From NCBI RefSeq assembly GCF_002706795.1, contig NZ_CP017705.1, forward strand, positions 4,935,501 through 4,999,500: a DNA stretch of 64,000 bases, given 5' to 3'. A model generated the notes under the pieces. The model ran no database searches and was not told where the DNA came from. It was given only the letters and a program-made list of their open reading frames with translations. Shown piece by piece: positions 1 through 64,000 of this stretch (positions are counted from its first letter, which is position 1; the number at the start of each line of letters is the position of its first letter). The position numbers were made by a program, and so were the translations under genes. The stretch is from Brevibacillus laterosporus DSM 25. GTDB taxonomy: Bacteria; Bacillota; Bacilli; Brevibacillales; Brevibacillaceae.

Positions 1-613
1 TAACCTCATTACGATGTAAAATATTTGTGGCGCCCAGTTCTTTTAAATAGGCATGCTCACTTTCTTTTCCAGTACTGGCCGTTACCTCGTATCCATTTTT
101 CGCCAAAATATCAACAGCAACACTACCAACACCACCTGTGGAACCAGTCACCAGAACCGGCCCCTGATCATTCGACAAACCATTCTCCTCTAGCCGAATA
201 ATAGATAGGGCTGCTGTAAAGCCGGCTGTACCCAGAATCATAGCTTCCTGCATCGTCAAGCCTTCTGGTAAAGGCACAACCCATTTAGCTGGAACCCTAG
301 CAATTTCGCTAAATCCACCTGGGTGAGATACACCTATTTCATAGCTCGTAGCAATCACCTGATCGCCTATTTGGTAGCGTTCATCCGTAGAAGCGATTAC
401 TACTCCTGCTAAATCAATACCTGGAACCATTGGGTATTTGCGAATGATGCGATTCGGAATTGTCGCCATGCCATCCTTGAAATTAACACTGGAATAGGCA
501 ACACGAATCGTCACTTCTCCATCTGGTAAATCAGCTATAGTCTGTTCTTGTATCTGCATGTTGGATTGACCATTTACAACATCCAGCACGAATGCGCGAT
601 AGATATCCTGCAT
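1..613 (-). CDS. YhdH/YhfP-family NAD(P)H-dependent oxidoreductase (acrylyl-CoA reductase-like), 3' end outside window
   Basis: This gene is cut by the left window edge, so only about 204 N-terminal residues are visible. I translated the minus strand from the ATG at 611-613. It shows a medium-chain dehydrogenase/reductase fold: an N-terminal GroES-like part with NFKDGMA and a PGIDLAG motif, then the Rossmann nucleotide-binding loop TGSTGGVGS. The family (E. coli YhdH/AcuI, Bacillus YhfP) reduces activated double bonds such as acrylyl-CoA or quinones with NADPH and lacks the zinc ligands of alcohol dehydrogenases. An AAGGAG ribosome-binding site lies 8 nt before the ATG, and a promoter candidate precedes it. 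The substrate in this organism cannot be read from sequence. Confidence 0.88.
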   Translation of the reverse strand, partial: MQDIYRAFVLDVVNGQSNMQIQEQTIADLPDGEVTIRVAYSSVNFKDGMATIPNRIIRKYPMVPGIDLAGVVIASTDERYQIGDQVIATSYEIGVSHPGGFSEIARVPAKWVVPLPEGLTMQEAMILGTAGFTAALSIIRLEENGLSNDQGPVLVTGSTGGVGSVAVDILAKNGYEVTASTGKESEHAYLKELGATNILHRNEV

Positions 614-647
614 GAAATCCACTCCTTACTTAATTGCTTTCCCTAGA

Positions 648-676
648 AGTATAAATTGAATTCCCTTTTGTGAAAA
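648..676 (-). promoter_or_regulatory. Candidate sigma-A promoter of the YhdH-type reductase
   Basis: On the minus strand TTTTCA (671-676) and TATACT (648-653) are separated by 17 nt, about 35 nt upstream of the start codon. Seen by eye only. Confidence 0.4.
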
Positions 677-755
677 GAAAACATCTAGCAAACTTTTATG
701 TATCAATCAATTATTTTTCATTTATGCAAAAAAGAGTAAGTCCGTTTTTTGAGGT

Positions 756-794
756 AAAAAGGACTCTACCCAAACAAAGAGTAGAGTCCTTTTT
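756..794 (-). terminator. Rho-independent terminator of the symporter gene
   Basis: The arms 756-769 and 781-794 form a perfect 14-bp stem (AAAAAGGACTCTAC and its complement) around an 11-nt loop. The A and T runs within the stem make it usable in both directions. It starts 6 nt after the symporter stop codon, which marks it as that gene's terminator on the minus strand. Confidence 0.85.
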
Positions 795-799
795 CATTA

Positions 800-2002
800 T
801 TATAGGATAGCTTCCATCTGTTCTACAGGCTCCTGTACTTTTCGCCCGCCTTTAATACGATCCACTATAATTGCAATCGCTCCATCACCTGTTACGTTGC
901 ACGCTGTTCCAAAACTATCCTGTGCAATATAAAGAGCAATCATTAGTGATGTCAACGATGGGCTAAATCCAAGCATGGTTTGCAATAGACCAAGTGCTGA
1001 TATTACGGCTCCACCTGGAACACCTGGAGCAGCCACCATGGTAATGCCCAGCATTAGAATAAAGGGAAACATTATTCCGAAAGAAGTAGGCATTCCATTC
1101 AACATCATTACAGCCATAGAACAGCTGACCAGTGTTATCGTACTTCCAGATAGATGAATAGTTGCACATAAGGGAACTACAAAGTCTGCGATCTGGTCAC
1201 TTACCTTATTTTTCTTCACTTGACGTAAGGTTACAGGTATTGTAGCCGCTGAAGATTGTGTTCCGATCGCTGTCATATAGACAGGAAGCATATTCTTCAT
1301 TAAAGAGATAAAGTTTTTACGTCCCAGTTGTCCAGCAATAAAATACTGCACGATGAGATACAAAATATGCATGGCAATAATAATAATAAAGACTTTAAAG
1401 AATACAGAGATAATCATTTGTACTTGTCCAGCATATGTCAGATTCGTAAACACACACATGATATGCACAGGCAATAGTGGTACGATAACAGAGGAAATTA
1501 CTTTTTCAACAATTCCCCTAAGATCAACCATTACTTTTAGGAGGGTATCTCCCTTGAGGGCCGCAGATCCTAGTCCCAAGGTAAAAGCAAGTATAAGTGC
1601 ACTCATTACTCCCATAATAGGTGGGATTTCAATCGTAAAGTAAGCCTGAGTTAATGCTTCTTCTGGATTTTTGAAAGCACTAGTTAGTGTCCCAACTTCT
1701 ATAATATGTGGGAAAAAGCTGGTGCTTACAAAATAGGCGGACAATCCTGCTACAATCGTAGAACCATATGCGATTGCTGTCGTTAATCCTAAGAGCTTTC
1801 CAGCACCCTTTCCAAGCTCCCCAATACCAGGAGCAATAAATCCGATGATAATCAATGGAATAATAAAGTCAAGAAAATTACTAAACATACCACTAAATGT
1901 TGCAGTGCCTTTGACGATCCATTCAGGCGAGAAGGAGCCAATAATTACCCCTAAAATGATACCTAGAATAATTTTGGGTAAAAGTCCTAATTTCTTCATC
2001 AT
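800..2002 (-). CDS. Dicarboxylate/amino acid:cation symporter (DAACS family)
   Basis: A 400-residue, strongly hydrophobic protein with the hallmarks of the glutamate/serine/dicarboxylate symporter family. It carries a serine-rich loop TQSSAATIP near residue 265, the APGVPGGA hairpin segment, and a C-terminal substrate/cation-binding helix with DSFGTACNVTGDGAIA. Such proteins sit in the cytoplasmic membrane and take up acidic or small neutral amino acids or dicarboxylates with sodium or protons. The start has two consecutive ATG codons; AAGGAAG lies 4 nt before the first and 7 nt before the second, so either could be used. The gene is monocistronic between its own terminator and a 467-bp upstream gap. 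The exact substrate is not determined. Confidence 0.9.
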   Translation of the reverse strand: MMKKLGLLPKIILGIILGVIIGSFSPEWIVKGTATFSGMFSNFLDFIIPLIIIGFIAPGIGELGKGAGKLLGLTTAIAYGSTIVAGLSAYFVSTSFFPHIIEVGTLTSAFKNPEEALTQAYFTIEIPPIMGVMSALILAFTLGLGSAALKGDTLLKVMVDLRGIVEKVISSVIVPLLPVHIMCVFTNLTYAGQVQMIISVFFKVFIIIIAMHILYLIVQYFIAGQLGRKNFISLMKNMLPVYMTAIGTQSSAATIPVTLRQVKKNKVSDQIADFVVPLCATIHLSGSTITLVSCSMAVMMLNGMPTSFGIMFPFILMLGITMVAAPGVPGGAVISALGLLQTMLGFSPSLTSLMIALYIAQDSFGTACNVTGDGAIAIIVDRIKGGRKVQEPVEQMEAIL

Positions 2003-2031
2003 TTCACTTCCTTATGTTTCTTGGTGTTGAA

Positions 2032-2052
2032 GTGTACACGTCAGGTGTACAC
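2032..2052. promoter_or_regulatory. Paired GTGTACAC palindromes, candidate operator of the symporter
   Basis: The 8-bp palindrome GTGTACAC occurs at 2032-2039 and again at 2045-2052, 13 bp centre to centre. The pair lies 30-50 bp upstream of the symporter start codon, where a repressor or roadblock site would be expected. No regulator is recognised for it. Confidence 0.35.
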
Positions 2053-2411
2053 TATTCCGCCAGGTATGGATTACTGCTACCGTACCACACCAGCTTTGTT
2101 TTGTCATCCGTAAGATTTATAATATAACTGTTAGGAATTTTCTGTTATTAATCTAAAAACGTTGTTAGTAAGCCTTTTTTACCTGTAACAAAATTTCACT
2201 CCCACAATCTTTATAAAAAAAAGATGCATTTCTTAATAAAAATAAATTTTCGTAAGGAGTTTCATGGTTAATTAGAACGTATGTTTGTTTTTCTGAGGTG
2301 GATATTTGTCACTTTTAAACGATTCTATGAGACAATGTTTTTCTGGCTTACTATTCCAATAATTGGTAATTAAACCCTTCTATTCCTTTTCATATTTCAT
2401 GTATGTTAATA
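2053..2411. other. AT-rich intergenic region without a recognisable gene
   Basis: This stretch lies between the symporter upstream region and the terminator of the dehydrogenase operon. It is AT-rich with short A and T runs. I see no ORF with a ribosome-binding site longer than a few codons and no convincing paired -35/-10 for the symporter, although TATATT-like boxes occur near 2110-2125. Confidence 0.6.
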
Positions 2412-2444
2412 GTAAAAAAGGCGGTTACATGCCGCCTTTTTTAC
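2412..2444 (-). terminator. Rho-independent terminator of the formate dehydrogenase-like operon
   Basis: A perfect 13-bp stem joins 2412-2424 (GTAAAAAAGGCGG) to 2432-2444, with a 7-nt loop. It ends in an oligo-T run on the minus strand and lies 26 nt after the DUF1641 stop codon. Confidence 0.9.
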
Positions 2445-2469
2445 ATACCCCTCGATAGAAATCCTACCT

Positions 2470-2964
2470 CTATTTTTGCCTCTCTTGCTCCCCTAGATTT
2501 TCCCCTATCCCTTTCAACATATGTAAGCCAAAAGAAATTGCACGATTAATATCAGGGTCTTGTAGTGCTCTAAACAGATCAAACATACCAATTTTACTCT
2601 CTTTAGCGCTGGCTTCTTCTGCTTTTTGTAGACCATGTGTTAGACTTGAGACCAGCTTCTTGGTCATTTCTGGTTCTATTTGAGCTAAGGCTTCTGTTAA
2701 CGCCATGACGTTATTAATAGATTTAGTTACATTTGGCTTTACCAACTGCTTAACTGCGATGCCAGCCATCTTTTCCTTACTTTGAACCATAGATTGCATC
2801 GTTTCTAGGACTCCTGCTTGATGTAGCTCATCCAACAGTTTTACGGATTGACGAATACTTTCGGCATGCATGGCAATCTCTTCTTTTAATTGAGTAAGAT
2901 GCAGCTCCTGGTGTTCTTCTTTTGTTTCGGTTGGTTCGGCTATTTTGGTAATTGGTTTGGCCAT
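2470..2964 (-). CDS. DUF1641 protein, partner of the formate dehydrogenase-like enzyme (YjgD type)
   Basis: A 164-residue, helical, charged protein of the DUF1641 family, like Bacillus subtilis YjgD next to YjgC. Its start ATG shares one base with the stop codon of the upstream dehydrogenase (TAATG), so the two are translationally coupled and probably made in similar amounts. The family is found almost only beside such molybdoenzymes, hence an accessory or maturation role is inferred. No cofactor-binding Cys or His cluster is visible, and there is no signal peptide or transmembrane segment. Confidence 0.85.
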   Translation of the reverse strand: MAKPITKIAEPTETKEEHQELHLTQLKEEIAMHAESIRQSVKLLDELHQAGVLETMQSMVQSKEKMAGIAVKQLVKPNVTKSINNVMALTEALAQIEPEMTKKLVSSLTHGLQKAEEASAKESKIGMFDLFRALQDPDINRAISFGLHMLKGIGENLGEQERQK

Positions 2965-5918
2965 TATTGCTTCCCTCCTGCTACATTCACATCTGCAATA
3001 GGCTCGTAATCAGTCCGTGCCCACTTGCGGTCTACCTGCACACCCAGCTGTGGGTTTCGTTTGGCATTGCGTGGGTTATTTTTGGGCAACGGATTCTGGC
3101 CGTTATGCTCAAGTACTTCCAAACGCACCTTGGTTTGTTTATAAGCTGGTGTTTGCGTACGAATATCTCCTATATTTCCTGTTAAAATATTAATGGCATT
3201 GTCACAACTGACTGAGTTCATCGGGACATACAGCTCTTTTCCTTGTACTCGATTGGTTACAACCGCCCGTAATTTGATGGCTCCATATGGGGATACCAAG
3301 CGTACTAAAGAGCCATCCTTTACCCCCCGCTCACAAGCAAGCTCTGGTGGCACCTCGACAAATACCTCTGGCACTTTATATTGAATTCCTTTTGATTTAT
3401 TCGTCATATTCCCTTCATGGAAGTGCTCTAATAAACGCCCATTATTGACCACTAGATCAAATTCTGCTGGATAGGAAATAGGGGGTACATATTCTACCAA
3501 GGAAAGACGGGCCTTTCCATCTGGGAAATTAAAGCGATTGATATAGAGCAACGGTTCATCTGTACCATCTGGCAATACAGGCCATATCAAGCTGTTCCAA
3601 TCTGCCAATCTTTCGTAGCTGACTCCTGAGAAGAGCGGGCTTAGACTTGCAATTTCGTCCATAATATCACCAGGATGAGTATATTCCCAATTGGCCCCAA
3701 GATGGTTAGCAAGCTGGGTAATGATCCACCAATCTGGCTTGGATTCCTCCCATGTAGGCAATGCTTGATAGAGCCGTTGTATTCTTCTTTCTGTATTAGT
3801 GAACGTACCGTCCTTTTCTAAAGAAGGTGCTGCTGGCAAAATGACATCTGCAAATTGTGCTGTCCGTGTAAAGAAAATATCCTGCACCACAAAGAAATCA
3901 AGTTTACTTAAAGTCTCCTGCACATGATTAGAATTGGAATCAACCCAGGCCATATCTTCCCCAATCAAATACATTGCTTTTAATGTACCTTCCTCTACTG
4001 CCTGTAACATCTGGATATTCGTATAGCCTGGTTTATTCGAAATCTTGACGTCATACGCCTTTTCAAATTTTTGGCGAGCCTCATCATCTGAGATAGACTG
4101 ATAACCTGGTAACCAATTTGGCAATGAGCCCATATCACAAGCGCCCTGTACGTTATTATGTCCACGTAGTGGGTACGCTCCCGCACCATGTCGTCCAAAA
4201 TTTCCTGTGAGTAATAAAAGATTGGCAATTGCTGCTGATGTATAAGAACCTGCTACGTTTTGGGTAACCCCCATGCCCCACAGTACACATGTACCGTCTG
4301 CCTCACAAATCATTTTGGCTGTTTCTTTTAGTTGCTCTTGAGAAATTCCAGTCACTTCTTCTGCATATTCCAGTGTGTAGATTTGAATTGCATTCTTATA
4401 CTCTTCTAAGTAATTAACACGTTCTGCTAAGAAGTCTACATCATGCCAGCCCTGATCAATGATATATTTAGCTACCGCTGTTAACCAGACAAAATCTGTT
4501 CCTTGATTTGGATGTAAATACAAATCCGAACGTTCTGCCATTTCATGTTTGCGTAAATCTGAAACAATCAGCTTTTGACCATGTAATTTCTTTGCTCGTT
4601 TCACCCGAGTCGCCAAAACTGGATGCCCTTCTGTCGGATTTGCTCCGATGATAATGACCAACCCTGCAGCAGCAATATCTGTAATCACACCAGAATCGCC
4701 ACCATAACCAACAGTCGATAAGAGCCCATCTGTAGCTGGAGATTGACAATAACGTGAACAGTTGTCTACATTATTTGTTTCAAAAACCTGTCGAGCTAAT
4801 TTTTGGACCAAGTAAGCTTCTTCGTTGGTTGTTTTTGATGAGCTAACGAAGCCGAATGCGTCACCGCCATACTTTTGTTTCATCTCTTTCCACTTAGACG
4901 CAATCAGTGTAAGCGCTTCCTCCCATGTAGCTGGAACGAACTCATCTCCTCGACGAATTAACGGTGTTGTCAATCGTTCGTTGCTATTGACGAAATCCCA
5001 ACCGAATTTTCCTTTGATACAGGTCGAAATGCTGTTGACCGGTGCTTCCTCAGATGGTTCAATTTTTAAAATTTGGCGCCCTTTCGTCCACACCTCAAAG
5101 CTACAGCCTACTCCACAAAATGTACATACTGTTTTCGTCTTCTTCGTTCGAGCTTCACGCATAGCTGCTTCTGCTTCAGAAATAGCCAATATTCCACTGT
5201 AACCAGGCTCTACTTCTTTCACCAATTCAATCATTGGATCAAGTAAATCTTTCCCAATATTTGTCATGAAACCAGCTTCACCTAGCATAGTTTTTTCCAT
5301 TAAAGCATTGCATGGGCATACAGTGACACAATGCCCACAGGAGACACAGGAGGATTCATTAATAGATTTATCCTGATCCCAAATTACGCGAGGCATGTCT
5401 CGTTCCCAATCAATGGTCAATGTCTCATTGACTTGTAAATCCTGGCATGCTTCTACACAACGTCCGCACAATATACATTGATTCGGATCATATCGGTAGA
5501 AAGGATGAGACATATCCACCTCATAGCCCTTTTCACGAAACGGTCGCTCCTGATGCTCCACTTCCATCAGATCTACAGTATTATGTACACGACAATTGCC
5601 ATTATTATTATCACACACAGTACAGTACAGCATGTGGTTTTCAAGTACACGATCCATCGCTTCTTTTTGTGCTGCTTTAGCCCGTGAAGAGGTAGTCTGA
5701 ATTCTCATTCCTTCCTCTACAACAGTAGAGCAAGCTCGCATCAGTTGTCCGTTTATTTCGCAGGTACAAGTATCACATGTTTGAATTGGACCTAAAATAG
5801 GTGAATAGCAAATATGGGGATGCTTTATCTCATGTTCAAGCAGATAATCAAGAATTCTAGTGCCCTCTTCTGCTTGGTGCCACGTATCATTAATGGTGAA
5901 TGAAATCATTTTGTTCAA
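2964..5918 (-). CDS. Formate dehydrogenase-like molybdopterin oxidoreductase, alpha subunit (YjgC type)
   Basis: A 984-residue cytoplasmic iron-sulfur molybdoenzyme. Domains in order: a plant-type 2Fe-2S domain (Cys37, 48, 51, 63); a His/Cys3 4Fe-4S segment (His95, Cys99, 102, 109); two 4Fe-4S ferredoxin motifs (Cys148-158 and Cys191-201); the Mo-domain 4Fe-4S motif CTFCGVGC (265-272); and the bis-MGD core with GANPTEGHP, a LRGHNNVQGAC segment and a C-terminal dinucleotide-binding domain. The Mo ligand appears to be Cys391 in NCSRYCQSP. The next residue is Gln where formate dehydrogenases usually have His, so formate as substrate is likely but not certain. The start is a TTG: AGGAGG lies 9 nt upstream, whereas the first ATG would be 18 nt away. 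Confidence 0.9.
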   Translation of the reverse strand: MNKMISFTINDTWHQAEEGTRILDYLLEHEIKHPHICYSPILGPIQTCDTCTCEINGQLMRACSTVVEEGMRIQTTSSRAKAAQKEAMDRVLENHMLYCTVCDNNNGNCRVHNTVDLMEVEHQERPFREKGYEVDMSHPFYRYDPNQCILCGRCVEACQDLQVNETLTIDWERDMPRVIWDQDKSINESSCVSCGHCVTVCPCNALMEKTMLGEAGFMTNIGKDLLDPMIELVKEVEPGYSGILAISEAEAAMREARTKKTKTVCTFCGVGCSFEVWTKGRQILKIEPSEEAPVNSISTCIKGKFGWDFVNSNERLTTPLIRRGDEFVPATWEEALTLIASKWKEMKQKYGGDAFGFVSSSKTTNEEAYLVQKLARQVFETNNVDNCSRYCQSPATDGLLSTVGYGGDSGVITDIAAAGLVIIIGANPTEGHPVLATRVKRAKKLHGQKLIVSDLRKHEMAERSDLYLHPNQGTDFVWLTAVAKYIIDQGWHDVDFLAERVNYLEEYKNAIQIYTLEYAEEVTGISQEQLKETAKMICEADGTCVLWGMGVTQNVAGSYTSAAIANLLLLTGNFGRHGAGAYPLRGHNNVQGACDMGSLPNWLPGYQSISDDEARQKFEKAYDVKISNKPGYTNIQMLQAVEEGTLKAMYLIGEDMAWVDSNSNHVQETLSKLDFFVVQDIFFTRTAQFADVILPAAPSLEKDGTFTNTERRIQRLYQALPTWEESKPDWWIITQLANHLGANWEYTHPGDIMDEIASLSPLFSGVSYERLADWNSLIWPVLPDGTDEPLLYINRFNFPDGKARLSLVEYVPPISYPAEFDLVVNNGRLLEHFHEGNMTNKSKGIQYKVPEVFVEVPPELACERGVKDGSLVRLVSPYGAIKLRAVVTNRVQGKELYVPMNSVSCDNAINILTGNIGDIRTQTPAYKQTKVRLEVLEHNGQNPLPKNNPRNAKRNPQLGVQVDRKWARTDYEPIADVNVAGGKQ

Positions 5919-5949
5919 GGGTTATTTCCTCCTCTTCTTTTTCCATCTG

Positions 5950-6030
5950 CTTCAAAAAATAAAAATAACCCACCACAAAACAACCAGCGCAAACGTAAAA
6001 ACGTTGCCCAAGCTGTTTTATGGTGGGTTA
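5950..6030 (-). promoter_or_regulatory. Leader hairpin plus U-tract, candidate attenuator of the formate dehydrogenase-like operon
   Basis: Arms 5966-5981 and 6015-6030 are 16-nt inverted repeats (TAACCCACCA core) with one internal mismatch region. Nested CAGC/GCTG and AACGT/ACGTT pairings extend them into one long rod. On the minus strand the structure is followed at once by a U-rich run (5965 down to about 5950), giving a terminator-like unit about 35 nt before the dehydrogenase start and inside its transcribed leader. Because genes on both sides diverge, it is not a shared 3' terminator. The ligand or factor is unknown, and I do not recognise a named riboswitch. Confidence 0.5.
5996..6008. 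repeat. 13-bp direct repeat TAAAAACGTTGCC, copy 1 (in the dehydrogenase leader)
   Basis: Exact copy of the 13-mer also found at 6256-6268. This copy lies within the loop side of the leader hairpin of the dehydrogenase operon. Confidence 0.6.
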
Positions 6031-6041
6031 ATACTTAGCAG

Positions 6042-6053
6042 TGGTATATACCA
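6042..6053. promoter_or_regulatory. Perfect 12-bp palindrome TGGTATATACCA
   Basis: A self-complementary site between the two divergent transcription units and just upstream of the leader hairpin. It could be an operator half-site pair; no matching regulator is known to me. Confidence 0.3.
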
Positions 6054-6155
6054 GTTATCAAGCCCTCCATACTCTGTACGCGTATGCGTGAAAGCACAGG
6101 ATGAATAGAATGACTGTAATCAGCCAGCCTTAGACATCAATGAACTTACTTTTTA

Positions 6156-6183
6156 ATAATAACCAAACTTTCAGAAATTGCAA
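6156..6183 (-). promoter_or_regulatory. Candidate promoter of the formate dehydrogenase-like operon
   Basis: On the minus strand TTGCAA (6178-6183) and TATTAT (6156-6161) are separated by 16 nt. This predicts a leader of about 230 nt that contains the hairpin/U-tract. Confidence 0.4.
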
Positions 6184-6255
6184 GAGAAGAGCATATTTTT
6201 TTCCTGTTTATGCTGGGTTACTAATAAAAAAATATTTTTTACATTTTTTGTAAAA

Positions 6256-6268
6256 TAAAAACGTTGCC
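6256..6268. repeat. 13-bp direct repeat TAAAAACGTTGCC, copy 2 (at the regulator promoter)
   Basis: Exact copy of the 13-mer at 5996-6008. It overlaps the -35 box (6264-6269) of the promoter in front of the ribbon-helix-helix regulator, so a bound protein would compete with RNA polymerase. Just upstream is another inverted repeat, TTTTACA/TGTAAAA (6237-6243 and 6249-6255). Confidence 0.55.
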
Positions 6269-6292
6269 TATTTTTGGAAACAGGTTTATATT
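6264..6292 (+). promoter_or_regulatory. Sigma-A-type promoter of the regulator-MFS operon
   Basis: TTGCCT (6264-6269), a 17-nt spacer and TATATT (6287-6292), about 32 bp before the chosen start codon. It also shows that the upstream ATG at 6264 lies inside the promoter and is not the real start. Confidence 0.6.
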
Positions 6293-6323
6293 TTTTGTAG
6301 AACAAAAAAGGTGGAATTCATTT

Positions 6324-6716
6324 ATGGATAATCGATACTACTCCTTTCAAGAATTCGCCCAAGCTTTCGAGAAAAAATGGATAAAAACAGCAATAGAACA
6401 TGGATTAGTTGATGAACAAATGGATATATATCTAGCTAAGGTCCGCAAAAACGCACTTTTTGTCTGGAAGAAAAATCAAGGGGATGAATGGATAGAAAAA
6501 CAAGGATATATCATTGTTGACAGAAAGCCCAGCGAGGAAGAAATTATTTATAAAAAACTAGGACGGGGGCGTCCACGAAAACACGAGCTTAATCGACTAC
6601 AGCATGCCATCCATGTCAGATTAGACGAGGAAACATACCAAAAGCTACTATCCTTGTGTCAAAAAAGCAACCTTGACCTCTCTGAGACTATTCGTATGCT
6701 CATAAAAAAAGGATAA
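6324..6716 (+). CDS. Small DNA-binding regulator with AT-hook and ribbon-helix-helix domain
   Basis: A 130-residue protein. I chose the ATG at 6324 because AAGGTGG precedes it by 9 nt; an in-frame ATG at 6264 overlaps the promoter. Residues 1-70 have no recognised fold. Residues 80-86 (GRGRPRK) match an AT-hook that contacts the minor groove. Residues 94-130 fit a ribbon-helix-helix (Arc/MetJ/CopG-like) domain: the beta strand AIHVRL, helix DEETYQKLLSLCQ, and a second helix beginning SETIRML. It is followed after 30 bp by a drug-efflux gene and faces the dehydrogenase operon, so it probably controls its own operon and perhaps the neighbour. The 13-bp repeat at its promoter is a candidate binding site. 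No antitoxin/toxin pairing is seen. Confidence 0.75.
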   Translation: MDNRYYSFQEFAQAFEKKWIKTAIEHGLVDEQMDIYLAKVRKNALFVWKKNQGDEWIEKQGYIIVDRKPSEEEIIYKKLGRGRPRKHELNRLQHAIHVRLDEETYQKLLSLCQKSNLDLSETIRMLIKKG

Positions 6717-6746
6717 ACCGTTTCGTTATATAAAGGAGGAATTAAG

Positions 6747-8198
6747 ATGAGTCAGGAAGGTCAGTTACCTACTATAAGGACTACTCTTCGCTGGTGGATA
6801 CTTGCTAATGTATCTCTGGGCATCTTTATGTCAACATTGGATGGAAGCATCACGAATGTAGCTCTCCCTAGTATTTCCAATACATTGCAGGTTCCCCTAC
6901 ATATCGTGCAATGGGTTGTAACCGCCTATTTATTAGCGATCGCTTCCCTTCTACCCATTATTGGAAAATTATCGGATCTTTTTGGGCGTGGGAACTTATA
7001 TAATCTAGGATTTTTAATTTTTTTGATCGGCTCTGCTTTATGTGGTTTGTCGAAATCCATTTGGATGTTAATTGGTATGCGTGTCCTGCAGGCTGCTGGT
7101 GCCGCATTGCTAATGGCTAATAGTCAAGCTATCATAGCTAGTACCTTTCCCAAAGAGGAACGTGGTCGTGCTCTTGGAATAACGGGAATGGTGGTATCGC
7201 TTGGTTCATTGTCAGGCCCCGCCATCGGTGGAATTCTCGTTGATTCGTTTGGCTGGGAATCTATCTTTTGGATAAACGTACCGATCGGTTTAGTCGGATT
7301 TATCGCAGCTCTACGTATCATGCCAAAACAACACCAGAAACGCGTGGGTGAGCCTTTTGACTATCTTGGTTCCATTATGTATATGACAAGTATGATTACC
7401 TTCCTATATACCATTTCTAATGCAGAGGAACATGGGTGGACAACAGGTATTACACTAGGTGGTCTTCTCTTTTCATTCGTAATCTTCGTCTTGTTTTATC
7501 GACGTGAAACACGAATCTCACATCCAATGCTAGACTTCTCTCTATTTAGAATTCGTACATTCCGTTCAGGAAGCTTTGCGACTCTCCTGTCTTTTCTCTC
7601 TCTTTTTTGTATAACAATTCTCATGCCGTTTTATATGCAACTGGTGCTAGAATATCCCCCCAACATCGTGGGGTACGTCATGATGGCAAATGCTGTGATG
7701 ATGGCGATAGTGGCTCCGTTTTCTGGTTGGCTATCTGATAAAATTGGTACTTATTATTTAACGATTTCAGGTTTGGTGATTAATGCTATTTCCTTTGTTT
7801 TGCTCACTAAGCTTACAACTAATGAACCTGCTTGGCTTGTCGCAATGCATATGGGTATTTTGGGAATCGGCACTGGTCTTTTTCTATCACCAAACAATGC
7901 AAGTATCCTAGGATCAGTTCCACCTAAACTATTGGGTACGGCAGGCGGTTTAAATGCATTAGTCCGAAATATCGGGATGGTATTAGGGACAACATTTGCT
8001 ATCTCACTATTCTCCTTTCAATTAAATAGACTAACAGACAATCAACCCGACTCTAGTAGTACTGATATATTAAATGTGGAAGCCTATATGACAGCTCTTC
8101 ATACTGTCTTTTGGGTAGCCGCTGTAATTTGTTTATGCGCTGCCGTTCTCTCTTCAATGCGTGATAAACCGCAACGACAGAAAAGGAAAGTGGCATAG
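6747..8198 (+). CDS. MFS drug:H+ antiporter, DHA2 (EmrB/QacA) family, 14 TM
   Basis: A 483-residue inner-membrane protein with the DHA2 signature. It has an N-terminal STLDGSITNVALPSI segment (motif D1), the cytoplasmic loop GKLSDLFGRGNLYNLG (motif A), and a GPAIGG segment like motif C of antiporters. Its length fits 14 helices. Family members export hydrophobic or cationic drugs using the proton gradient. AAAGGAGG lies 7 nt before the ATG, and the gene is co-transcribed with the regulator 30 bp upstream, a typical regulator-pump pair. It converges on the NRPS operon. A role in brevicidine export or resistance is possible by position but is not supported by shared transcription. Substrate unknown. 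Confidence 0.88.
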   Translation: MSQEGQLPTIRTTLRWWILANVSLGIFMSTLDGSITNVALPSISNTLQVPLHIVQWVVTAYLLAIASLLPIIGKLSDLFGRGNLYNLGFLIFLIGSALCGLSKSIWMLIGMRVLQAAGAALLMANSQAIIASTFPKEERGRALGITGMVVSLGSLSGPAIGGILVDSFGWESIFWINVPIGLVGFIAALRIMPKQHQKRVGEPFDYLGSIMYMTSMITFLYTISNAEEHGWTTGITLGGLLFSFVIFVLFYRRETRISHPMLDFSLFRIRTFRSGSFATLLSFLSLFCITILMPFYMQLVLEYPPNIVGYVMMANAVMMAIVAPFSGWLSDKIGTYYLTISGLVINAISFVLLTKLTTNEPAWLVAMHMGILGIGTGLFLSPNNASILGSVPPKLLGTAGGLNALVRNIGMVLGTTFAISLFSFQLNRLTDNQPDSSSTDILNVEAYMTALHTVFWVAAVICLCAAVLSSMRDKPQRQKRKVA

Positions 8199-8289
8199 AA
8201 AACCATTTATTCCTAGCTTTTCTAGCAAAAATAGTTTATGCTGCATGAACTCATCAAGAAAAACGAATAAAAATGTTTCTTTAAAAAGC

Positions 8290-8364
8290 TACGGGCATGA
8301 TCGTTCACGAATAGAGATAGGTCGATCTAACCACCTATACTCATTTGTGAATATCATGCCCGTA
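8290..8364 (-). terminator. Large inverted repeat, terminator of the NRPS operon
   Basis: Arms 8290-8308 and 8347-8364 pair over TACGGGCATGAT plus a further TTCAC/GTGAA block, with a nested ATAGGT/ACCTAT pairing in the loop. On the minus strand the stem is followed by GCTTTTT, 33 nt after the NRPS stop codon, which suits termination of the synthetase operon. In the plus direction there is no T-run, so it probably serves the MFS gene poorly. Confidence 0.65.
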
Positions 8365-8396
8365 ACATGTGCACATTCTTGTCTACACTAGTCTTT

Positions 8397-9130
8397 CTAT
8401 CTTAAACGATCAGTAGAATGAGCAGAAACAGCATACGTTTCATCAATGATTTTCTGGACAATATGGCGTACTAATTTGGCATTCTCCTCAATCATTTCAG
8501 GGTCAAGCATCTCTTCATGAATTCCCTTTGCCTGATGTTCAGAATAGTTACTACGTGTAGCTTGTCTCCATGACAAGCAATTACCTTCTTCAGAATTTAA
8601 CTTTGTAGAGTCTTTCGCAATTAATTCATGAATATTAGCTTGAACTGAACCTGTATTTACAAGCTGATCCCGATACTTAGCGTATGAGTAAATTTTATGC
8701 GTAAATGTCGGTGTTACAAAATGCTTATACTGTTCAGGCATGTCTTCTAGTAGAGCATCGACTTGTTTTACTGCTTCATCCTCCGAGAATTCTGATGCCC
8801 CATTTCTTTTTATAGAGTCAAGCATGATGATATCCGATACCATATAGCCTTTTAACTCCATTGCTTTTGCTACTTCAAATGCCAGATTTCCTCCCAGCGA
8901 ATAACCTAGAAACACATATGGTTGTTTGTCCTGTACGTCAGTTACTATCTTTACATATTGTTCCATTAAATCCTCATCATTTGTATATTCATCGATGAAG
9001 TCAATACCGTATGTTACACAATGATTCTCAAGTAATTTCGCCAGCTCGATATAGGCCATGCCATGACCGATTGCGGGAGGGAAGCAGAACACATTTACGT
9101 GTCCATGCTCGTTTAATTTCATGATTGGGT
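8397..9130 (-). other. Type I thioesterase domain (macrolactonizing)
   Basis: An alpha/beta-hydrolase domain at the C-terminus of NRPS 2. The nucleophile elbow is GYSLGG (Ser3016); MLDS follows with the likely catalytic Asp, and the His is probably in KGIHEEM near the C-terminus. From the module order it would release the acyl-dodecapeptide by attack of the Thr9 hydroxyl on the Ser12 thioester, making a four-residue ring. Confidence 0.85.
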
Positions 9131-12100
9131 TTCTGTTATTTTTTTCGAATATGGGCCTTAAAATCTCTGGAGCCATTCCTTCAATCGTAGGCTTTTCAAA
9201 CACCACCCGAATTGGAATCTCCACTCGAATATTCATGTAGATCTTCCTGACTAATTCGAGTACGGTTAAAGAATGCCCGCCTAGCTCAAAGAAGTTATCT
9301 TTTCTACCTATTTTGGATACACCGAGTATTTCCTGCCATATCTCAACCAATTGAACTTCCATTGGTGTTTGCGGAGCTTCATACTCTACCCCTAGATGAA
9401 GCTTACCCTCTGGTGAAGGTAGTACTTTACGGTCGATTTTCCCATTTGAAGTCAAAGGGAATTGCTCAAGCTGTATAAAGTAGGATGGTATCATGTAAGT
9501 AGGTAAATCCTGTGATAGCGAACTTCTTAATTCGCTTACTGTAAGTTGCTGTTTTGCCACAAAATAAGCGCACAAATGCTTCTGACCGGTATGGTCCTCT
9601 CTTGCAGTCACCACAGCTTCATCAACAGAAGCTATTTTTAGAAGTAGCGCTTCGATTTCACCGAGCTCGATACGATAGCCTCGAATTTTTACCTGATGAT
9701 CAATTCTTCCCAAGTATTCAATGGTACCGTCTGGTAACCATCTAGCCATATCTCCTGTTTTATACATCGTTTTTCCGGCCGTAAACGGGTTCATCACAAA
9801 CTTCTCTGCTGTAAGCTCAGGACGATTTAAATATCCTCTCGCCAACCCCACTCCCGCTATACACAGCTCTCCCGCTACCCCAATCGGTTGGAGATTATTG
9901 GTTTCATTTTGGACAATGTAGAGCTGCGTATTAAAAATAGGCTTTCCTATTGGAACAATAGCGTGCTCTTGATCTGCATGGCAATCAAAATACGATACAT
10001 CAACAGTAGCCTCCGTCGGGCCGTACAAATTAGTTAGTTTCGCTTGATTCACCGTTGCAACAATTTGATTAAACTTTGTTACTTGCGAAGGGGTTAAGGC
10101 CTCTCCACTTGCAAATACCTGTCGCAGGCAATGAAGCTTATTCCTTACATCTTTTCTTGGACATTGCTCGATGTACTCCAAAAAAGCATGCAACATCGCT
10201 GGAACAAAATGCATAGTAGTTATGCCTTGCTTAGCTATCGTCTCAACGATTTGCTCAGGGTTCTTTTCCCCCCCGACCGCTAATAGGCATACTTTGGAAC
10301 CTACCATGGACCACCAAAACAGCTCCCAAACCGAAACATCAAACGTGATTGATGTTTTTTGCAAAATAATATCTGTTTCATCGATAGGGTATTGATTTTG
10401 CATCCACATGAGTCGATTAATAACAGAATGGTGCTCGACCATAACCCCTTTCGGCTTGCCTGTTGAACCAGATGTGTAGATGACATAGGCTACATCCCTC
10501 GAACTATTTACAGGTAAGAGATTAGTTTTGTCCTCGCTATACATTTGTTCATCTTGTAAATTAATTCGTTTCCCATCAAAAGGTATCCGATCACGTAAAT
10601 GATTTTGTAGCACTAATAACTTCATATTGGCATCCTTTAGCATGTAGCTGATACGTTCCTCAGGAAACCCTGGGTCGATCGGCACATAAGCACCGCCAGC
10701 TTTCAAAATTGCGAAGATTCCAATCAGCATCTCCAAGGAACGTTCAGCCATGATACCAACTAAATGGCCAGCTTGTACCCCCTCATTTCGCAAGGTTCTC
10801 GCCAATTGATTAGAACGTTCATTGAGCTCTCGATATGTCAGTTGACTATTTTCATAAATGACAGCTACTTGATCTGGCGTACGTTCCACCTGATTCTCAA
10901 ACATCTGATGGATTGTTCCCTCTTCGGCATAATCCGTTGTCGTATCATTAAATAACCCGAGAATTTGCTCTTTCTCTTGATTCGTTATGATTTGAAGAGA
11001 TGACAGTGGTGCATGTGGATCATTCACAATGGCCTCAATTAGTTGGACAAAATGCAGTCCCATTCGCTCCACTGTTTCTTTCTTATAAAGGGAAGTAGCA
11101 TATTCAATCAAGCATACGATTCTTTCGGATTCCTCCACCGCGTTCCAGGATAAATCAAACTTAGATACCGCATGGTTATTTTCGTACGGGGAAAGTTGCA
11201 ATCCTTCGATACTCAATTCTTCTTGCTCTACGTTCTTTAGCTCGAACATTGTATCAAACAGTGGATTCCGGCTCAAATCTCTATTGACATCTAGCTTATC
11301 TACTAGTTCTTCAAACGGATAATTCTGATTTTCATACGCTCCTAATGCCGTATCTTTCACTTCTTGCACAAATTCATAGAAGGATTTCTCACCCACTGGA
11401 TAGGTACGAATAGATAAAGTGTTGACAAACATACCGATAATTGGCTCTAAATCAGGATGAGATCTTCCAGCAATTGGCGTTCCAACAATCACATCTTCTT
11501 GACTTGTATATTTATGTAATAGTGTTGAATAAGCTGCTAGCAACACCATATACAAGGTGGAACCGGTTTGTGCTGCGATCTGCCTTAATCCATTTCTGCT
11601 TTTATGATCAATAATAAATTCTATCGTATCTCCCTCAAAGCTTTGCATGGCTGGACGGATATAATCGGTTGGCAAATCGAGTACAGGAATCTCCCCTTTG
11701 AAAACCTCAAGCCAATATGCTTCTTGTCGCTTCATTTCCTCACTCAGAACGCCTTCTCGTTGCCATACCGCATAATCTTTGTATTGAATACGAAGTGGAG
11801 ATAACTCTTCTCCTTTATACAAGCTAATAAATTCTTGTATCAAAATCCCTAAGGAGACACCATCTGAAATAATATGATGCATGTCAAACATCATAATATG
11901 ACGGTCCTTCGTTATTTCAATTAACCCAACTCGGAGTAATGGAGCCTGCTCAAGGTCGAACGTGCGAACAAAGTTTTGAATATGTCCCTTGACCTCTGCC
12001 ACATTCGCTTTGGTATACTCTATGGAAAACTCCACATTCTGGTGTATTCGCTGCATCGGTTCACCGTTGACGAGTTCAAAATTAGTTCGCAATGTTTCAT

Positions 12101-15100
12101 GACGCGAAATCAGCTTTCGGAAGACCATCTCTAATCGCTCTTTATCCAGTTCTCCTTCAATCTGAATCACATCCGGCATATTATAACTAATTTCTCCACC
12201 AGTGAGTTGACTCAAAATATACAACCGCTTCTGTGCAGAGGAAACTGGATAGTATTCTCTCTCATCAATAATTGGAATAGAAGTGAAAGCGATTTTTTCT
12301 CTTCCTTTTAATATCTCAGCCATTTGCTCAATAGTGGGATTTTGAAAAACATCTCGCAACGGAAAGTTTTGATTTAACTCTTTATAAATTTTAGCGACCA
12401 AATGGGTAGCACGCAGGGAATGTCCACCAATATCAAAGAAATTCTCCTTCACTCCGATTTTGGGAAGACCCAGAACCTCTTGCCAAATTTGCACAAGCTT
12501 CGATTCCATCCATGTACGGGCTGGAACATATTCTGCTCCCGAATGGATACTACTATCCTCTGGAGCAGGTAAAGCCTTACGATTAAGCTTCCCATTTGGT
12601 GTATGCGGCATTTTATCCAGCTGTATGAAGTAAGACGGTACCATGTAGTTTGGAAGTTGGTAAGCCAATTTAATTTTTAGCTCACTTATGGTCAACTGCT
12701 TTTCTACCACAATATAGGCGCATAAGTGTTGCACCCCAGCATGATCTTCCCGTGCGATGACCACCGCTTCTTGGATCTCTTCCATATTCCTTAGCTGTTC
12801 TTCTATTTCTCCAAGCTCAATACGATAGCCCCTCACCTTTACCTGATGATCGATTCGACCTAGATACTCAATCGTGCCATCAGGAAGCCATTTTGCCAAA
12901 TCACCTGTTTTATACATCTTACTACCTGGTATAAACGGGTTTTCTACAAACTTGTCGGTCGTTAATTCTGGACGATTCCAGTAGCCCCTTGCCAATCCCT
13001 TACCAGCGATACATAGCTCACCAGCTACCCCAATAGGTTGAGGATGACCATCAGTACTCAATATATAGAATTGTGTATTCATCAATGGCTTCCCGATTGT
13101 AACGGGCTGTCCCACTGCCACCTCCCCAATCGATGACCATACGGTTGTTTCAGTCGGACCATACATATTGTATAGGCACGCCGATGTATGCTCATGTAAA
13201 GCATTGACTAAAGAGATGGGAAGTGCTTCTCCGCCAAGCATAATTTCACGTACATCCTGTAAACATTTGACTTGATCCGTACCATCTACAGATGACAAAA
13301 GCATCTGCATACGAGAAGGCGTCATTTGAATCATATCGATTTGTTGCTCAGAAATTACATTTCTCAAAGCTTGTGAATCCGTCTGTTGATTTTCGCTAGC
13401 AAGTACGACTCTTACCCCTTTACTTAACGAGAGGAGCGTTTCTAACACAAAGATATCAAACGAAATTGTAGTAACACAAAGAAGAGATTTCCCTTCAGCA
13501 AAGTCAATCCGCTTCGTGATGCCATGTATCAGGTTGACAACCGCCTGATGAGTAATCATGACCCCTTTAGGTTTACCAGTCGAGCCTGATGTGTAAATGA
13601 CATAGGCTAAATCAGATGGGCTATTGCAGGGTTCAAGATTGGACGTATCCTTATGATAGGAAGCCTTCTCCTCCATAACGATGCATTTTCCATTAAATCC
13701 ATCGAAAATGATTTGATCTTGTAAATGACTATGCACAACTACGAACGTAGCTCCCGCATCCTCTAGCATGTAGCGGATTCGATCTTCTGGATAACTTGGA
13801 TCAATCGGTACGTAAGCCCCACCAGCCTTTAAGATGCCTAACAATCCAATTATCATATCAAGAGAACGCTCCACCAAAATACCGACTAGTTGATCTGACC
13901 TTATCCCTTCAGCTCGCAGGGTTCTTGCCAGTTGATTTGCTCGCTCGTTTACCTCACGATACGTCAGCTGTTCACCATCATAAACCACAGCTACTTGATC
14001 CGGTGTACGTTGGACCTGAGTCTCAAATAATTGGTGAATGGTTTGCTCCTCTACATCTTCCACTATCGTATTGTTAAACGTTTCGAGAATCAACGTCTTC
14101 TCTTGCATTGTCATCATCTCAATGGTGGACAGCTTAGCATGCGGATTACTCAAAAGCCCATCAATCAATTGTAAAAAGTGCTTCGCCATACGCTCGATTG
14201 TTTCTTTCTTGTATAGTGTTGTAGCATATTCGAAACTACACAGGATTGTATCTGCATCTTCCATTGCATGTAAGGTCAAATCAAACTTGGAAATCGTATG
14301 TTCACTTGCATATGGTGTGATACGCAGGCCTTCTAGTTCCTGCTCCTTACTTTCTAAATTTTGCAGTACAAACATCGTATCAAATAGTGGATTACGACTC
14401 ATATCCCTGTTTACATCCAGCTTATCTACCAGTTCTTCGAATAAATAGTCTTGATTCTCATACGCCTTCAGAGAAGTTTCTTTAACTTCTTGTAAATATT
14501 CGTAAAATGTTTTTTCGCCCCTTGGATAGTTGCGTATCGCCAGTGTGTTTACAAACATACCAATCATGCTTTCTAGATCTGCATGAGGTCTTCCCGCTAT
14601 CGGAGTTCCAACAATAATATCTTCTTGTCCACTATATTTGCCAAGTAGCGTCGTGTAGATAGTTAGTAACACCATATATAAGGTCGACCCTGTTTGGGAT
14701 GCCAGCTGTTTTAATTCCTCACTTGTTTGTTTGTCGATTCTAAACTCCAGAAGATTTCCTTCAAAGCTTCTCACAGCTGGGCGGGTATAATCTGTAGGAA
14801 GTTGAATGACAGGCAGTTCACCGGAAAATGCTTGGAGCCAATAATTCTCTTGTTGCTGGTACCACTCACTTTTTATCTGTTGCTGTTGCCAAGAAGCATA
14901 ATCTTTGTACTGAATCCGTTGCTTAGGCAATACCTCTCCCTCGTACAATCTAGCAAACTCCTGAATAAGAACGCTCATGGAGGTTCCATCAGAGATGATA
15001 TGATGCATGTCAAACAATAAGATATGGCGTTCTTGGGCAAGTTCGACAAGTCCCACCCGTAACAACGGAGCACTTTGTAGATCAAACATTCTTGTAAAAT

Positions 15101-17945
15101 CACGAATAATTCCTTCCGCTGCTTCTTCATTGGCAACCTGTACATACTCCATGGTGAAAGGAACTTCCTTATGTACACGTTGAATTGGTTCACCGTTTAC
15201 AAGCTCAAAGCTAGTTCGCAATATTTCATGACGAGCAATTAATTGCTGAAAAGCTTTCTCTATACGTTCTCTGTCTATCACCCCATCCAAAATCAAAGCA
15301 CTCGGCATATTATAGCTGATTTCCCCACCTGCTAACTGCCCCAGAATATAGAGTCGTTTTTGAGCGGATGAGACAGGATAATAAGGTTTTTCCTCCATAA
15401 TCGGTATGATTGAATAAGCCGTTTGCTCCATATTCTCAATGATCTGAGCCATCTGTTCGATCGTTGGATGTTGAAACACGTCTCTTAGCTGTATATTCTT
15501 TTGTAGCTCTTTCTGAATCGTAGACACCAAGGCTGTTGCTCGTAAGGAATGGCCGCCTCTTTCAAAAAAGTTATCTTTTATTCCAACCTGAGTTAACCCT
15601 AAAATCCCTTTCCAGATATCCTCTAATTTTTCTTCCAACAAGGTACGGGGTGCTACATACTCTTCTATTGGTAAGCTCTCCTCAACAGCAGGGAGCATTT
15701 TTCGATCAATTTTCCCGTTCGGAGTAAGAGGCATCTGGTCAAGTGATATACAATAATCAGGTACCATATATTCGGGTAATTTCGCCGACAGATTTTTGAG
15801 TAGCTCTTTTGCCTCAATTGGCTCTTTTGCTACGTAATACGCTGCTAAATATTTATTTCCATCCTTTATTCCATCCACAACAATTGCTTCGTTGATCTCT
15901 GGGAATGTTAACAGGGCATTTTCAATTTCTCCCAGCTCAATACGGAATCCTCTGATTTTTACCTGTTTATCTATCCGGTCTAAAAAATCAATATTTGCAT
16001 CTGGTAGCATCTTAACTAAATCGCCCGTGCGATACATTTGAGTACCTGGTACAAAAGGATTATCTACAAATTTTTCTCCAGTCAATTCTTCTCTGTTGAG
16101 ATATCCCTTCGACAACCCCTCTCCTGCTATACACAATTCACCTGGAACTCCAATTGGCTTGAGGTTGTTGAACTGATCCACTATGTACACCAATGTATTG
16201 GCTAAGGGTTTCCCAATCGGTACTGTAGCAACGTCTTCCTCGATAGAAGAGTTAATGGGATAGAAGGTGGTGAAGACAGTACCCTCTGTAGGACCATACA
16301 CATGTATGAGTCTTTCTGGTCCCAAATAATGAAATGCCTTTCTTATATGACTAACAGATGCACGTTCTCCTCCAAACAAAACTTTGCGGATGTTTTGAAA
16401 GCATGTTAGCTGATTATCTATCAGCGTATTAAAGAATGCGGTAGGTATATAGAAGACCGTTACATTCTGTTGCTCAATCACACTACTAAGTTTATGGAGG
16501 TCAAGCATATCTGTTTTTTTAATGAGGATGAGCTTTGCACCATGTAACAAAGCTCCGTAGATATCAAATACAGAGCCATCAAACACATAATTAGAAAGCT
16601 GTAGTAGTGTATCTTCTTCGCTAATCTCGATGTAATTTGTCTTCATTACCACTCTTGTAGCACTGAGGTGTCTGATTTGTGTACCTTTAGGTGTTCCAGT
16701 AGATCCAGAGGTATAAATTACATAAGCTACATCAGTAGCTTCTGCTACTGGCTCCAAGTTGGAACTATCTTCGCTGTATGCCTCTGAATCATCTAGTAAA
16801 ATGCACGTTCCCTCGAAATCTGCTCGCTGTTGTAAATGACTTTGCAATACAAATACCTTTGCTCCTGAATCTTTTAGCATGTAGCGAATACGATCATTCG
16901 GATATTCTGGATCAATCGGTACATAGGCTCCCCCTGCTTTTAAAATCCCGAAAATTCCGATGATCATTTCTAAAGAGCGTTCAACCATAAGCCCTACTAA
17001 TTGTCCTGTAGTGACCCCTTTGTTTCTTAGGGTTCTTGCTAATTGATTAGCCCTTTCATTTAGCTCTTTGTAGGTTAGTTGCTTATCATCTAAGACAATT
17101 GCCACCTGATCTGGTGTACGCTCTACCTGTTCCTCAAACAACTGTTGAATCGTTTTCTCTCTAGGATATGTGGTAGTCGTATTATTGAACGTAAGTAGAA
17201 GCTGTTCTTGTTCATCTTCTGATAAGAGATCAACTAGTTCTAATGAAAGGTCAAGATCAAATAACACAATGGATAAAATATGAGATAAGTGCCTTCCAAC
17301 TTGGGTAATCAGTTCATGATCATAACGATTTACGTTATAAATCGTATTTAATTGAAGAGAGCCATTTTCCAAATCGAATTGAAAATGGATGTCAAAAGCA
17401 GCGTGCTCCTCGAAATCTAGTGGATGAATCTCTTTTAATGACACGATGGTATTAATAATAGGGACACGATTTGAATCGTAATGTACATTCAGGTTATCTA
17501 TAAAATTCCAAAAGGGGAGACTCTGATGTTTCATCGCTTCACTGATGGATGATTTCATTTGGTTTAATAAAGATTTGAAAGTATTCTTGCTATGTACTTC
17601 ATTTTTCAAAAATAATAGCTGATTCGAAAGCGGTTGGGCATCATTTGAAGTTCGAATTCCTGGTACGCCCACAATGATCGTTTCTTGGCTAGTATATTTG
17701 GACAACAAGGTTTCTATACCAGCTAACAAGACCATGAAGATGGCTAACTGCGATCCGCCTGCTATGGAACTAATTCTTTGGAAAATCTGAGGTGGTAATG
17801 TACTGTAAATGCTATGGTAGCTGTCAGTATTTCTACTAGTAGTGGACGTTCTGTTATACGGGAGAATTACGATATGATCATCGGTATCGAACTTGCTACT
17901 CCAAAAAGCCTTTTCTTTTTCAAATAGAGCTTTCAATTGCATCAC
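8397..17945 (-). CDS. NRPS 2: modules 10-12 with thioesterase (Ile-Gly-Ser, release and cyclization), brevicidine-type
   Basis: A 3,182-residue cytoplasmic megaenzyme. Domain order: a truncated C-domain remnant (about 10-255), A10 (258-770), T10 (Ser near 798), C11-A11-T11 (843-1885), C12-A12-T12 (1886 to about 2925, carrier Ser near 2890), and a thioesterase (about 2940-3182) with GYSLGG and nucleophile Ser3016. A-domain codes give Ile, Gly, Ser; there is no epimerization domain. It receives the nonapeptidyl chain from NRPS 1, adds three residues, and the thioesterase is inferred to close a lactone with Thr9. The GTG at 17945 and ATG at 17942 are adjacent; GGAG overlaps the GTG, so the start is uncertain by a codon or more. 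It lies 167 bp after NRPS 1 on the same strand, with a strong hairpin in the gap. Confidence 0.95.
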   Translation of the reverse strand: MMQLKALFEKEKAFWSSKFDTDDHIVILPYNRTSTTSRNTDSYHSIYSTLPPQIFQRISSIAGGSQLAIFMVLLAGIETLLSKYTSQETIIVGVPGIRTSNDAQPLSNQLLFLKNEVHSKNTFKSLLNQMKSSISEAMKHQSLPFWNFIDNLNVHYDSNRVPIINTIVSLKEIHPLDFEEHAAFDIHFQFDLENGSLQLNTIYNVNRYDHELITQVGRHLSHILSIVLFDLDLSLELVDLLSEDEQEQLLLTFNNTTTTYPREKTIQQLFEEQVERTPDQVAIVLDDKQLTYKELNERANQLARTLRNKGVTTGQLVGLMVERSLEMIIGIFGILKAGGAYVPIDPEYPNDRIRYMLKDSGAKVFVLQSHLQQRADFEGTCILLDDSEAYSEDSSNLEPVAEATDVAYVIYTSGSTGTPKGTQIRHLSATRVVMKTNYIEISEEDTLLQLSNYVFDGSVFDIYGALLHGAKLILIKKTDMLDLHKLSSVIEQQNVTVFYIPTAFFNTLIDNQLTCFQNIRKVLFGGERASVSHIRKAFHYLGPERLIHVYGPTEGTVFTTFYPINSSIEEDVATVPIGKPLANTLVYIVDQFNNLKPIGVPGELCIAGEGLSKGYLNREELTGEKFVDNPFVPGTQMYRTGDLVKMLPDANIDFLDRIDKQVKIRGFRIELGEIENALLTFPEINEAIVVDGIKDGNKYLAAYYVAKEPIEAKELLKNLSAKLPEYMVPDYCISLDQMPLTPNGKIDRKMLPAVEESLPIEEYVAPRTLLEEKLEDIWKGILGLTQVGIKDNFFERGGHSLRATALVSTIQKELQKNIQLRDVFQHPTIEQMAQIIENMEQTAYSIIPIMEEKPYYPVSSAQKRLYILGQLAGGEISYNMPSALILDGVIDRERIEKAFQQLIARHEILRTSFELVNGEPIQRVHKEVPFTMEYVQVANEEAAEGIIRDFTRMFDLQSAPLLRVGLVELAQERHILLFDMHHIISDGTSMSVLIQEFARLYEGEVLPKQRIQYKDYASWQQQQIKSEWYQQQENYWLQAFSGELPVIQLPTDYTRPAVRSFEGNLLEFRIDKQTSEELKQLASQTGSTLYMVLLTIYTTLLGKYSGQEDIIVGTPIAGRPHADLESMIGMFVNTLAIRNYPRGEKTFYEYLQEVKETSLKAYENQDYLFEELVDKLDVNRDMSRNPLFDTMFVLQNLESKEQELEGLRITPYASEHTISKFDLTLHAMEDADTILCSFEYATTLYKKETIERMAKHFLQLIDGLLSNPHAKLSTIEMMTMQEKTLILETFNNTIVEDVEEQTIHQLFETQVQRTPDQVAVVYDGEQLTYREVNERANQLARTLRAEGIRSDQLVGILVERSLDMIIGLLGILKAGGAYVPIDPSYPEDRIRYMLEDAGATFVVVHSHLQDQIIFDGFNGKCIVMEEKASYHKDTSNLEPCNSPSDLAYVIYTSGSTGKPKGVMITHQAVVNLIHGITKRIDFAEGKSLLCVTTISFDIFVLETLLSLSKGVRVVLASENQQTDSQALRNVISEQQIDMIQMTPSRMQMLLSSVDGTDQVKCLQDVREIMLGGEALPISLVNALHEHTSACLYNMYGPTETTVWSSIGEVAVGQPVTIGKPLMNTQFYILSTDGHPQPIGVAGELCIAGKGLARGYWNRPELTTDKFVENPFIPGSKMYKTGDLAKWLPDGTIEYLGRIDHQVKVRGYRIELGEIEEQLRNMEEIQEAVVIAREDHAGVQHLCAYIVVEKQLTISELKIKLAYQLPNYMVPSYFIQLDKMPHTPNGKLNRKALPAPEDSSIHSGAEYVPARTWMESKLVQIWQEVLGLPKIGVKENFFDIGGHSLRATHLVAKIYKELNQNFPLRDVFQNPTIEQMAEILKGREKIAFTSIPIIDEREYYPVSSAQKRLYILSQLTGGEISYNMPDVIQIEGELDKERLEMVFRKLISRHETLRTNFELVNGEPMQRIHQNVEFSIEYTKANVAEVKGHIQNFVRTFDLEQAPLLRVGLIEITKDRHIMMFDMHHIISDGVSLGILIQEFISLYKGEELSPLRIQYKDYAVWQREGVLSEEMKRQEAYWLEVFKGEIPVLDLPTDYIRPAMQSFEGDTIEFIIDHKSRNGLRQIAAQTGSTLYMVLLAAYSTLLHKYTSQEDVIVGTPIAGRSHPDLEPIIGMFVNTLSIRTYPVGEKSFYEFVQEVKDTALGAYENQNYPFEELVDKLDVNRDLSRNPLFDTMFELKNVEQEELSIEGLQLSPYENNHAVSKFDLSWNAVEESERIVCLIEYATSLYKKETVERMGLHFVQLIEAIVNDPHAPLSSLQIITNQEKEQILGLFNDTTTDYAEEGTIHQMFENQVERTPDQVAVIYENSQLTYRELNERSNQLARTLRNEGVQAGHLVGIMAERSLEMLIGIFAILKAGGAYVPIDPGFPEERISYMLKDANMKLLVLQNHLRDRIPFDGKRINLQDEQMYSEDKTNLLPVNSSRDVAYVIYTSGSTGKPKGVMVEHHSVINRLMWMQNQYPIDETDIILQKTSITFDVSVWELFWWSMVGSKVCLLAVGGEKNPEQIVETIAKQGITTMHFVPAMLHAFLEYIEQCPRKDVRNKLHCLRQVFASGEALTPSQVTKFNQIVATVNQAKLTNLYGPTEATVDVSYFDCHADQEHAIVPIGKPIFNTQLYIVQNETNNLQPIGVAGELCIAGVGLARGYLNRPELTAEKFVMNPFTAGKTMYKTGDMARWLPDGTIEYLGRIDHQVKIRGYRIELGEIEALLLKIASVDEAVVTAREDHTGQKHLCAYFVAKQQLTVSELRSSLSQDLPTYMIPSYFIQLEQFPLTSNGKIDRKVLPSPEGKLHLGVEYEAPQTPMEVQLVEIWQEILGVSKIGRKDNFFELGGHSLTVLELVRKIYMNIRVEIPIRVVFEKPTIEGMAPEILRPIFEKNNRNPIMKLNEHGHVNVFCFPPAIGHGMAYIELAKLLENHCVTYGIDFIDEYTNDEDLMEQYVKIVTDVQDKQPYVFLGYSLGGNLAFEVAKAMELKGYMVSDIIMLDSIKRNGASEFSEDEAVKQVDALLEDMPEQYKHFVTPTFTHKIYSYAKYRDQLVNTGSVQANIHELIAKDSTKLNSEEGNCLSWRQATRSNYSEHQAKGIHEEMLDPEMIEENAKLVRHIVQKIIDETYAVSAHSTDRLR
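9131..12289 (-). other. Module 12: C-A-T, predicted Ser12
   Basis: LCL-type condensation domain (HHIISDG), then an adenylation domain whose specificity residues read DVWHFSLVD, the standard serine code, then a carrier domain GGHSLTV. No epimerization domain, so L-Ser, or the residue carried into lactone formation. Confidence 0.92.
12290..15418 (-). other. Module 11: C-A-T, predicted Gly11
   Basis: LCL-type condensation domain (HHIISDG), adenylation code DILQMGMVW (glycine), carrier GGHSLRAT. The adenylation core is nearly the same as that of module 6, which has the identical code. Confidence 0.92.
15419..17945 (-). other. Module 10: C remnant-A-T, predicted Ile10
   Basis: About 255 residues of C-terminal half of a condensation domain without the HHxxxDG site come first, then an adenylation domain with code DGFYLGVVF (isoleucine; Val or Leu less likely), then carrier GGHSLRAT. 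The active condensation domain for this step appears to be the one at the C-terminus of NRPS 1. The A10 core is clearly unlike the other eleven. Confidence 0.85.
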
Positions 17946-18022
17946 TCCAACTTTTTATTCACATATGAACGTAAACAATCGCGAGGTGTCATACTACCAC
18001 ATCCACACCCCTTCTCGAATTC

Positions 18023-18051
18023 GCAAAAAATGAATGAGTGCAAAAAATGAA
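18023..18051. repeat. Direct repeat of GCAAAAAATGAA in the NRPS intercistronic gap
   Basis: The 12-mer occurs at 18023-18034 and 18040-18051. On the minus strand the copies supply two TTTTTT runs just downstream of the intercistronic hairpin. Confidence 0.6.
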
Positions 18052-18055
18052 GGGT

Positions 18056-18092
18056 GAGCGTGTGCTATAGAACTCGCCTATAGCACACGCTC
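18056..18092 (-). promoter_or_regulatory. Perfect 15-bp hairpin between the two NRPS genes (possible partial terminator or processing site)
   Basis: Left arm 18056-18070 (GAGCGTGTGCTATAG) and right arm 18078-18092 are perfectly complementary, with a 7-nt loop. It begins 20 nt after the NRPS 1 stop. On the minus strand the first T6 run starts about 8 nt after the stem, later than in an ideal intrinsic terminator, so read-through into NRPS 2 is expected. I find no convincing promoter between hairpin and NRPS 2. Confidence 0.7.
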
Positions 18093-18112
18093 GTAAAAAT
18101 ATTCTTTTTTCC

Positions 18113-19471
18113 TTAGAAATCAAACTGAATGGATTCTACTAGGTCATGATTACTAGCCGAATTCTCTACTAAATCGAATTCCCCTAGCTTTTTGTCTGGA
18201 GTGCTAACAACCTCTGATAGTATCCGCACGAAATCATTTGCTAACTGTTCAATCATGTTTTTATTGAAAAGTTTTGTGCAATATTCGAATGCTCCTCTGA
18301 TCTCTCCCTCTTCTGTGCTTATTGACAATGTTAAGTCAAATTTAGCTACAGTATGGTCCTGCACATAAGGAGTAACGGATAACGATCCAATGGTTGCCTC
18401 CTGATCCTCTGTATTTTGCATGACAAACATTGTGTCAAAGAGTGGATTTCTGCTTGCATCCCGCTTCACATTCAGCTTTTCCACCAGTTCCTCTAAAGGA
18501 TACTCTTGGTTCTCAAATGCTTGTAACGTACGCTCTTTCACTTCTTCTAGGTATCCGTGGAATGTCTTATCCTTCTGCGGATAGTTACGGATTGCGAGCG
18601 TGTTAACAAACATACCGATAAGTGGTTCCAATTCTGCCGAGAGTCTTCCAGCTACAGGGGTACCAACAATGATATCCTCTTGTCCGCTGTACTTAGAAAG
18701 CAAGATCGTGTAGGTAGCCATGAGAAGCATGTATAATGTGCTTCCGCTATTTTCAGCCAATTGGTTTACTTGGTCTGCTAAAGCACGGTCAATTACAAAT
18801 TCATACTCGGCACCCTCAAAACTACGTACCGCAGGTCTCGGATAAGCAATCATTAAATCCAAGACAGGTAATGGACCAAAGAACTCACCAAACCAATAGT
18901 TCTCTTGTTGTTCATAGAGTTCGCTCTTGGCTCGTTGCTGCTGCCAAACCGCATAATCCTTGTACTGAAGTCGCAATGGGGACAATTCCTTGCCTTCATA
19001 CAGTTCGGTAACTTCCTGCATTAGGATATTCATCGAAACACCATCAGAAATGATATGGTGCATGTCATAGAGCAAGATATGGCGATCTGGCTCTATTTCG
19101 ATAAGGCCAACTCTAATTAACGGTGCGTGTTGAAGATCAAATTTCCGCACAAAACCGTTAATGTGTGCATCCACTTCTTCTTCTCTCGCTTGGATTTTCT
19201 CTACTGTAAACTCAACGTCTTTAGATATCCGTTGAACTACCTCTCCATCTACCATTTCAAAGCCTGTGCGTAATGTCTCATGACGATTAATCAATTGACG
19301 GAATGCTGTCTCTAGCTTCATCCAATCCAACTGACCTTCTATTGTCATTACACCCGGCATATTATAGCTAAGCTCTCCACCTTCAACGTGACTCAAAATA
19401 TAGAGACGTTTTTGGGCGGAAGACACTGGATAGTAGTCTTTTTCTTCTGCAAGAGGAATGGATATATAAGC
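18113..19471 (-). other. C-terminal condensation domain for module 10, on NRPS 1
   Basis: A complete LCL-type condensation domain (PVSSAQKRL start, HHIISDG active site) with no adenylation domain after it. It should join the Thr9 chain to Ile loaded on NRPS 2, so the C-A border of module 10 is split between two proteins. Confidence 0.85.
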
Positions 19472-22400
19472 GTGTTTCTCTGTATTGGCAATTCGATCAG
19501 CCATCTGCTCAATCGTCGGAATTTGGAATACATCTCTGAGTGTAATGCTTGTGTCTAATACTTGATGTATTTTCGCAACTAGGGTCGTAGCACGTAATGA
19601 ATGTCCTCCAATCTCGAAGAAATTCTCCGTGATTCCTACTTGGGATAACCCTAGTACTTCCTGCCAAATTTGGGCTAGCTTCTCTTCCACCTGGGTCCTA
19701 GGCGCAACGTATTCTCTTCCAGTCTTCAGACTTTCCTCTGGTGTTGGTAACGCTTTTCGATCTAGTTTACCGTTCGCGGTTAGTGGCATCCGCTCCAATT
19801 GTACGAAATAAGCTGGAATCATGTAGTCAGGCAACTGTTGCGATAATGCTCTTCTTAGCTCACTTACGGTCAGCTCACTATCTGCCACAAAGTAGGAGCA
19901 TAAGTATTTTTCGCCACTTTGGTCTTCATGTGCTATCACGATCGCCTCTTGCACAGATTCGATGTTTAGAAGCTGAGTTTCCACTTCTCCAAGTTCGATA
20001 CGATAGCCACGAATTTTTACTTGATGATCTATTCGGCCTAAATACTCAATATTGCCATCTGCAAGCCATCTCGCTAGATCCCCGGTCTTATACATGCGCT
20101 CACCAGGTACAAAAGGATTAGAAACAAATCGATCATTCGTCAACTCAGGACGGTTTAAGTAGCCTCGGGCTAATCCCTCACCAGCAATATACAATTCTCC
20201 CTTAACTCCTACAGGTTGCAGACGCAAATGTTCATCTAGAATGTAAGCAGATAAGGTTGGTATTGTTTTACCGATATTACTTTTCGCTTGAGAGATTTCT
20301 GCTTCTGTAATTTCCTTGTACGTGACATGTACTGTGGTTTCTGTTATTCCATACATGTTGATTAGCTTGATTTGTGGGTACTTTGCCTTCCAATCTTTTA
20401 ATAAGGCTGGACTTAACGCTTCTCCACCGAAAATCACATTTCGTATGGCCAACTCTTTTCTATTATCATTCGCTTCTTCCTGAAGCAATTGATAGAAATA
20501 AGTTGGTGTTTGATTTAATATCGTCACTTGCTGATCCTGAAGTAGCTGAAGGAATTGCTTCGGACTCTTGGCTGTTAACGGAGGCACAATAACCAATTTC
20601 CCACCGTATAAAAGTGCTCCGTACATTTCCCACACAGAGAAATCAAAGCAGAACGAATGGAATAACGTCCATGTATCAGAATTACTAAAATCAAACAAGT
20701 TTTTGCTGTTAAATAACAGACGAACCACGTTCTTATGTTCGATCAAGGTGCCTTTTGGCTTACCTGTTGTCCCTGACGTATAGATCACGTATGCTAGATG
20801 CCTTGGTCCAGATCGCAGTTCCAAATTAGAATGATCTGTCTGGTAGGATTGTTCGTCATCTAGTAATATAACTTTCTTATCAAAAGCTACTCGTCCTAGT
20901 AAATGTGACTGCAACAATAACAGATTCACATTTGAATCCTCCAGCATATAGGCAATCCGTTCTTCTGGATACTCCGGATCAATCGGTACATAGGCTCCCC
21001 CTGCTTTTAAGATAGCAAGCATTCCCACAACCATATCCAAAGACCGTTCAGCCATAATACCTACTAACCCATCTGCTTGAACACCTTGGGCTACTAATGA
21101 CCTTGCAAGTCGGTTTGCCTTCTCGTTTAGTTCACGATAAGAAAGCTGTTCCCCCTCGTATACAACTGCGATATGATCTGGCACAAGTGCTACCTGCTCT
21201 TCAAATAACTGATGAATTGCCTTCTCGCGTGGATAATCAGCCTGTGAATCATTAAATGTCTCAAGAATTGTAGTCTTTTCATTCGACGTAATCATCTCAA
21301 TGGAGGAAAGCTGTTCCTCTGGATTTGCAAGAACAGAATCGATCACTTGCATGAAATGTTCGACCAGTCGTTCTATTGTTTCGCGCTTGTACAGGGAGCT
21401 TGCAAAATCGAAGCTGCAAACGATGCTGTCCTCAAGCTCTTCTGCATTTAAAGTCAAATCAAACTTAGCTACTACAGGTTGTTCCCCATAAGGTTTTAGT
21501 TGCAAGCCTTCTATGAACAGATCTCCTTGCTCCGTGTTTTGCAACACAAACATTGTGTCAAACAGCGGGTTACGGCTTAAATCTCGTTTCACATCGAGCT
21601 TCTCAACTAGTTCTTCAAATGGATAATCCTGATTTTCAAAAGCTTGTAACGAACTGTCTTTGACCTCTTGCAAGTAAGCCAAGAAGGACTTATCAGCTTC
21701 TGGGTAATTACGAATGGCTAATGTGTTGACGAACATTCCGATGATAGACTCCAGATCAGCGTGCGGCCTTGCTGCAATCGGCGTACCTACAATAATATCT
21801 TCCTGGCCGCTTTGTTTAGAAAGCAGTGTTGTATAAACGGCAAGCAACACCATATACAAGGTAGACTCATTGTCGGCTGCTAGTTTTTTCAAACCTTCGC
21901 TTCTCTGTTTGTTAATTACGAATTCGACGGCTTCTCCCTCAAAGCTTCTGGATGCTGGTCGTTGATAATCAATTGGCATGTCTAAAACAGGTATTTCACC
22001 CGCAAAGACATCCATCCAATATGCTTCCTGCTTGCTCATCCACTCGCTGTGAATACCTGCTTGCTGCCAAGCTACATAATCCTTGTATTGGATTCGTAGT
22101 GGCGATAGCTCTTCTCCCCGATACAGCTGGACAAATTCTTGCATCAGAACGCCCATGGAAACGCCGTCAGAGATAATATGATGCATATCAAATAGCAAGA
22201 TATATTGATTCACATCGACTGCAAGTAAGCCCACCCGCAATAATGGAGCCTGCTTGAGATCAAACGAACGTACGAACCCTTCAATAATCGGTTCTGCTTC
22301 TTCAAGACTGGTTTCCCAATACTCCAGCTTAAATGACACTCCATCGTGTACTCGTTGCATAGGTTCCCCGTTGACGAGTTCAAAGCCTGTACGTAATGAC

Positions 22401-25400
22401 TCATGTCGCTGCGTCAATCTTTGGAACGCCGCTTCTACACGTTCCTTATCTAACGAGCCCTCTACCATCATAATGCCTGGCATATTGTAACTAAGCTCTC
22501 CGCCTTCAAGATGGCTCAGAATGTACAGTCTCTTTTGAGCGGAAGAAACCAAGTAGTACTCTCTTTCCTCTATAACAGGAATCGAGGCATACGTGATTTG
22601 CTCCATGCTAGCTATCAGTTGAGCCAGCTGTTCAATCGTCGGATATTTGAAAATGTCCCTTAGTGGTACAGCAACATCCATCTCTTTGTGAATCTTGGCA
22701 ACTAAAGTGGTTGCACGTAACGAATGTCCTCCCACATCAAAGAAATTCTCTTTCACTCCAACGGTTGAGAGACCAAGCACTTCTTGCCAAATCGATGCCA
22801 ATGTTGCTTCCACTGCTGTTCGAGGTGCGACATACTCGTTTCCAGTTTGAATGCTTTCTTCAGGCTCAGGCAAGGCTTTTCGATCAATTTTTCCATTTGG
22901 AGTCAGGGGCATTTGCTCCAATTGTACAAAGTAAGATGGAACCATGAATTCAGGCAGGACCTGACCCAATGCTTTTTTAAGTTCACTTACCCTCAGCTGA
23001 TCTTCAGAAACAAAGTAGGCGCACAGCTGATTTTGTCCAGCCTCTCCCTCTTTTACAATGACGATGGCTTCCTGAATCGGTGCTAGGTTCATTATCTGTG
23101 CTTCTACCTCACCAAGCTCAATCCGATAACCGCGGATTTTCACCTGATGATCCATACGACCTAAATATTCGATCTTGCCATTAGGTAGCCATCTAGCCAA
23201 GTCACCTGTTCTATACATCCGTTCACCGGCTACAAACGGATTATCTACAAATTTCTCCGCTGTAAGGTCTGGAAGGTGCAAGTATCCTCTAGCTAAACCG
23301 CTTCCCGCAATGCATAGCTCTCCTGCTACCCCAATTGGCTGAAGCTGATTGTGAGCACCGACGATATAGACCTGTTTATTTGCTATCGGGCATCCGATAG
23401 AAAGCTCCTGCTCTGCATTCGTAATCGATAGAGAAGTAGTGACTACACTGCTTTCTGTTGGACCGTATTCATTGCAGATCTCAATGTGTGGATTCATTTC
23501 CATCACTCTGTTAACTAGCGCCGAAACGATCTTCTCTCCCCCAACTACGATATTTTTTACAGACTTCAGATCTTTTGGACTCATCGTATCCACAATACTC
23601 CATAGGAAACTAGGTGAGCTTTGCAGATGTGTAATACTTTGTTCTGTAATAGCATTTTTAATAGCTACAGGGTCCTTGCTTTCTCCATCCGGTAACAAAT
23701 ACACCGTTGAGCCAGATATTAATGGACCAAATAAGTGTGTAAGGAATGGATCGAAAACAAATGGAGTAACCATCAGCACGCGGTGGTTTCGCGTAAACCC
23801 ATATGCATTTGCTTTCCAATGAATCGTATTAGCGATACTTGTGTGTTCGACCATAACACCTTTAGGCTTGCCAGTTGTTCCTGAGGTATAGATGACATAG
23901 GCCAAGTCGTTTTGTCCATGGATTGGCTCCAAATTAGAGCTCTCTTCCTGATAACTCGCAGAATCATCTAGAAGCACAAGCCTATCAGTAGCAAAGAAGG
24001 AAAGATACTCTTGCAAATGTTGTTGTGTAACTACCAACTTCGCACCTGCATCCTCTAGCATGTAGCGGATGCGGTCCTCTGGGTATTCTGGGTCAATCGG
24101 TACATATGCACCGCCAGCCTTCAAGATTCCAAGCATGCCGACGATCATTTCTGTAGAGCGTTCAGCCATAATGGCCACCAATTGATCAGCATGTACACCT
24201 TTCATTCGCAATGTTCTCGCTAGTTGATTTGCCCGTTCATTTAATTCAAGATAGGTTATTTGCTTATCTTGATATACAATTGCCAACTGATCTGGTGTGA
24301 GTTTTGCTTGCTGCTCAAACAATTGATGAATCATGTACTCCTGTGGATAAGCAACTGCTGTATGGTTGAATTCCTCAACGATCTGCTCTTTTTCTTGATG
24401 CGTTACTAATTCCACCGTGTTTAAAGCAATGGCTGGGTTATTAATCACCTGCTGCATAACATGAACAAAATGTCCCAGAATCCTCTCAACACCCGCTTGA
24501 TCATACATAGCAGCATTGTACTCAACGTGAATTCTAATCTCTTCACCAGGAATGACAATGAGATTAAAGTCATAGTTGGTTTGTTCTACCATCTTGACGT
24601 TCGTAACCTCAAATGCCGTTTCGTCATCTTTTCCTACCTGCTCCATCTGCTCTTCAACAGGATAGTTTTCAAACACCATGATATGGTTAATCAAATCCTG
24701 TTTTTGTTCTGTCAGAGCCTGAATCTCGTATAGTGGATGTGTGTCATATGCATGAGATGCTAAGGCTTTTTCTTGATTTTGCTTTAATAGCTCAGAGAAA
24801 GAAATCGTTCCCTCACAATGGATGCGTACAGGAATTGTATTGATAAACAAACCGATCATGTTCTCAACGTCTCGAATGTCCGCTGGTCTACCAGAAACTA
24901 CACTTCCAAAGACCACATCATCAGTTCCATTGTACTTTTGAAGCATCATGCCCCAAACGGTCTGCATTAATGTATTGATTGTAACCTGATGTTGTCTTGC
25001 TAGTGTGTTCATTTGTGCCGTCAGTTCTTTATCTACATCGCAGAAGCTCGTCCTAAATATTTGCTCAGCTTCTTTGCCTGGCGACTTCGCTTTTGGAACC
25101 ATCGTTTGTTGATCGTAACCTGCCAAATAAGTGCTCCAGTAGCTAGCAGCTTCCCTACTGTCTTGGCGTTCCAACCATTCAATATAGGCACTATATGGCG
25201 AGACTTCAGCCAATTGTGGTGCTCTATGTTGCAGAATGGCAAAGTAGCATTCAAACACTTCTGATGCAACTAAAGATAAGCACCAGCCATCCATTAAAAT
25301 ATGGTGGGAACTCCAGATAATTTTGTAATCTTCTTTTCCTATCCGAAGAACAGAAACACGCATTAATGCATCTTGACTTAATTCAAACCCTGTTTCCCTG

Positions 25401-28400
25401 TCTTTCTTGATAAAGGAATTGACGTAAGCATTTCGCTCTTCCACATGCATCGCCATCAAATCTTCATAGTGAAGAGAGCTATCTTTTTCTCGATAGACGA
25501 CTTGAAGCGGCTGTTCTTTCCATCCATTGTAGAAATTCGTTCTAAATATTTCATGTCTTTGGAACAGCATACGTAAGCTAGTTTCAAAGATTTCTGCATG
25601 GAAGTTTCCACTGATGTCAAACGTCGTTTGTTCAAAATAAGCCCCAGACTGCGGGTCCATTAAGCTATGGAACCACATTCCCTTTTGCATAGGTGTCATT
25701 GCATAAATATTTTCAACTTCGCCTACACGGCTGGTCTGTTCGACGATCTGTTCCAGTTCCTCAACAGTCAGTCCACGTAACAAGACATCACTTGGTGTTA
25801 ATTCAGGACGTTCCTTGGCTACGCAGTGTGTTACTACTTCACGGAGACTTGCTTGTAGCAATTCAGCAAGCTGCTCCATCGTTTCCCTCTGGTACTCTTT
25901 GCCACTGTAATTCATTTCAATTGTTAAAGCACCTTCGGAGATCAAACCATTCATGTCAAGTGTAAACGGCATAGATGCATTTGGACTGGTCTCTGCCCCA
26001 CTCGCATATGGAGATAGCTGAATATCATTGTTTTGCAAGTCTTGGTCAAACTGCCCTAGATAGTTAAAACTGATCTCTGGCTCTGTAAAAGATGTACCCT
26101 CGTTTCGCTCAGACAAATATCTATGAATGCCATAACCGATTCCCTTTTGAGGAATGTGGCGAAGTCCTTCTTTAACACTCTTGATTTGCTGGGAAACATG
26201 TTTTCCTTCATGTATCTCGAGAACTACTGGATATTGACTTGTAAACCAGCCTACTGTTCGGGTGATATCCATGTCTGAAATGATAGACTCCCGACCATGA
26301 CCTTCCAGGTTCACATGGATTTGTTCTATTCCAGTCCAAGAATGTATAGCCATGCCAAGTGCTGTGAGCAACAAATCGTTTACTTCTGTATTGTAAGCAC
26401 GATTAGCTTGTTTCAGAAGTTGCTCGGTTTCCTCTGCCGTCCAATGCACCATAATAGACTGGCTGTCTTTCATGATCGAAGTAGCTTGGACATTATCTTT
26501 TGGCAACGGAGTTTTCGGAATTTGTTCAAGCTGTTGCCAATACTCGCGTTCCCGATCCATCGCATCTGAATTAGCATAAAGAGCCAATTGGTGTGCCCAC
26601 ATATGGAATGAATCTGTTTTGTGCGGGAAGCAAATTTCCTCTCCGTTTTGCGCTTGCTCATATCCAGTCGCAATATCTTCGAATAGAATGCGCCATGAGA
26701 CGCCATCTACTACTAAGTGGTGAAGAATGATCAACAAATGATCACCATTCGCGCAATGGAACAAACCAAGCTTCATAAGTGGTCCTTCACTTATGTCAAT
26801 GCTTCTTTGCATTTCACTTGCTTTTGCCTCAACCGCTTTCGCACCATCGGATACATCTCGGAAATCAACTACCTCTAAACTGTACAGTTCTCCTTCCTCA
26901 ATACCACGGTTCCTTGCTTTATATCCACTTTCCGTTGGTGTATACACGGTCCGCACTACATCATGGTGCTCAGCAATCTTCTGCATCACCTTGCGAAGTG
27001 CTCCTTCATCAAAGCCTTGTTCTTTAAACAACATAACCGACTGGTTATAGTGATGTTGTTCTGTGTACGCTTGCTCAAAGAACCAACGCTGAATCGGTGT
27101 TAATTCCACTTCGCCTACCACTTCACCTTGATCCGCCATTCTCGTAATCGATTGAACACGTTTGCTCAATTCGGCAATGGTTGGATATTGGAACAAGTCC
27201 TTCATTTCCAGCTTATAGCCTGCTTGGAACAAGCGTGATGAAACCTGGATAGATTTAATAGAGTCACCACCAAGATCAAAGAATTTATCCATGATCCCTA
27301 TCGCATCCGTTCCTAGTACTGCCTGCCAAATAGACACAAGCGTCTTTTCAATCGATGTACGCGGAGCTACGTAATCTGCACCTGTTTGCATGCTTCCTTC
27401 TGGGGCAGGTAAAGCCTTGCGGTCAATTTTACCATTTGGTGTAAGTGGCATTTCATCCAATTGAACAAAGTAGGTCGGAATCATGTACCCAGGCAATTCT
27501 TGAGATAATGTGCTTCGAAGTTCGCTTAAGGTCAGTGCCTTGGTCGCTACAAAATAAGCGCACAACTGTTTAACCCCAGCCTCATTTTCTTTAGCAACCA
27601 CTATAGCCTCTTGCATGAATGGTGTCTTTAAGAGCTTGGTTTCGACTTCACCTAGTTCAATCCGATTACCACGAATTTTTACTTGGTGGTCAATCCGGCC
27701 AACATACTCCATGTTTCCATCCGACAACCATCTTGCCAAATCCCCGGTTCTGTACATTTTCTCTCCCGAAACAAACGGGTTATCCACGAATTTTTCTGCC
27801 GTCAGTTCTGGACGGTTTAAATATCCTCGCCCTACTCCGTTTCCGCCTATATACAATTCACCTAGCACACCTATCGGCAAAATAGCATGGTTCTCATTTA
27901 AAACGTACATTTTTACGTTAGGCAACGGTTTACCAATAGGTAAGCTGAATGCAGGCACGGTAGTTACTTGTTCAAAATAACTCGAATCAATGCACGCTTC
28001 CGTTACACCATAGCTATTTAAAATCCGCATTTGTGAACCAAATCTGCTCACCAGCTGAGCAAAGGCATCTGACGGACATTGATCTGACCCTACAATTAAC
28101 GTTTTCAAAGAACGAATGTCCAAGCTGTTTTCATAAACATACTCCATAAGTGGGATAACGATGGCTGGTGTAGATTCAAAAATTGTGATTCCATACTCTT
28201 TCATCAATCCATAGATACGAACAGGATCTAATCTGGACTGACTCGGGCAAATCACTAATTTTCCACCATGTAACAGAGCTCGAACATAATCCCCAGTAAA
28301 TACGTCAAATGAAAAACTTGCCCATTGCAACAATCTGACGGAATCCTCTTCCAATCGGTATGCTTTGTTCCAAGCAGCAGCGATTGAAGTAACCTGCTTG

Positions 28401-31400
28401 TGCTCGATCATGACACCTTTAGGTTTGCCTGTCGTTCCTGATGTATAGATGACATAAGCAAGATGGTCGGGAGTTGATGCTGTTTGTAGATTCGTTCCAT
28501 CCTGATGATAGGTATCTGGATCATCTAGCATTACGAGTTTTCCAGTAAAGGATACTCGCTCTACTAAATGACTCTGCATGACCAACAGTTTTGCCTCAGC
28601 ATCCTCAAGCATATAACTGATACGCTCTTCTGGATATTCCGGATCAATTGGCACATACGCTCCGCCAGCTTTGAGAATTCCCAGGATTCCAACCATCATT
28701 TCCACAGATCGATCAACCATAATACCGACTAACTGATCGGCTTGAACGCCTTCAGCTCGCAATGTTCGGGCTAATTGATTCGCTCGCTCGTTGAGTTCGC
28801 GATAGGTTACTTGATCGCCCTCATGTACAACTGCTACTTGATCTGGAGTACGTTCCACTTGCTCTTCAAATAAGAGTTGGATCGTTTTCTCACGTGCATA
28901 ATCAATATTTGTAGCATTAAATACCTCTAAAATTGTCCCTTTTTCTATCGAAGTAATCATTTCTAGAGACTCTAGCGTAGCTTGTGGATTCTGGACAATA
29001 GCAGAAATAATTTGTTTGAAATGCCCCGCGATACGCTCCACAGTTTCTCTCTTGAACAGAGACGTAGCGTATTCCAAAGTGCATACGATGCCTTCTTCTC
29101 TCTCAATTGCTTCTAGTGTTAAATCGAATTTAGCCACAGTATTTTCACTTGGATAAGGCTGAACACGTAAACCTTCCATCTCTAGCGCGCCTTGCTCCAA
29201 ATTGATAAATTCAAACATTGTATCAAACAGAGGATTTCGACTTAAATCTCGGCTTACTTTCAGCTTTTCTACCAATTCTTCAAACGGATAATCCTGATTC
29301 TCATAAGCTTTGAGAGCACTTACCTTCACTTCTTGCAGATATTCATAGAAGGATTTGTCTTTAGACGGATAGTTGCGAAGTGCTAAGGTATTCAGGAATA
29401 CACCAATCATATCCTCAAGATCAGCATGTGGTCTTCCAGCAATTGGAGTTCCAACGATTACATCCTCTTGGCCAGTATATTTATGCAAGAGCGTTGTATA
29501 GGCTGCAAGCATAACCATATGCAAGGTAGAACCAGTTTGGGCTGCAAGTTTCTTTAGGCCTTCTCTGTCATTTTCCTCTATTACAAATTCAATGGTTTCA
29601 CCAGCAAAGCTTTGTAAAGCTGGTCGAACATAATCAGTAGGCAGATCTAGTACAGGAATTTCTCCGCGGAATACATCCAGCCAATATGCTTCCTGCTGTT
29701 TCATTTTCTCACTGTTAACTCCTGCTTGTTGCCATGCAGCATAATCCTTGTATTGGATGCGAAGCGGTGATAGCTCTTCTTTAGCATATAGTCGGGCAAA
29801 TTCTTGAATTAGAACGCCCATGGAAACTCCATCAGAAATGATATGGTGCATATCAAATAGTAAGAGATAGCGATCAGGTTCCGTTTCAATCAGACCAACA
29901 CGTAGCAATGGTGCTTTTTGCAAGTCAAATTCGCGAATAAATCCACGTACATGTTCTTCCGCTTCTTCAAGACTTGCTTGCACATACGATATGGTGAAGT
30001 CAACACTCTGATGAACTCGTTGTACCGGTTCTCCATTGACCATTTCAAAGCTAGTTCGTAAAGTATCGTGACGTTCGATCAGTTTTTGGAAGGCTTCCTT
30101 CACCCGCTGTTGATCCAACGAGCCTTCGATCATCACAATGTCTGGCATATTGTAGCTAATTTCGCCACCTGTGAACTGACTTAAAATGTATAAGCGTTTC
30201 TGGGCAGAGGATACAGGATAGAAATCCCTTTCCTCAATAACTGGAATCGAGGTATACGTACTTTGTTCCATTCCTTCTATTACTTTGGCCATTTGCTCGA
30301 TAGTCGGGTATTGGAATGCATCCCGAAGAGGAAGATTTTTATTTATTTCTTTATAAATCTTCGCTACCAAGTTCGTTGCTCGTAAGGAATGCCCTCCGAT
30401 TTCAAAGAAGTTATCTCTTATGCCGATCGTTTCTAATCCTAGTACCTCTTGCCAAATTTGCACCAGCTTTGCTTCCATCCATGTACGAGGTGCCACGTAT
30501 TCTGATCCAGTGAGTATGCCGCCTTCTGGGGCAGGAAGTGCCTTTCGATCAATCTTGCCATTTGGTGTAAGTGGCATTTGTTCCAGTTGAACGAAATAAG
30601 ACGGAACCATATAGCTTGGTAGTCCCTGAGACAATTGAGCTTTTAGATCATGGACAGTCAGTTGTTGCTCAGCTACGAAATAAGCGCATAGCTGCTGCTG
30701 CCCCTCTTGATCTCCACGTGCGATTACCACTGCCTCCTGCACCGAGCCTACTTGTAATAGCTGTGTCTCTACTTCACCAAGCTCGATTCGATGGCCTCTA
30801 ATTTTTACCTGATGGTCAATCCGCCCTAGATACTCGATCGTCCCATCTGGAAGCCATTTGGCCAAATCTCCTGTTTTATAAATTCTCTCTCCTGGTACAA
30901 GTGGGTTCTCAACAAACATTTCTTCCGTAAGCTCAGGACGATTCCAGTAACCTCTTGCCAGTCCTTCACCAGCGATGCACAGCTCCCCTGCAACCCCGAT
31001 TGGTTGAGCTTGACCCTCAGCACTTAACAGATAGAAGCGGGTATTTACAAGCGGCTTACCGATTGTTATTTGCTCTTCACCTGTCACATCTGCGACTGAC
31101 GACCATACAGTGGTTTCCGTTGGTCCATACATATTGTATAGACGGGCTGATGTATTCCTACGCAACATCTCCAGCAAGGAAGCAGGTAGTGCTTCTCCCC
31201 CTAGCATGATTACATGTAGCTGTTGTAAGCACTCGAGATGGTCAGACGATAGCAGCATCTGCATACGAGATGGTGTCATTTGAATCATATCGATTTGTTG
31301 TTCTACGATCACATCACTCAATGCTTGTGGATCTGTTTGTTGATCCTCACTAGCCAGAACGACTCTTACCCCTTTACTTAATGCCAGGAACGTTTCTAAT

Positions 31401-34400
31401 ACGAAGATATCAAACGAGATAGTGGTAACAGACAATAGGGACTTTCCTTGGGCAAAATCAATTCGATCTGTGATACCTTGGATCAAGTTCACGACCGACT
31501 GATGCTGAAGCATAACCCCTTTTGGTTTACCTGTCGACCCAGACGTATAGATGACATAAGCCAAATCATTAGAACTGCCCAGCACATCTAGATTTGATCT
31601 GTCTTGATGATAGGAAGCTTCCTCGTCTAAGGAAATACGTCTTTCAACAAAAGCTAAGCGATCATGCAATTGGTTTTGCATAACGACCAGCTTGGCCCCA
31701 GCATCCTCTAGCATGTAACGGATACGTTCTTCTGGATATTCTGGATCAATCGGTACGTAAGCACCTCCAGCTTTCAAGATACCTAATAAACCGACCATCA
31801 TTTCTAAAGAACGCTCCACCATAATACCGACTAGTTGATCTGGTTGTACACCTTCAGCACGTAGTGTTCGAGCCAATTGGTTAGCTCGTTCATTTAGTTC
31901 CCGGAACGTTAGCTGCTGTCCTTCGTAAACCACCGCTACCTGCTCTGGTGTACGTGCCACCTGATCTTCAAATAACTGGTGGATCGTTTGTTCACGTGGA
32001 TATTCTGCTGCTGTATCATTCAATGTTTCGAGAATGAATGCCTTCTCTTTCGCTGTTATCATCTCAAGAATAGCTAGCTTCTCACGTGGATCACTTATAA
32101 TACCATCGATCACCTGTAGGAAATGCTCTGCCATCCGTTCTATGGTTTCACGTTTGTATAGTGAGGTAGCATATTCCATTCCGCATCTGATGCCTTCTGC
32201 TTCTTCCATTGCATTTAACGTTAAATCAAACTTGGCAACACCATGCTCATCTGCATAAGGAGTAAATTTTAATCCTTCAATAGCAAGTTCCTCATTCTCC
32301 ACGTTTTGCATGATAAACATTGTGTCAAACAATGGATTTCGACTGAAGTCACGCGCTACTTGCAATTTTTCAACCAGTTCCTCAAACGGATACTCCTGAT
32401 TCTCAAATGCTTTTAACGCATGTTCTTTGACTTCCTGCACAAAGTCATAGAAGGATTTCTCTCCTGCCGGCTGCGTCCGGATCGCTAATGTATTAACAAA
32501 CATACCAATCAGGTTTTCTAAATCAGCATGAGGTCTACCTGCAATTGGCGTTCCAATGATGACATCCTCTTGTCCACTATATTTGTGAAGCATAGCTGAA
32601 TAGCTAGCCAGTAAGACCATAAATAAAGTGGAACCGGTCTGAGCTGCGATTTGTTTTAATCCCTTACTTCGTTGTTCATCAATAAAGAATTCAAATGTGT
32701 CTCCTTGATAAGTTTGTACGGCAGGTCTGACAAAGTCAGTTGGCATATCCAAAACTGGAATTTCTCCATGGAAAACATCTAGCCAATATTTTTCTTGTTT
32801 CTCCATTTGTTTACTTTGTACTTCCTCTTGTTGCCAAACTGCATAATCCTTGTATTGAATTCGAAGTGGTGGCAGCTCCTCACCTTTGTATAATTGAACG
32901 AATTCCTGTATCAGAATGCTTGATGATGCACCATCAGAAACGATGTGGTGAATATCAAACAGGAGGAGATGTCGATTTATACCAAGCTCGATGAGTCCTA
33001 CTCTCAGAAGTGGCACTTTTTCCAAATCAAATGCACGTACAAAGGCGCGAATGAGATTTTCCGCTTCTGCTTCTGTTGCCTGTGCATACTCTACTTCAAA
33101 CTTCACATCCTGATACACTCGCTGGATTGGCATTCCATTTATCATTTCAAATCCAGTTCGCAGTGCTTCATGACGTTCAATCAATTTTCTGAAGGCTTCC
33201 TCTAAAAATGTTCGATTAAGCGGGCCCTCTACCAAAAGGACACTCGGCATATTGTAGTTGAGCTCTCCACCCTCCATCTGCCCTAAGATATACAATCGTT
33301 TTTGGGCGGATGAGACAGGATAGAAATCTCTTTGCTCAGCAATAGGCACAGAAGCATACGTAGCTTCAGATTCCATGTCTGTTATTCCTGCTGCCATTTG
33401 CTCAATCGTTGGAGAACTAAATACGTCCCGTAACGCTACGTTTATCCCCAACTCTTTGTGTATTTTAGCCACTAACGTTGTAGCACGTAACGAGTGACCT
33501 CCAACCTCAAAGAAGTTGTCCTTTATTCCAATGTTTGAGATCCCCAGTACCTCTTCCCAAATTTGCGCTAAGGAAGCTTCTAATGCAGTACGTGGTGCTA
33601 CATGCTCTACCCCTGTTTGCAGGCTACCCTCTGGAGCAGGCAATGCTTTTCGATCAATTTTTCCGTTTGGTGTTAGAGGCAGCTCCTCAAGCTGTACAAA
33701 GTAAGACGGGATCATATATCCAGGCAGTTCTTGTACCAATGTTGCTCTGAGGTCGCTTACAGTAAGATGCTTGTCTGCTACAAAATAGGCGCATAACTGC
33801 TTTTGTCCACCAGAATCCTCTTGGGCTATAACCACAACTTCTTCAATCGAATGTACTTTCAACAGCTGTGCTTCTATTTCACCTAGCTCAATTCGGTTTC
33901 CACGAATCTTTACTTGATCGTCGATTCGACCTACATATTCGATGTTTCCATCTGTTAACCATCTGACCAAGTCACCTGTTCTGTACATTCTTTCGTTGTC
34001 GTCAAATGGACTATCTACAAATTTCTCAGCTGTCAATTCAGGACGGTTCAGATAACCACGCCCCACACCTATTCCAGAAATATACAGCTCACCTGGAATG
34101 CCTACAGGCTGGATAGCACGATTCTCATCTAAAATGTACATTTTTACGTTAGGCAATGGCTTTCCTATCGGTAGATTCAACGACAAGAGAGAATTTGTCT
34201 GCTCATAAAAGCTTGAATCAATGCACGCTTCTGTTACACCATAGCTGTTAAGAATACGCATATGGTCACCAAATCTACTTAGTAACTGAGCAAAAGCTTC
34301 TACAGGGCATTGGTCTGAACCCACAATCAGCGTTTTCAAGGTGTGGATATCTAGCTTGTTCTCATAGACGTAATCCATAAGTGGAATTGCTATAGCTGGT

Positions 34401-37400
34401 GTTGATTCAAAAATGGTAACCTGATGTCTACTAATTAGCTCATAAATGCTAGCAGGGTCTAATCTAGCATGACTCGGACAAATCACTAATTCCCCACCAT
34501 TCAAGAGAGCACGTACATAATCTCCCGTGAATACGTCAAAGGCGAAACTAGCCCATTGCAAGACTTTTGGATTTTGTTCATGTAACCCATAGGCTAATTT
34601 CCAAGCGTTGGACATGGCAGTCAATTGCTTGTGCTCAATCATTACCCCTTTTGGTTTGCCTGTTGTTCCAGACGTATAGATGACATAAGCTAAGTGATTT
34701 GGATCTTGTATCGGTTCCAGATTTGAAGCATTTTCACTATAGGCCTCTGAGTCATCAAGCATCACCATACTTCCCGTAAAGGAAACACGATCTTGTAAGT
34801 GACTCTGCGTAACTAATAGGTCTGCTTTCGCATCCTCTAGCATGTAGCTGATACGTTCTTCAGGATACTCAGGATCGATCGGTACATAAGCAGCACCGGC
34901 CTTTAGAATTCCTAAAATCCCAACCATCATCTCAGCAGAACGCTCAACCATGATCCCTACCAGTTGATCCGCTTGTATTCCCTTACTTCTCAAGGTTCTT
35001 GCTAACTGATTTGCTCGCTCATTCAGTTCACGATAAGTCAGCTGCTCACCTTCGCATACAATTGCTACTTGATTTGGTGTACGTTTCACCTGACTCTCAA
35101 ACAATTGCTGGACAGTCTTCTCTTCTTGATAATCAGCTACAATATTGTGAGATCCGAGTAAGATTTGTGCTTTTTCTTCAGCTGTTACCAGTTCCAGTTG
35201 ATTTATAGGTACATATGGATCCTTGACCACTTGCTGTAGCATATGAACAAAATGCTCTAGAATCCTGTCAATTCCTGTTTGGTCAAACACGGTCGCATTG
35301 TACTCAATATGAACTCTAATCTCTTCCCCAGGCAAAACATTTAGATTAAAGTCATAGTTTGTCTGTTCTACAATCGAAACGTTAGCAATCTTAAAGGCAT
35401 CTGGATCATTACCACCAACTTGCTCCATTTGCTGTTCCATCGGATAGTTCTCAAACACCATAATATGATTAATCAGATCCTGTTTTTGTTCAGACAAGGC
35501 TTGGATTTCATAAAGTGGATACGTGTCATACGCATGGGATGCTAATGCATGCTCTTGACTTCGTTTCATCACTTCAGTAAAAGTATCACCCGCCTCCAAA
35601 CGAACACGGATCGGAATGGTATTAATGAACAGACCAATCATACTCTCAACATCTGGAATATCAGCCGGTCTTCCTGAAACCACGCTTCCGAAGACAGCAT
35701 CTTGACTACCGTTGTACTTCTGAAGCATCAACCCCCACACAGTCTGCATTAACGTATAGATTGTCACCTGATGTTGTCTTGCTAGCCCATTCATCTGCGC
35801 GGTCAGTTCTCGACCCAAATCGCAGAAACGATGGTCGAATACAGGATTTTCTTTCCTTTGTACCTTCTCCTTAGGCACCGTCGTTTGTTGGTCATACCCA
35901 GCCAAATAACTGCTCCAATAGGTAGATGCTTCCTGCGTGTCTTGGCGTTGTAACCATTCGATATAAGCACTATAAGGAGGTACCTCTGCCAATTTCGGTT
36001 CTCTATTTTGCAAAATGGCAAAGTAGCTTTCAAACACCTCTTGAGCAACCAGAGATAAGCACCAGCCATCCATTAGAATATGATGGGAACTCCAGATGAC
36101 TCTGTATTCTTCTGTACCTGTTCGTAAAATGGACAACCGCAACAACGTATCCTGACTAAGGTCAAATCCAGTTTCTCTGTCCTTTTGGATAAAGTCTTGC
36201 ATGTACAATTCGCGTTCAACTTCATCCATTCCCAGCAAGTCTTCATAATGAAGCGCATGGGTTCTATTTTGGTACACAACTTGAACCGGTTGGTCCTTCC
36301 AGCCATTGTAGAAGTTTGTTCTAAAAATCTCGTGGCGTTGGAACAGCATTTGTAAGCTCTGTCCAAAAACAGTAGCATCAAAGCGTCCAAGCACATCAAA
36401 CGTCGTTTGTTCAAAATAAGCTCCTGATTGTGGATCCATGAGACTATGGAACCACATCCCCTTCTGCATTGGCGTCATTGCATATATGTTTTCTATTTGA
36501 CCAATGTGTCTGGTTTGAACTTCAATCTGTTCAAGCTCTTCTACTGTTAGACCTCGTAGTAAAACATCACTTGGCGTCAGTTCTGTACGTTCTTTCGATA
36601 CGCAGTGTTCAATTACTTCACGTAAGCTTTCTTGTAAAAGCTTACTGAACTGCTCCATCGTTTCGCGATGATACTCTTTGCCACTGTAATGGATTGTCAT
36701 TGACAAGGCACCATTAGAAATCATGCCATTCATATCCATGGCATATTGCATGGTCGCATTTGCACTCATGTCTGAGCCTTTTGAGTAAGGAGATAGCTCA
36801 ATAGCGTTGTTTTGTAAGTCTTGATCAAACTGACCGAGATAATTAAAACTAATTTCAGGTTCAGCTGTGAATGTATGCTCCTGATGGCCGTCAGACAAAT
36901 ACCTTAGGATTCCGTAGCCTATTCCCTTTTGCGGGATTTGGCGGAGACCTTCTTTAACAGTTTTAATTAATGTAGTCAGCTGTTTGCCAGCGTTCATCTG
37001 TAGAAGGACAGGATACTGACTCGTAAACCATCCTACTGTTCGTGTGATATCGACATCCGAAAGAATAGCCTCTCTGCCATGTCCCTCCATGTTAACCAGC
37101 ACTCGTTCCATTCCTGTCCAAGAATGAAGCGCTAAGCTTAAGGCTGCCAGCAATAAGTCATTTACTTCTGTGTTATATGCCCGGTTTGCTTGTTTTAACA
37201 GTTGCTCGGTTTCCTGAGCTGTCCAATGAACAGTGACAGATTCAACGTCCTTCATCAACGAAGTTACCTGTCTGTTATCTTTCGGTAATGGAGTGGCTTT
37301 TGTTTGGTCAATCTGCTGCCAATATTCTCGTTCCAGCTCGATTTTTTCACTGTTTGCGTATTGGGATAACTGCTCTGCCCATGTACGGAACGAATCTGTT

Positions 37401-40400
37401 TTATACGGGAAGCGAACGACCTCTCCCTTAACTGCTTGTTCATAACCACTTGCAATATCCTCAAACAAAATTCTCCACGAAACCCCATCTACAACTAAAT
37501 GATGGATCACGATAAGCAGATGATCTCCGTCCTCGCATCGGAATAGACCGAGCCTTAGAAGTGGTCCTTCACTCAAGTTGATACTCGCCTGCAACTGATT
37601 TGCTTTCTCTTCGATCGCCTGAGCGCAGTTGGCGATGCCTTTGAAATCAAAAACTTCTAGGCTATAGGATTCTCCTTCACCTACTCCACGGTACCATGCC
37701 TTATACTCACCTTCAGAAGCGCGAATTACCATCCGTAGCGCATCATGGTGTTCCGTAATTTTGTCCATTACCTTATGAAGAGCTGTTTCATTAAAGCCTT
37801 CTGTCCGGTATAACATCATTGCTTGGTTATAGTGATCAGGATCTGCATAGGATTGCTCAAAGAACCAACGTTGAATCGGTGTCAACAACGATTCCCCTAA
37901 TACCTCTCCTTGATCAGCTATTCTTGTAACCGAATGAATATGCTTGCTTAACTCGGCTATAGTCGGATAGCGGAACAAATCTTTCATCTCCAGCTTAAAA
38001 CCTGCCTGTAATAAGCGTGAAGAAACCTGAATAGATTTGATCGAGTCACCGCCAAGATCAAAGAAATTATCCATGATCCCGATTGCTTTTGTACCCAAAA
38101 CAGCTTCCCAAATGGAAACGAGTATTCGCTCTACCGCTGTGCGAGGTCCCACGTATTCGATTTCGTTCTCTACATTTCCTTCTGGGATAGGCAACGCTTT
38201 ACGGTCGATTTTCCCATTCGGTGTAAGCGGTAATTGCTCCATTTGCATGAAATACGAAGGAACCATGAAACTCGGTAGCACCTGCGACAATGCCCCTCTT
38301 AGCTCACTCGAAGATAGCTTTTGTTCTGCTACAAAGTAAGCGCACAAATACTTTCTTCCGGCTTGATCTTCTTGGGCAACGACTACATTTTCTTTTATCT
38401 TCGCAATTTTTAAGAGCTGTGTTTCTACTTCTCCTAACTCAATTCGGTTCCCGCGAATTTTTACTTGATGATCGATTCGACCCAAGTATTCAATATTGCC
38501 ATTCGGTAGCCATCTTACCAAGTCACCTGTTCGATACATCCGTTCTCCTGAAACAAACGGATTCTCTACAAATTTCTCTGCTGTTAACTCTGGACGGTTC
38601 AAATATCCTCGTCCCACACCGCTTCCAGCTATATATAATTCTCCTGGTACCCCAATTGGCTGCATCACATTGTTTTCATGTAAAACATACATTTTTACGT
38701 TAGGTAACGGCTTACCAATCGGTATATTCATAACGAGAAGAGAGTCCGTCTGCTCAAAGAAACTAGAATCAATGCACGCTTCTGTTACCCCATAGCTGTT
38801 AAGAATACGCATGTGTGAGCCAAATCTAGTTATCAGGTTCGCAAACGCATCTGGTGGACATTGATCGGAACCAATAATTAGCGTTTTCAATGAAAGAACA
38901 TCCAATTGGTTGTCATAAACATAATCCATGAGTGGTATAGAAATTGCTGGTGTCGATTCAAAGATAGAAACCTTATGTTCTCTGATTAGCTCATAAATAC
39001 TTGCAGGTTCTAGTCTTGAATGACTTGGGCATATAATCAAGGTTCCGCCATGTAATAGTGAACGGACATAATCTCCCGTAAATACATCGAAGGAGAAGCT
39101 TGCCCACTGCAATACTTTTGGCCGCTCTTCATCTAACCCATAGGCTACTTTCCATGCATGAGCCATTGCTGTCAGCTGTTGATGCTCAATCATGACACCT
39201 TTTGGTTTACCTGTTGTTCCTGATGTATAAATCACATACGCTAAATGATTTGGAGCTTGGATTGGTTCCAGATTGGAATCATCGTTGCTATATGCTGCTG
39301 TATCATCAAGCATTACGATTCTTCCTGTAAAAGCTACACGCTCCTGTAAATGAGTTTGGGTCACGAGCAGTTTGGCTCCTGCATCCTCCAGCATATAGCT
39401 AATGCGTTCCTCTGGATACTCAGGGTCAATCGGTACATAGGCGGCCCCGGCTTTTAAAATCCCTAGAATACCGACTATCATTTCTACTGAGCGCTCAACC
39501 ATGATCCCTATCAATTGATCAGCATGTACTCCAGCAGTTCTCAATGTGCGAGCCAGCTGATTTGCTTTTTCATTTAACTCACGGTATGTTAGCTGACTTC
39601 CTTCATAAACAACCGCTACCTGATCTGGGGCACTTTCTACCTGTGCCTCAAATAGCTGTTGAATTGTCAATGTTCGTGGATAAGGCATGTCAGTATCATT
39701 AAATACTTCAAGGATTTCTGTCTTTTCTCTTTCTGTTATTAGTTCCAGATCGTTTACAAGAATCTGTGGATTGTCCGCGATTTGCTCCAGAATGTGTACA
39801 AAATGGCCTAAAATCTGTTGAATGCTATCCTGATCATAGACAACTTCATTGTACTCTGAGCAAACATCTAAATTTTCTCCTGGAATGATAGATAGGTTGA
39901 AATCATAGTTGGTTTGTTCCATAATTTCGATATTTGCAATCTCAAAGCTTTCACCATCGCCATCACCCAACTGCTCAATTTGTTCCCCCATTGGATAATT
40001 TTCAAACACGACAATATGGTTAATCAAATCTTGTTTTTGTGCAGTTAGTCGTTGGATATCGTATAGCGGATAAGTATCAAATGCTTGAGACGCAAGAGCC
40101 TGCTCCTGTCCACGTATCATTACATCTGCAAAAGATTCCTCTTTTGCGCAACGAATACGGACTGGAACTGTGTTGATAAATAAACCAATAATATTTTCAA
40201 TTCCAGGAATTTCGGTTGGCCTTCCAGAAACGACGCTTCCGAAAACAACATCTTGGCTATCATTATATTTTTGCAAGGTAACTCCCCACGCTGATTGTAC
40301 CAACGTATTAATTGTCACCTGTGCTTGTTTTGCTACCTGATGTAAACGCTCGGTTAGCTCTTTGCCAAGCTGACGAGTAAGCTTCGAAGCAACATAACCC

Positions 40401-43400
40401 TCAGACTTGTGTAGCGTCTTCCCTTTTGGTAACAAGGTTTGTTGATCATAACCGGTTAAATAGTTACTCCAGTAATCGGATGCCTCAGCATCGTCCTGCT
40501 GTGCCAGCCACTCGATATAGTTACTATATGGTGTTACATCTCCAAGCTCAGGCTGCCTATTTCCTCGAATGGCAAAGTAGCTACCAAACACTTCTTTTGT
40601 CATGAGAGATAAGCACCAGCCATCCATCACGATATGATGGAAGCTCCAGATCAAGTGATATGCTTCTTCCCCTGTACGTAAAATGGATATACGAATGAGT
40701 GAATCTTGGGCCAAATCAAACCCTTTTGCTTTATCTTCAACCGCGAAGGCAGTGAGATAAGCATCACGTTTTTCCTTATCCATTTGGCGCAGGTCCTCAT
40801 AATAAAGTTCACTGCGTTTGTTTCGATAAGCTACTTGCACCGGTAAGTCTTTCCAGCCATCGTAGAAATTTGTTCTCAATGCAACATGCCTTTGTGTCAA
40901 GAGATCTAAACTCTTTCCAAAAGCAACGACATCGAAGCTTCCTATCAAATCAAAGGTTGTTTGTTCAAAATAAGCTCCGGACGATGGATTCATCAAGCTG
41001 TGGAAATACATCCCCTTTTGCATCGGGGTCAACGGGTAGACGTTCTCAATCTCACCTATTTGCTGAGTATCCTCCACTAAACGTTCCAGTTCTTCAACAG
41101 TCAGACCTTTTAACAAGATATCACTTGGTGTCAATTCTGTACGTTCCTTAGCTACGCAGTGTCTAATTACCTCTTGCAAGCTGGAACGTAACAAATCAGC
41201 AACATGCTTAATCGTTTCCTGCTGATATTCCTTACCGTTATAGCCAATCGTAAGTTCCAATACTCCTCCTGAAATCAGACCATTCATATCCAGAGTATAT
41301 CTACGTTCCTTATCTTGGCTAACAGCTGCTCCACTTGAATAAGGTGAAAATTGCATATCATTGCGCTGCAAATCCTGATCGAATTGTCCTAGATAGTTAA
41401 AAGTGATCTCAGGTTCAGCCTTAAATGTAATACCATCTTTGGGCTCAGAAAGGTATCTGAGAATACCGTAGCCGATACCCTTTTGCGGGATTTGACGAAG
41501 TCCCTCTTTAACAGTTTTAATCTGCTGAGCGATATTCTTGTTCGTGCCAGTCTCCATAACAACTGGGAACTGGCTAGTGAACCAGCCCACTGTACGTGAA
41601 ATATCAACATCTGGAAGGATAGATTCCCGACCATGACCTTCTAAATTGACTACTACTTGTTCCGTTCCTGTCCACGCATGAATAGCCATTCCAAGCGCTG
41701 TTAGTAACAGATCGTTAACTTCTGTATTGTAGGCGCGATTTGCCTGTTTTAAGAGTTGCTCTGTTTCTTGCTCTGTCCAACGTATAGTAACGATTTCCCC
41801 ATCTCGTACTAATGACTCCTTCTGGATCTGATCTTTAGGCAACGGAATCATCTTTATCTGTTCGATTTGATTCCAATATGCTCGTTCAGCATCCATCGTC
41901 TGACCGTTGGCATAGTGAGACAACTGCTCAGCCCAAGTTTGGAATGAATCGGTTTTTTGAGGTAGACGAATTTCTTGTCCATTCAACGCTTGTTCGTAAC
42001 CTGCCGCAATGTCCTCAAACAGAATTCGCCAAGAGACACCATCTACTGCTAAGTGGTGAATCACTATCAGCAAATGATCGCCATCGGAACATTTAAATAG
42101 TCCGAGCTTCATTAATGGGCCTTCTGTTATGTTAATACTACTTTGAATCTCGTTTGCTTTCGCCTCAATTACCTGTGCTAGTTCAATCACGTTTCTCAGG
42201 TCAATTATCTCAAGATTATATAGCTCCCCTTCATCCACCCCGCGATTCCAAGCCTCATATCCATCGCCGGTTTCTCGGAAAACCATCCGTAGAACATCAT
42301 GATGTTCCACAATCTTTTGTATTACTTGACGCAGTACCACTTCATCGAATCCTTGCTTCTGATACAAGGTGACTGCTTGGTTAAAATGGTGTGGTTCAGC
42401 TGATTTTTGTTCAAAAAGCCAGTGATGAATTGGTGTTAGTTTTGTCGCACCAACCACTTCCCTTTGGTCTGCAATCTTGCTAACCAATTGAAGATGTGGG
42501 CTTAATTGAGCCACTGTTGGATATTTAAACAAATCTTTTATCTCAAGCTTATATCCTGCTTGAAGTAATCTGGAAGAAACCTGAATGGCTTTGATAGAGT
42601 CTCCCCCAAGATCTAGGAAATTCTCTAAAATACCAATCTGTTGACTTCCCAATACAGCCTGCCAAATCGAAACCAGTGTTTGCTCAACCGGTGTACGTGG
42701 CTCTACATACTCTACTCCTGTTTGCACGCCACCCTCTGGTGCAGGCAATGCTTTACGATCAATCTTTCCATTTGTAGTTAGAGGCATCTGTTCTATTTGC
42801 ATAAAGAAAGCTGGAATCATAAAGCTAGGTAATTCTTGAGACATTACGCTTCGAATCTCACCTACAGTTAACTGCTTATCTGCTACGAAATACGCGCATA
42901 GATGCTTCTGCCCCTCTTGCTCCTCCCGTGCAATCACAATCGCCTCTTGCACAGAATCGATTCGTAACAGATGTGCTTCCACCTCGCCAAGCTCGATACG
43001 ATACCCACGAATTTTTACCTGATGGTCGATACGTCCCAAATATTCAATGGTTCCATCTGGTAGCCATCTCGCCAAATCCCCAGTCTTATACATTTTCTCT
43101 TCTTGTGCAAATGGATTCTCCACGAATTTCTCTCTTGAAAGCTCTGGAAGATGTAGATAACCTCTAGCTAATCCTGCACCAGCTATGCATAACTCACCGG
43201 CTACGCCAACTGGTTGAAGCTGATTGTGTTGATCTACAATATAAACACGTTTGTTTGCAATTGGTCTTCCAATTGACAGTTCCTGTTCTGGTTTCGTAAT
43301 TGATAGTGATGTAGTAACTACACTACTTTCTGTAGGACCATATTCGTTGCAAATTTCAATGTTCGGATTCAATTCCGCCACTTTTTTAACAAGTGAAGCA

Positions 43401-46400
43401 ACGATCTTCTCTCCACCAACTGCGATATTTTTTACTGACTGTAAATCTTGTGGTTTCATTGTCTCGACAATCGCCCATAAAAAGCTAGGTGAGCTTTGGA
43501 AGTGTGTCATTTGATGCTGAGTAATTGCTGTTTTGATCGCTTCAGGATCCTTACTTTCTTCGTCACGCAGTACATATACGGTTGATCCCGATACCAAAGG
43601 TCCGAATAAATGTGTAAGGAATGGATCGAATACAAATGGAGTTACCATCAGCACGCGATCTTCCGTTGAAAACTGATAAGAGTCAGCCTTCCAAAGAATC
43701 GTGTTTACAATGCTTGCATGCTCTACCATAACACCCTTAGGTTTACCTGTTGTCCCCGAAGTATAGATGACATAAGCCAAATCTTGTGGTCCATGTATCG
43801 GTTCCAGATTCGAAGCTTCTGTCTGGTAAGATGTTTCCTCATCTAACAATAGAATTGTACCTGTAAACGATACTCGATCCTGTAGATGACGTTGTGTCAG
43901 GAGCAATGCAGCTTGCGCATCCTCAAGCATGAAGCTGATGCGTTCCTCAGGATACTCAGGATCGATCGGCACATAAGCCCCGCCAGCTTTTAAAATCCCT
44001 AACATCCCAACGATCATTTCTAGCGACCGCTCAGCCATGATTCCTATTAATTGATCGGATTTTATACCTTGCTTTCGCAATGTTCTCGCTAATTGATTAG
44101 CCCGTTCATTTAATTCACGATAGGTAAGCTTTTCTTCTTCGCAAACAATCGCCATCTGGTCTGGTGTACGTTCCACCTGGCATTCAAACAATTGATGAAG
44201 CATTATGTCCTGCGGATAAATCTCTTTTGTATCATTAAATACAGATAAAATTTGTTCTTTTTCAGTTGCAGTAACCAATTCTAATTCACTTACATGTAGT
44301 TGCGGGTTGGAAGCGATTTGTTCGACAATGTGAACAAAATGACCCTGTATTTGTTCAATGCTCGTTTCATCATATACTAAGGTGTTATAGCCGTAGCAAA
44401 TTCCCAATTCTTCGCCAGGCATGATGATCAGGTTAAGGTCATAGTTCGTTTGTTCTACTGTATCGATATTGCCAATTGCAAATTTTGACTGTCCAGTGCT
44501 TCCCAATTCCTCAATCTGCTGTTCCATTGGATAATTCTCAAACACCATAATGTGATTGATTAAATCCTGTTTTTGTTCTGTAAGCGCCTGAATATCGTAG
44601 AGCGGATAGGTATCAAACGCATTAGATGCCAATGCTTGTTCCTGAATCCTTCTCATTACCTGTACAGCCGTTTCGTCTGCTTCACAACGGATACGGACCG
44701 GGATTGTATTGATAAACAGACCAAGGATATTTTCAACACCAGGTATGTCAGCTGGTCTTCCAGAAACGACACTACCAAACACAGCATCATGGTGATTATT
44801 ATATTTCTGGAGCATAATTCCCCATGCCGTCTGCATCAATGTATTAATTGTTACTTGATTCTGCTTAGCTGTTTGATCCAATCTCTTGGTAAGTTCTTTA
44901 CTAAACGTGTAGTTTAATTTGGTTGCTGCATAACCATCAGCATTGTCTTCCTTACCCTGCTTATTATCATTGATCAACAACGTTTGCTGTTCATACCCGG
45001 CTAAATACTCGCTCCAGTAACTAGCTGCACTCTCCCGATCTTGACGTCCTAGCCATTCAATATAGTGGCTATACGGAGTTAGAGCAGCATACTCAGGTTG
45101 TCTATTTTCCCGAATTGCAATGTAGCCACCAAAGACTTCTTTGACCATGATAGACACGCACCAACCGTCCATCACCATATGATGGAAGCTCCAAATAAAG
45201 TGGTACGTTTCTTCCTCTGTGCGAAGAATTGATACGCGAATCAATGAATCTTTGGCTAAATCAAATCCTTTTGCTTTGTCTTCACTCGTATAAGTAGCGA
45301 CATAGGATTGACGTGTAGCTGTATCCATTTCACGTAAATCTTCGTAGTAAAGTTCACCTTTTTTATATCGGTACACCACTTGAACTGGCTGGTCTTTTAA
45401 GCCATTGTAAAAATTTGTTCGTAATGCCTCGTGTCTTTGTACCCATGCATCTAAACTTTTAGCAAACGCATTGATATCAAAGCTTCCCGTCATATCAAAG
45501 GTTGTTTGTTCAAAATAAGCACCTGAATGTGGATTCATCAGGCTGTGGAAATACATACCTTTCTGCATCGGAGTTAATTCATATACGTTCTCCACTTCGC
45601 CTGTTTCCTGTGTTTGTTCCACTATCTGATCAAGTTCCTCAATGCTCAGATCAGCTAACAACACATCACTCGGAGTAAGTTCTGTGCGTTTTCTCGTCAC
45701 GCAGTGTGTAATCACATTCTGTAACGATGCTTGTAGCAGCATAGCTACTTCTTCCATTGTTTCTTTCTTGTATTCTTTGCTACTGTATCTGATTGACATC
45801 TCCAAGCGCCCATTAGAAATCATACCGTTTATATTCAAAGCGGTTTTCATTTCTAACTGCTCACTTACTACGTCTCCAACTGAATACGATGATAATTGCA
45901 TCTCATTGTTTTGGTAGTCCTGATCAAACTGACCTAAGTAATTAAAGCTAATTTCAGGTTCTAGTTTGAATATAAGATTATCTTGCAGTGTAGATAAGTA
46001 TCTCAAGATGCCATACCCAATCCCTTTGTTAGGAATCTGGCGTAGCCCTTCCTTAATTGTCTTGATTTTTTGAGATAGGTTCTTATCCGCTTGTATCTCT
46101 ACAACTACTGGGTACTGACTTGTAAACCACCCTACTGTACGAGTGATATCAATATCCTCAATGATAGCTTCTCTACCATGTCCTTCAAGATTAACGAAGA
46201 CCTGCTCCATTCCCGTCCATGCATGGATTGTCATCCCAAGTGCAGTTAGTAACAGATCATTTACTTCTGTTCCGTACGCACGATTCGCTTGTTTTAGCAA
46301 TTGTTCCGTTTCCTGCTCAGTCCATTGAACAGTAACAATTTCACTATCTCGCACCAGCTTCTTCGCCTGTGGACTATCCTTTGGAAGTAGTGGCATCTCT

Positions 46401-49400
46401 ATTTGCTCAATTTGTTGCCAATACTTTTGTTCCCTCTCCATAGCTTCACTATTTGCATAGAAAGATAATTGTTCGGCCCATGTTTGGAATGAATCCGTTT
46501 TTTGTGGTAATTGGATGGCTACTCCATTCATTATTTGTTCATAACCTGTAGCAAGATCTTCGAATAAAATTCGCCATGAAATTCCGTCTACTACTAAGTG
46601 ATGAATAACAATCAATAAATGGTCTCCGTCTGAGCAATGGAACAAACCAAGTTTCAGGAGCGGCCCTTCATTTATGTTGATGCTACTTTGAATTTCGTTT
46701 GCTTTCTTTTCAATCAGCTTAGAGCAATCTGCTTTCTCTTTGAAATCAAACACTTCTAAAGTATATAAATCCCCTTCATCTACGCCGCGATTTCGCGCCT
46801 CATACCCACTCTCAGTCTGATTAAATACCATTCGCAAAGCGTCATGATGAGATGCAAGCTTTTGCATTACCTCACGAAGTGCAGACTCTTTAAACCCTTG
46901 CTTCCGATATAACATGTATGCTTGATTGAAATGATGCGATTCAACCGGCATCTGTTCAAAGAACCACCGCTGTATTGGTGTAAGATCTATTTGACCCTTT
47001 ACTTCCCCTTGATCTGCTATTTTGCTAATCAGTTGAAGCTGTGGGCTTAGCTTTTCTACAGTTGGATATGTAAACAAATCCTTCATTTCCAACTTGTATC
47101 CTGATTGAAGTAATCTAGAAGAGACTTGGATTGCTTTTATTGAGTCGCCTCCCAGATCAAAGAAATTATTCATGATACCTATTTGCTGACTTCCTAAAAC
47201 CGTTTTCCAAATGGATACCAACAGTTGCTCCATTTCTGTCCGAGGAGCAATATATTCCACCCCGGTGTGCATGTTTTCTTCAGGTGCAGGTAGCTCTTTG
47301 CGATCAATTTTTCCATTTGAAGTAAGTGGCATTTGCTCCAATTGCACAAAGTAGGTCGGTATCATGTAAGTAGGTAATTCATGAGATAATTCGCTTCTGA
47401 GTTCAGCCATACTCAGCTGGGTTTCAGCAACAAAATAGGCGCTTAAATGCTTTTGTCCTGCCTCGTCTTCCCTGGCTATGACAATCGCTTCTTGAACCGA
47501 ATCTATCTTCAACAGCTGCGCTTCAACCTCACCAAGCTCAATACGGTACCCACGGATTTTTACCTGATGATCAATTCGACCCAAATATTCAATGGTACCA
47601 TCTGACATCCATCTAGCCAGATCGCCCGTTCTGTACATTCGCTCGCCTTCTCTAAAACGGCTATTAACAAATTTTTCTTCTGTAAGCTCTGGTCGATTCA
47701 GATAACCTCGTGCTAGCCCTACTCCAGCGATGCATAGCTCGCCTGGAACACCGATAGGTAGTAAATGACCGTCTGCATCAACAATATAGATCCGATGGTT
47801 CTTAAGAGGTCGACCGATAGGTACAACTTTTTCAGACATAGACTCTCGGTCATAAGACCATACGGAGGAGCAAATCGTATCTTCAGTCGGACCATAGGCA
47901 TTAAAATACGACACATGATCTTTCCATTTCTGCACTAACTCAATAGAGGAAGCGGACCCAGCAGTGATCAACGTTTTTAAACTAGGCATATTGCTTGGCT
48001 CCAGATAAATTGCATAAGTAGGAGGCAAGGCCGCGACAGTAATTTGATTGGTAGTTATATAGTCTTCAAACAAACGATAATTCATAATGACGGAAGTAGA
48101 AGGTATATAGAGTGTTCCGCCACAAATAAATGCTTTAAAAAATTCTGCGCACGCTGCATCAAATGACATGCTGGCAAATTGCACGGTTCGATCACCGGCG
48201 CTCAGTCCCAAATTGTATTCAAAATACGTTTGTAGATTGCACAGCCCATGATGTTCCACCATGACACCTTTTGGTTTGCCCGTTGTTCCAGATGTGTATA
48301 TGACATAAGCCAAATCATTAGGTCCAGTGATTGGTTCAACATTGGTATCGTCAGCGCTGTACACTATCTCATCATCGAGCATTAGGAGTGTTCCATCGAA
48401 TGCGATATGCTCCTGCAAATGACTTTGGATGAGCAACAGCTTTGCTCCGGAATCCTCCAGCATATAACGAATACGCTCTTCTGGATAATCTGGATCAATA
48501 GGCACGTAGGCTCCTCCAGCTTTTAATATCCCAAAGATACCTATTATCATTTCTAAAGAACGTTCTACCATGATTCCGACTAAATCGTTTGCCTGAACTC
48601 CCTCTGCCCGCAGGGTTCGTGCTAGTTGATTGGCTTTCGCGTTTAATTCACGATAAGTCAATTGTTTTTCTTCATAAACGACCGCCACTTGATCTGGGGT
48701 TCTCTCTACATGCTCTTCAAACAACTGGTACACTGTCTTCTCGCTCGGATAGGTCGCCTGAGTATCATTGAACACATCGAGAAGCTGCGCTTTCTCAATA
48801 GGTGTCACAACTTCTAATTCATTTACGCGGGCATGTGGATTTTCAATAATCTGCTCCAGCATATGAACAAAGTGCATCACGATTCGCTCAATGCCTGCTT
48901 CATCATATACATGCGCATTATAATCTAGTAAAAGCTTCATCTCTTCGCCCGGTACTACAGCTATATTGAAATCATAGTTTGTTTGTTCTGTTACTTTTAC
49001 ATCTACAATCGTGAAGTTGGCTTGTTTACCAATTCCCAATTGTCCCATCTCATGCTCCACAGGATAATTCTCAAACACCATGATGTGGTTAATTAAATCC
49101 TGTTTTTGTGTAGTCAGACCTTGAATGTCATAGAGAGGATGTGTATCGTGAGCATGCGATTCCAAAGCCTGCTCCTGCACTTTTCGCAATACTTCGCCTA
49201 ACGTTTCTTCCCCTTCACAACGAATCCGTACCGGAATGGTATTAATGAATAGGCCAATTATCCCTTCAATACCTGGAATATCGGCGCTTCTTCCCGAAAC
49301 AACACTACCAAAAACAACATCCTGATTACCATTATATTTCTGTAATAAAATGCCCCATGCAGTCTGCATGAACGTATTAATTGTCACCTGATGTTGCTTC

Positions 49401-52400
49401 GCGACTTGATTCATTTGGGCAACCAGTGTCTTAGTAAGCACCTTAGTCAACTTCTTAGCAGAGTAGCCCTCTCTGTTCTGGGGCTTCTCTTTTGGCAAGA
49501 GAGCTTGACTCTCGTAGTCTACCAAAAAATTGCTCCAATATTTGATTGTATCCTCTTGATTTTGACGCTCTAACCAATCGATGTACTGGCTATATGGCGT
49601 TACGTCCTCCAACTCAGGTTGTCTTTTTTGCAGAATAGCAGAGTAGCCCTCAAACACTTCTTTAGTCATTATTGGCAAGCACCAGCCATCCATCACAATA
49701 TGATGGAAGCTCCAAATGAAATGATAGGTTTCTGCTGTTGTACGTAAAATCGAAACACGCATCAGAGAATCTTCAGCCAAGTCAAATCCTCTTGCTTTGT
49801 CCTTGCTGGTAAAGGTAGTCAGGTACAACTCACGATCTACCTCGTCCAATTCGCGCAAATCTTCATAGTATAGCTCACTGCTCTTTTGTCGATAAACGAC
49901 CTGAACAGGATCGTCTTTCCATCCACTATAGAAGTTGGTTCTCAATGTTGCATGTCTTTGTGTGAGGGAATCCAGACTTTTACCAAAAGTAATGACATCA
50001 AAGCTTCCCTGTATTTCAAACGTTAATTGTTCAAAATACGCCCCTGACTGTGAATCCATCAGGTTGTGGAACAGCATACCTTTCTGCATCGGTGTCAAGG
50101 AGTAAATATTCTCAATCTCGCCAATATGCTTCGTTTGTGCAACAAACCGGTCAAATTCCTCAACAGTCAGTCCTTTTAACAACAGATCGCTTGGCGTTAA
50201 TTCTACCTGTTCTTTCGCTACGCAGTGTGCAATCACCTGATGTAGGCTTACACGTAATAGTTCCCCTAATCGCTCCATTGTTTCTTTGCGATATTCAGTG
50301 GCGCTGTAACTAATTGTAAGTTTTAACGATCCACCAGTGACCATTGCATTTAAGTCAAGTGTATATTTCCTCGCTGCCTGTCCACTTACAAATGCTCCAC
50401 TTGAATGATTCGACAGTTGCAGAGCATTATGCTGTAAATCCTGATCAAATTGACCTAAATAGTTAAAACTGATCTCAGGCTCTGCTCTGCCTATGTCTCT
50501 ATCTTCAGAGTCGGTTAAGTAGCGTAAAATACCATAACCAATCCCCTTATGTGGAATTTGACGCATCATTTCTTTGACTAGTTTAATCCGTTGAGAGACA
50601 TCTTGATCTATTCCTATCTGAAGAACAACAGGATACATGCTTGTAAACCAACCTACTGTACGGGTAACGTCAATATCTTGAATAATGGATTCACGACCGT
50701 GTCCCTCTACATTCACCAGCACTTTCTCTGTACCAGTCCAATCGTGTATAGCCATTCCCAAAGCTGTAAGCAATAAATCGTTAACCTCTGTGTTGTAGGC
50801 TCGGTTTGCTTGTTTTAGCAACTGCTCTGTTTCCTGCTCCGTCCACTGTACTGCTACGATTTGACTTTCTCCAACAACTGACTGTTCTTGGATAAAATCC
50901 TTTGGCAAATCTGTCTTATCTATTTGTTCAATCTGTTGCCAGTATGATACTTCGTTTTGTAATTCCTCGCTGTCTGCATAAAGAGATAGTTGCTCGGCCC
51001 ACGTTTGGAAGGAATCCGTTTTCTGTGGGAGACTAATTGCTTCACCTTTTAGGGCTTGTTCATAGCCACTCGCGATATCTTCGAATAAAATTCGCCACGA
51101 AACTCCATCTACCGCCAAATGGTGAATGACAATCAGTAGGTGATCCCCTTCTTGACATTGGAACAGTCCCAATTTGAGAAATGGACCTTCTGTCAGAGAA
51201 ATGCTACTTTGAATTTCATTTACTTTTGTCTCTATCGTTTGGGTGCAGTCTGTTTCATCTCTCAAATCTATTACTTCAAGACTATAAAGCTCACCCTCTC
51301 CTACTCCTCGATGCCAAGTCTCATATCCATTACCTGTTTCACGAACTACCATTCGTAATGCATCATGATGAATGGCAATCTTTTGTATGACTGAGCGAAG
51401 TACTGTTTCATCAAAACCTTTATTCATGAAAAGCATGAAAGCTTGGTTATAATGATGTTGTTCAACTAGTTTTTGTTCAAAGAACCAATGCTGAATCGGG
51501 GTCAGTAAGGTAGCCCCCACTACCTCACCCTGGTCAGCAATTTTCGTAATAAGCTGAATATGTCGACCCAATTGTGCAATGGTTGGATAGCTGAACAAAT
51601 CCTTCATTTCCAGCTTAAAGCCTGCCTGAAGCATCCTTGAAGAGATCTGGATAGACTTAATGGAGTCTCCTCCCAGATCAAAGAAATTATCTAATACACT
51701 AATTTTCTTAGCTCCTAATACAGCCTGCCAAATAGATACCAATGTCTGTTCCATAGCAGTGCGAGGTGCTACATATTCTACACCCGTTTGGATACTCTCC
51801 TCTGGTGCTGGTAGCATTTTACGATCAATCTTGCCATTTGGAGACAGTGGCATTTTATCCAATTGTACAAAATAGGATGGAACCATATACGTAGGTAGCT
51901 CTTGTGAAAGTTCGGCTCTTAGCTCGCTTACAGTCAATTGCTTGTTTGCTACGAAATACGCGCACAATTGCTTCTGACCGTGTGCATCTTCTCTAGCGAC
52001 TACCACTGCTTCTTCTATTGCTTCCATTTTCAATAACTGTATTTCGACTTCGCCAAGCTCAATACGGTAGCCACGGATTTTTACTTGGTGATCAATTCGA
52101 CCCACATATTCCATATTTCCATCTGGCAACCATCTCGCAAGATCACCTGTTCGATACATTCTTTCCCCAGGTCTAAAGGGGTTTTCTATAAATTTTTCCG
52201 CGGTTAGCTCAGGTCGATGTAAATAGCCTCTGGCCACCCCATCCCCAGCAATGTACATCTCTCCAATGAAGCCAATTGGCACTGGCTGCAAAGCTGTATC
52301 TAATAGATAGATCCTTACATTGTCGGCGGGTACACCAATTGGTACAGAGTTTTGTGAAGTATTATTCGGATCAAATACATAGAGCATGCAGCCTACTACT

Positions 52401-54652
52401 GTTTCCGTAGGTCCATATTCATTCATAATTTGGACATTCCCACCGAAATTACGATCTATTTTGCTAGCGAGCTGCGTATGTAAGCTTTCGCCACCAACAA
52501 TAAATCTTCTAACATTACTGTTCGTACCATCGAATTCTTCGATTAGTTTTAGATGTGTAGGGGTTAGTTTTATGATTCCAACTTTATTATCTGTAAGAAT
52601 GTCTTGAATAACCTGTACCTTGTCTTCCCCACTATAAATGTAGATCGTATTCCCAGAAACAAGAGGGGTAAATATAGACGTGACGGTCAAATCAAACGAA
52701 ATGGACGAATAAAGTGGGAAATGAACAGTCTCATTTTGTACATACACTTTTCTAGCCCACCAAATATAATTGACAAGCCCCTGATGAGTGATCATAGCTC
52801 CCTTCGGATTTCCAGTGGAACCTGAGGTATAAATGATATAAGCTAGATCATACATGTCGTTTATATGTTCAAGATTGGCAGTACTTCCCTGATATAGCTC
52901 TTGATTGTCTAAGTAAAAAATCTCTTTGTTAAAAGTACATTTAGTAGAAAATTTTTGCTGCGTTAGCAAAATAGTTGTTTGACTATCCTCTAGTAAATAC
53001 TGAATTCGATCTTCTGGATAATCAGGATCAATTGGTAAATAGGTAGCTCCGGCTTTTAAAATGGCGAGAATCCCTACAACCAATTCCAAGGAATGCTCTG
53101 CCATAATGGAAACAACACTATCAGCAGTAACCCCTTTCTCTCTTAAAAAATACGCTAGTTGATTGGAGGTTTCATTTAATTCCTGATAAGTGAGTTGTTC
53201 CCCTTCCCAAATGACAGCCACTTGCTCTGGTGTACGTGCTGCTTGTTCCTCAAACAGTTGATGAATCAGTTTTTCACGTGGATAGTCCGCTTGAGTGTTA
53301 TTACATACTGATAAAATATAATTCTTCTCTTCTTCTCGAAGCAACGAGATGTCCGCAATTTTTGAAGTAGGATGATGAATGATTGTTTCAATAATGATAA
53401 AGAACTGTTGAACTAGTTGTTCCATCTCCTCTTCTGTAAACAACTCTGCTCGATAATTTAGTTGAAACAGAATCTTATGATCGTCTAATTCAATAACATT
53501 CATTTCAAAGTCATTTATGACGTCTCCACAAAAATTCTCGTCAACCTCAATTCCAACATTTTCATACTGCGAATAATTCATGGCGCGGTACTGTACGGAA
53601 GCACCAAAAAGACGTTGCAGGTCCTTATGCTGATGTGTTTGTCGCAAGTCTTCCATCATTCGATTGTATGGGAATCTTTGATGGCGTAGGATCGAAACCT
53701 GCTCTTTTGATACAACTTGTAAAAGGGAAGATAAGTCCATGTCAGGATCTACGTATACTCGTGTTGGCACTGTACTAACAAACATTCCTAACATTTCTTT
53801 TTCCTTTTTGGTAGTTCTGTTCGCATAGAATGTACCAATTGAAACATCGTTCTGTGTTGTCTTTTTATGCATATAGATGTACAACGCAGTCATAAAGACT
53901 GTAAGCATACTATTCTTAGTCTGTTTACAAAATTCGTACAGGTTATGATACAAGCTATCTTCTAAGATTATATTTTTTCTTTTTCCAGCTGTGCTTAAGG
54001 TAAAAGGATTATATGATTTAAACCCTATCACTTCAGGTAAGGTGCTAAATTTATCCACCCAATACGTTTTATCCTTTTGATAGCGGTCTGATTCCTCATA
54101 GTCTTGCTCCGTTTGTATAAAGTCGAAATAAGAATGATTCTCTGCTATTTCTGGAAGCTGGCCACTAGCAATCTGGGAATAGTATTCGTTTGCTTGATTA
54201 ATGAACATTCTTGCAGAGATACCATCGCAAACAATATGATGAATTTTGACATTGTACCAATATTCTTGGTCGCTAATCTTGCAAATGACAAATTGATACA
54301 AATCTGAATGTAAAAGTTCAAACGGTGTACGACTGTGCTGATCCAACCATTTTAGTGCCTGAGCTTCCCTATCAACTCCAGAAAAATCAAAACATTCGAA
54401 TGTTTTGTCGCTATACTCCTCCAGATATTGTTGTGGATACCCATTCTGGGCTGTTATTTTAATCCGAAAGACATCGTGCCGGCAAATAATCATATTTAAA
54501 GCTTGTTGCAAGGCACTCAGATTAATATTGCCTTTCATTTTAATTGTCAATGAAATCGTCGACACACCCGTGTTTGGATAAAGTAACTCAGAGTACCAAA
54601 TCCTTTGTTGAGGCTGAGTCAACGGAAATAATTGAATCAAGTCCTTATTCAT
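18113..54652 (-). CDS. NRPS 1: modules 1-9 plus condensation domain of module 10 (lipo-initiation to Thr9), brevicidine-type
   Basis: One uninterrupted frame of 12,179 residues, roughly 1.4 MDa. Approximate domain starts: Cstart 1, A1 455, T1 Ser 996, E1 1045; module 2 at 1512; module 3 at 3019; module 4 at 4534; module 5 at 6052; module 6 at 7098; module 7 at 8132; module 8 at 9644; module 9 at 10688; final C domain 11729-12179. Modules 1-4 and 7 are C-A-T-E; modules 5, 6, 8, 9 are C-A-T. All C and E domains keep HHxxxDG. C domains after E modules are of the DCL type (LTPMQKGM start), the others of the LCL type (PVSSAQKRL start), so stereochemistry and order agree throughout. Codes give Asn, Tyr/Phe, Trp, Orn, Orn, Gly, Orn, Trp, Thr. 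GAGGTG sits 7 nt before the ATG. Confidence 0.96.
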   Translation of the reverse strand: MNKDLIQLFPLTQPQQRIWYSELLYPNTGVSTISLTIKMKGNINLSALQQALNMIICRHDVFRIKITAQNGYPQQYLEEYSDKTFECFDFSGVDREAQALKWLDQHSRTPFELLHSDLYQFVICKISDQEYWYNVKIHHIVCDGISARMFINQANEYYSQIASGQLPEIAENHSYFDFIQTEQDYEESDRYQKDKTYWVDKFSTLPEVIGFKSYNPFTLSTAGKRKNIILEDSLYHNLYEFCKQTKNSMLTVFMTALYIYMHKKTTQNDVSIGTFYANRTTKKEKEMLGMFVSTVPTRVYVDPDMDLSSLLQVVSKEQVSILRHQRFPYNRMMEDLRQTHQHKDLQRLFGASVQYRAMNYSQYENVGIEVDENFCGDVINDFEMNVIELDDHKILFQLNYRAELFTEEEMEQLVQQFFIIIETIIHHPTSKIADISLLREEEKNYILSVCNNTQADYPREKLIHQLFEEQAARTPEQVAVIWEGEQLTYQELNETSNQLAYFLREKGVTADSVVSIMAEHSLELVVGILAILKAGATYLPIDPDYPEDRIQYLLEDSQTTILLTQQKFSTKCTFNKEIFYLDNQELYQGSTANLEHINDMYDLAYIIYTSGSTGNPKGAMITHQGLVNYIWWARKVYVQNETVHFPLYSSISFDLTVTSIFTPLVSGNTIYIYSGEDKVQVIQDILTDNKVGIIKLTPTHLKLIEEFDGTNSNVRRFIVGGESLHTQLASKIDRNFGGNVQIMNEYGPTETVVGCMLYVFDPNNTSQNSVPIGVPADNVRIYLLDTALQPVPIGFIGEMYIAGDGVARGYLHRPELTAEKFIENPFRPGERMYRTGDLARWLPDGNMEYVGRIDHQVKIRGYRIELGEVEIQLLKMEAIEEAVVVAREDAHGQKQLCAYFVANKQLTVSELRAELSQELPTYMVPSYFVQLDKMPLSPNGKIDRKMLPAPEESIQTGVEYVAPRTAMEQTLVSIWQAVLGAKKISVLDNFFDLGGDSIKSIQISSRMLQAGFKLEMKDLFSYPTIAQLGRHIQLITKIADQGEVVGATLLTPIQHWFFEQKLVEQHHYNQAFMLFMNKGFDETVLRSVIQKIAIHHDALRMVVRETGNGYETWHRGVGEGELYSLEVIDLRDETDCTQTIETKVNEIQSSISLTEGPFLKLGLFQCQEGDHLLIVIHHLAVDGVSWRILFEDIASGYEQALKGEAISLPQKTDSFQTWAEQLSLYADSEELQNEVSYWQQIEQIDKTDLPKDFIQEQSVVGESQIVAVQWTEQETEQLLKQANRAYNTEVNDLLLTALGMAIHDWTGTEKVLVNVEGHGRESIIQDIDVTRTVGWFTSMYPVVLQIGIDQDVSQRIKLVKEMMRQIPHKGIGYGILRYLTDSEDRDIGRAEPEISFNYLGQFDQDLQHNALQLSNHSSGAFVSGQAARKYTLDLNAMVTGGSLKLTISYSATEYRKETMERLGELLRVSLHQVIAHCVAKEQVELTPSDLLLKGLTVEEFDRFVAQTKHIGEIENIYSLTPMQKGMLFHNLMDSQSGAYFEQLTFEIQGSFDVITFGKSLDSLTQRHATLRTNFYSGWKDDPVQVVYRQKSSELYYEDLRELDEVDRELYLTTFTSKDKARGFDLAEDSLMRVSILRTTAETYHFIWSFHHIVMDGWCLPIMTKEVFEGYSAILQKRQPELEDVTPYSQYIDWLERQNQEDTIKYWSNFLVDYESQALLPKEKPQNREGYSAKKLTKVLTKTLVAQMNQVAKQHQVTINTFMQTAWGILLQKYNGNQDVVFGSVVSGRSADIPGIEGIIGLFINTIPVRIRCEGEETLGEVLRKVQEQALESHAHDTHPLYDIQGLTTQKQDLINHIMVFENYPVEHEMGQLGIGKQANFTIVDVKVTEQTNYDFNIAVVPGEEMKLLLDYNAHVYDEAGIERIVMHFVHMLEQIIENPHARVNELEVVTPIEKAQLLDVFNDTQATYPSEKTVYQLFEEHVERTPDQVAVVYEEKQLTYRELNAKANQLARTLRAEGVQANDLVGIMVERSLEMIIGIFGILKAGGAYVPIDPDYPEERIRYMLEDSGAKLLLIQSHLQEHIAFDGTLLMLDDEIVYSADDTNVEPITGPNDLAYVIYTSGTTGKPKGVMVEHHGLCNLQTYFEYNLGLSAGDRTVQFASMSFDAACAEFFKAFICGGTLYIPSTSVIMNYRLFEDYITTNQITVAALPPTYAIYLEPSNMPSLKTLITAGSASSIELVQKWKDHVSYFNAYGPTEDTICSSVWSYDRESMSEKVVPIGRPLKNHRIYIVDADGHLLPIGVPGELCIAGVGLARGYLNRPELTEEKFVNSRFREGERMYRTGDLARWMSDGTIEYLGRIDHQVKIRGYRIELGEVEAQLLKIDSVQEAIVIAREDEAGQKHLSAYFVAETQLSMAELRSELSHELPTYMIPTYFVQLEQMPLTSNGKIDRKELPAPEENMHTGVEYIAPRTEMEQLLVSIWKTVLGSQQIGIMNNFFDLGGDSIKAIQVSSRLLQSGYKLEMKDLFTYPTVEKLSPQLQLISKIADQGEVKGQIDLTPIQRWFFEQMPVESHHFNQAYMLYRKQGFKESALREVMQKLASHHDALRMVFNQTESGYEARNRGVDEGDLYTLEVFDFKEKADCSKLIEKKANEIQSSININEGPLLKLGLFHCSDGDHLLIVIHHLVVDGISWRILFEDLATGYEQIMNGVAIQLPQKTDSFQTWAEQLSFYANSEAMEREQKYWQQIEQIEMPLLPKDSPQAKKLVRDSEIVTVQWTEQETEQLLKQANRAYGTEVNDLLLTALGMTIHAWTGMEQVFVNLEGHGREAIIEDIDITRTVGWFTSQYPVVVEIQADKNLSQKIKTIKEGLRQIPNKGIGYGILRYLSTLQDNLIFKLEPEISFNYLGQFDQDYQNNEMQLSSYSVGDVVSEQLEMKTALNINGMISNGRLEMSIRYSSKEYKKETMEEVAMLLQASLQNVITHCVTRKRTELTPSDVLLADLSIEELDQIVEQTQETGEVENVYELTPMQKGMYFHSLMNPHSGAYFEQTTFDMTGSFDINAFAKSLDAWVQRHEALRTNFYNGLKDQPVQVVYRYKKGELYYEDLREMDTATRQSYVATYTSEDKAKGFDLAKDSLIRVSILRTEEETYHFIWSFHHMVMDGWCVSIMVKEVFGGYIAIRENRQPEYAALTPYSHYIEWLGRQDRESAASYWSEYLAGYEQQTLLINDNKQGKEDNADGYAATKLNYTFSKELTKRLDQTAKQNQVTINTLMQTAWGIMLQKYNNHHDAVFGSVVSGRPADIPGVENILGLFINTIPVRIRCEADETAVQVMRRIQEQALASNAFDTYPLYDIQALTEQKQDLINHIMVFENYPMEQQIEELGSTGQSKFAIGNIDTVEQTNYDLNLIIMPGEELGICYGYNTLVYDETSIEQIQGHFVHIVEQIASNPQLHVSELELVTATEKEQILSVFNDTKEIYPQDIMLHQLFECQVERTPDQMAIVCEEEKLTYRELNERANQLARTLRKQGIKSDQLIGIMAERSLEMIVGMLGILKAGGAYVPIDPEYPEERISFMLEDAQAALLLTQRHLQDRVSFTGTILLLDEETSYQTEASNLEPIHGPQDLAYVIYTSGTTGKPKGVMVEHASIVNTILWKADSYQFSTEDRVLMVTPFVFDPFLTHLFGPLVSGSTVYVLRDEESKDPEAIKTAITQHQMTHFQSSPSFLWAIVETMKPQDLQSVKNIAVGGEKIVASLVKKVAELNPNIEICNEYGPTESSVVTTSLSITKPEQELSIGRPIANKRVYIVDQHNQLQPVGVAGELCIAGAGLARGYLHLPELSREKFVENPFAQEEKMYKTGDLARWLPDGTIEYLGRIDHQVKIRGYRIELGEVEAHLLRIDSVQEAIVIAREEQEGQKHLCAYFVADKQLTVGEIRSVMSQELPSFMIPAFFMQIEQMPLTTNGKIDRKALPAPEGGVQTGVEYVEPRTPVEQTLVSIWQAVLGSQQIGILENFLDLGGDSIKAIQVSSRLLQAGYKLEIKDLFKYPTVAQLSPHLQLVSKIADQREVVGATKLTPIHHWLFEQKSAEPHHFNQAVTLYQKQGFDEVVLRQVIQKIVEHHDVLRMVFRETGDGYEAWNRGVDEGELYNLEIIDLRNVIELAQVIEAKANEIQSSINITEGPLMKLGLFKCSDGDHLLIVIHHLAVDGVSWRILFEDIAAGYEQALNGQEIRLPQKTDSFQTWAEQLSHYANGQTMDAERAYWNQIEQIKMIPLPKDQIQKESLVRDGEIVTIRWTEQETEQLLKQANRAYNTEVNDLLLTALGMAIHAWTGTEQVVVNLEGHGRESILPDVDISRTVGWFTSQFPVVMETGTNKNIAQQIKTVKEGLRQIPQKGIGYGILRYLSEPKDGITFKAEPEITFNYLGQFDQDLQRNDMQFSPYSSGAAVSQDKERRYTLDMNGLISGGVLELTIGYNGKEYQQETIKHVADLLRSSLQEVIRHCVAKERTELTPSDILLKGLTVEELERLVEDTQQIGEIENVYPLTPMQKGMYFHSLMNPSSGAYFEQTTFDLIGSFDVVAFGKSLDLLTQRHVALRTNFYDGWKDLPVQVAYRNKRSELYYEDLRQMDKEKRDAYLTAFAVEDKAKGFDLAQDSLIRISILRTGEEAYHLIWSFHHIVMDGWCLSLMTKEVFGSYFAIRGNRQPELGDVTPYSNYIEWLAQQDDAEASDYWSNYLTGYDQQTLLPKGKTLHKSEGYVASKLTRQLGKELTERLHQVAKQAQVTINTLVQSAWGVTLQKYNDSQDVVFGSVVSGRPTEIPGIENIIGLFINTVPVRIRCAKEESFADVMIRGQEQALASQAFDTYPLYDIQRLTAQKQDLINHIVVFENYPMGEQIEQLGDGDGESFEIANIEIMEQTNYDFNLSIIPGENLDVCSEYNEVVYDQDSIQQILGHFVHILEQIADNPQILVNDLELITEREKTEILEVFNDTDMPYPRTLTIQQLFEAQVESAPDQVAVVYEGSQLTYRELNEKANQLARTLRTAGVHADQLIGIMVERSVEMIVGILGILKAGAAYVPIDPEYPEERISYMLEDAGAKLLVTQTHLQERVAFTGRIVMLDDTAAYSNDDSNLEPIQAPNHLAYVIYTSGTTGKPKGVMIEHQQLTAMAHAWKVAYGLDEERPKVLQWASFSFDVFTGDYVRSLLHGGTLIICPSHSRLEPASIYELIREHKVSIFESTPAISIPLMDYVYDNQLDVLSLKTLIIGSDQCPPDAFANLITRFGSHMRILNSYGVTEACIDSSFFEQTDSLLVMNIPIGKPLPNVKMYVLHENNVMQPIGVPGELYIAGSGVGRGYLNRPELTAEKFVENPFVSGERMYRTGDLVRWLPNGNIEYLGRIDHQVKIRGNRIELGEVETQLLKIAKIKENVVVAQEDQAGRKYLCAYFVAEQKLSSSELRGALSQVLPSFMVPSYFMQMEQLPLTPNGKIDRKALPIPEGNVENEIEYVGPRTAVERILVSIWEAVLGTKAIGIMDNFFDLGGDSIKSIQVSSRLLQAGFKLEMKDLFRYPTIAELSKHIHSVTRIADQGEVLGESLLTPIQRWFFEQSYADPDHYNQAMMLYRTEGFNETALHKVMDKITEHHDALRMVIRASEGEYKAWYRGVGEGESYSLEVFDFKGIANCAQAIEEKANQLQASINLSEGPLLRLGLFRCEDGDHLLIVIHHLVVDGVSWRILFEDIASGYEQAVKGEVVRFPYKTDSFRTWAEQLSQYANSEKIELEREYWQQIDQTKATPLPKDNRQVTSLMKDVESVTVHWTAQETEQLLKQANRAYNTEVNDLLLAALSLALHSWTGMERVLVNMEGHGREAILSDVDITRTVGWFTSQYPVLLQMNAGKQLTTLIKTVKEGLRQIPQKGIGYGILRYLSDGHQEHTFTAEPEISFNYLGQFDQDLQNNAIELSPYSKGSDMSANATMQYAMDMNGMISNGALSMTIHYSGKEYHRETMEQFSKLLQESLREVIEHCVSKERTELTPSDVLLRGLTVEELEQIEVQTRHIGQIENIYAMTPMQKGMWFHSLMDPQSGAYFEQTTFDVLGRFDATVFGQSLQMLFQRHEIFRTNFYNGWKDQPVQVVYQNRTHALHYEDLLGMDEVERELYMQDFIQKDRETGFDLSQDTLLRLSILRTGTEEYRVIWSSHHILMDGWCLSLVAQEVFESYFAILQNREPKLAEVPPYSAYIEWLQRQDTQEASTYWSSYLAGYDQQTTVPKEKVQRKENPVFDHRFCDLGRELTAQMNGLARQHQVTIYTLMQTVWGLMLQKYNGSQDAVFGSVVSGRPADIPDVESMIGLFINTIPIRVRLEAGDTFTEVMKRSQEHALASHAYDTYPLYEIQALSEQKQDLINHIMVFENYPMEQQMEQVGGNDPDAFKIANVSIVEQTNYDFNLNVLPGEEIRVHIEYNATVFDQTGIDRILEHFVHMLQQVVKDPYVPINQLELVTAEEKAQILLGSHNIVADYQEEKTVQQLFESQVKRTPNQVAIVCEGEQLTYRELNERANQLARTLRSKGIQADQLVGIMVERSAEMMVGILGILKAGAAYVPIDPEYPEERISYMLEDAKADLLVTQSHLQDRVSFTGSMVMLDDSEAYSENASNLEPIQDPNHLAYVIYTSGTTGKPKGVMIEHKQLTAMSNAWKLAYGLHEQNPKVLQWASFAFDVFTGDYVRALLNGGELVICPSHARLDPASIYELISRHQVTIFESTPAIAIPLMDYVYENKLDIHTLKTLIVGSDQCPVEAFAQLLSRFGDHMRILNSYGVTEACIDSSFYEQTNSLLSLNLPIGKPLPNVKMYILDENRAIQPVGIPGELYISGIGVGRGYLNRPELTAEKFVDSPFDDNERMYRTGDLVRWLTDGNIEYVGRIDDQVKIRGNRIELGEIEAQLLKVHSIEEVVVIAQEDSGGQKQLCAYFVADKHLTVSDLRATLVQELPGYMIPSYFVQLEELPLTPNGKIDRKALPAPEGSLQTGVEHVAPRTALEASLAQIWEEVLGISNIGIKDNFFEVGGHSLRATTLVAKIHKELGINVALRDVFSSPTIEQMAAGITDMESEATYASVPIAEQRDFYPVSSAQKRLYILGQMEGGELNYNMPSVLLVEGPLNRTFLEEAFRKLIERHEALRTGFEMINGMPIQRVYQDVKFEVEYAQATEAEAENLIRAFVRAFDLEKVPLLRVGLIELGINRHLLLFDIHHIVSDGASSSILIQEFVQLYKGEELPPLRIQYKDYAVWQQEEVQSKQMEKQEKYWLDVFHGEIPVLDMPTDFVRPAVQTYQGDTFEFFIDEQRSKGLKQIAAQTGSTLFMVLLASYSAMLHKYSGQEDVIIGTPIAGRPHADLENLIGMFVNTLAIRTQPAGEKSFYDFVQEVKEHALKAFENQEYPFEELVEKLQVARDFSRNPLFDTMFIMQNVENEELAIEGLKFTPYADEHGVAKFDLTLNAMEEAEGIRCGMEYATSLYKRETIERMAEHFLQVIDGIISDPREKLAILEMITAKEKAFILETLNDTAAEYPREQTIHQLFEDQVARTPEQVAVVYEGQQLTFRELNERANQLARTLRAEGVQPDQLVGIMVERSLEMMVGLLGILKAGGAYVPIDPEYPEERIRYMLEDAGAKLVVMQNQLHDRLAFVERRISLDEEASYHQDRSNLDVLGSSNDLAYVIYTSGSTGKPKGVMLQHQSVVNLIQGITDRIDFAQGKSLLSVTTISFDIFVLETFLALSKGVRVVLASEDQQTDPQALSDVIVEQQIDMIQMTPSRMQMLLSSDHLECLQQLHVIMLGGEALPASLLEMLRRNTSARLYNMYGPTETTVWSSVADVTGEEQITIGKPLVNTRFYLLSAEGQAQPIGVAGELCIAGEGLARGYWNRPELTEEMFVENPLVPGERIYKTGDLAKWLPDGTIEYLGRIDHQVKIRGHRIELGEVETQLLQVGSVQEAVVIARGDQEGQQQLCAYFVAEQQLTVHDLKAQLSQGLPSYMVPSYFVQLEQMPLTPNGKIDRKALPAPEGGILTGSEYVAPRTWMEAKLVQIWQEVLGLETIGIRDNFFEIGGHSLRATNLVAKIYKEINKNLPLRDAFQYPTIEQMAKVIEGMEQSTYTSIPVIEERDFYPVSSAQKRLYILSQFTGGEISYNMPDIVMIEGSLDQQRVKEAFQKLIERHDTLRTSFEMVNGEPVQRVHQSVDFTISYVQASLEEAEEHVRGFIREFDLQKAPLLRVGLIETEPDRYLLLFDMHHIISDGVSMGVLIQEFARLYAKEELSPLRIQYKDYAAWQQAGVNSEKMKQQEAYWLDVFRGEIPVLDLPTDYVRPALQSFAGETIEFVIEENDREGLKKLAAQTGSTLHMVMLAAYTTLLHKYTGQEDVIVGTPIAGRPHADLEDMIGVFLNTLALRNYPSKDKSFYEYLQEVKVSALKAYENQDYPFEELVEKLKVSRDLSRNPLFDTMFEFINLEQGALEMEGLRVQPYPSENTVAKFDLTLEAIEREEGIVCTLEYATSLFKRETVERIAGHFKQIISAIVQNPQATLESLEMITSIEKGTILEVFNATNIDYAREKTIQLLFEEQVERTPDQVAVVHEGDQVTYRELNERANQLARTLRAEGVQADQLVGIMVDRSVEMMVGILGILKAGGAYVPIDPEYPEERISYMLEDAEAKLLVMQSHLVERVSFTGKLVMLDDPDTYHQDGTNLQTASTPDHLAYVIYTSGTTGKPKGVMIEHKQVTSIAAAWNKAYRLEEDSVRLLQWASFSFDVFTGDYVRALLHGGKLVICPSQSRLDPVRIYGLMKEYGITIFESTPAIVIPLMEYVYENSLDIRSLKTLIVGSDQCPSDAFAQLVSRFGSQMRILNSYGVTEACIDSSYFEQVTTVPAFSLPIGKPLPNVKMYVLNENHAILPIGVLGELYIGGNGVGRGYLNRPELTAEKFVDNPFVSGEKMYRTGDLARWLSDGNMEYVGRIDHQVKIRGNRIELGEVETKLLKTPFMQEAIVVAKENEAGVKQLCAYFVATKALTLSELRSTLSQELPGYMIPTYFVQLDEMPLTPNGKIDRKALPAPEGSMQTGADYVAPRTSIEKTLVSIWQAVLGTDAIGIMDKFFDLGGDSIKSIQVSSRLFQAGYKLEMKDLFQYPTIAELSKRVQSITRMADQGEVVGEVELTPIQRWFFEQAYTEQHHYNQSVMLFKEQGFDEGALRKVMQKIAEHHDVVRTVYTPTESGYKARNRGIEEGELYSLEVVDFRDVSDGAKAVEAKASEMQRSIDISEGPLMKLGLFHCANGDHLLIILHHLVVDGVSWRILFEDIATGYEQAQNGEEICFPHKTDSFHMWAHQLALYANSDAMDREREYWQQLEQIPKTPLPKDNVQATSIMKDSQSIMVHWTAEETEQLLKQANRAYNTEVNDLLLTALGMAIHSWTGIEQIHVNLEGHGRESIISDMDITRTVGWFTSQYPVVLEIHEGKHVSQQIKSVKEGLRHIPQKGIGYGIHRYLSERNEGTSFTEPEISFNYLGQFDQDLQNNDIQLSPYASGAETSPNASMPFTLDMNGLISEGALTIEMNYSGKEYQRETMEQLAELLQASLREVVTHCVAKERPELTPSDVLLRGLTVEELEQIVEQTSRVGEVENIYAMTPMQKGMWFHSLMDPQSGAYFEQTTFDISGNFHAEIFETSLRMLFQRHEIFRTNFYNGWKEQPLQVVYREKDSSLHYEDLMAMHVEERNAYVNSFIKKDRETGFELSQDALMRVSVLRIGKEDYKIIWSSHHILMDGWCLSLVASEVFECYFAILQHRAPQLAEVSPYSAYIEWLERQDSREAASYWSTYLAGYDQQTMVPKAKSPGKEAEQIFRTSFCDVDKELTAQMNTLARQHQVTINTLMQTVWGMMLQKYNGTDDVVFGSVVSGRPADIRDVENMIGLFINTIPVRIHCEGTISFSELLKQNQEKALASHAYDTHPLYEIQALTEQKQDLINHIMVFENYPVEEQMEQVGKDDETAFEVTNVKMVEQTNYDFNLIVIPGEEIRIHVEYNAAMYDQAGVERILGHFVHVMQQVINNPAIALNTVELVTHQEKEQIVEEFNHTAVAYPQEYMIHQLFEQQAKLTPDQLAIVYQDKQITYLELNERANQLARTLRMKGVHADQLVAIMAERSTEMIVGMLGILKAGGAYVPIDPEYPEDRIRYMLEDAGAKLVVTQQHLQEYLSFFATDRLVLLDDSASYQEESSNLEPIHGQNDLAYVIYTSGTTGKPKGVMVEHTSIANTIHWKANAYGFTRNHRVLMVTPFVFDPFLTHLFGPLISGSTVYLLPDGESKDPVAIKNAITEQSITHLQSSPSFLWSIVDTMSPKDLKSVKNIVVGGEKIVSALVNRVMEMNPHIEICNEYGPTESSVVTTSLSITNAEQELSIGCPIANKQVYIVGAHNQLQPIGVAGELCIAGSGLARGYLHLPDLTAEKFVDNPFVAGERMYRTGDLARWLPNGKIEYLGRMDHQVKIRGYRIELGEVEAQIMNLAPIQEAIVIVKEGEAGQNQLCAYFVSEDQLRVSELKKALGQVLPEFMVPSYFVQLEQMPLTPNGKIDRKALPEPEESIQTGNEYVAPRTAVEATLASIWQEVLGLSTVGVKENFFDVGGHSLRATTLVAKIHKEMDVAVPLRDIFKYPTIEQLAQLIASMEQITYASIPVIEEREYYLVSSAQKRLYILSHLEGGELSYNMPGIMMVEGSLDKERVEAAFQRLTQRHESLRTGFELVNGEPMQRVHDGVSFKLEYWETSLEEAEPIIEGFVRSFDLKQAPLLRVGLLAVDVNQYILLFDMHHIISDGVSMGVLMQEFVQLYRGEELSPLRIQYKDYVAWQQAGIHSEWMSKQEAYWMDVFAGEIPVLDMPIDYQRPASRSFEGEAVEFVINKQRSEGLKKLAADNESTLYMVLLAVYTTLLSKQSGQEDIIVGTPIAARPHADLESIIGMFVNTLAIRNYPEADKSFLAYLQEVKDSSLQAFENQDYPFEELVEKLDVKRDLSRNPLFDTMFVLQNTEQGDLFIEGLQLKPYGEQPVVAKFDLTLNAEELEDSIVCSFDFASSLYKRETIERLVEHFMQVIDSVLANPEEQLSSIEMITSNEKTTILETFNDSQADYPREKAIHQLFEEQVALVPDHIAVVYEGEQLSYRELNEKANRLARSLVAQGVQADGLVGIMAERSLDMVVGMLAILKAGGAYVPIDPEYPEERIAYMLEDSNVNLLLLQSHLLGRVAFDKKVILLDDEQSYQTDHSNLELRSGPRHLAYVIYTSGTTGKPKGTLIEHKNVVRLLFNSKNLFDFSNSDTWTLFHSFCFDFSVWEMYGALLYGGKLVIVPPLTAKSPKQFLQLLQDQQVTILNQTPTYFYQLLQEEANDNRKELAIRNVIFGGEALSPALLKDWKAKYPQIKLINMYGITETTVHVTYKEITEAEISQAKSNIGKTIPTLSAYILDEHLRLQPVGVKGELYIAGEGLARGYLNRPELTNDRFVSNPFVPGERMYKTGDLARWLADGNIEYLGRIDHQVKIRGYRIELGEVETQLLNIESVQEAIVIAHEDQSGEKYLCSYFVADSELTVSELRRALSQQLPDYMIPAYFVQLERMPLTANGKLDRKALPTPEESLKTGREYVAPRTQVEEKLAQIWQEVLGLSQVGITENFFEIGGHSLRATTLVAKIHQVLDTSITLRDVFQIPTIEQMADRIANTEKHAYISIPLAEEKDYYPVSSAQKRLYILSHVEGGELSYNMPGVMTIEGQLDWMKLETAFRQLINRHETLRTGFEMVDGEVVQRISKDVEFTVEKIQAREEEVDAHINGFVRKFDLQHAPLIRVGLIEIEPDRHILLYDMHHIISDGVSMNILMQEVTELYEGKELSPLRLQYKDYAVWQQQRAKSELYEQQENYWFGEFFGPLPVLDLMIAYPRPAVRSFEGAEYEFVIDRALADQVNQLAENSGSTLYMLLMATYTILLSKYSGQEDIIVGTPVAGRLSAELEPLIGMFVNTLAIRNYPQKDKTFHGYLEEVKERTLQAFENQEYPLEELVEKLNVKRDASRNPLFDTMFVMQNTEDQEATIGSLSVTPYVQDHTVAKFDLTLSISTEEGEIRGAFEYCTKLFNKNMIEQLANDFVRILSEVVSTPDKKLGEFDLVENSASNHDLVESIQFDF
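19472..22593 (-). other. Module 9: C-A-T, predicted Thr9
   Basis: LCL condensation domain, adenylation code DFWNIGMVH (the standard threonine code), carrier GGHSLRAT. Its side-chain hydroxyl is the expected lactone nucleophile. Confidence 0.94.
22594..25724 (-). other. Module 8: C-A-T, predicted Trp8
   Basis: DCL condensation domain following E7 (HHILMDG), adenylation code DPTQVGEVV, carrier GGHSLRAT. The code by itself is unusual; Trp is assigned because module 3 has almost the same code and both positions are Trp in brevicidine. Confidence 0.8.
25725..30259 (-). other. Module 7: C-A-T-E, predicted D-Orn7
   Basis: LCL condensation domain after Gly6, adenylation code DVGEIGSID (the ornithine code known from bacitracin synthetase), carrier GGDSIKS, and an epimerization domain with HHLVVDGVSWR. 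Confidence 0.93.
30260..33362 (-). other. Module 6: C-A-T, predicted Gly6
   Basis: LCL condensation domain, adenylation code DILQMGMVW (glycine), carrier GGHSLRAT, no epimerization domain. Confidence 0.92.
33363..36498 (-). other. Module 5: C-A-T, predicted L-Orn5
   Basis: DCL condensation domain (HHILMDG) accepting the D-Orn4 chain, adenylation code DVGEIGSID (ornithine), carrier GGHSLRAT. Lack of an epimerization domain makes this the only L-ornithine of the three. Confidence 0.93.
36499..41053 (-). other. Module 4: C-A-T-E, predicted D-Orn4
   Basis: DCL condensation domain, adenylation code DVGEIGSID (ornithine), carrier GGDSIKS, epimerization domain with HHLVVDGVSWR. Confidence 0.93.
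41054..45597 (-). other. Module 3: C-A-T-E, predicted D-Trp3
   Basis: DCL condensation domain (HHIVMDG or HHMVMDG type), adenylation code DPTQAGEVV, carrier GGDSIKA, epimerization domain with HHLAVDGVSWR. Trp is inferred from the pair with module 8 and the match to brevicidine. Confidence 0.8.
45598..50118 (-). other. Module 2: C-A-T-E, predicted D-aromatic residue (Tyr or Phe)
   Basis: DCL condensation domain, adenylation code DAAAIAAIC, carrier GGDSIKA, epimerization domain with HHLVVDGISWR. The code is close to the GrsA phenylalanine code DAWTIAAIC, so Phe, Tyr or both may be taken; Tyr is expected for brevicidine itself. Confidence 0.85.
50119..54652 (-). other. Module 1: Cstarter-A-T-E, predicted N-acyl-D-Asn1
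   Basis: The first condensation domain begins with the QRIWY-type sequence of lipo-initiating domains (as in surfactin synthetase) and has HHIVCDG, so it should transfer a fatty acyl group from acyl-CoA. Adenylation code DLTKIGEVG is the asparagine code. Carrier GGDSIKS and an epimerization domain (HHLAVDGVSWR) follow. Confidence 0.92.
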
Positions 54653-54986
54653 ATTGCTGCACCTCTTGTTAGAAATTATAGTTTTAGGGATAAAAAATAC
54701 TATGATTGCTTACTTATGTAGATGCTACCAGCATGTTGCAGAGTTTGACTGTATGTTTAGGAAAAATGACGCGCGTTAATCTATGATTTATGGGATTTCT
54801 GTCTAGAGATGTAGGAATTGCTTGTGGATGGAAAGAGCGTTATTTATGCAGATAAATCAATAGGATATGAGAAAAAATTTTTGTGTACATGAATCTATAA
54901 ATCTACCAAATATGTACCATCACCTCTTTTACTCAAGGATAATTGAAACGGTTGTATGCTACCATACTCGATCTCCTTCCTTAGTG

Positions 54987-55000
54987 AACAATATATTGTT
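54987..55000. promoter_or_regulatory. Perfect 14-bp palindrome AACAATATATTGTT in the NRPS leader
   Basis: Self-complementary AT-rich site about 340 bp upstream of the NRPS 1 start and about 70 bp downstream of the candidate transcription start. A possible operator for a dimeric regulator; protein unknown. Confidence 0.35.
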
Positions 55001-55074
55001 GCATCAGCAAACCTTTAACCTTATTCATATATTGCATAAAAATATTATTTAAGAAAATTGAACATTTACGACTC

Positions 55075-55103
55075 ATTATACCATATCAGTATTATTCTTC
55101 CAT
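55075..55103 (-). promoter_or_regulatory. Candidate internal promoter for the NRPS genes
   Basis: On the minus strand TGGTATAAT (extended -10, TATAAT at 55075-55080) with a weak -35 ATGGAA (55098-55103) at 17 nt. It would give the NRPS genes their own start with an untranslated leader of about 415 nt. Confidence 0.4.
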
Positions 55104-55195
55104 TGAAGTTTTTGTAAATTCTATGAACGTCAATATGTACTTCTGTAAATTTCATAATGAAGAGTACAAGGTGCCCTATTAATGATCGTACTATA

Positions 55196-56986
55196 CTAAT
55201 GGATAGGGATTGCTTTGTTAGAACTTGTTTCCCCTGCAAATAAACGTAAGTATGGTCCCTCTTTCGCTTTCATCTCATTTGGTGACCCATGATCCACAAT
55301 AGACCCCTGCTCCATAACAAAAATGACATCCGCTATTTCTGCTGTTTGCATTTGATGTGTTACGATCATGACGGTGCGTTGATCCTTCAATGAACGAATC
55401 GCATCACGAACACACGTTTCCGAATGTGAATCCAGAGCAGACGTAGGCTCATCAAACAAAACAATCGGAGATTTCGATACTAAAGCACGCGCAATGGCGA
55501 TTCTCTGGCGTTGACCTCCTGATAAACGTACGTTATCCTCTCCAATTCGTGTTTTGTATCCATCAGGTAGCTCCAGAATAAATTCGTGAGCAAATGCAGC
55601 TTTTGCTGCTTCAATAAGTTCCCCTTCCTCTGCATCCGGCCTCCCGAATCTAATATTCTCTTCGATCGTTCCTTCAAATAAATGCGGATCCTGTGGAACA
55701 TATGCTATCAATTCTCTCACCTGCGTAAGCGTGTGAGTTTTTGCATTTTTAGCGAAGAAATAGATGTCGCCTTTCGCAGGGGGATAAAACCCTAATAGCG
55801 CTTTTAGTAACGTACTTTTCCCAGAACCACTTGTTCCCACAACTGCAGCTAATTCACCTACTCTAACTGACAGAGTGACATGATTTAATATCTGGTCCAT
55901 ACCACGTTGTAAAACAACATCCTGTAGCGAAAATGCTTCTATAGATGAGGAATTTTTCACATAATCTAACTGTTGCTGGGGTGTTTTATCAGTAATGACC
56001 AGATCGATTTCTTCAACTGGTTGGTTCAACAATCCGTAGACTCTAGCTGAGCCTGATAAGGAATGCTGTAGGGAAGCAATAATTCTGCCAAACTCCAAAA
56101 AAATAAACACCATAGTCGTCTGTAACTGCACCAATTGCCCTAAAACACCTAGTTCATTTTTAGAATATATAAACAGCCCAACTACTAACATACCGCCAAA
56201 CATAACAAAACTAAACAAAAAATTGATAGCATCTAATAATCCAGTCTTAAAACCTTGACTATTTGCGGTTTGGGTTAACTCCTTATTTGTATCAGCTATA
56301 TCCTCTCTAACTACTTTCCCAGCAGAGAATGTTTTAATAATAGGCAATCCTTCTATGAATCCAGCAATTTTTGCAGTTATTTCCCCTAATTTTGCCTGAA
56401 GCCGATCATTTGTCTCCCTTAATGGCTGAACAAAACGCACATTAACAAAAGTGATACCAATACCTAACACAATAAAGATTAAAGAAAATCGCCAATCCAT
56501 GATCAACATCGTGGTAGTCACCATAATCAAAGTCATCGCATTTTGTAAAATATTGCGCATACTCTCTCCGTATGCCTCTTCCATGTTGTGTGCGTCGTTA
56601 ATGATACGAGATACCATTTCCCCAGGGTGATTAGCTTCAAAATAGGGAACGGGTAGCCTCGTAAGATGTTCGTACAGTGTTACTCTTATATCAGCCATTG
56701 TCTTCTTAATGATTCGTTGTAGACTGTAGTGGATGATAGGAACAACTGCACTAAATAAAAGAAAGGTTAGACTAATCAGGATAGCTGACCGGATCAATTG
56801 CTCTAAACTACCATTGACTGATGCTGTAATTAATTCATTGAGCGCAAAACTGATTGCTACTGGTAATGCTCCCATAATGGTACAGTCGGCCAGTAATGCG
56901 AAAAGATAGGCTCGACGTCGCGATTTTAGAAATACTAGCATATCCTTCCATTCTGAATAGGCTTTTTGAAATCCTTGTAATTCCAT
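55196..56986 (-). CDS. ABC exporter with fused TM and ATPase domains (second subunit of likely heterodimer)
   Basis: A 596-residue type I ABC exporter half-molecule: six transmembrane helices in residues 25-310, then the nucleotide-binding domain. That domain has Walker A GTSGSGKST (384-392), Q-loop YVPQDP (429-434), signature LSGGQ (488-492), Walker B with Glu513 and switch His544, so the ATPase site looks fully catalytic. There is no N-terminal C39 peptidase domain, in keeping with a nonribosomal substrate. GGGAGG lies 6 nt before the ATG, and the gene starts 14 bp after the other exporter gene, so they form one unit and probably a heterodimer in the cytoplasmic membrane. Export of the lipopeptide, and thereby self-protection, is inferred from position. 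Confidence 0.9.
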   Translation of the reverse strand: MELQGFQKAYSEWKDMLVFLKSRRRAYLFALLADCTIMGALPVAISFALNELITASVNGSLEQLIRSAILISLTFLLFSAVVPIIHYSLQRIIKKTMADIRVTLYEHLTRLPVPYFEANHPGEMVSRIINDAHNMEEAYGESMRNILQNAMTLIMVTTTMLIMDWRFSLIFIVLGIGITFVNVRFVQPLRETNDRLQAKLGEITAKIAGFIEGLPIIKTFSAGKVVREDIADTNKELTQTANSQGFKTGLLDAINFLFSFVMFGGMLVVGLFIYSKNELGVLGQLVQLQTTMVFIFLEFGRIIASLQHSLSGSARVYGLLNQPVEEIDLVITDKTPQQQLDYVKNSSSIEAFSLQDVVLQRGMDQILNHVTLSVRVGELAAVVGTSGSGKSTLLKALLGFYPPAKGDIYFFAKNAKTHTLTQVRELIAYVPQDPHLFEGTIEENIRFGRPDAEEGELIEAAKAAFAHEFILELPDGYKTRIGEDNVRLSGGQRQRIAIARALVSKSPIVLFDEPTSALDSHSETCVRDAIRSLKDQRTVMIVTHQMQTAEIADVIFVMEQGSIVDHGSPNEMKAKEGPYLRLFAGETSSNKAIPIH

Positions 56987-57000
56987 GGTATTCCTCCCAT

Positions 57001-58797
57001 TTACTCCACTGAAAAACTAGGTTGCATGAGATGGTGATGCTCAATCTGTGGATTATAGAGCTTCCGATACAATCCATTTACGTCCATTAATTCGCGATGG
57101 GTTCCCCGTTCTACAATATTTCCACGATCCAACACCCAGATTTCATCACAATGTCGAATGGAAGAAAAGCGATGTGCTACCATCACAACCGTCTTTTTTT
57201 CTAAAAGCTTTTTAAGTCCTTCTTGGAACAAAAGCTCTGACTGAGCATCCAAAGCTGAAGTAGGCTCGTCCATGACAATAAAAGGTGCATTCTTAATAAA
57301 GGCGCGTGCAATGGCTATCCGTTGCTTTTGACCACCGGATAATTGGAAGCCTCCCTCACCAACCACAGTTTGATAGCCCTGAGACAACCCCGAAATAAAT
57401 TTATGTGCATTCGCCAATTTCGCAGCTTCTACAATTTCACCTAGGGTTGCATCTTCTTTTCCGAAGGCAATATTTTCGGCAATTGACTTAGAAAAAAGAA
57501 AGACATCCTGTGGTACATAAGCAATGAAAGATCGTAACAAAGCGGCATCCCAATCTTGTGAATAGGAATGATCGTCTTTGACCTGGTAATGGCCCGTATT
57601 TGGAACATAAAGGCCACAAAGTAGTTTCACAATCGTTGATTTGCCACCTCCACTTGGTCCAACAAGCGCAATATGCCTACCTGTTTTTAATTCAAAATGT
57701 AAATTATGTAGAACTGGAGGTTTTTGTCCATCATATGTAAAGGAGATTCGTTCAAACTGCAAGCAAAGGTCTTTGGATAAGTAATGTTTTGGTACGGAAC
57801 CTATGGAAAGGATTTTCTCTTCAGGCAACGATAAAATTTCCCCCGTACGTCTATACGACCCGAGTGCTTGTTGAAATTGAATAATTAAGTCAGGAATAAC
57901 CGAAACAGGCTGTATAATATGTCCCAAGAAATAAACAAAGGCAATTAACTCCTCTGCTTTCAATTCTTGATGAGCGATTAGGTAAGCTCCATACAGAATA
58001 CAAAATACCAAAGGACTTGACATAAATATAATATGAAGGGGATTTAGCCAAGCATGTCTACGTTCAATCTGTAGACTCTTTTGTAACATTTGTTCGATTG
58101 CCATTTTGAATTTCCGAAAGAAAGATTCATATAAATGAAACACTTTGATGATTGGAATTCCTGAGATAGTGTCCTTCATAATAGAGGCTGTACGACCGAC
58201 CTGTTGTTGTAGTTCGTAGGAGTAGGCATTTAGAGGTTTACTTATCAAAGCTGCAAAAAGTAATGCAAAAGGAACTAAAGACAAGCTAAAAAGGATAAGT
58301 TTCCAGTTAACCAAAAAGAGGTATATAAAAGCAGCAATAAACATTAGCGGCTCTATGATTAGCTTTGGAAAATGTTCTGTCAAAAAACGTTGCACAATTG
58401 TTAAATCGTTAGAAAATCGGGATAAAAGATCACCCGTGTTATATTTTTCTACAGAGGAAAAAGCTGCATGTTCTAATTTTTCAGCAAAACGATTTCGTAA
58501 ATCTCTTATAATGGAGGAACTGAATTTCGTAGATATCCATTTCACAAAGAAGTGTGAAACCATTCCGATAACGACACATATTCCAAACACATACAATAAG
58601 ATGCTCATACGATCCTGAGTGTCATTCATAGAATAAGAGACCATCTGCTGAATATTGTATCCAATCACAACTTCTACAAGAACAGCTACAATGCTACAGA
58701 TCACAATTAAAAGTAGAAAATACCAGTATGTAAAAATTGTTGCTACTATTTTTCCCCACATTGATTCTTGTACTTGACTACGTATTCGTTTTAACAA
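57001..58797 (-). CDS. ABC exporter with fused TM and ATPase domains (first subunit of likely heterodimer)
   Basis: A 598-residue type I ABC exporter half-molecule: six transmembrane helices (about 20-310) and a nucleotide-binding domain with Walker A GPSGGGKST (380-388), Q-loop YVPQDV, signature LSGGQ (486-490), Walker B Glu511 and His542. All catalytic residues are present, unlike many heterodimeric exporters in which one site is degenerate. The start codon is TTG, with GAGGAG placed about 8 nt upstream. It is the first gene of the operon and lies 14 bp before its partner. It resembles exporters of the MsbA/BmrA/LmrA type; the likely cargo is the acyl-peptide made by the NRPS genes that follow. 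Confidence 0.9.
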   Translation of the reverse strand: MLKRIRSQVQESMWGKIVATIFTYWYFLLLIVICSIVAVLVEVVIGYNIQQMVSYSMNDTQDRMSILLYVFGICVVIGMVSHFFVKWISTKFSSSIIRDLRNRFAEKLEHAAFSSVEKYNTGDLLSRFSNDLTIVQRFLTEHFPKLIIEPLMFIAAFIYLFLVNWKLILFSLSLVPFALLFAALISKPLNAYSYELQQQVGRTASIMKDTISGIPIIKVFHLYESFFRKFKMAIEQMLQKSLQIERRHAWLNPLHIIFMSSPLVFCILYGAYLIAHQELKAEELIAFVYFLGHIIQPVSVIPDLIIQFQQALGSYRRTGEILSLPEEKILSIGSVPKHYLSKDLCLQFERISFTYDGQKPPVLHNLHFELKTGRHIALVGPSGGGKSTIVKLLCGLYVPNTGHYQVKDDHSYSQDWDAALLRSFIAYVPQDVFLFSKSIAENIAFGKEDATLGEIVEAAKLANAHKFISGLSQGYQTVVGEGGFQLSGGQKQRIAIARAFIKNAPFIVMDEPTSALDAQSELLFQEGLKKLLEKKTVVMVAHRFSSIRHCDEIWVLDRGNIVERGTHRELMDVNGLYRKLYNPQIEHHHLMQPSFSVE

Positions 58798-58833
58798 GTT
58801 GTTCTCTCCTCAAGATTCCCTTGATTTTTGTTA

Positions 58834-58862
58834 TCCATAAATAAGAGTACACTATTTTTCAA
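58834..58862 (-). promoter_or_regulatory. Candidate promoter of the exporter-NRPS operon
   Basis: On the minus strand TTGAAA (58857-58862), 17 nt, then a poor -10 TATGGA (58834-58839). The -10 is weak, so activation or another start is possible. Confidence 0.3.
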
Positions 58863-58967
58863 TTCTTGTTTAGTTAATTTTTTACAAAGTTTCTTCAATT
58901 TTTAATTTAAGCAATTTTTTATACTTGCATTTCATTCCCTTTAAGGCAGGATTATTAGTGAAAATAC

Positions 58968-58996
58968 TTAACCATATGGTAGTCAGCTTGTATAAT
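58968..58996 (+). promoter_or_regulatory. Sigma-A promoter of a small divergent transcript
   Basis: TTAACC (58968-58973), a 17-nt spacer and a perfect TATAAT (58991-58996), 35 bp before the 19-codon ORF. It points away from the exporter-NRPS operon. Confidence 0.6.
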
Positions 58997-59030
58997 TGTA
59001 AACTAGGCAACTCAGATTAAGGAGAGGGCT

Positions 59031-59090
59031 ATGAAAAAGAGGATTGCTTTATTTTATACAAGTGCACTTTTATATGAATATAGTGCCTGA
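59031..59090 (+). CDS. 19-residue small ORF of unknown function
   Basis: Reads MKKRIALFYTSALLYEYSA, a basic N-terminus followed by a hydrophobic stretch. It has a very good ribosome-binding site (AAGGAG 6 nt before ATG), a promoter 35 bp upstream and a terminator-like hairpin about 90 bp after its stop, which together make a transcript of about 200 nt. It could be a small membrane peptide, a leader peptide, a regulatory RNA with an incidental ORF, or the remaining 5' end of a decayed gene. I do not recognise it. Confidence 0.45.
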   Translation: MKKRIALFYTSALLYEYSA

Positions 59091-59177
59091 ACAGTCTATC
59101 GGATGTTAACAAAATAATTTGACATGCCAAGAAAAGCTCGGCCACAATACCAAGCTTCTCGACGTTACTAAACCTTC

Positions 59178-59201
59178 ACGAGCCTGCTGGGGCTTGTTTT
59201 A
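59178..59201 (+). terminator. Terminator-like hairpin after the small divergent ORF
   Basis: ACGAGCC (59178-59184) pairs with GGCTTGT (59191-59197) with one G-U pair and a 6-nt loop, followed by TTTTAT. It is modest in strength. Confidence 0.55.
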
Positions 59202-59225
59202 TCATGCATGCTTCAAATCATACTT

Positions 59226-59417
59226 CTACTTATAAAAGAAATAAAAGAAAATTCCCAAAAAAATAACGGTACATATTACATAAAACATTGTTAATCTTGT
59301 CAGATTTCTTTTTGTCTTCGTACCATAATTTTGATCTTTTGGCTTTATCCCTACCATGATAGTCCCAATAGCAGCTACCAAAACGATCAAAAAAATGAAA
59401 GGTATGAGGTAAGTCAT
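59226..59417 (-). CDS. Small membrane protein of unknown function (63 aa)
   Basis: I chose the ATG at 59417, 9 nt after GAAAGAG; a TTG at 59426 would sit directly on that site. The protein has two predicted transmembrane helices (about residues 3-24 and 43-62) joined by a short lysine-rich loop (KPKDQNYGTKTKRN) that is probably cytoplasmic. It has no enzymatic motif. It lies alone between the NRPS locus and the acetyltransferase gene. Function unknown. Confidence 0.65.
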   Translation of the reverse strand: MTYLIPFIFLIVLVAAIGTIMVGIKPKDQNYGTKTKRNLTRLTMFYVICTVIFLGIFFYFFYK

Positions 59418-59531
59418 TATTTTCAACTCTTTCTACCGTTTTATTTATCATACCTCATGATGGTAATAATAGAGACCATCCACTTTGCGTTTATTTTGCC
59501 CATCCACTTCATTAAGCTTTGTTGTTATTTG

Positions 59532-60071
59532 TTATTCATGATTTTTGTGTTCGAGTAGCCAGCAATCCCTTAATTCCCCTTCATGCCATTCGTGTTTCGG
59601 CAGTAATTTCACCTTTTCGAAACCACAACTTACGTAGCAACGAATCGCCCGCTCGTTCCATGTTTGAGGGTCCATAACTACCCTATCTGCTCCTTTTTCC
59701 TTATGTAAATATTCCACCATTGCCCGAACGAGTAGTCTGCCCATGCCACTGTTCCATCTCTCAGGCTCTCCAATAAATTGATCTGTTCCATAAACAACTT
59801 CTGTGTCGGTGTAGCCATAATCAAGTTTGGTTTCCTCATCAACCAAGTAAAACTGTATATATCCGATTGCTTGTCCATCATATTCAACGATACAACGGGT
59901 CTCTTCTCCATTGTCATCATAAAACTTTTGCGATACTTTACTTACATCATGAGGATTGTCTCTTCCCTCATAGTATTCTAATACAATCGGGTTTGTGAGC
60001 CATCTTACAAGCCATTCTTTATGTTCCTCTGCTAGTTTCCTAACAACTATTTTTCCGTTTTGAAAAATCAT
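59532..60071 (-). CDS. GNAT-family N-acetyltransferase, similar to aminoglycoside 6'-N-acetyltransferases
   Basis: A 179-residue cytoplasmic acetyltransferase using acetyl-CoA. The pattern YGTDQFIG...GMGRLLVRAMVEYL...DPQTWNERAIRCYVSCGF matches the layout of AAC(6')-Ib-like proteins: the substrate-side YGTDQ segment, the acetyl-CoA-binding GxG-like loop and the RAIRCYxxxGF helix. Aminoglycosides are thus a plausible substrate, but other amines are equally possible. A strong GGGAGGGG site lies 6 nt before the ATG. An imperfect inverted repeat about 80 bp upstream may act in its leader. No link to the NRPS operon is seen apart from proximity. Confidence 0.85.
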   Translation of the reverse strand: MIFQNGKIVVRKLAEEHKEWLVRWLTNPIVLEYYEGRDNPHDVSKVSQKFYDDNGEETRCIVEYDGQAIGYIQFYLVDEETKLDYGYTDTEVVYGTDQFIGEPERWNSGMGRLLVRAMVEYLHKEKGADRVVMDPQTWNERAIRCYVSCGFEKVKLLPKHEWHEGELRDCWLLEHKNHE

Positions 60072-60152
60072 TCTTATCCCCTCCCACTCAAGATCATATC
60101 ATTCTTGCTGGAAAAAGGAACAATGACTGTCTTTCTTCCCAAATGAGCAGAA

Positions 60153-60193
60153 AAGAGTGAACCTGCAAATGTTTAGCCTGCATGCTCACTCTT
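60153..60193 (-). promoter_or_regulatory. Imperfect inverted repeat upstream of the acetyltransferase gene
   Basis: AAGAGTGA (60153-60160) pairs with TCACTCTT (60186-60193), with a further inner TGCA/TGCA pairing. On the minus strand the stem is followed by TTTTCTG, so it resembles a weak terminator in the leader, 82 bp before the start codon. No plus-strand gene ends here. Confidence 0.4.
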
Positions 60194-60317
60194 GCTTGCT
60201 GTTTTGCATGTTTATAAATGGAATTAAATTGCAGTTTGTATGCAATTTTTATGGAAGAAGTCGTGTCTTAGCTATAAGATGTAGGAGAGGAAATGCTACA
60301 TGTAAAGGGGAGATTAC

Positions 60318-60797
60318 ATGATAACGAAAGAAGAATTACTATCAAATTTCGAAGGGGTTCGAAAACGAACCTTGAAGTACTTGACTGTGATTCCCGAGCA
60401 ATTCATAGACTGGCGCCCAGATGATCATAAATTTTCAATTGGTGATATCGTTCGACATTTGGGTTCTACAGAATTAATGTTTTATCATGTGATCAGACAA
60501 AATGAATGGAAATATTATGGGCATGATCCTGATAAAGGCAGGACTATGAAAGAGGCTATACATTATCTACAGAATTGCCATGGTACCGTTTTAACAGGCC
60601 TTCAGCAGCTAGAGCCTGAGCAATTAACGATGAAGGTGAAAAATCTCTTAGGCTATGAAGTCAGTGCTTGGAGAATCATAATGGCAATGACTGAACATGA
60701 AATTCATCATCGAGGTCAGCTTTCTGCGTACATGCAAGCAAATCACATTGAGCCTCCACAAATATTCGGTTTGAAAATAGAGGAAGTACCGCATTAA
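60318..60797 (+). CDS. DinB-family (DfsB-like) putative metal-dependent protein
   Basis: A 159-residue four-helix-bundle protein of the DinB/YfiT type. The three metal-binding histidines are in place: His47 in IVRHLG and His127/His131 in the HxxxH of TEHEIHHRGQL. Relatives include bacillithiol or other thiol S-transferases and many proteins of unknown function; induction by DNA damage gave the family its name. GGGGAG lies 7 nt before the ATG. It is a single gene that converges on the MrfB gene with a shared terminator. Confidence 0.88.
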   Translation: MITKEELLSNFEGVRKRTLKYLTVIPEQFIDWRPDDHKFSIGDIVRHLGSTELMFYHVIRQNEWKYYGHDPDKGRTMKEAIHYLQNCHGTVLTGLQQLEPEQLTMKVKNLLGYEVSAWRIIMAMTEHEIHHRGQLSAYMQANHIEPPQIFGLKIEEVPH

Positions 60798-60804
60798 GAA
60801 AGAT

Positions 60805-60858
60805 AAAAAGACATTCCCTTCCGTACCTGTCACAACTTACTGAGGAAACGTCTTTTTT
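60805..60858. terminator. Bidirectional terminator between the DinB-family and MrfB genes
   Basis: AAAAAGAC (60805-60812) pairs with GTCTTTTTT (60850-60858), and the stem extends inward with mismatches. It lies between two convergent genes, 8 bp after one stop and 41 bp from the other. Confidence 0.7.
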
Positions 60859-60898
60859 CAAACCATGTAAATTGATAAGGTTAAATTGTAGTTCACAT

Positions 60899-62281
60899 TT
60901 ACTTTGTAACATCTTCAACAAACAAGCTCTCACTAGTCTGCCCTAGTTTCTTCTCTAATCGCAAGAGTCTTTTTTCGTACATTTCGCGTTCTGCTTTATT
61001 CCTTTGCCGCAAATATGCCGTTTTCTTTTGCCAGCGCTCGAAGGCCATTTTTGTGTATGCATATGCCTTATCATATTCTTTTAATTGATGCTCACAAATC
61101 TTGGCTGCCTCAATACAAATTTCCTCACTACCCCACTCTTTGTCTTTCATACAAGCATCATAGCAATAAAGAGCCTTACTCCACTCCTTTTGACGCTTGA
61201 ATATATGCCCCAGCGCAGCTTTTGCCCGCACGGCATAGGGATGTTTACTACGAGCCACTTCCCTATAATGAGACAGAGCCATATGCTCTGATCCGACCGC
61301 TTCATACCAACGCGCCACTTCATATCGCTCTTCCATAGACATCGTCACAGTCTCTACAGACAGTAGCATATTAGAGATATGAATATAGAGTGTAATAAGG
61401 GATAGAACATCTACTTCGTTATGCTGAAGCACGCCAGCAATATGCTCTGGATTCCGCTCTCTAACATAATCAAAATAAAGCATTGGAGCTAGTGAACCAG
61501 GTACGTCTTCCAAGCGCCTGATCCCCAGCTTTTGTTGTTCTACTATAGACAACCTACATGAAACGAGCTCATTCTTCCATAATCTTCTCGCACCATGCAA
61601 CAAATCGATATGTCCAAACACAGGCAAGGCTGGTACATCCTTTCGTACCAACGTATGTCGAGTTTTTACTTGAGGCCAGTCGAATGATTTTCCATTATAG
61701 GTAACTAATTGTTTGGACTCCTTAACATCAGCTAAAAATGACTGATACAGCGTAATTTCAGAAAAAGGGTCTGTTAAAAAATGCTGACGAACGATTATTT
61801 CATCCTGTTCCAGTTTACTATAGCCCAATAAAAAGATGGTATTTCCCACCCCACCATGTAAACCAGTTGTTTCTGTATCAAAAAAAAGTAAATCCTCCGG
61901 GCGTTTGTTAGCGATAGACAGAGGATGCTCCAAACCGCTTTCGTTCCATTTATGAATAACGTCAAGTAAAGCCGCAAATTCGTAGTTCCCATGAATCATA
62001 TCTAAGGGATAACGAACCTCTCGCACCATAGCATACTCCTCTTCGCCAAAGAATGGTTTGGCTTGAAGCCGTCGCCATGTATCTGCATAGGGAATCTGCG
62101 ATTGAGGTGTTTCATGTACACTTTGCTTACATTCGAACTCCTCTGGTTTATGTGAATTGAACACTGATATTTCGCTCTGTTTTTCTGGCTCAGCACGTTT
62201 TTCCTTTTGGTCCATATGCTCGATACTACTATCAAGCGTCAGATGCTTTTTCATCCGTTGCAATTTATTTTTAAGAGACAA
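60899..62281 (-). CDS. mrfB: MrfB/YprB exonuclease with C-terminal helical repeats
   Basis: A 460-residue protein. Residues 130-300 form a DEDDh ribonuclease H-like exonuclease: Asp135 and Glu137 in FFDTETTG, Asp201 in YNGKSFDW, His287 and Asp291 in HNEVD. The C-terminal third (from about 310) is made of helical repeats resembling TPR. In Bacillus subtilis the homologue YprB (MrfB) works with the helicase YprA (MrfA) in repair of mitomycin C damage outside the UvrABC pathway. The start is a TTG 11 bp inside the mrfA 3' end, and its ribosome-binding site is a G7 run within mrfA, so the two genes are coupled. Confidence 0.88.
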   Translation of the reverse strand: MSLKNKLQRMKKHLTLDSSIEHMDQKEKRAEPEKQSEISVFNSHKPEEFECKQSVHETPQSQIPYADTWRRLQAKPFFGEEEYAMVREVRYPLDMIHGNYEFAALLDVIHKWNESGLEHPLSIANKRPEDLLFFDTETTGLHGGVGNTIFLLGYSKLEQDEIIVRQHFLTDPFSEITLYQSFLADVKESKQLVTYNGKSFDWPQVKTRHTLVRKDVPALPVFGHIDLLHGARRLWKNELVSCRLSIVEQQKLGIRRLEDVPGSLAPMLYFDYVRERNPEHIAGVLQHNEVDVLSLITLYIHISNMLLSVETVTMSMEERYEVARWYEAVGSEHMALSHYREVARSKHPYAVRAKAALGHIFKRQKEWSKALYCYDACMKDKEWGSEEICIEAAKICEHQLKEYDKAYAYTKMAFERWQKKTAYLRQRNKAEREMYEKRLLRLEKKLGQTSESLFVEDVTK

Positions 62282-64000
62282 ACGCTGTCCCCCCCTGCGC
62301 CACCCGCAATAAAGATAGTGCTAGTTCTTTTCCATCCCGTTCCACATATCCAATACACGAAGGACACCCTGACGCACATGGACATAAGCTAATCATCTCT
62401 TCTGCTTTAGCAAGTATGGTTTCCATCTGGTTATACACCTGTTCGCTAAGACCAATGCCACCTGGATAGCGATCGTAGAAGAATATAGTTGGTTGATTCG
62501 AGTGAACTGCTTTGCGCTGTGAGATCACATGTAAATCTTTCGGATCACACATTACCCATAGAGGGGCAACGTGTTGCAGTACATGTCCAGCCCCAACTAG
62601 CCCAAGCTCTACCTCCTCTTGACCAATCGTTTGTAAAATGGACTCTGGGAAACTAATCCATGCTGCATTCGTATGCAATTCCTCTTCTGGCAAATGTATC
62701 GGTCCTGATCCAATGTTCTCATGGGTCTCGAACTTGATTTTTTTAAAAATCGTTGCCATAGCATTAACAGCTACTTCCCCGTAAGCCAATTCAGTCTCCT
62801 TCTGCTTTCGTGTAGCATCTGACTCTAGTACTTTTAATTGTACCGCCAAATTAGCATCTGTATAATAATCGACCTTAACCTCACGGATAAAAGCCTTTTT
62901 CTCTTCATAATCCAGCTTTTCCACTTGATACTGTACCCCTTGATGCAGATAAATCGCTTCTTCATGTAACAATGTCATTGAACTGAAACGATCCATTTCT
63001 CCAATGACCTTCTCCTGTCCGCGGTCGGTAATGTCGACAATCACCACGTTCTCCTGTGAAGCAGAGCGTAAGCTGATGTTATGGGCTGGGAAAGAATCGT
63101 TCATCCAGAACCACTTTCCTTTGGAGGCGTGCAGAATCTGCTCTTCCGTTAAGAATTCTAGAATTTCTACTATTTCAGCTCGACCAAATGTATCTCCCTT
63201 TGTAAAAGGTAATTCATATGCTGCACACTTGATGTGATCCACGAGAATAATTAGATTGTCAGGATTGATACGAGCTGACTCAGGATTTCGTTCAAAAAAA
63301 TACTCTGGGTGTTGAATAATATATTGGTCAAGCGGTGAAGAACTACCAACCATGACAACAACAGACTCATCTTGGCGACGCCCAGCTCTTCCTGCCTGTT
63401 GCCAGGTACTAGCTACGGAGCCTGGATAACCTGTAATAACACATGCCTGTAATTGTCCAATATCTACTCCTAGCTCTAGTGCATTCGTGCTAACCACCCC
63501 GGCAATATCACCTTGCCGCAATCCACGCTCAATTTGTCGTCGTTGTGACGGTAAATATCCGCCTCTATAGCCTTGGATTGTCTTGGGTCCCAGTTTTTTG
63601 CGGATCAGCTCTTGTAAATAGGTCAAAAGTATCTCCACACGCACACGACTTCTCGCAAATAAAATCGTTTGAATTCCATTTGTCAAAAAAGCGGACGCAA
63701 TGTCTCGAGCTTCTAATGTAGCACTACGACGAATATTTAATTGGTGATTTACAATAGGTGGATTGTAAAATATAAAATGCTTCGTCCCTGTGGGAGCCCC
63801 ATTATTATCTACGAGCTCCATCTGTTCCTCTGTAATCTGTTCTGCTAATTGTAATGGATTGGCAATGGTTGCAGAAGTACAAATAAACTGTGGATGAGAA
63901 CCATAGTATGAGCAAATACGCTTTAAACGTCTTATCACATTAGCAACATGACTCCCAAACACACCACGGTAGGTGTGTAGCTCATCAATTACCACATATT
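62271..64000 (-). CDS. mrfA: MrfA/YprA DEAH-type helicase with C-terminal zinc-binding domain, 5' end outside window
   Basis: Only the C-terminal 575 or so residues are in the window; the frame runs open through the right edge. The first visible motif is motif II (VVIDELH). Motif III-like SATIANP follows, then the second RecA-like lobe with STNALELGVDIG and the arginine-finger segment QQAGRAGRR, and finally a DUF1998-type end with the four-cysteine cluster CPCASGCPSC. This order is that of MrfA (YprA), a DNA helicase that acts with the MrfB nuclease in mitomycin damage repair. The apparent GTG at 63995 is internal, not the true start. Confidence 0.9.
   Translation of the reverse strand, partial: YVVIDELHTYRGVFGSHVANVIRRLKRICSYYGSHPQFICTSATIANPLQLAEQITEEQMELVDNNGAPTGTKHFIFYNPPIVNHQLNIRRSATLEARDIASAFLTNGIQTILFARSRVRVEILLTYLQELIRKKLGPKTIQGYRGGYLPSQRRQIERGLRQGDIAGVVSTNALELGVDIGQLQACVITGYPGSVASTWQQAGRAGRRQDESVVVMVGSSSPLDQYIIQHPEYFFERNPESARINPDNLIILVDHIKCAAYELPFTKGDTFGRAEIVEILEFLTEEQILHASKGKWFWMNDSFPAHNISLRSASQENVVIVDITDRGQEKVIGEMDRFSSMTLLHEEAIYLHQGVQYQVEKLDYEEKKAFIREVKVDYYTDANLAVQLKVLESDATRKQKETELAYGEVAVNAMATIFKKIKFETHENIGSGPIHLPEEELHTNAAWISFPESILQTIGQEEVELGLVGAGHVLQHVAPLWVMCDPKDLHVISQRKAVHSNQPTIFFYDRYPGGIGLSEQVYNQMETILAKAEEMISLCPCASGCPSCIGYVERDGKELALSLLRVAQGGTAFVS

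Follow-up and report, generated by a model that had tools for sequence, protein, structure and literature searches.

The brevicidine cluster of the Brevibacillus laterosporus group as a probable mosaic: exchanged adenylation cores and a conserved half condensation domain

Genes at the locus

The window (i.e. the whole stretch of 64,000 nucleotides from B. laterosporus DSM 25 that was analysed) belongs to a genome of 5.4 Mb in a single contig. It holds a set of two ABC transporter genes, two non-ribosomal peptide synthetase (NRPS) genes and one efflux gene:

57001-58797, minus strand: ABC transporter with ATPase (PF00664 and PF00005), 88% identity to relatives
55196-56986, minus strand: ABC transporter with ATPase (PF00664 and PF00005), 88-89% identity to relatives
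18113-54652, minus strand: NRPS protein 1 (BreC type), 12179 aa, with modules 1-9, a complete condensation domain of module 10 (C10) and epimerization (E) domains in modules 1, 2, 3, 4 and 7
8397-17945, minus strand: NRPS protein 2, 3182 aa, with a half condensation (C) domain, modules 10-12 and a thioesterase
6747-8198, plus strand: EmrB-type MFS efflux gene (TIGR00711 above cut-off), 96% identity to relatives

The original prediction had placed the two NRPS reading frames at these coordinates, and the ORF list of the window has both there. The layout is the same as that published for relacidine (rlcA-E), for which the available text of PMC7818431 gives two ABC genes and the drug resistance transporter rlcE. 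The two ABC genes would be the pair corresponding to rlcA/rlcB, and the EmrB-type gene the likely counterpart of rlcE.

Module architecture

The adenylation (A) codes, extracted by an alignment anchored on module 2, are DLTKIGEVG, DAAAIAAIC, DPTQAGEVV, DVGEIGSID, DVGEIGSID and DILQMGMVW for modules 1-6, and DVGEIGSID, DPTQVGEVV, DFWNIGMVH, DGFYLGVVF, DILQMGMVW and DVWHFSLVD for modules 7-12, in all twelve cases equal to those read earlier. The layout of module 2 is taken to follow the numbering of GrsA, and the assignment of residues to the twelve codes partly follows general knowledge of such codes. The carrier domains have the GG[HD]S motif in 12 of 12 modules, and the A10 lysine is present in every one of the twelve A domains. 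Condensation-type HHxxxDG motifs also number twelve, ten of them in protein 1 and the other two in protein 2. The restriction of E domains to modules 1, 2, 3, 4 and 7 was borne out: protein 1 carries the HHxxxDxxSW motif exactly five times, once in each of these modules, and in protein 2 both full C motifs belong to the C type. As had also been claimed, a single thioesterase ends the line, with PF00975 at the C-terminus of protein 2, after module 12. Completeness was covered with Pfam for three domains, C1, C10 and the E domain that belongs to module 1, and each gave a near-full condensation profile; the remaining C and E domains were located by motif. The two ends of the line are:

53293-54652, minus strand: C1, probable lipo-initiating (starter) condensation domain (PF00668)
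8397-9299, minus strand: end of the last carrier domain and thioesterase (PF00975, PF00550)

C1 is only 22-23% identical to the other C domains, and in a sequence search with it a TycC domain ranks first, followed by starter-C structures in second and third place. The starter-C match 7c1l is titled as a starter domain and has the same sequence as 7c1k, and 7c1h is presumably a starter C domain as well. Given this low identity and the starter-C structures in the search, C1 is probably lipo-initiating.

Comparison with laterocidine-type relatives

Five genomes of the genus (own included) were compared, two of which, G003 and G004 (B. laterosporus MSSRFCCT15), also carry the line. Judged by their codes, both have 13 modules with Ser1, Asn11, Gly12 and Gly13, i.e. 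they are of the laterocidine type. Protein 1 is 87.4-87.6% identical to its counterparts over about 12190 columns, which puts this reading of the line far beyond chance, and protein 2 is 72% identical. The start of protein 2 has no match in G001 and only distant ones in G002 (E <= 1e-15, best 1.1e-19). The guess that the organism is B. laterosporus or a relative fits, with MSSRFCCT15 in the same genus and 87% identity at the start of protein 2.

In a domain table based on motif patterns, which caught 39 domains in the window and 41 in each relative (i.e. without T3 and T10 of the window and without T3, T10 and T12 of the relatives), the positional counterpart is the best match for 34 of the 39 window domains, at 80-96% identity. 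The exceptions are A1, A11, C12, A12 and T12. A1 is 79% identical to the laterocidine-type A11 and 52-53% to A1, A11 is 82-83% identical to the laterocidine-type A12, and A12 has 70-71% identity to A1 of the relatives. C12 matches C12 of the relatives at 69-70%, hardly above its paralogs (67%), and T12 matches their T13 at 80%, their own T12 being absent from the table. The thioesterase (8397-9299) is 66% identical to that of the laterocidine-type lines, which is below every tabulated domain except the exchanged A cores; this low identity may be linked to the ring having four residues instead of five.

Identity of the product

The brevicidine sequence given with the prediction is that of Li et al. 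2018 (PMC6095874, available text), and both its residue order and its D-positions equal those predicted from the window. The structures of brevicidine and brevicidineB in the available texts of PMC8943889 and PMC8219939 fit as well. In addition, the third A-domain code of BreC (ATY37608.1) is printed in the PARAS paper as DPTQAGEVVK (PMC13126170, in the part available), with which module 3 of the window agrees in all nine letters extracted, its A10 lysine being present. The corresponding code in both G003 and G004 is DPTQVGEVV, with V where BreC-A3 has A. With the brevicidine cluster of B. laterosporus DSM 25 (MIBiG BGC0001536, cited in the available text of PMC10111413) the window shares the residue order, the D-positions, the 12 modules and the BreC-A3 code; no difference was found, the comparison at protein level being that of this one code. 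The brevicidine system is already known, and the view that the line is known rather than new holds, since the 12 modules, the codes and the E positions all equal those of published brevicidine. Of the further statement that the line is fully colinear with brevicidine, the module order, codes and E positions stand; it passes over the half C domain and the fact that modules 1, 11 and 12 are of mosaic origin.

The nearest other products are relacidine, which has Ser1 and ends in Gly11-Ser12-Gly/Ala13, and laterocidine, which shares its linear part and ends in Asn11-Gly12-Gly13 (PMC10111413 and PMC7818431, in the parts available). The window has Asn1, Gly11 and Ser12, and no module 13. Compared by its published description, the relacidine cluster of B. 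laterosporus MG64 (rlcA-E) has in common with the window the gene set, the E positions and residues 2-12, but it has Ser1 and a 13th module (Gly/Ala), both of which the window lacks. The laterocidine-type lines of G003 and G004 share the half C domain and the split point between the two proteins, and the window differs from them at each of Ser1, Asn11, Gly12, Gly13 and the number of modules. The close likeness of those 34 domains would by itself allow a 13-residue peptide of the laterocidine or relacidine type, but such a peptide needs Ser1 and a 13th residue, and with the codes and the module count ruling this out it is extremely improbable as the product. A different matter is whether module 2 is relaxed, leading to a mixture with brevicidineB (Phe2), which is quite conceivable though somewhat less likely than not. 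Its code DAAAIAAIC, which we take to be of a broad aromatic type, has been counted in favour of such a mixture. In the available text of PMC8219939, DSM 25 makes both the Tyr2 and the Phe2 form. The mixture would nevertheless come from the same known cluster, not from another one, and the code is silent on the ratio.

It is almost certain, as far as sequence can tell, that the window holds the brevicidine cluster of the B. laterosporus group, in which the line is a mosaic and the Asn core of module 1 has a recent common ancestor with that of a loloatin/tyrocidine-type synthetase. In protein 1, the probable starter condensation domain would put a fatty acyl group on Asn1, after which residues 2-9 would be added. 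Protein 2 would then add Ile10, Gly11 and Ser12, and its thioesterase would free the peptide with the C-terminus closed onto Thr9 as a lactone. The two ABC transporters and the MFS pump probably export brevicidine and protect the producer. Loading, lactone closure and export rest on the published product and on what is known of these protein families, whereas the order of modules, the codes and the epimerization positions can be read in the window itself. For brevicidine, a lead against drug-resistant Gram-negative bacteria, confirmation of the cluster is routine; what is added is a natural example of residue change within the family, with A cores swapped between conserved motifs and the neighbouring domains kept, together with a partner for the Asn core elsewhere in the genome and, at the junction of the subunits, a half condensation domain that is conserved.

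Exchange of adenylation cores in modules 1, 11 and 12

Sliding windows showed abrupt changes of identity near what we take to be motifs A1/A2 and A7/A8. A mosaic test with two breakpoints was applied, in which donor-like and recipient-like informative DNA sites were counted (given here as donor-like:recipient-like) and compared with permutations. The core coordinates were derived by hand from the breakpoints:

52112-53198, minus strand: Asn adenylation core of module 1, loloatin-type signal; 476:26 inside, 51:483 outside, 0/2000 permutations
12828-13795, minus strand: Gly adenylation core of module 11, like laterocidine-type module 12; 358:42 inside, 84:188 outside, 0/2000
9713-10847, minus strand: Ser adenylation core of module 12, distantly like laterocidine-type module 1; 265:102 inside, 105:322 outside, 0/2000

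For module 1, the recipient was module 1 of G003 and the donor the loloatin-type Asn module of the own genome; with module 11 of G004 as the donor, the counts were 377:35 inside and 72:473 outside (0/2000 permutations). For module 11, recipient and donor were modules 11 and 12 of G004, and the Gly core is 85-86% identical to module 12 of the relatives. For module 12, they were modules 13 and 1 of G004, respectively. Its Ser core has no close partner in the five genomes, the best match elsewhere being 71-72%. When module 12 was treated as a hybrid of modules 12 and 13 of G004, the contrast was weak (190:83 inside, 148:135 outside, 2/2000). Six control modules (2, 3, 4, 6, 7 and 8) with the loloatin donor gave 77, 83, 50, 10, 159 and 94 of 500 permutations, respectively, i.e. 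a weak signal in module 6 (10/500); the controls exclude modules 5, 9 and 10.

On these results, modules 1, 11 and 12 differ from the laterocidine-type lines by an exchange of their A cores, with conserved motifs of the A domain as the borders. In modules 1 and 11 the C and T domains did not move with the core, nor did the E domain in module 1. Recombination of A cores in NRPS evolution, in which the C-A linker, Asub and T are kept, is described in the main text of Baunach et al. 2021 (PMC8097286); as in the window, the exchange there lies inside the A core and neighbouring parts are kept. The word 'Brevibacillus' has 0 occurrences in that main text, and the brevicidine case would be a new instance of a mechanism already described there for NRPS generally. 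Together with the junction discussed below, the core swap suggests testable cut points for engineering analogues.

The Asn core and the loloatin/tyrocidine-type synthetase

Apart from the module 1 core itself, the sequence most like it in the five genomes compared lies in the window's own genome, 173 kb away (G000:C1:4813270-4814229), at 94% protein identity. The locus around it (G000:C1:4794000-4833999) has ORFs of 1077, 3593 and 6490 aa which, judged by the codes read, comprise 1, 3 and 6 modules. We take these codes to stand for aromatic, Pro, aromatic, aromatic, Asn, Asp, Tyr, Val, Orn and Leu, and the name loloatin was presumed from the order Asn-Asp-Tyr-Val-Orn-Leu. This loloatin/tyrocidine-type synthetase (about 4.796-4.830 Mb) is a separate line of 10 modules.

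Over a core of 297 codons, module 1 and the loloatin-type Asn core have 93.7% DNA identity and a dS of 0.164. By comparison, five genes that lie in the cluster or next to it have a dS of 0.46-0.76 between the window and its relatives, and that of the loloatin Asn core itself between species is 0.61-0.68. The pair is interrupted by one short feature, the coordinates of which were set by hand:

52844-52942, minus strand: 33-codon patch inside the module 1 core, closer in DNA to the laterocidine-type A11 (84%) than to the loloatin core (73%)

Without the patch, the identity of the pair rises to 96.3% and dS falls to 0.128. As the dS of the pair is below that of the species split, it is well supported that module 1 and the loloatin-type line exchanged their Asn core after that split. 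A loloatin-type signal is also present in the core of module 11 of G004 (369:29 inside, 70:492 outside; 0/2000). The A11 cores differ from the loloatin cores of the relatives by a dS of 0.86-1.07, versus 0.48-0.53 from the loloatin core of the window's genome; being farther from the former, they do not appear to be recent copies within those genomes. In trees with an outgroup of 12 family cores (from ORFs of 6325-6518 aa, chosen by size and similarity), the six Asn cores of the laterosporus group form one clade (100/100). Inside it, the DNA tree joins module 1 with loloatin (27/60) and the protein tree joins module 1 with the laterocidine-type A11 (84.8/72), with support of 27-85 for the branches among the three kinds of Asn core.

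As regards the direction of the exchange, of the sites with a conserved outgroup, 8 join the pair to the laterocidine-type A11 and 6 to the loloatin cores in the relatives, and the distances are similar both ways, which would agree with the brevicidine core having overwritten the loloatin core. That this happened, and not the reverse, is nevertheless the less likely case: similar cores (71-74%) occur in ORFs of 6325-6518 aa, i.e. of TycC size, in 12 other family genomes, and position 1 is Ser in both relatives. These two points make a TycC-type module the most likely first source of the Asn core in the lipopeptide line.

The junction between the two NRPS proteins

Around the boundary of the two proteins, the arrangement is as follows:

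18113-19492, minus strand: end of protein 1 with the complete C10 (PF00668, profile positions 2-449 of 456)
17946-18112, minus strand: intergenic gap with the hairpin GAGCGTGTG...CACACGCTC, outer arms conserved in G003 and G004
17223-17942, minus strand: start of protein 2, lone C-terminal half of a condensation domain (PF00668, profile positions 187-456 of 456)

In the gap, a pattern scan called no terminator or promoter. A terminator between the two NRPS genes was considered and rejected: the scan gave 0, and the stem, for all the conservation of its arms, is separated from the T run by several bases. A split of the gene through a frameshifted or broken C10 was likewise rejected, as C10 is complete and both the gap and the start are the same in G003 and G004. 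In both relatives, the start of protein 2 has an aligned ATG directly followed by TAA and then a TTG, which aligns with position 17936 of the window. With a stop behind the ATG, the start in the relatives is probably the TTG, and that of protein 2 in the window may accordingly be the TTG at 17936 rather than the GTG at 17945.

The half C domain has about 240 residues and precedes A10; it also matches the corresponding part of the TycC C domain. An AlphaFold model, made with an alignment of 12 sequences (three half domains and nine paralogous C domains), has a pLDDT of 82.6 and reaches a TM-score of up to 0.84 (on the query) against solved condensation domains. Of 39 family genomes, only three had the half domain at E <= 1e-35, namely the own one, G003 and G004, and a gene-order search of the same 39 genomes gave no further loci. 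A search of contigs returned 3 loci, one at 87% and two of Paenibacillus at 23-28% identity. Neither the half C domain nor the brevicidine A-core exchange was found described in the available texts on truncated or partial condensation domains and on the evolution of the family.

Present in 3 of the 3 clusters seen, at 87% identity, and under purifying selection with a dN/dS of 0.11-0.13 that is in the range of the intact domains compared (0.05-0.16), the half C domain is probably kept for function. It could be argued that it is a decaying leftover instead, because it lacks the half with HHxxxDG, a complete C10 is already there, and its dN/dS exceeds that of the corresponding half of C10 (0.05-0.06) roughly twofold; its conservation in every cluster seen and its place inside the intact range make such a loss of function unlikely. 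As the catalytic half is missing, the role of a functional half domain is most likely structural or one of docking. More tentatively, lines of this family would be divided within module 10 at a special junction, where C10 might dock on the half C domain, which would then be a structural platform before A10 replacing the usual docking parts; with the core exchange, this would make for natural subunit splitting plus specificity change. If both hold, the family would show that subunits can be split and specificities changed without functional loss.

Neighbouring genes

Outside the cluster, a GNAT gene (59532-60071, minus strand) resembles AAC(6') aminoglycoside acetyltransferases, with 184.5 bits well below the best cut-off of 400; the list of ORFs of at least 150 aa in G003 has none at the matching place. 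On the other side, the gene for a formate dehydrogenase alpha subunit (2964-5918, minus strand; TIGR01591) lies beside a DUF1641 protein, both being ordinary neighbours, and is 96% identical in the relatives (881 aa of it inside the G003 stretch). Positions 60899-63998 (minus strand) hold an RNase_H_2 protein and a second large ORF that leaves the window at its edge, and at the place matching this region both relatives have an ORF of 760 aa.
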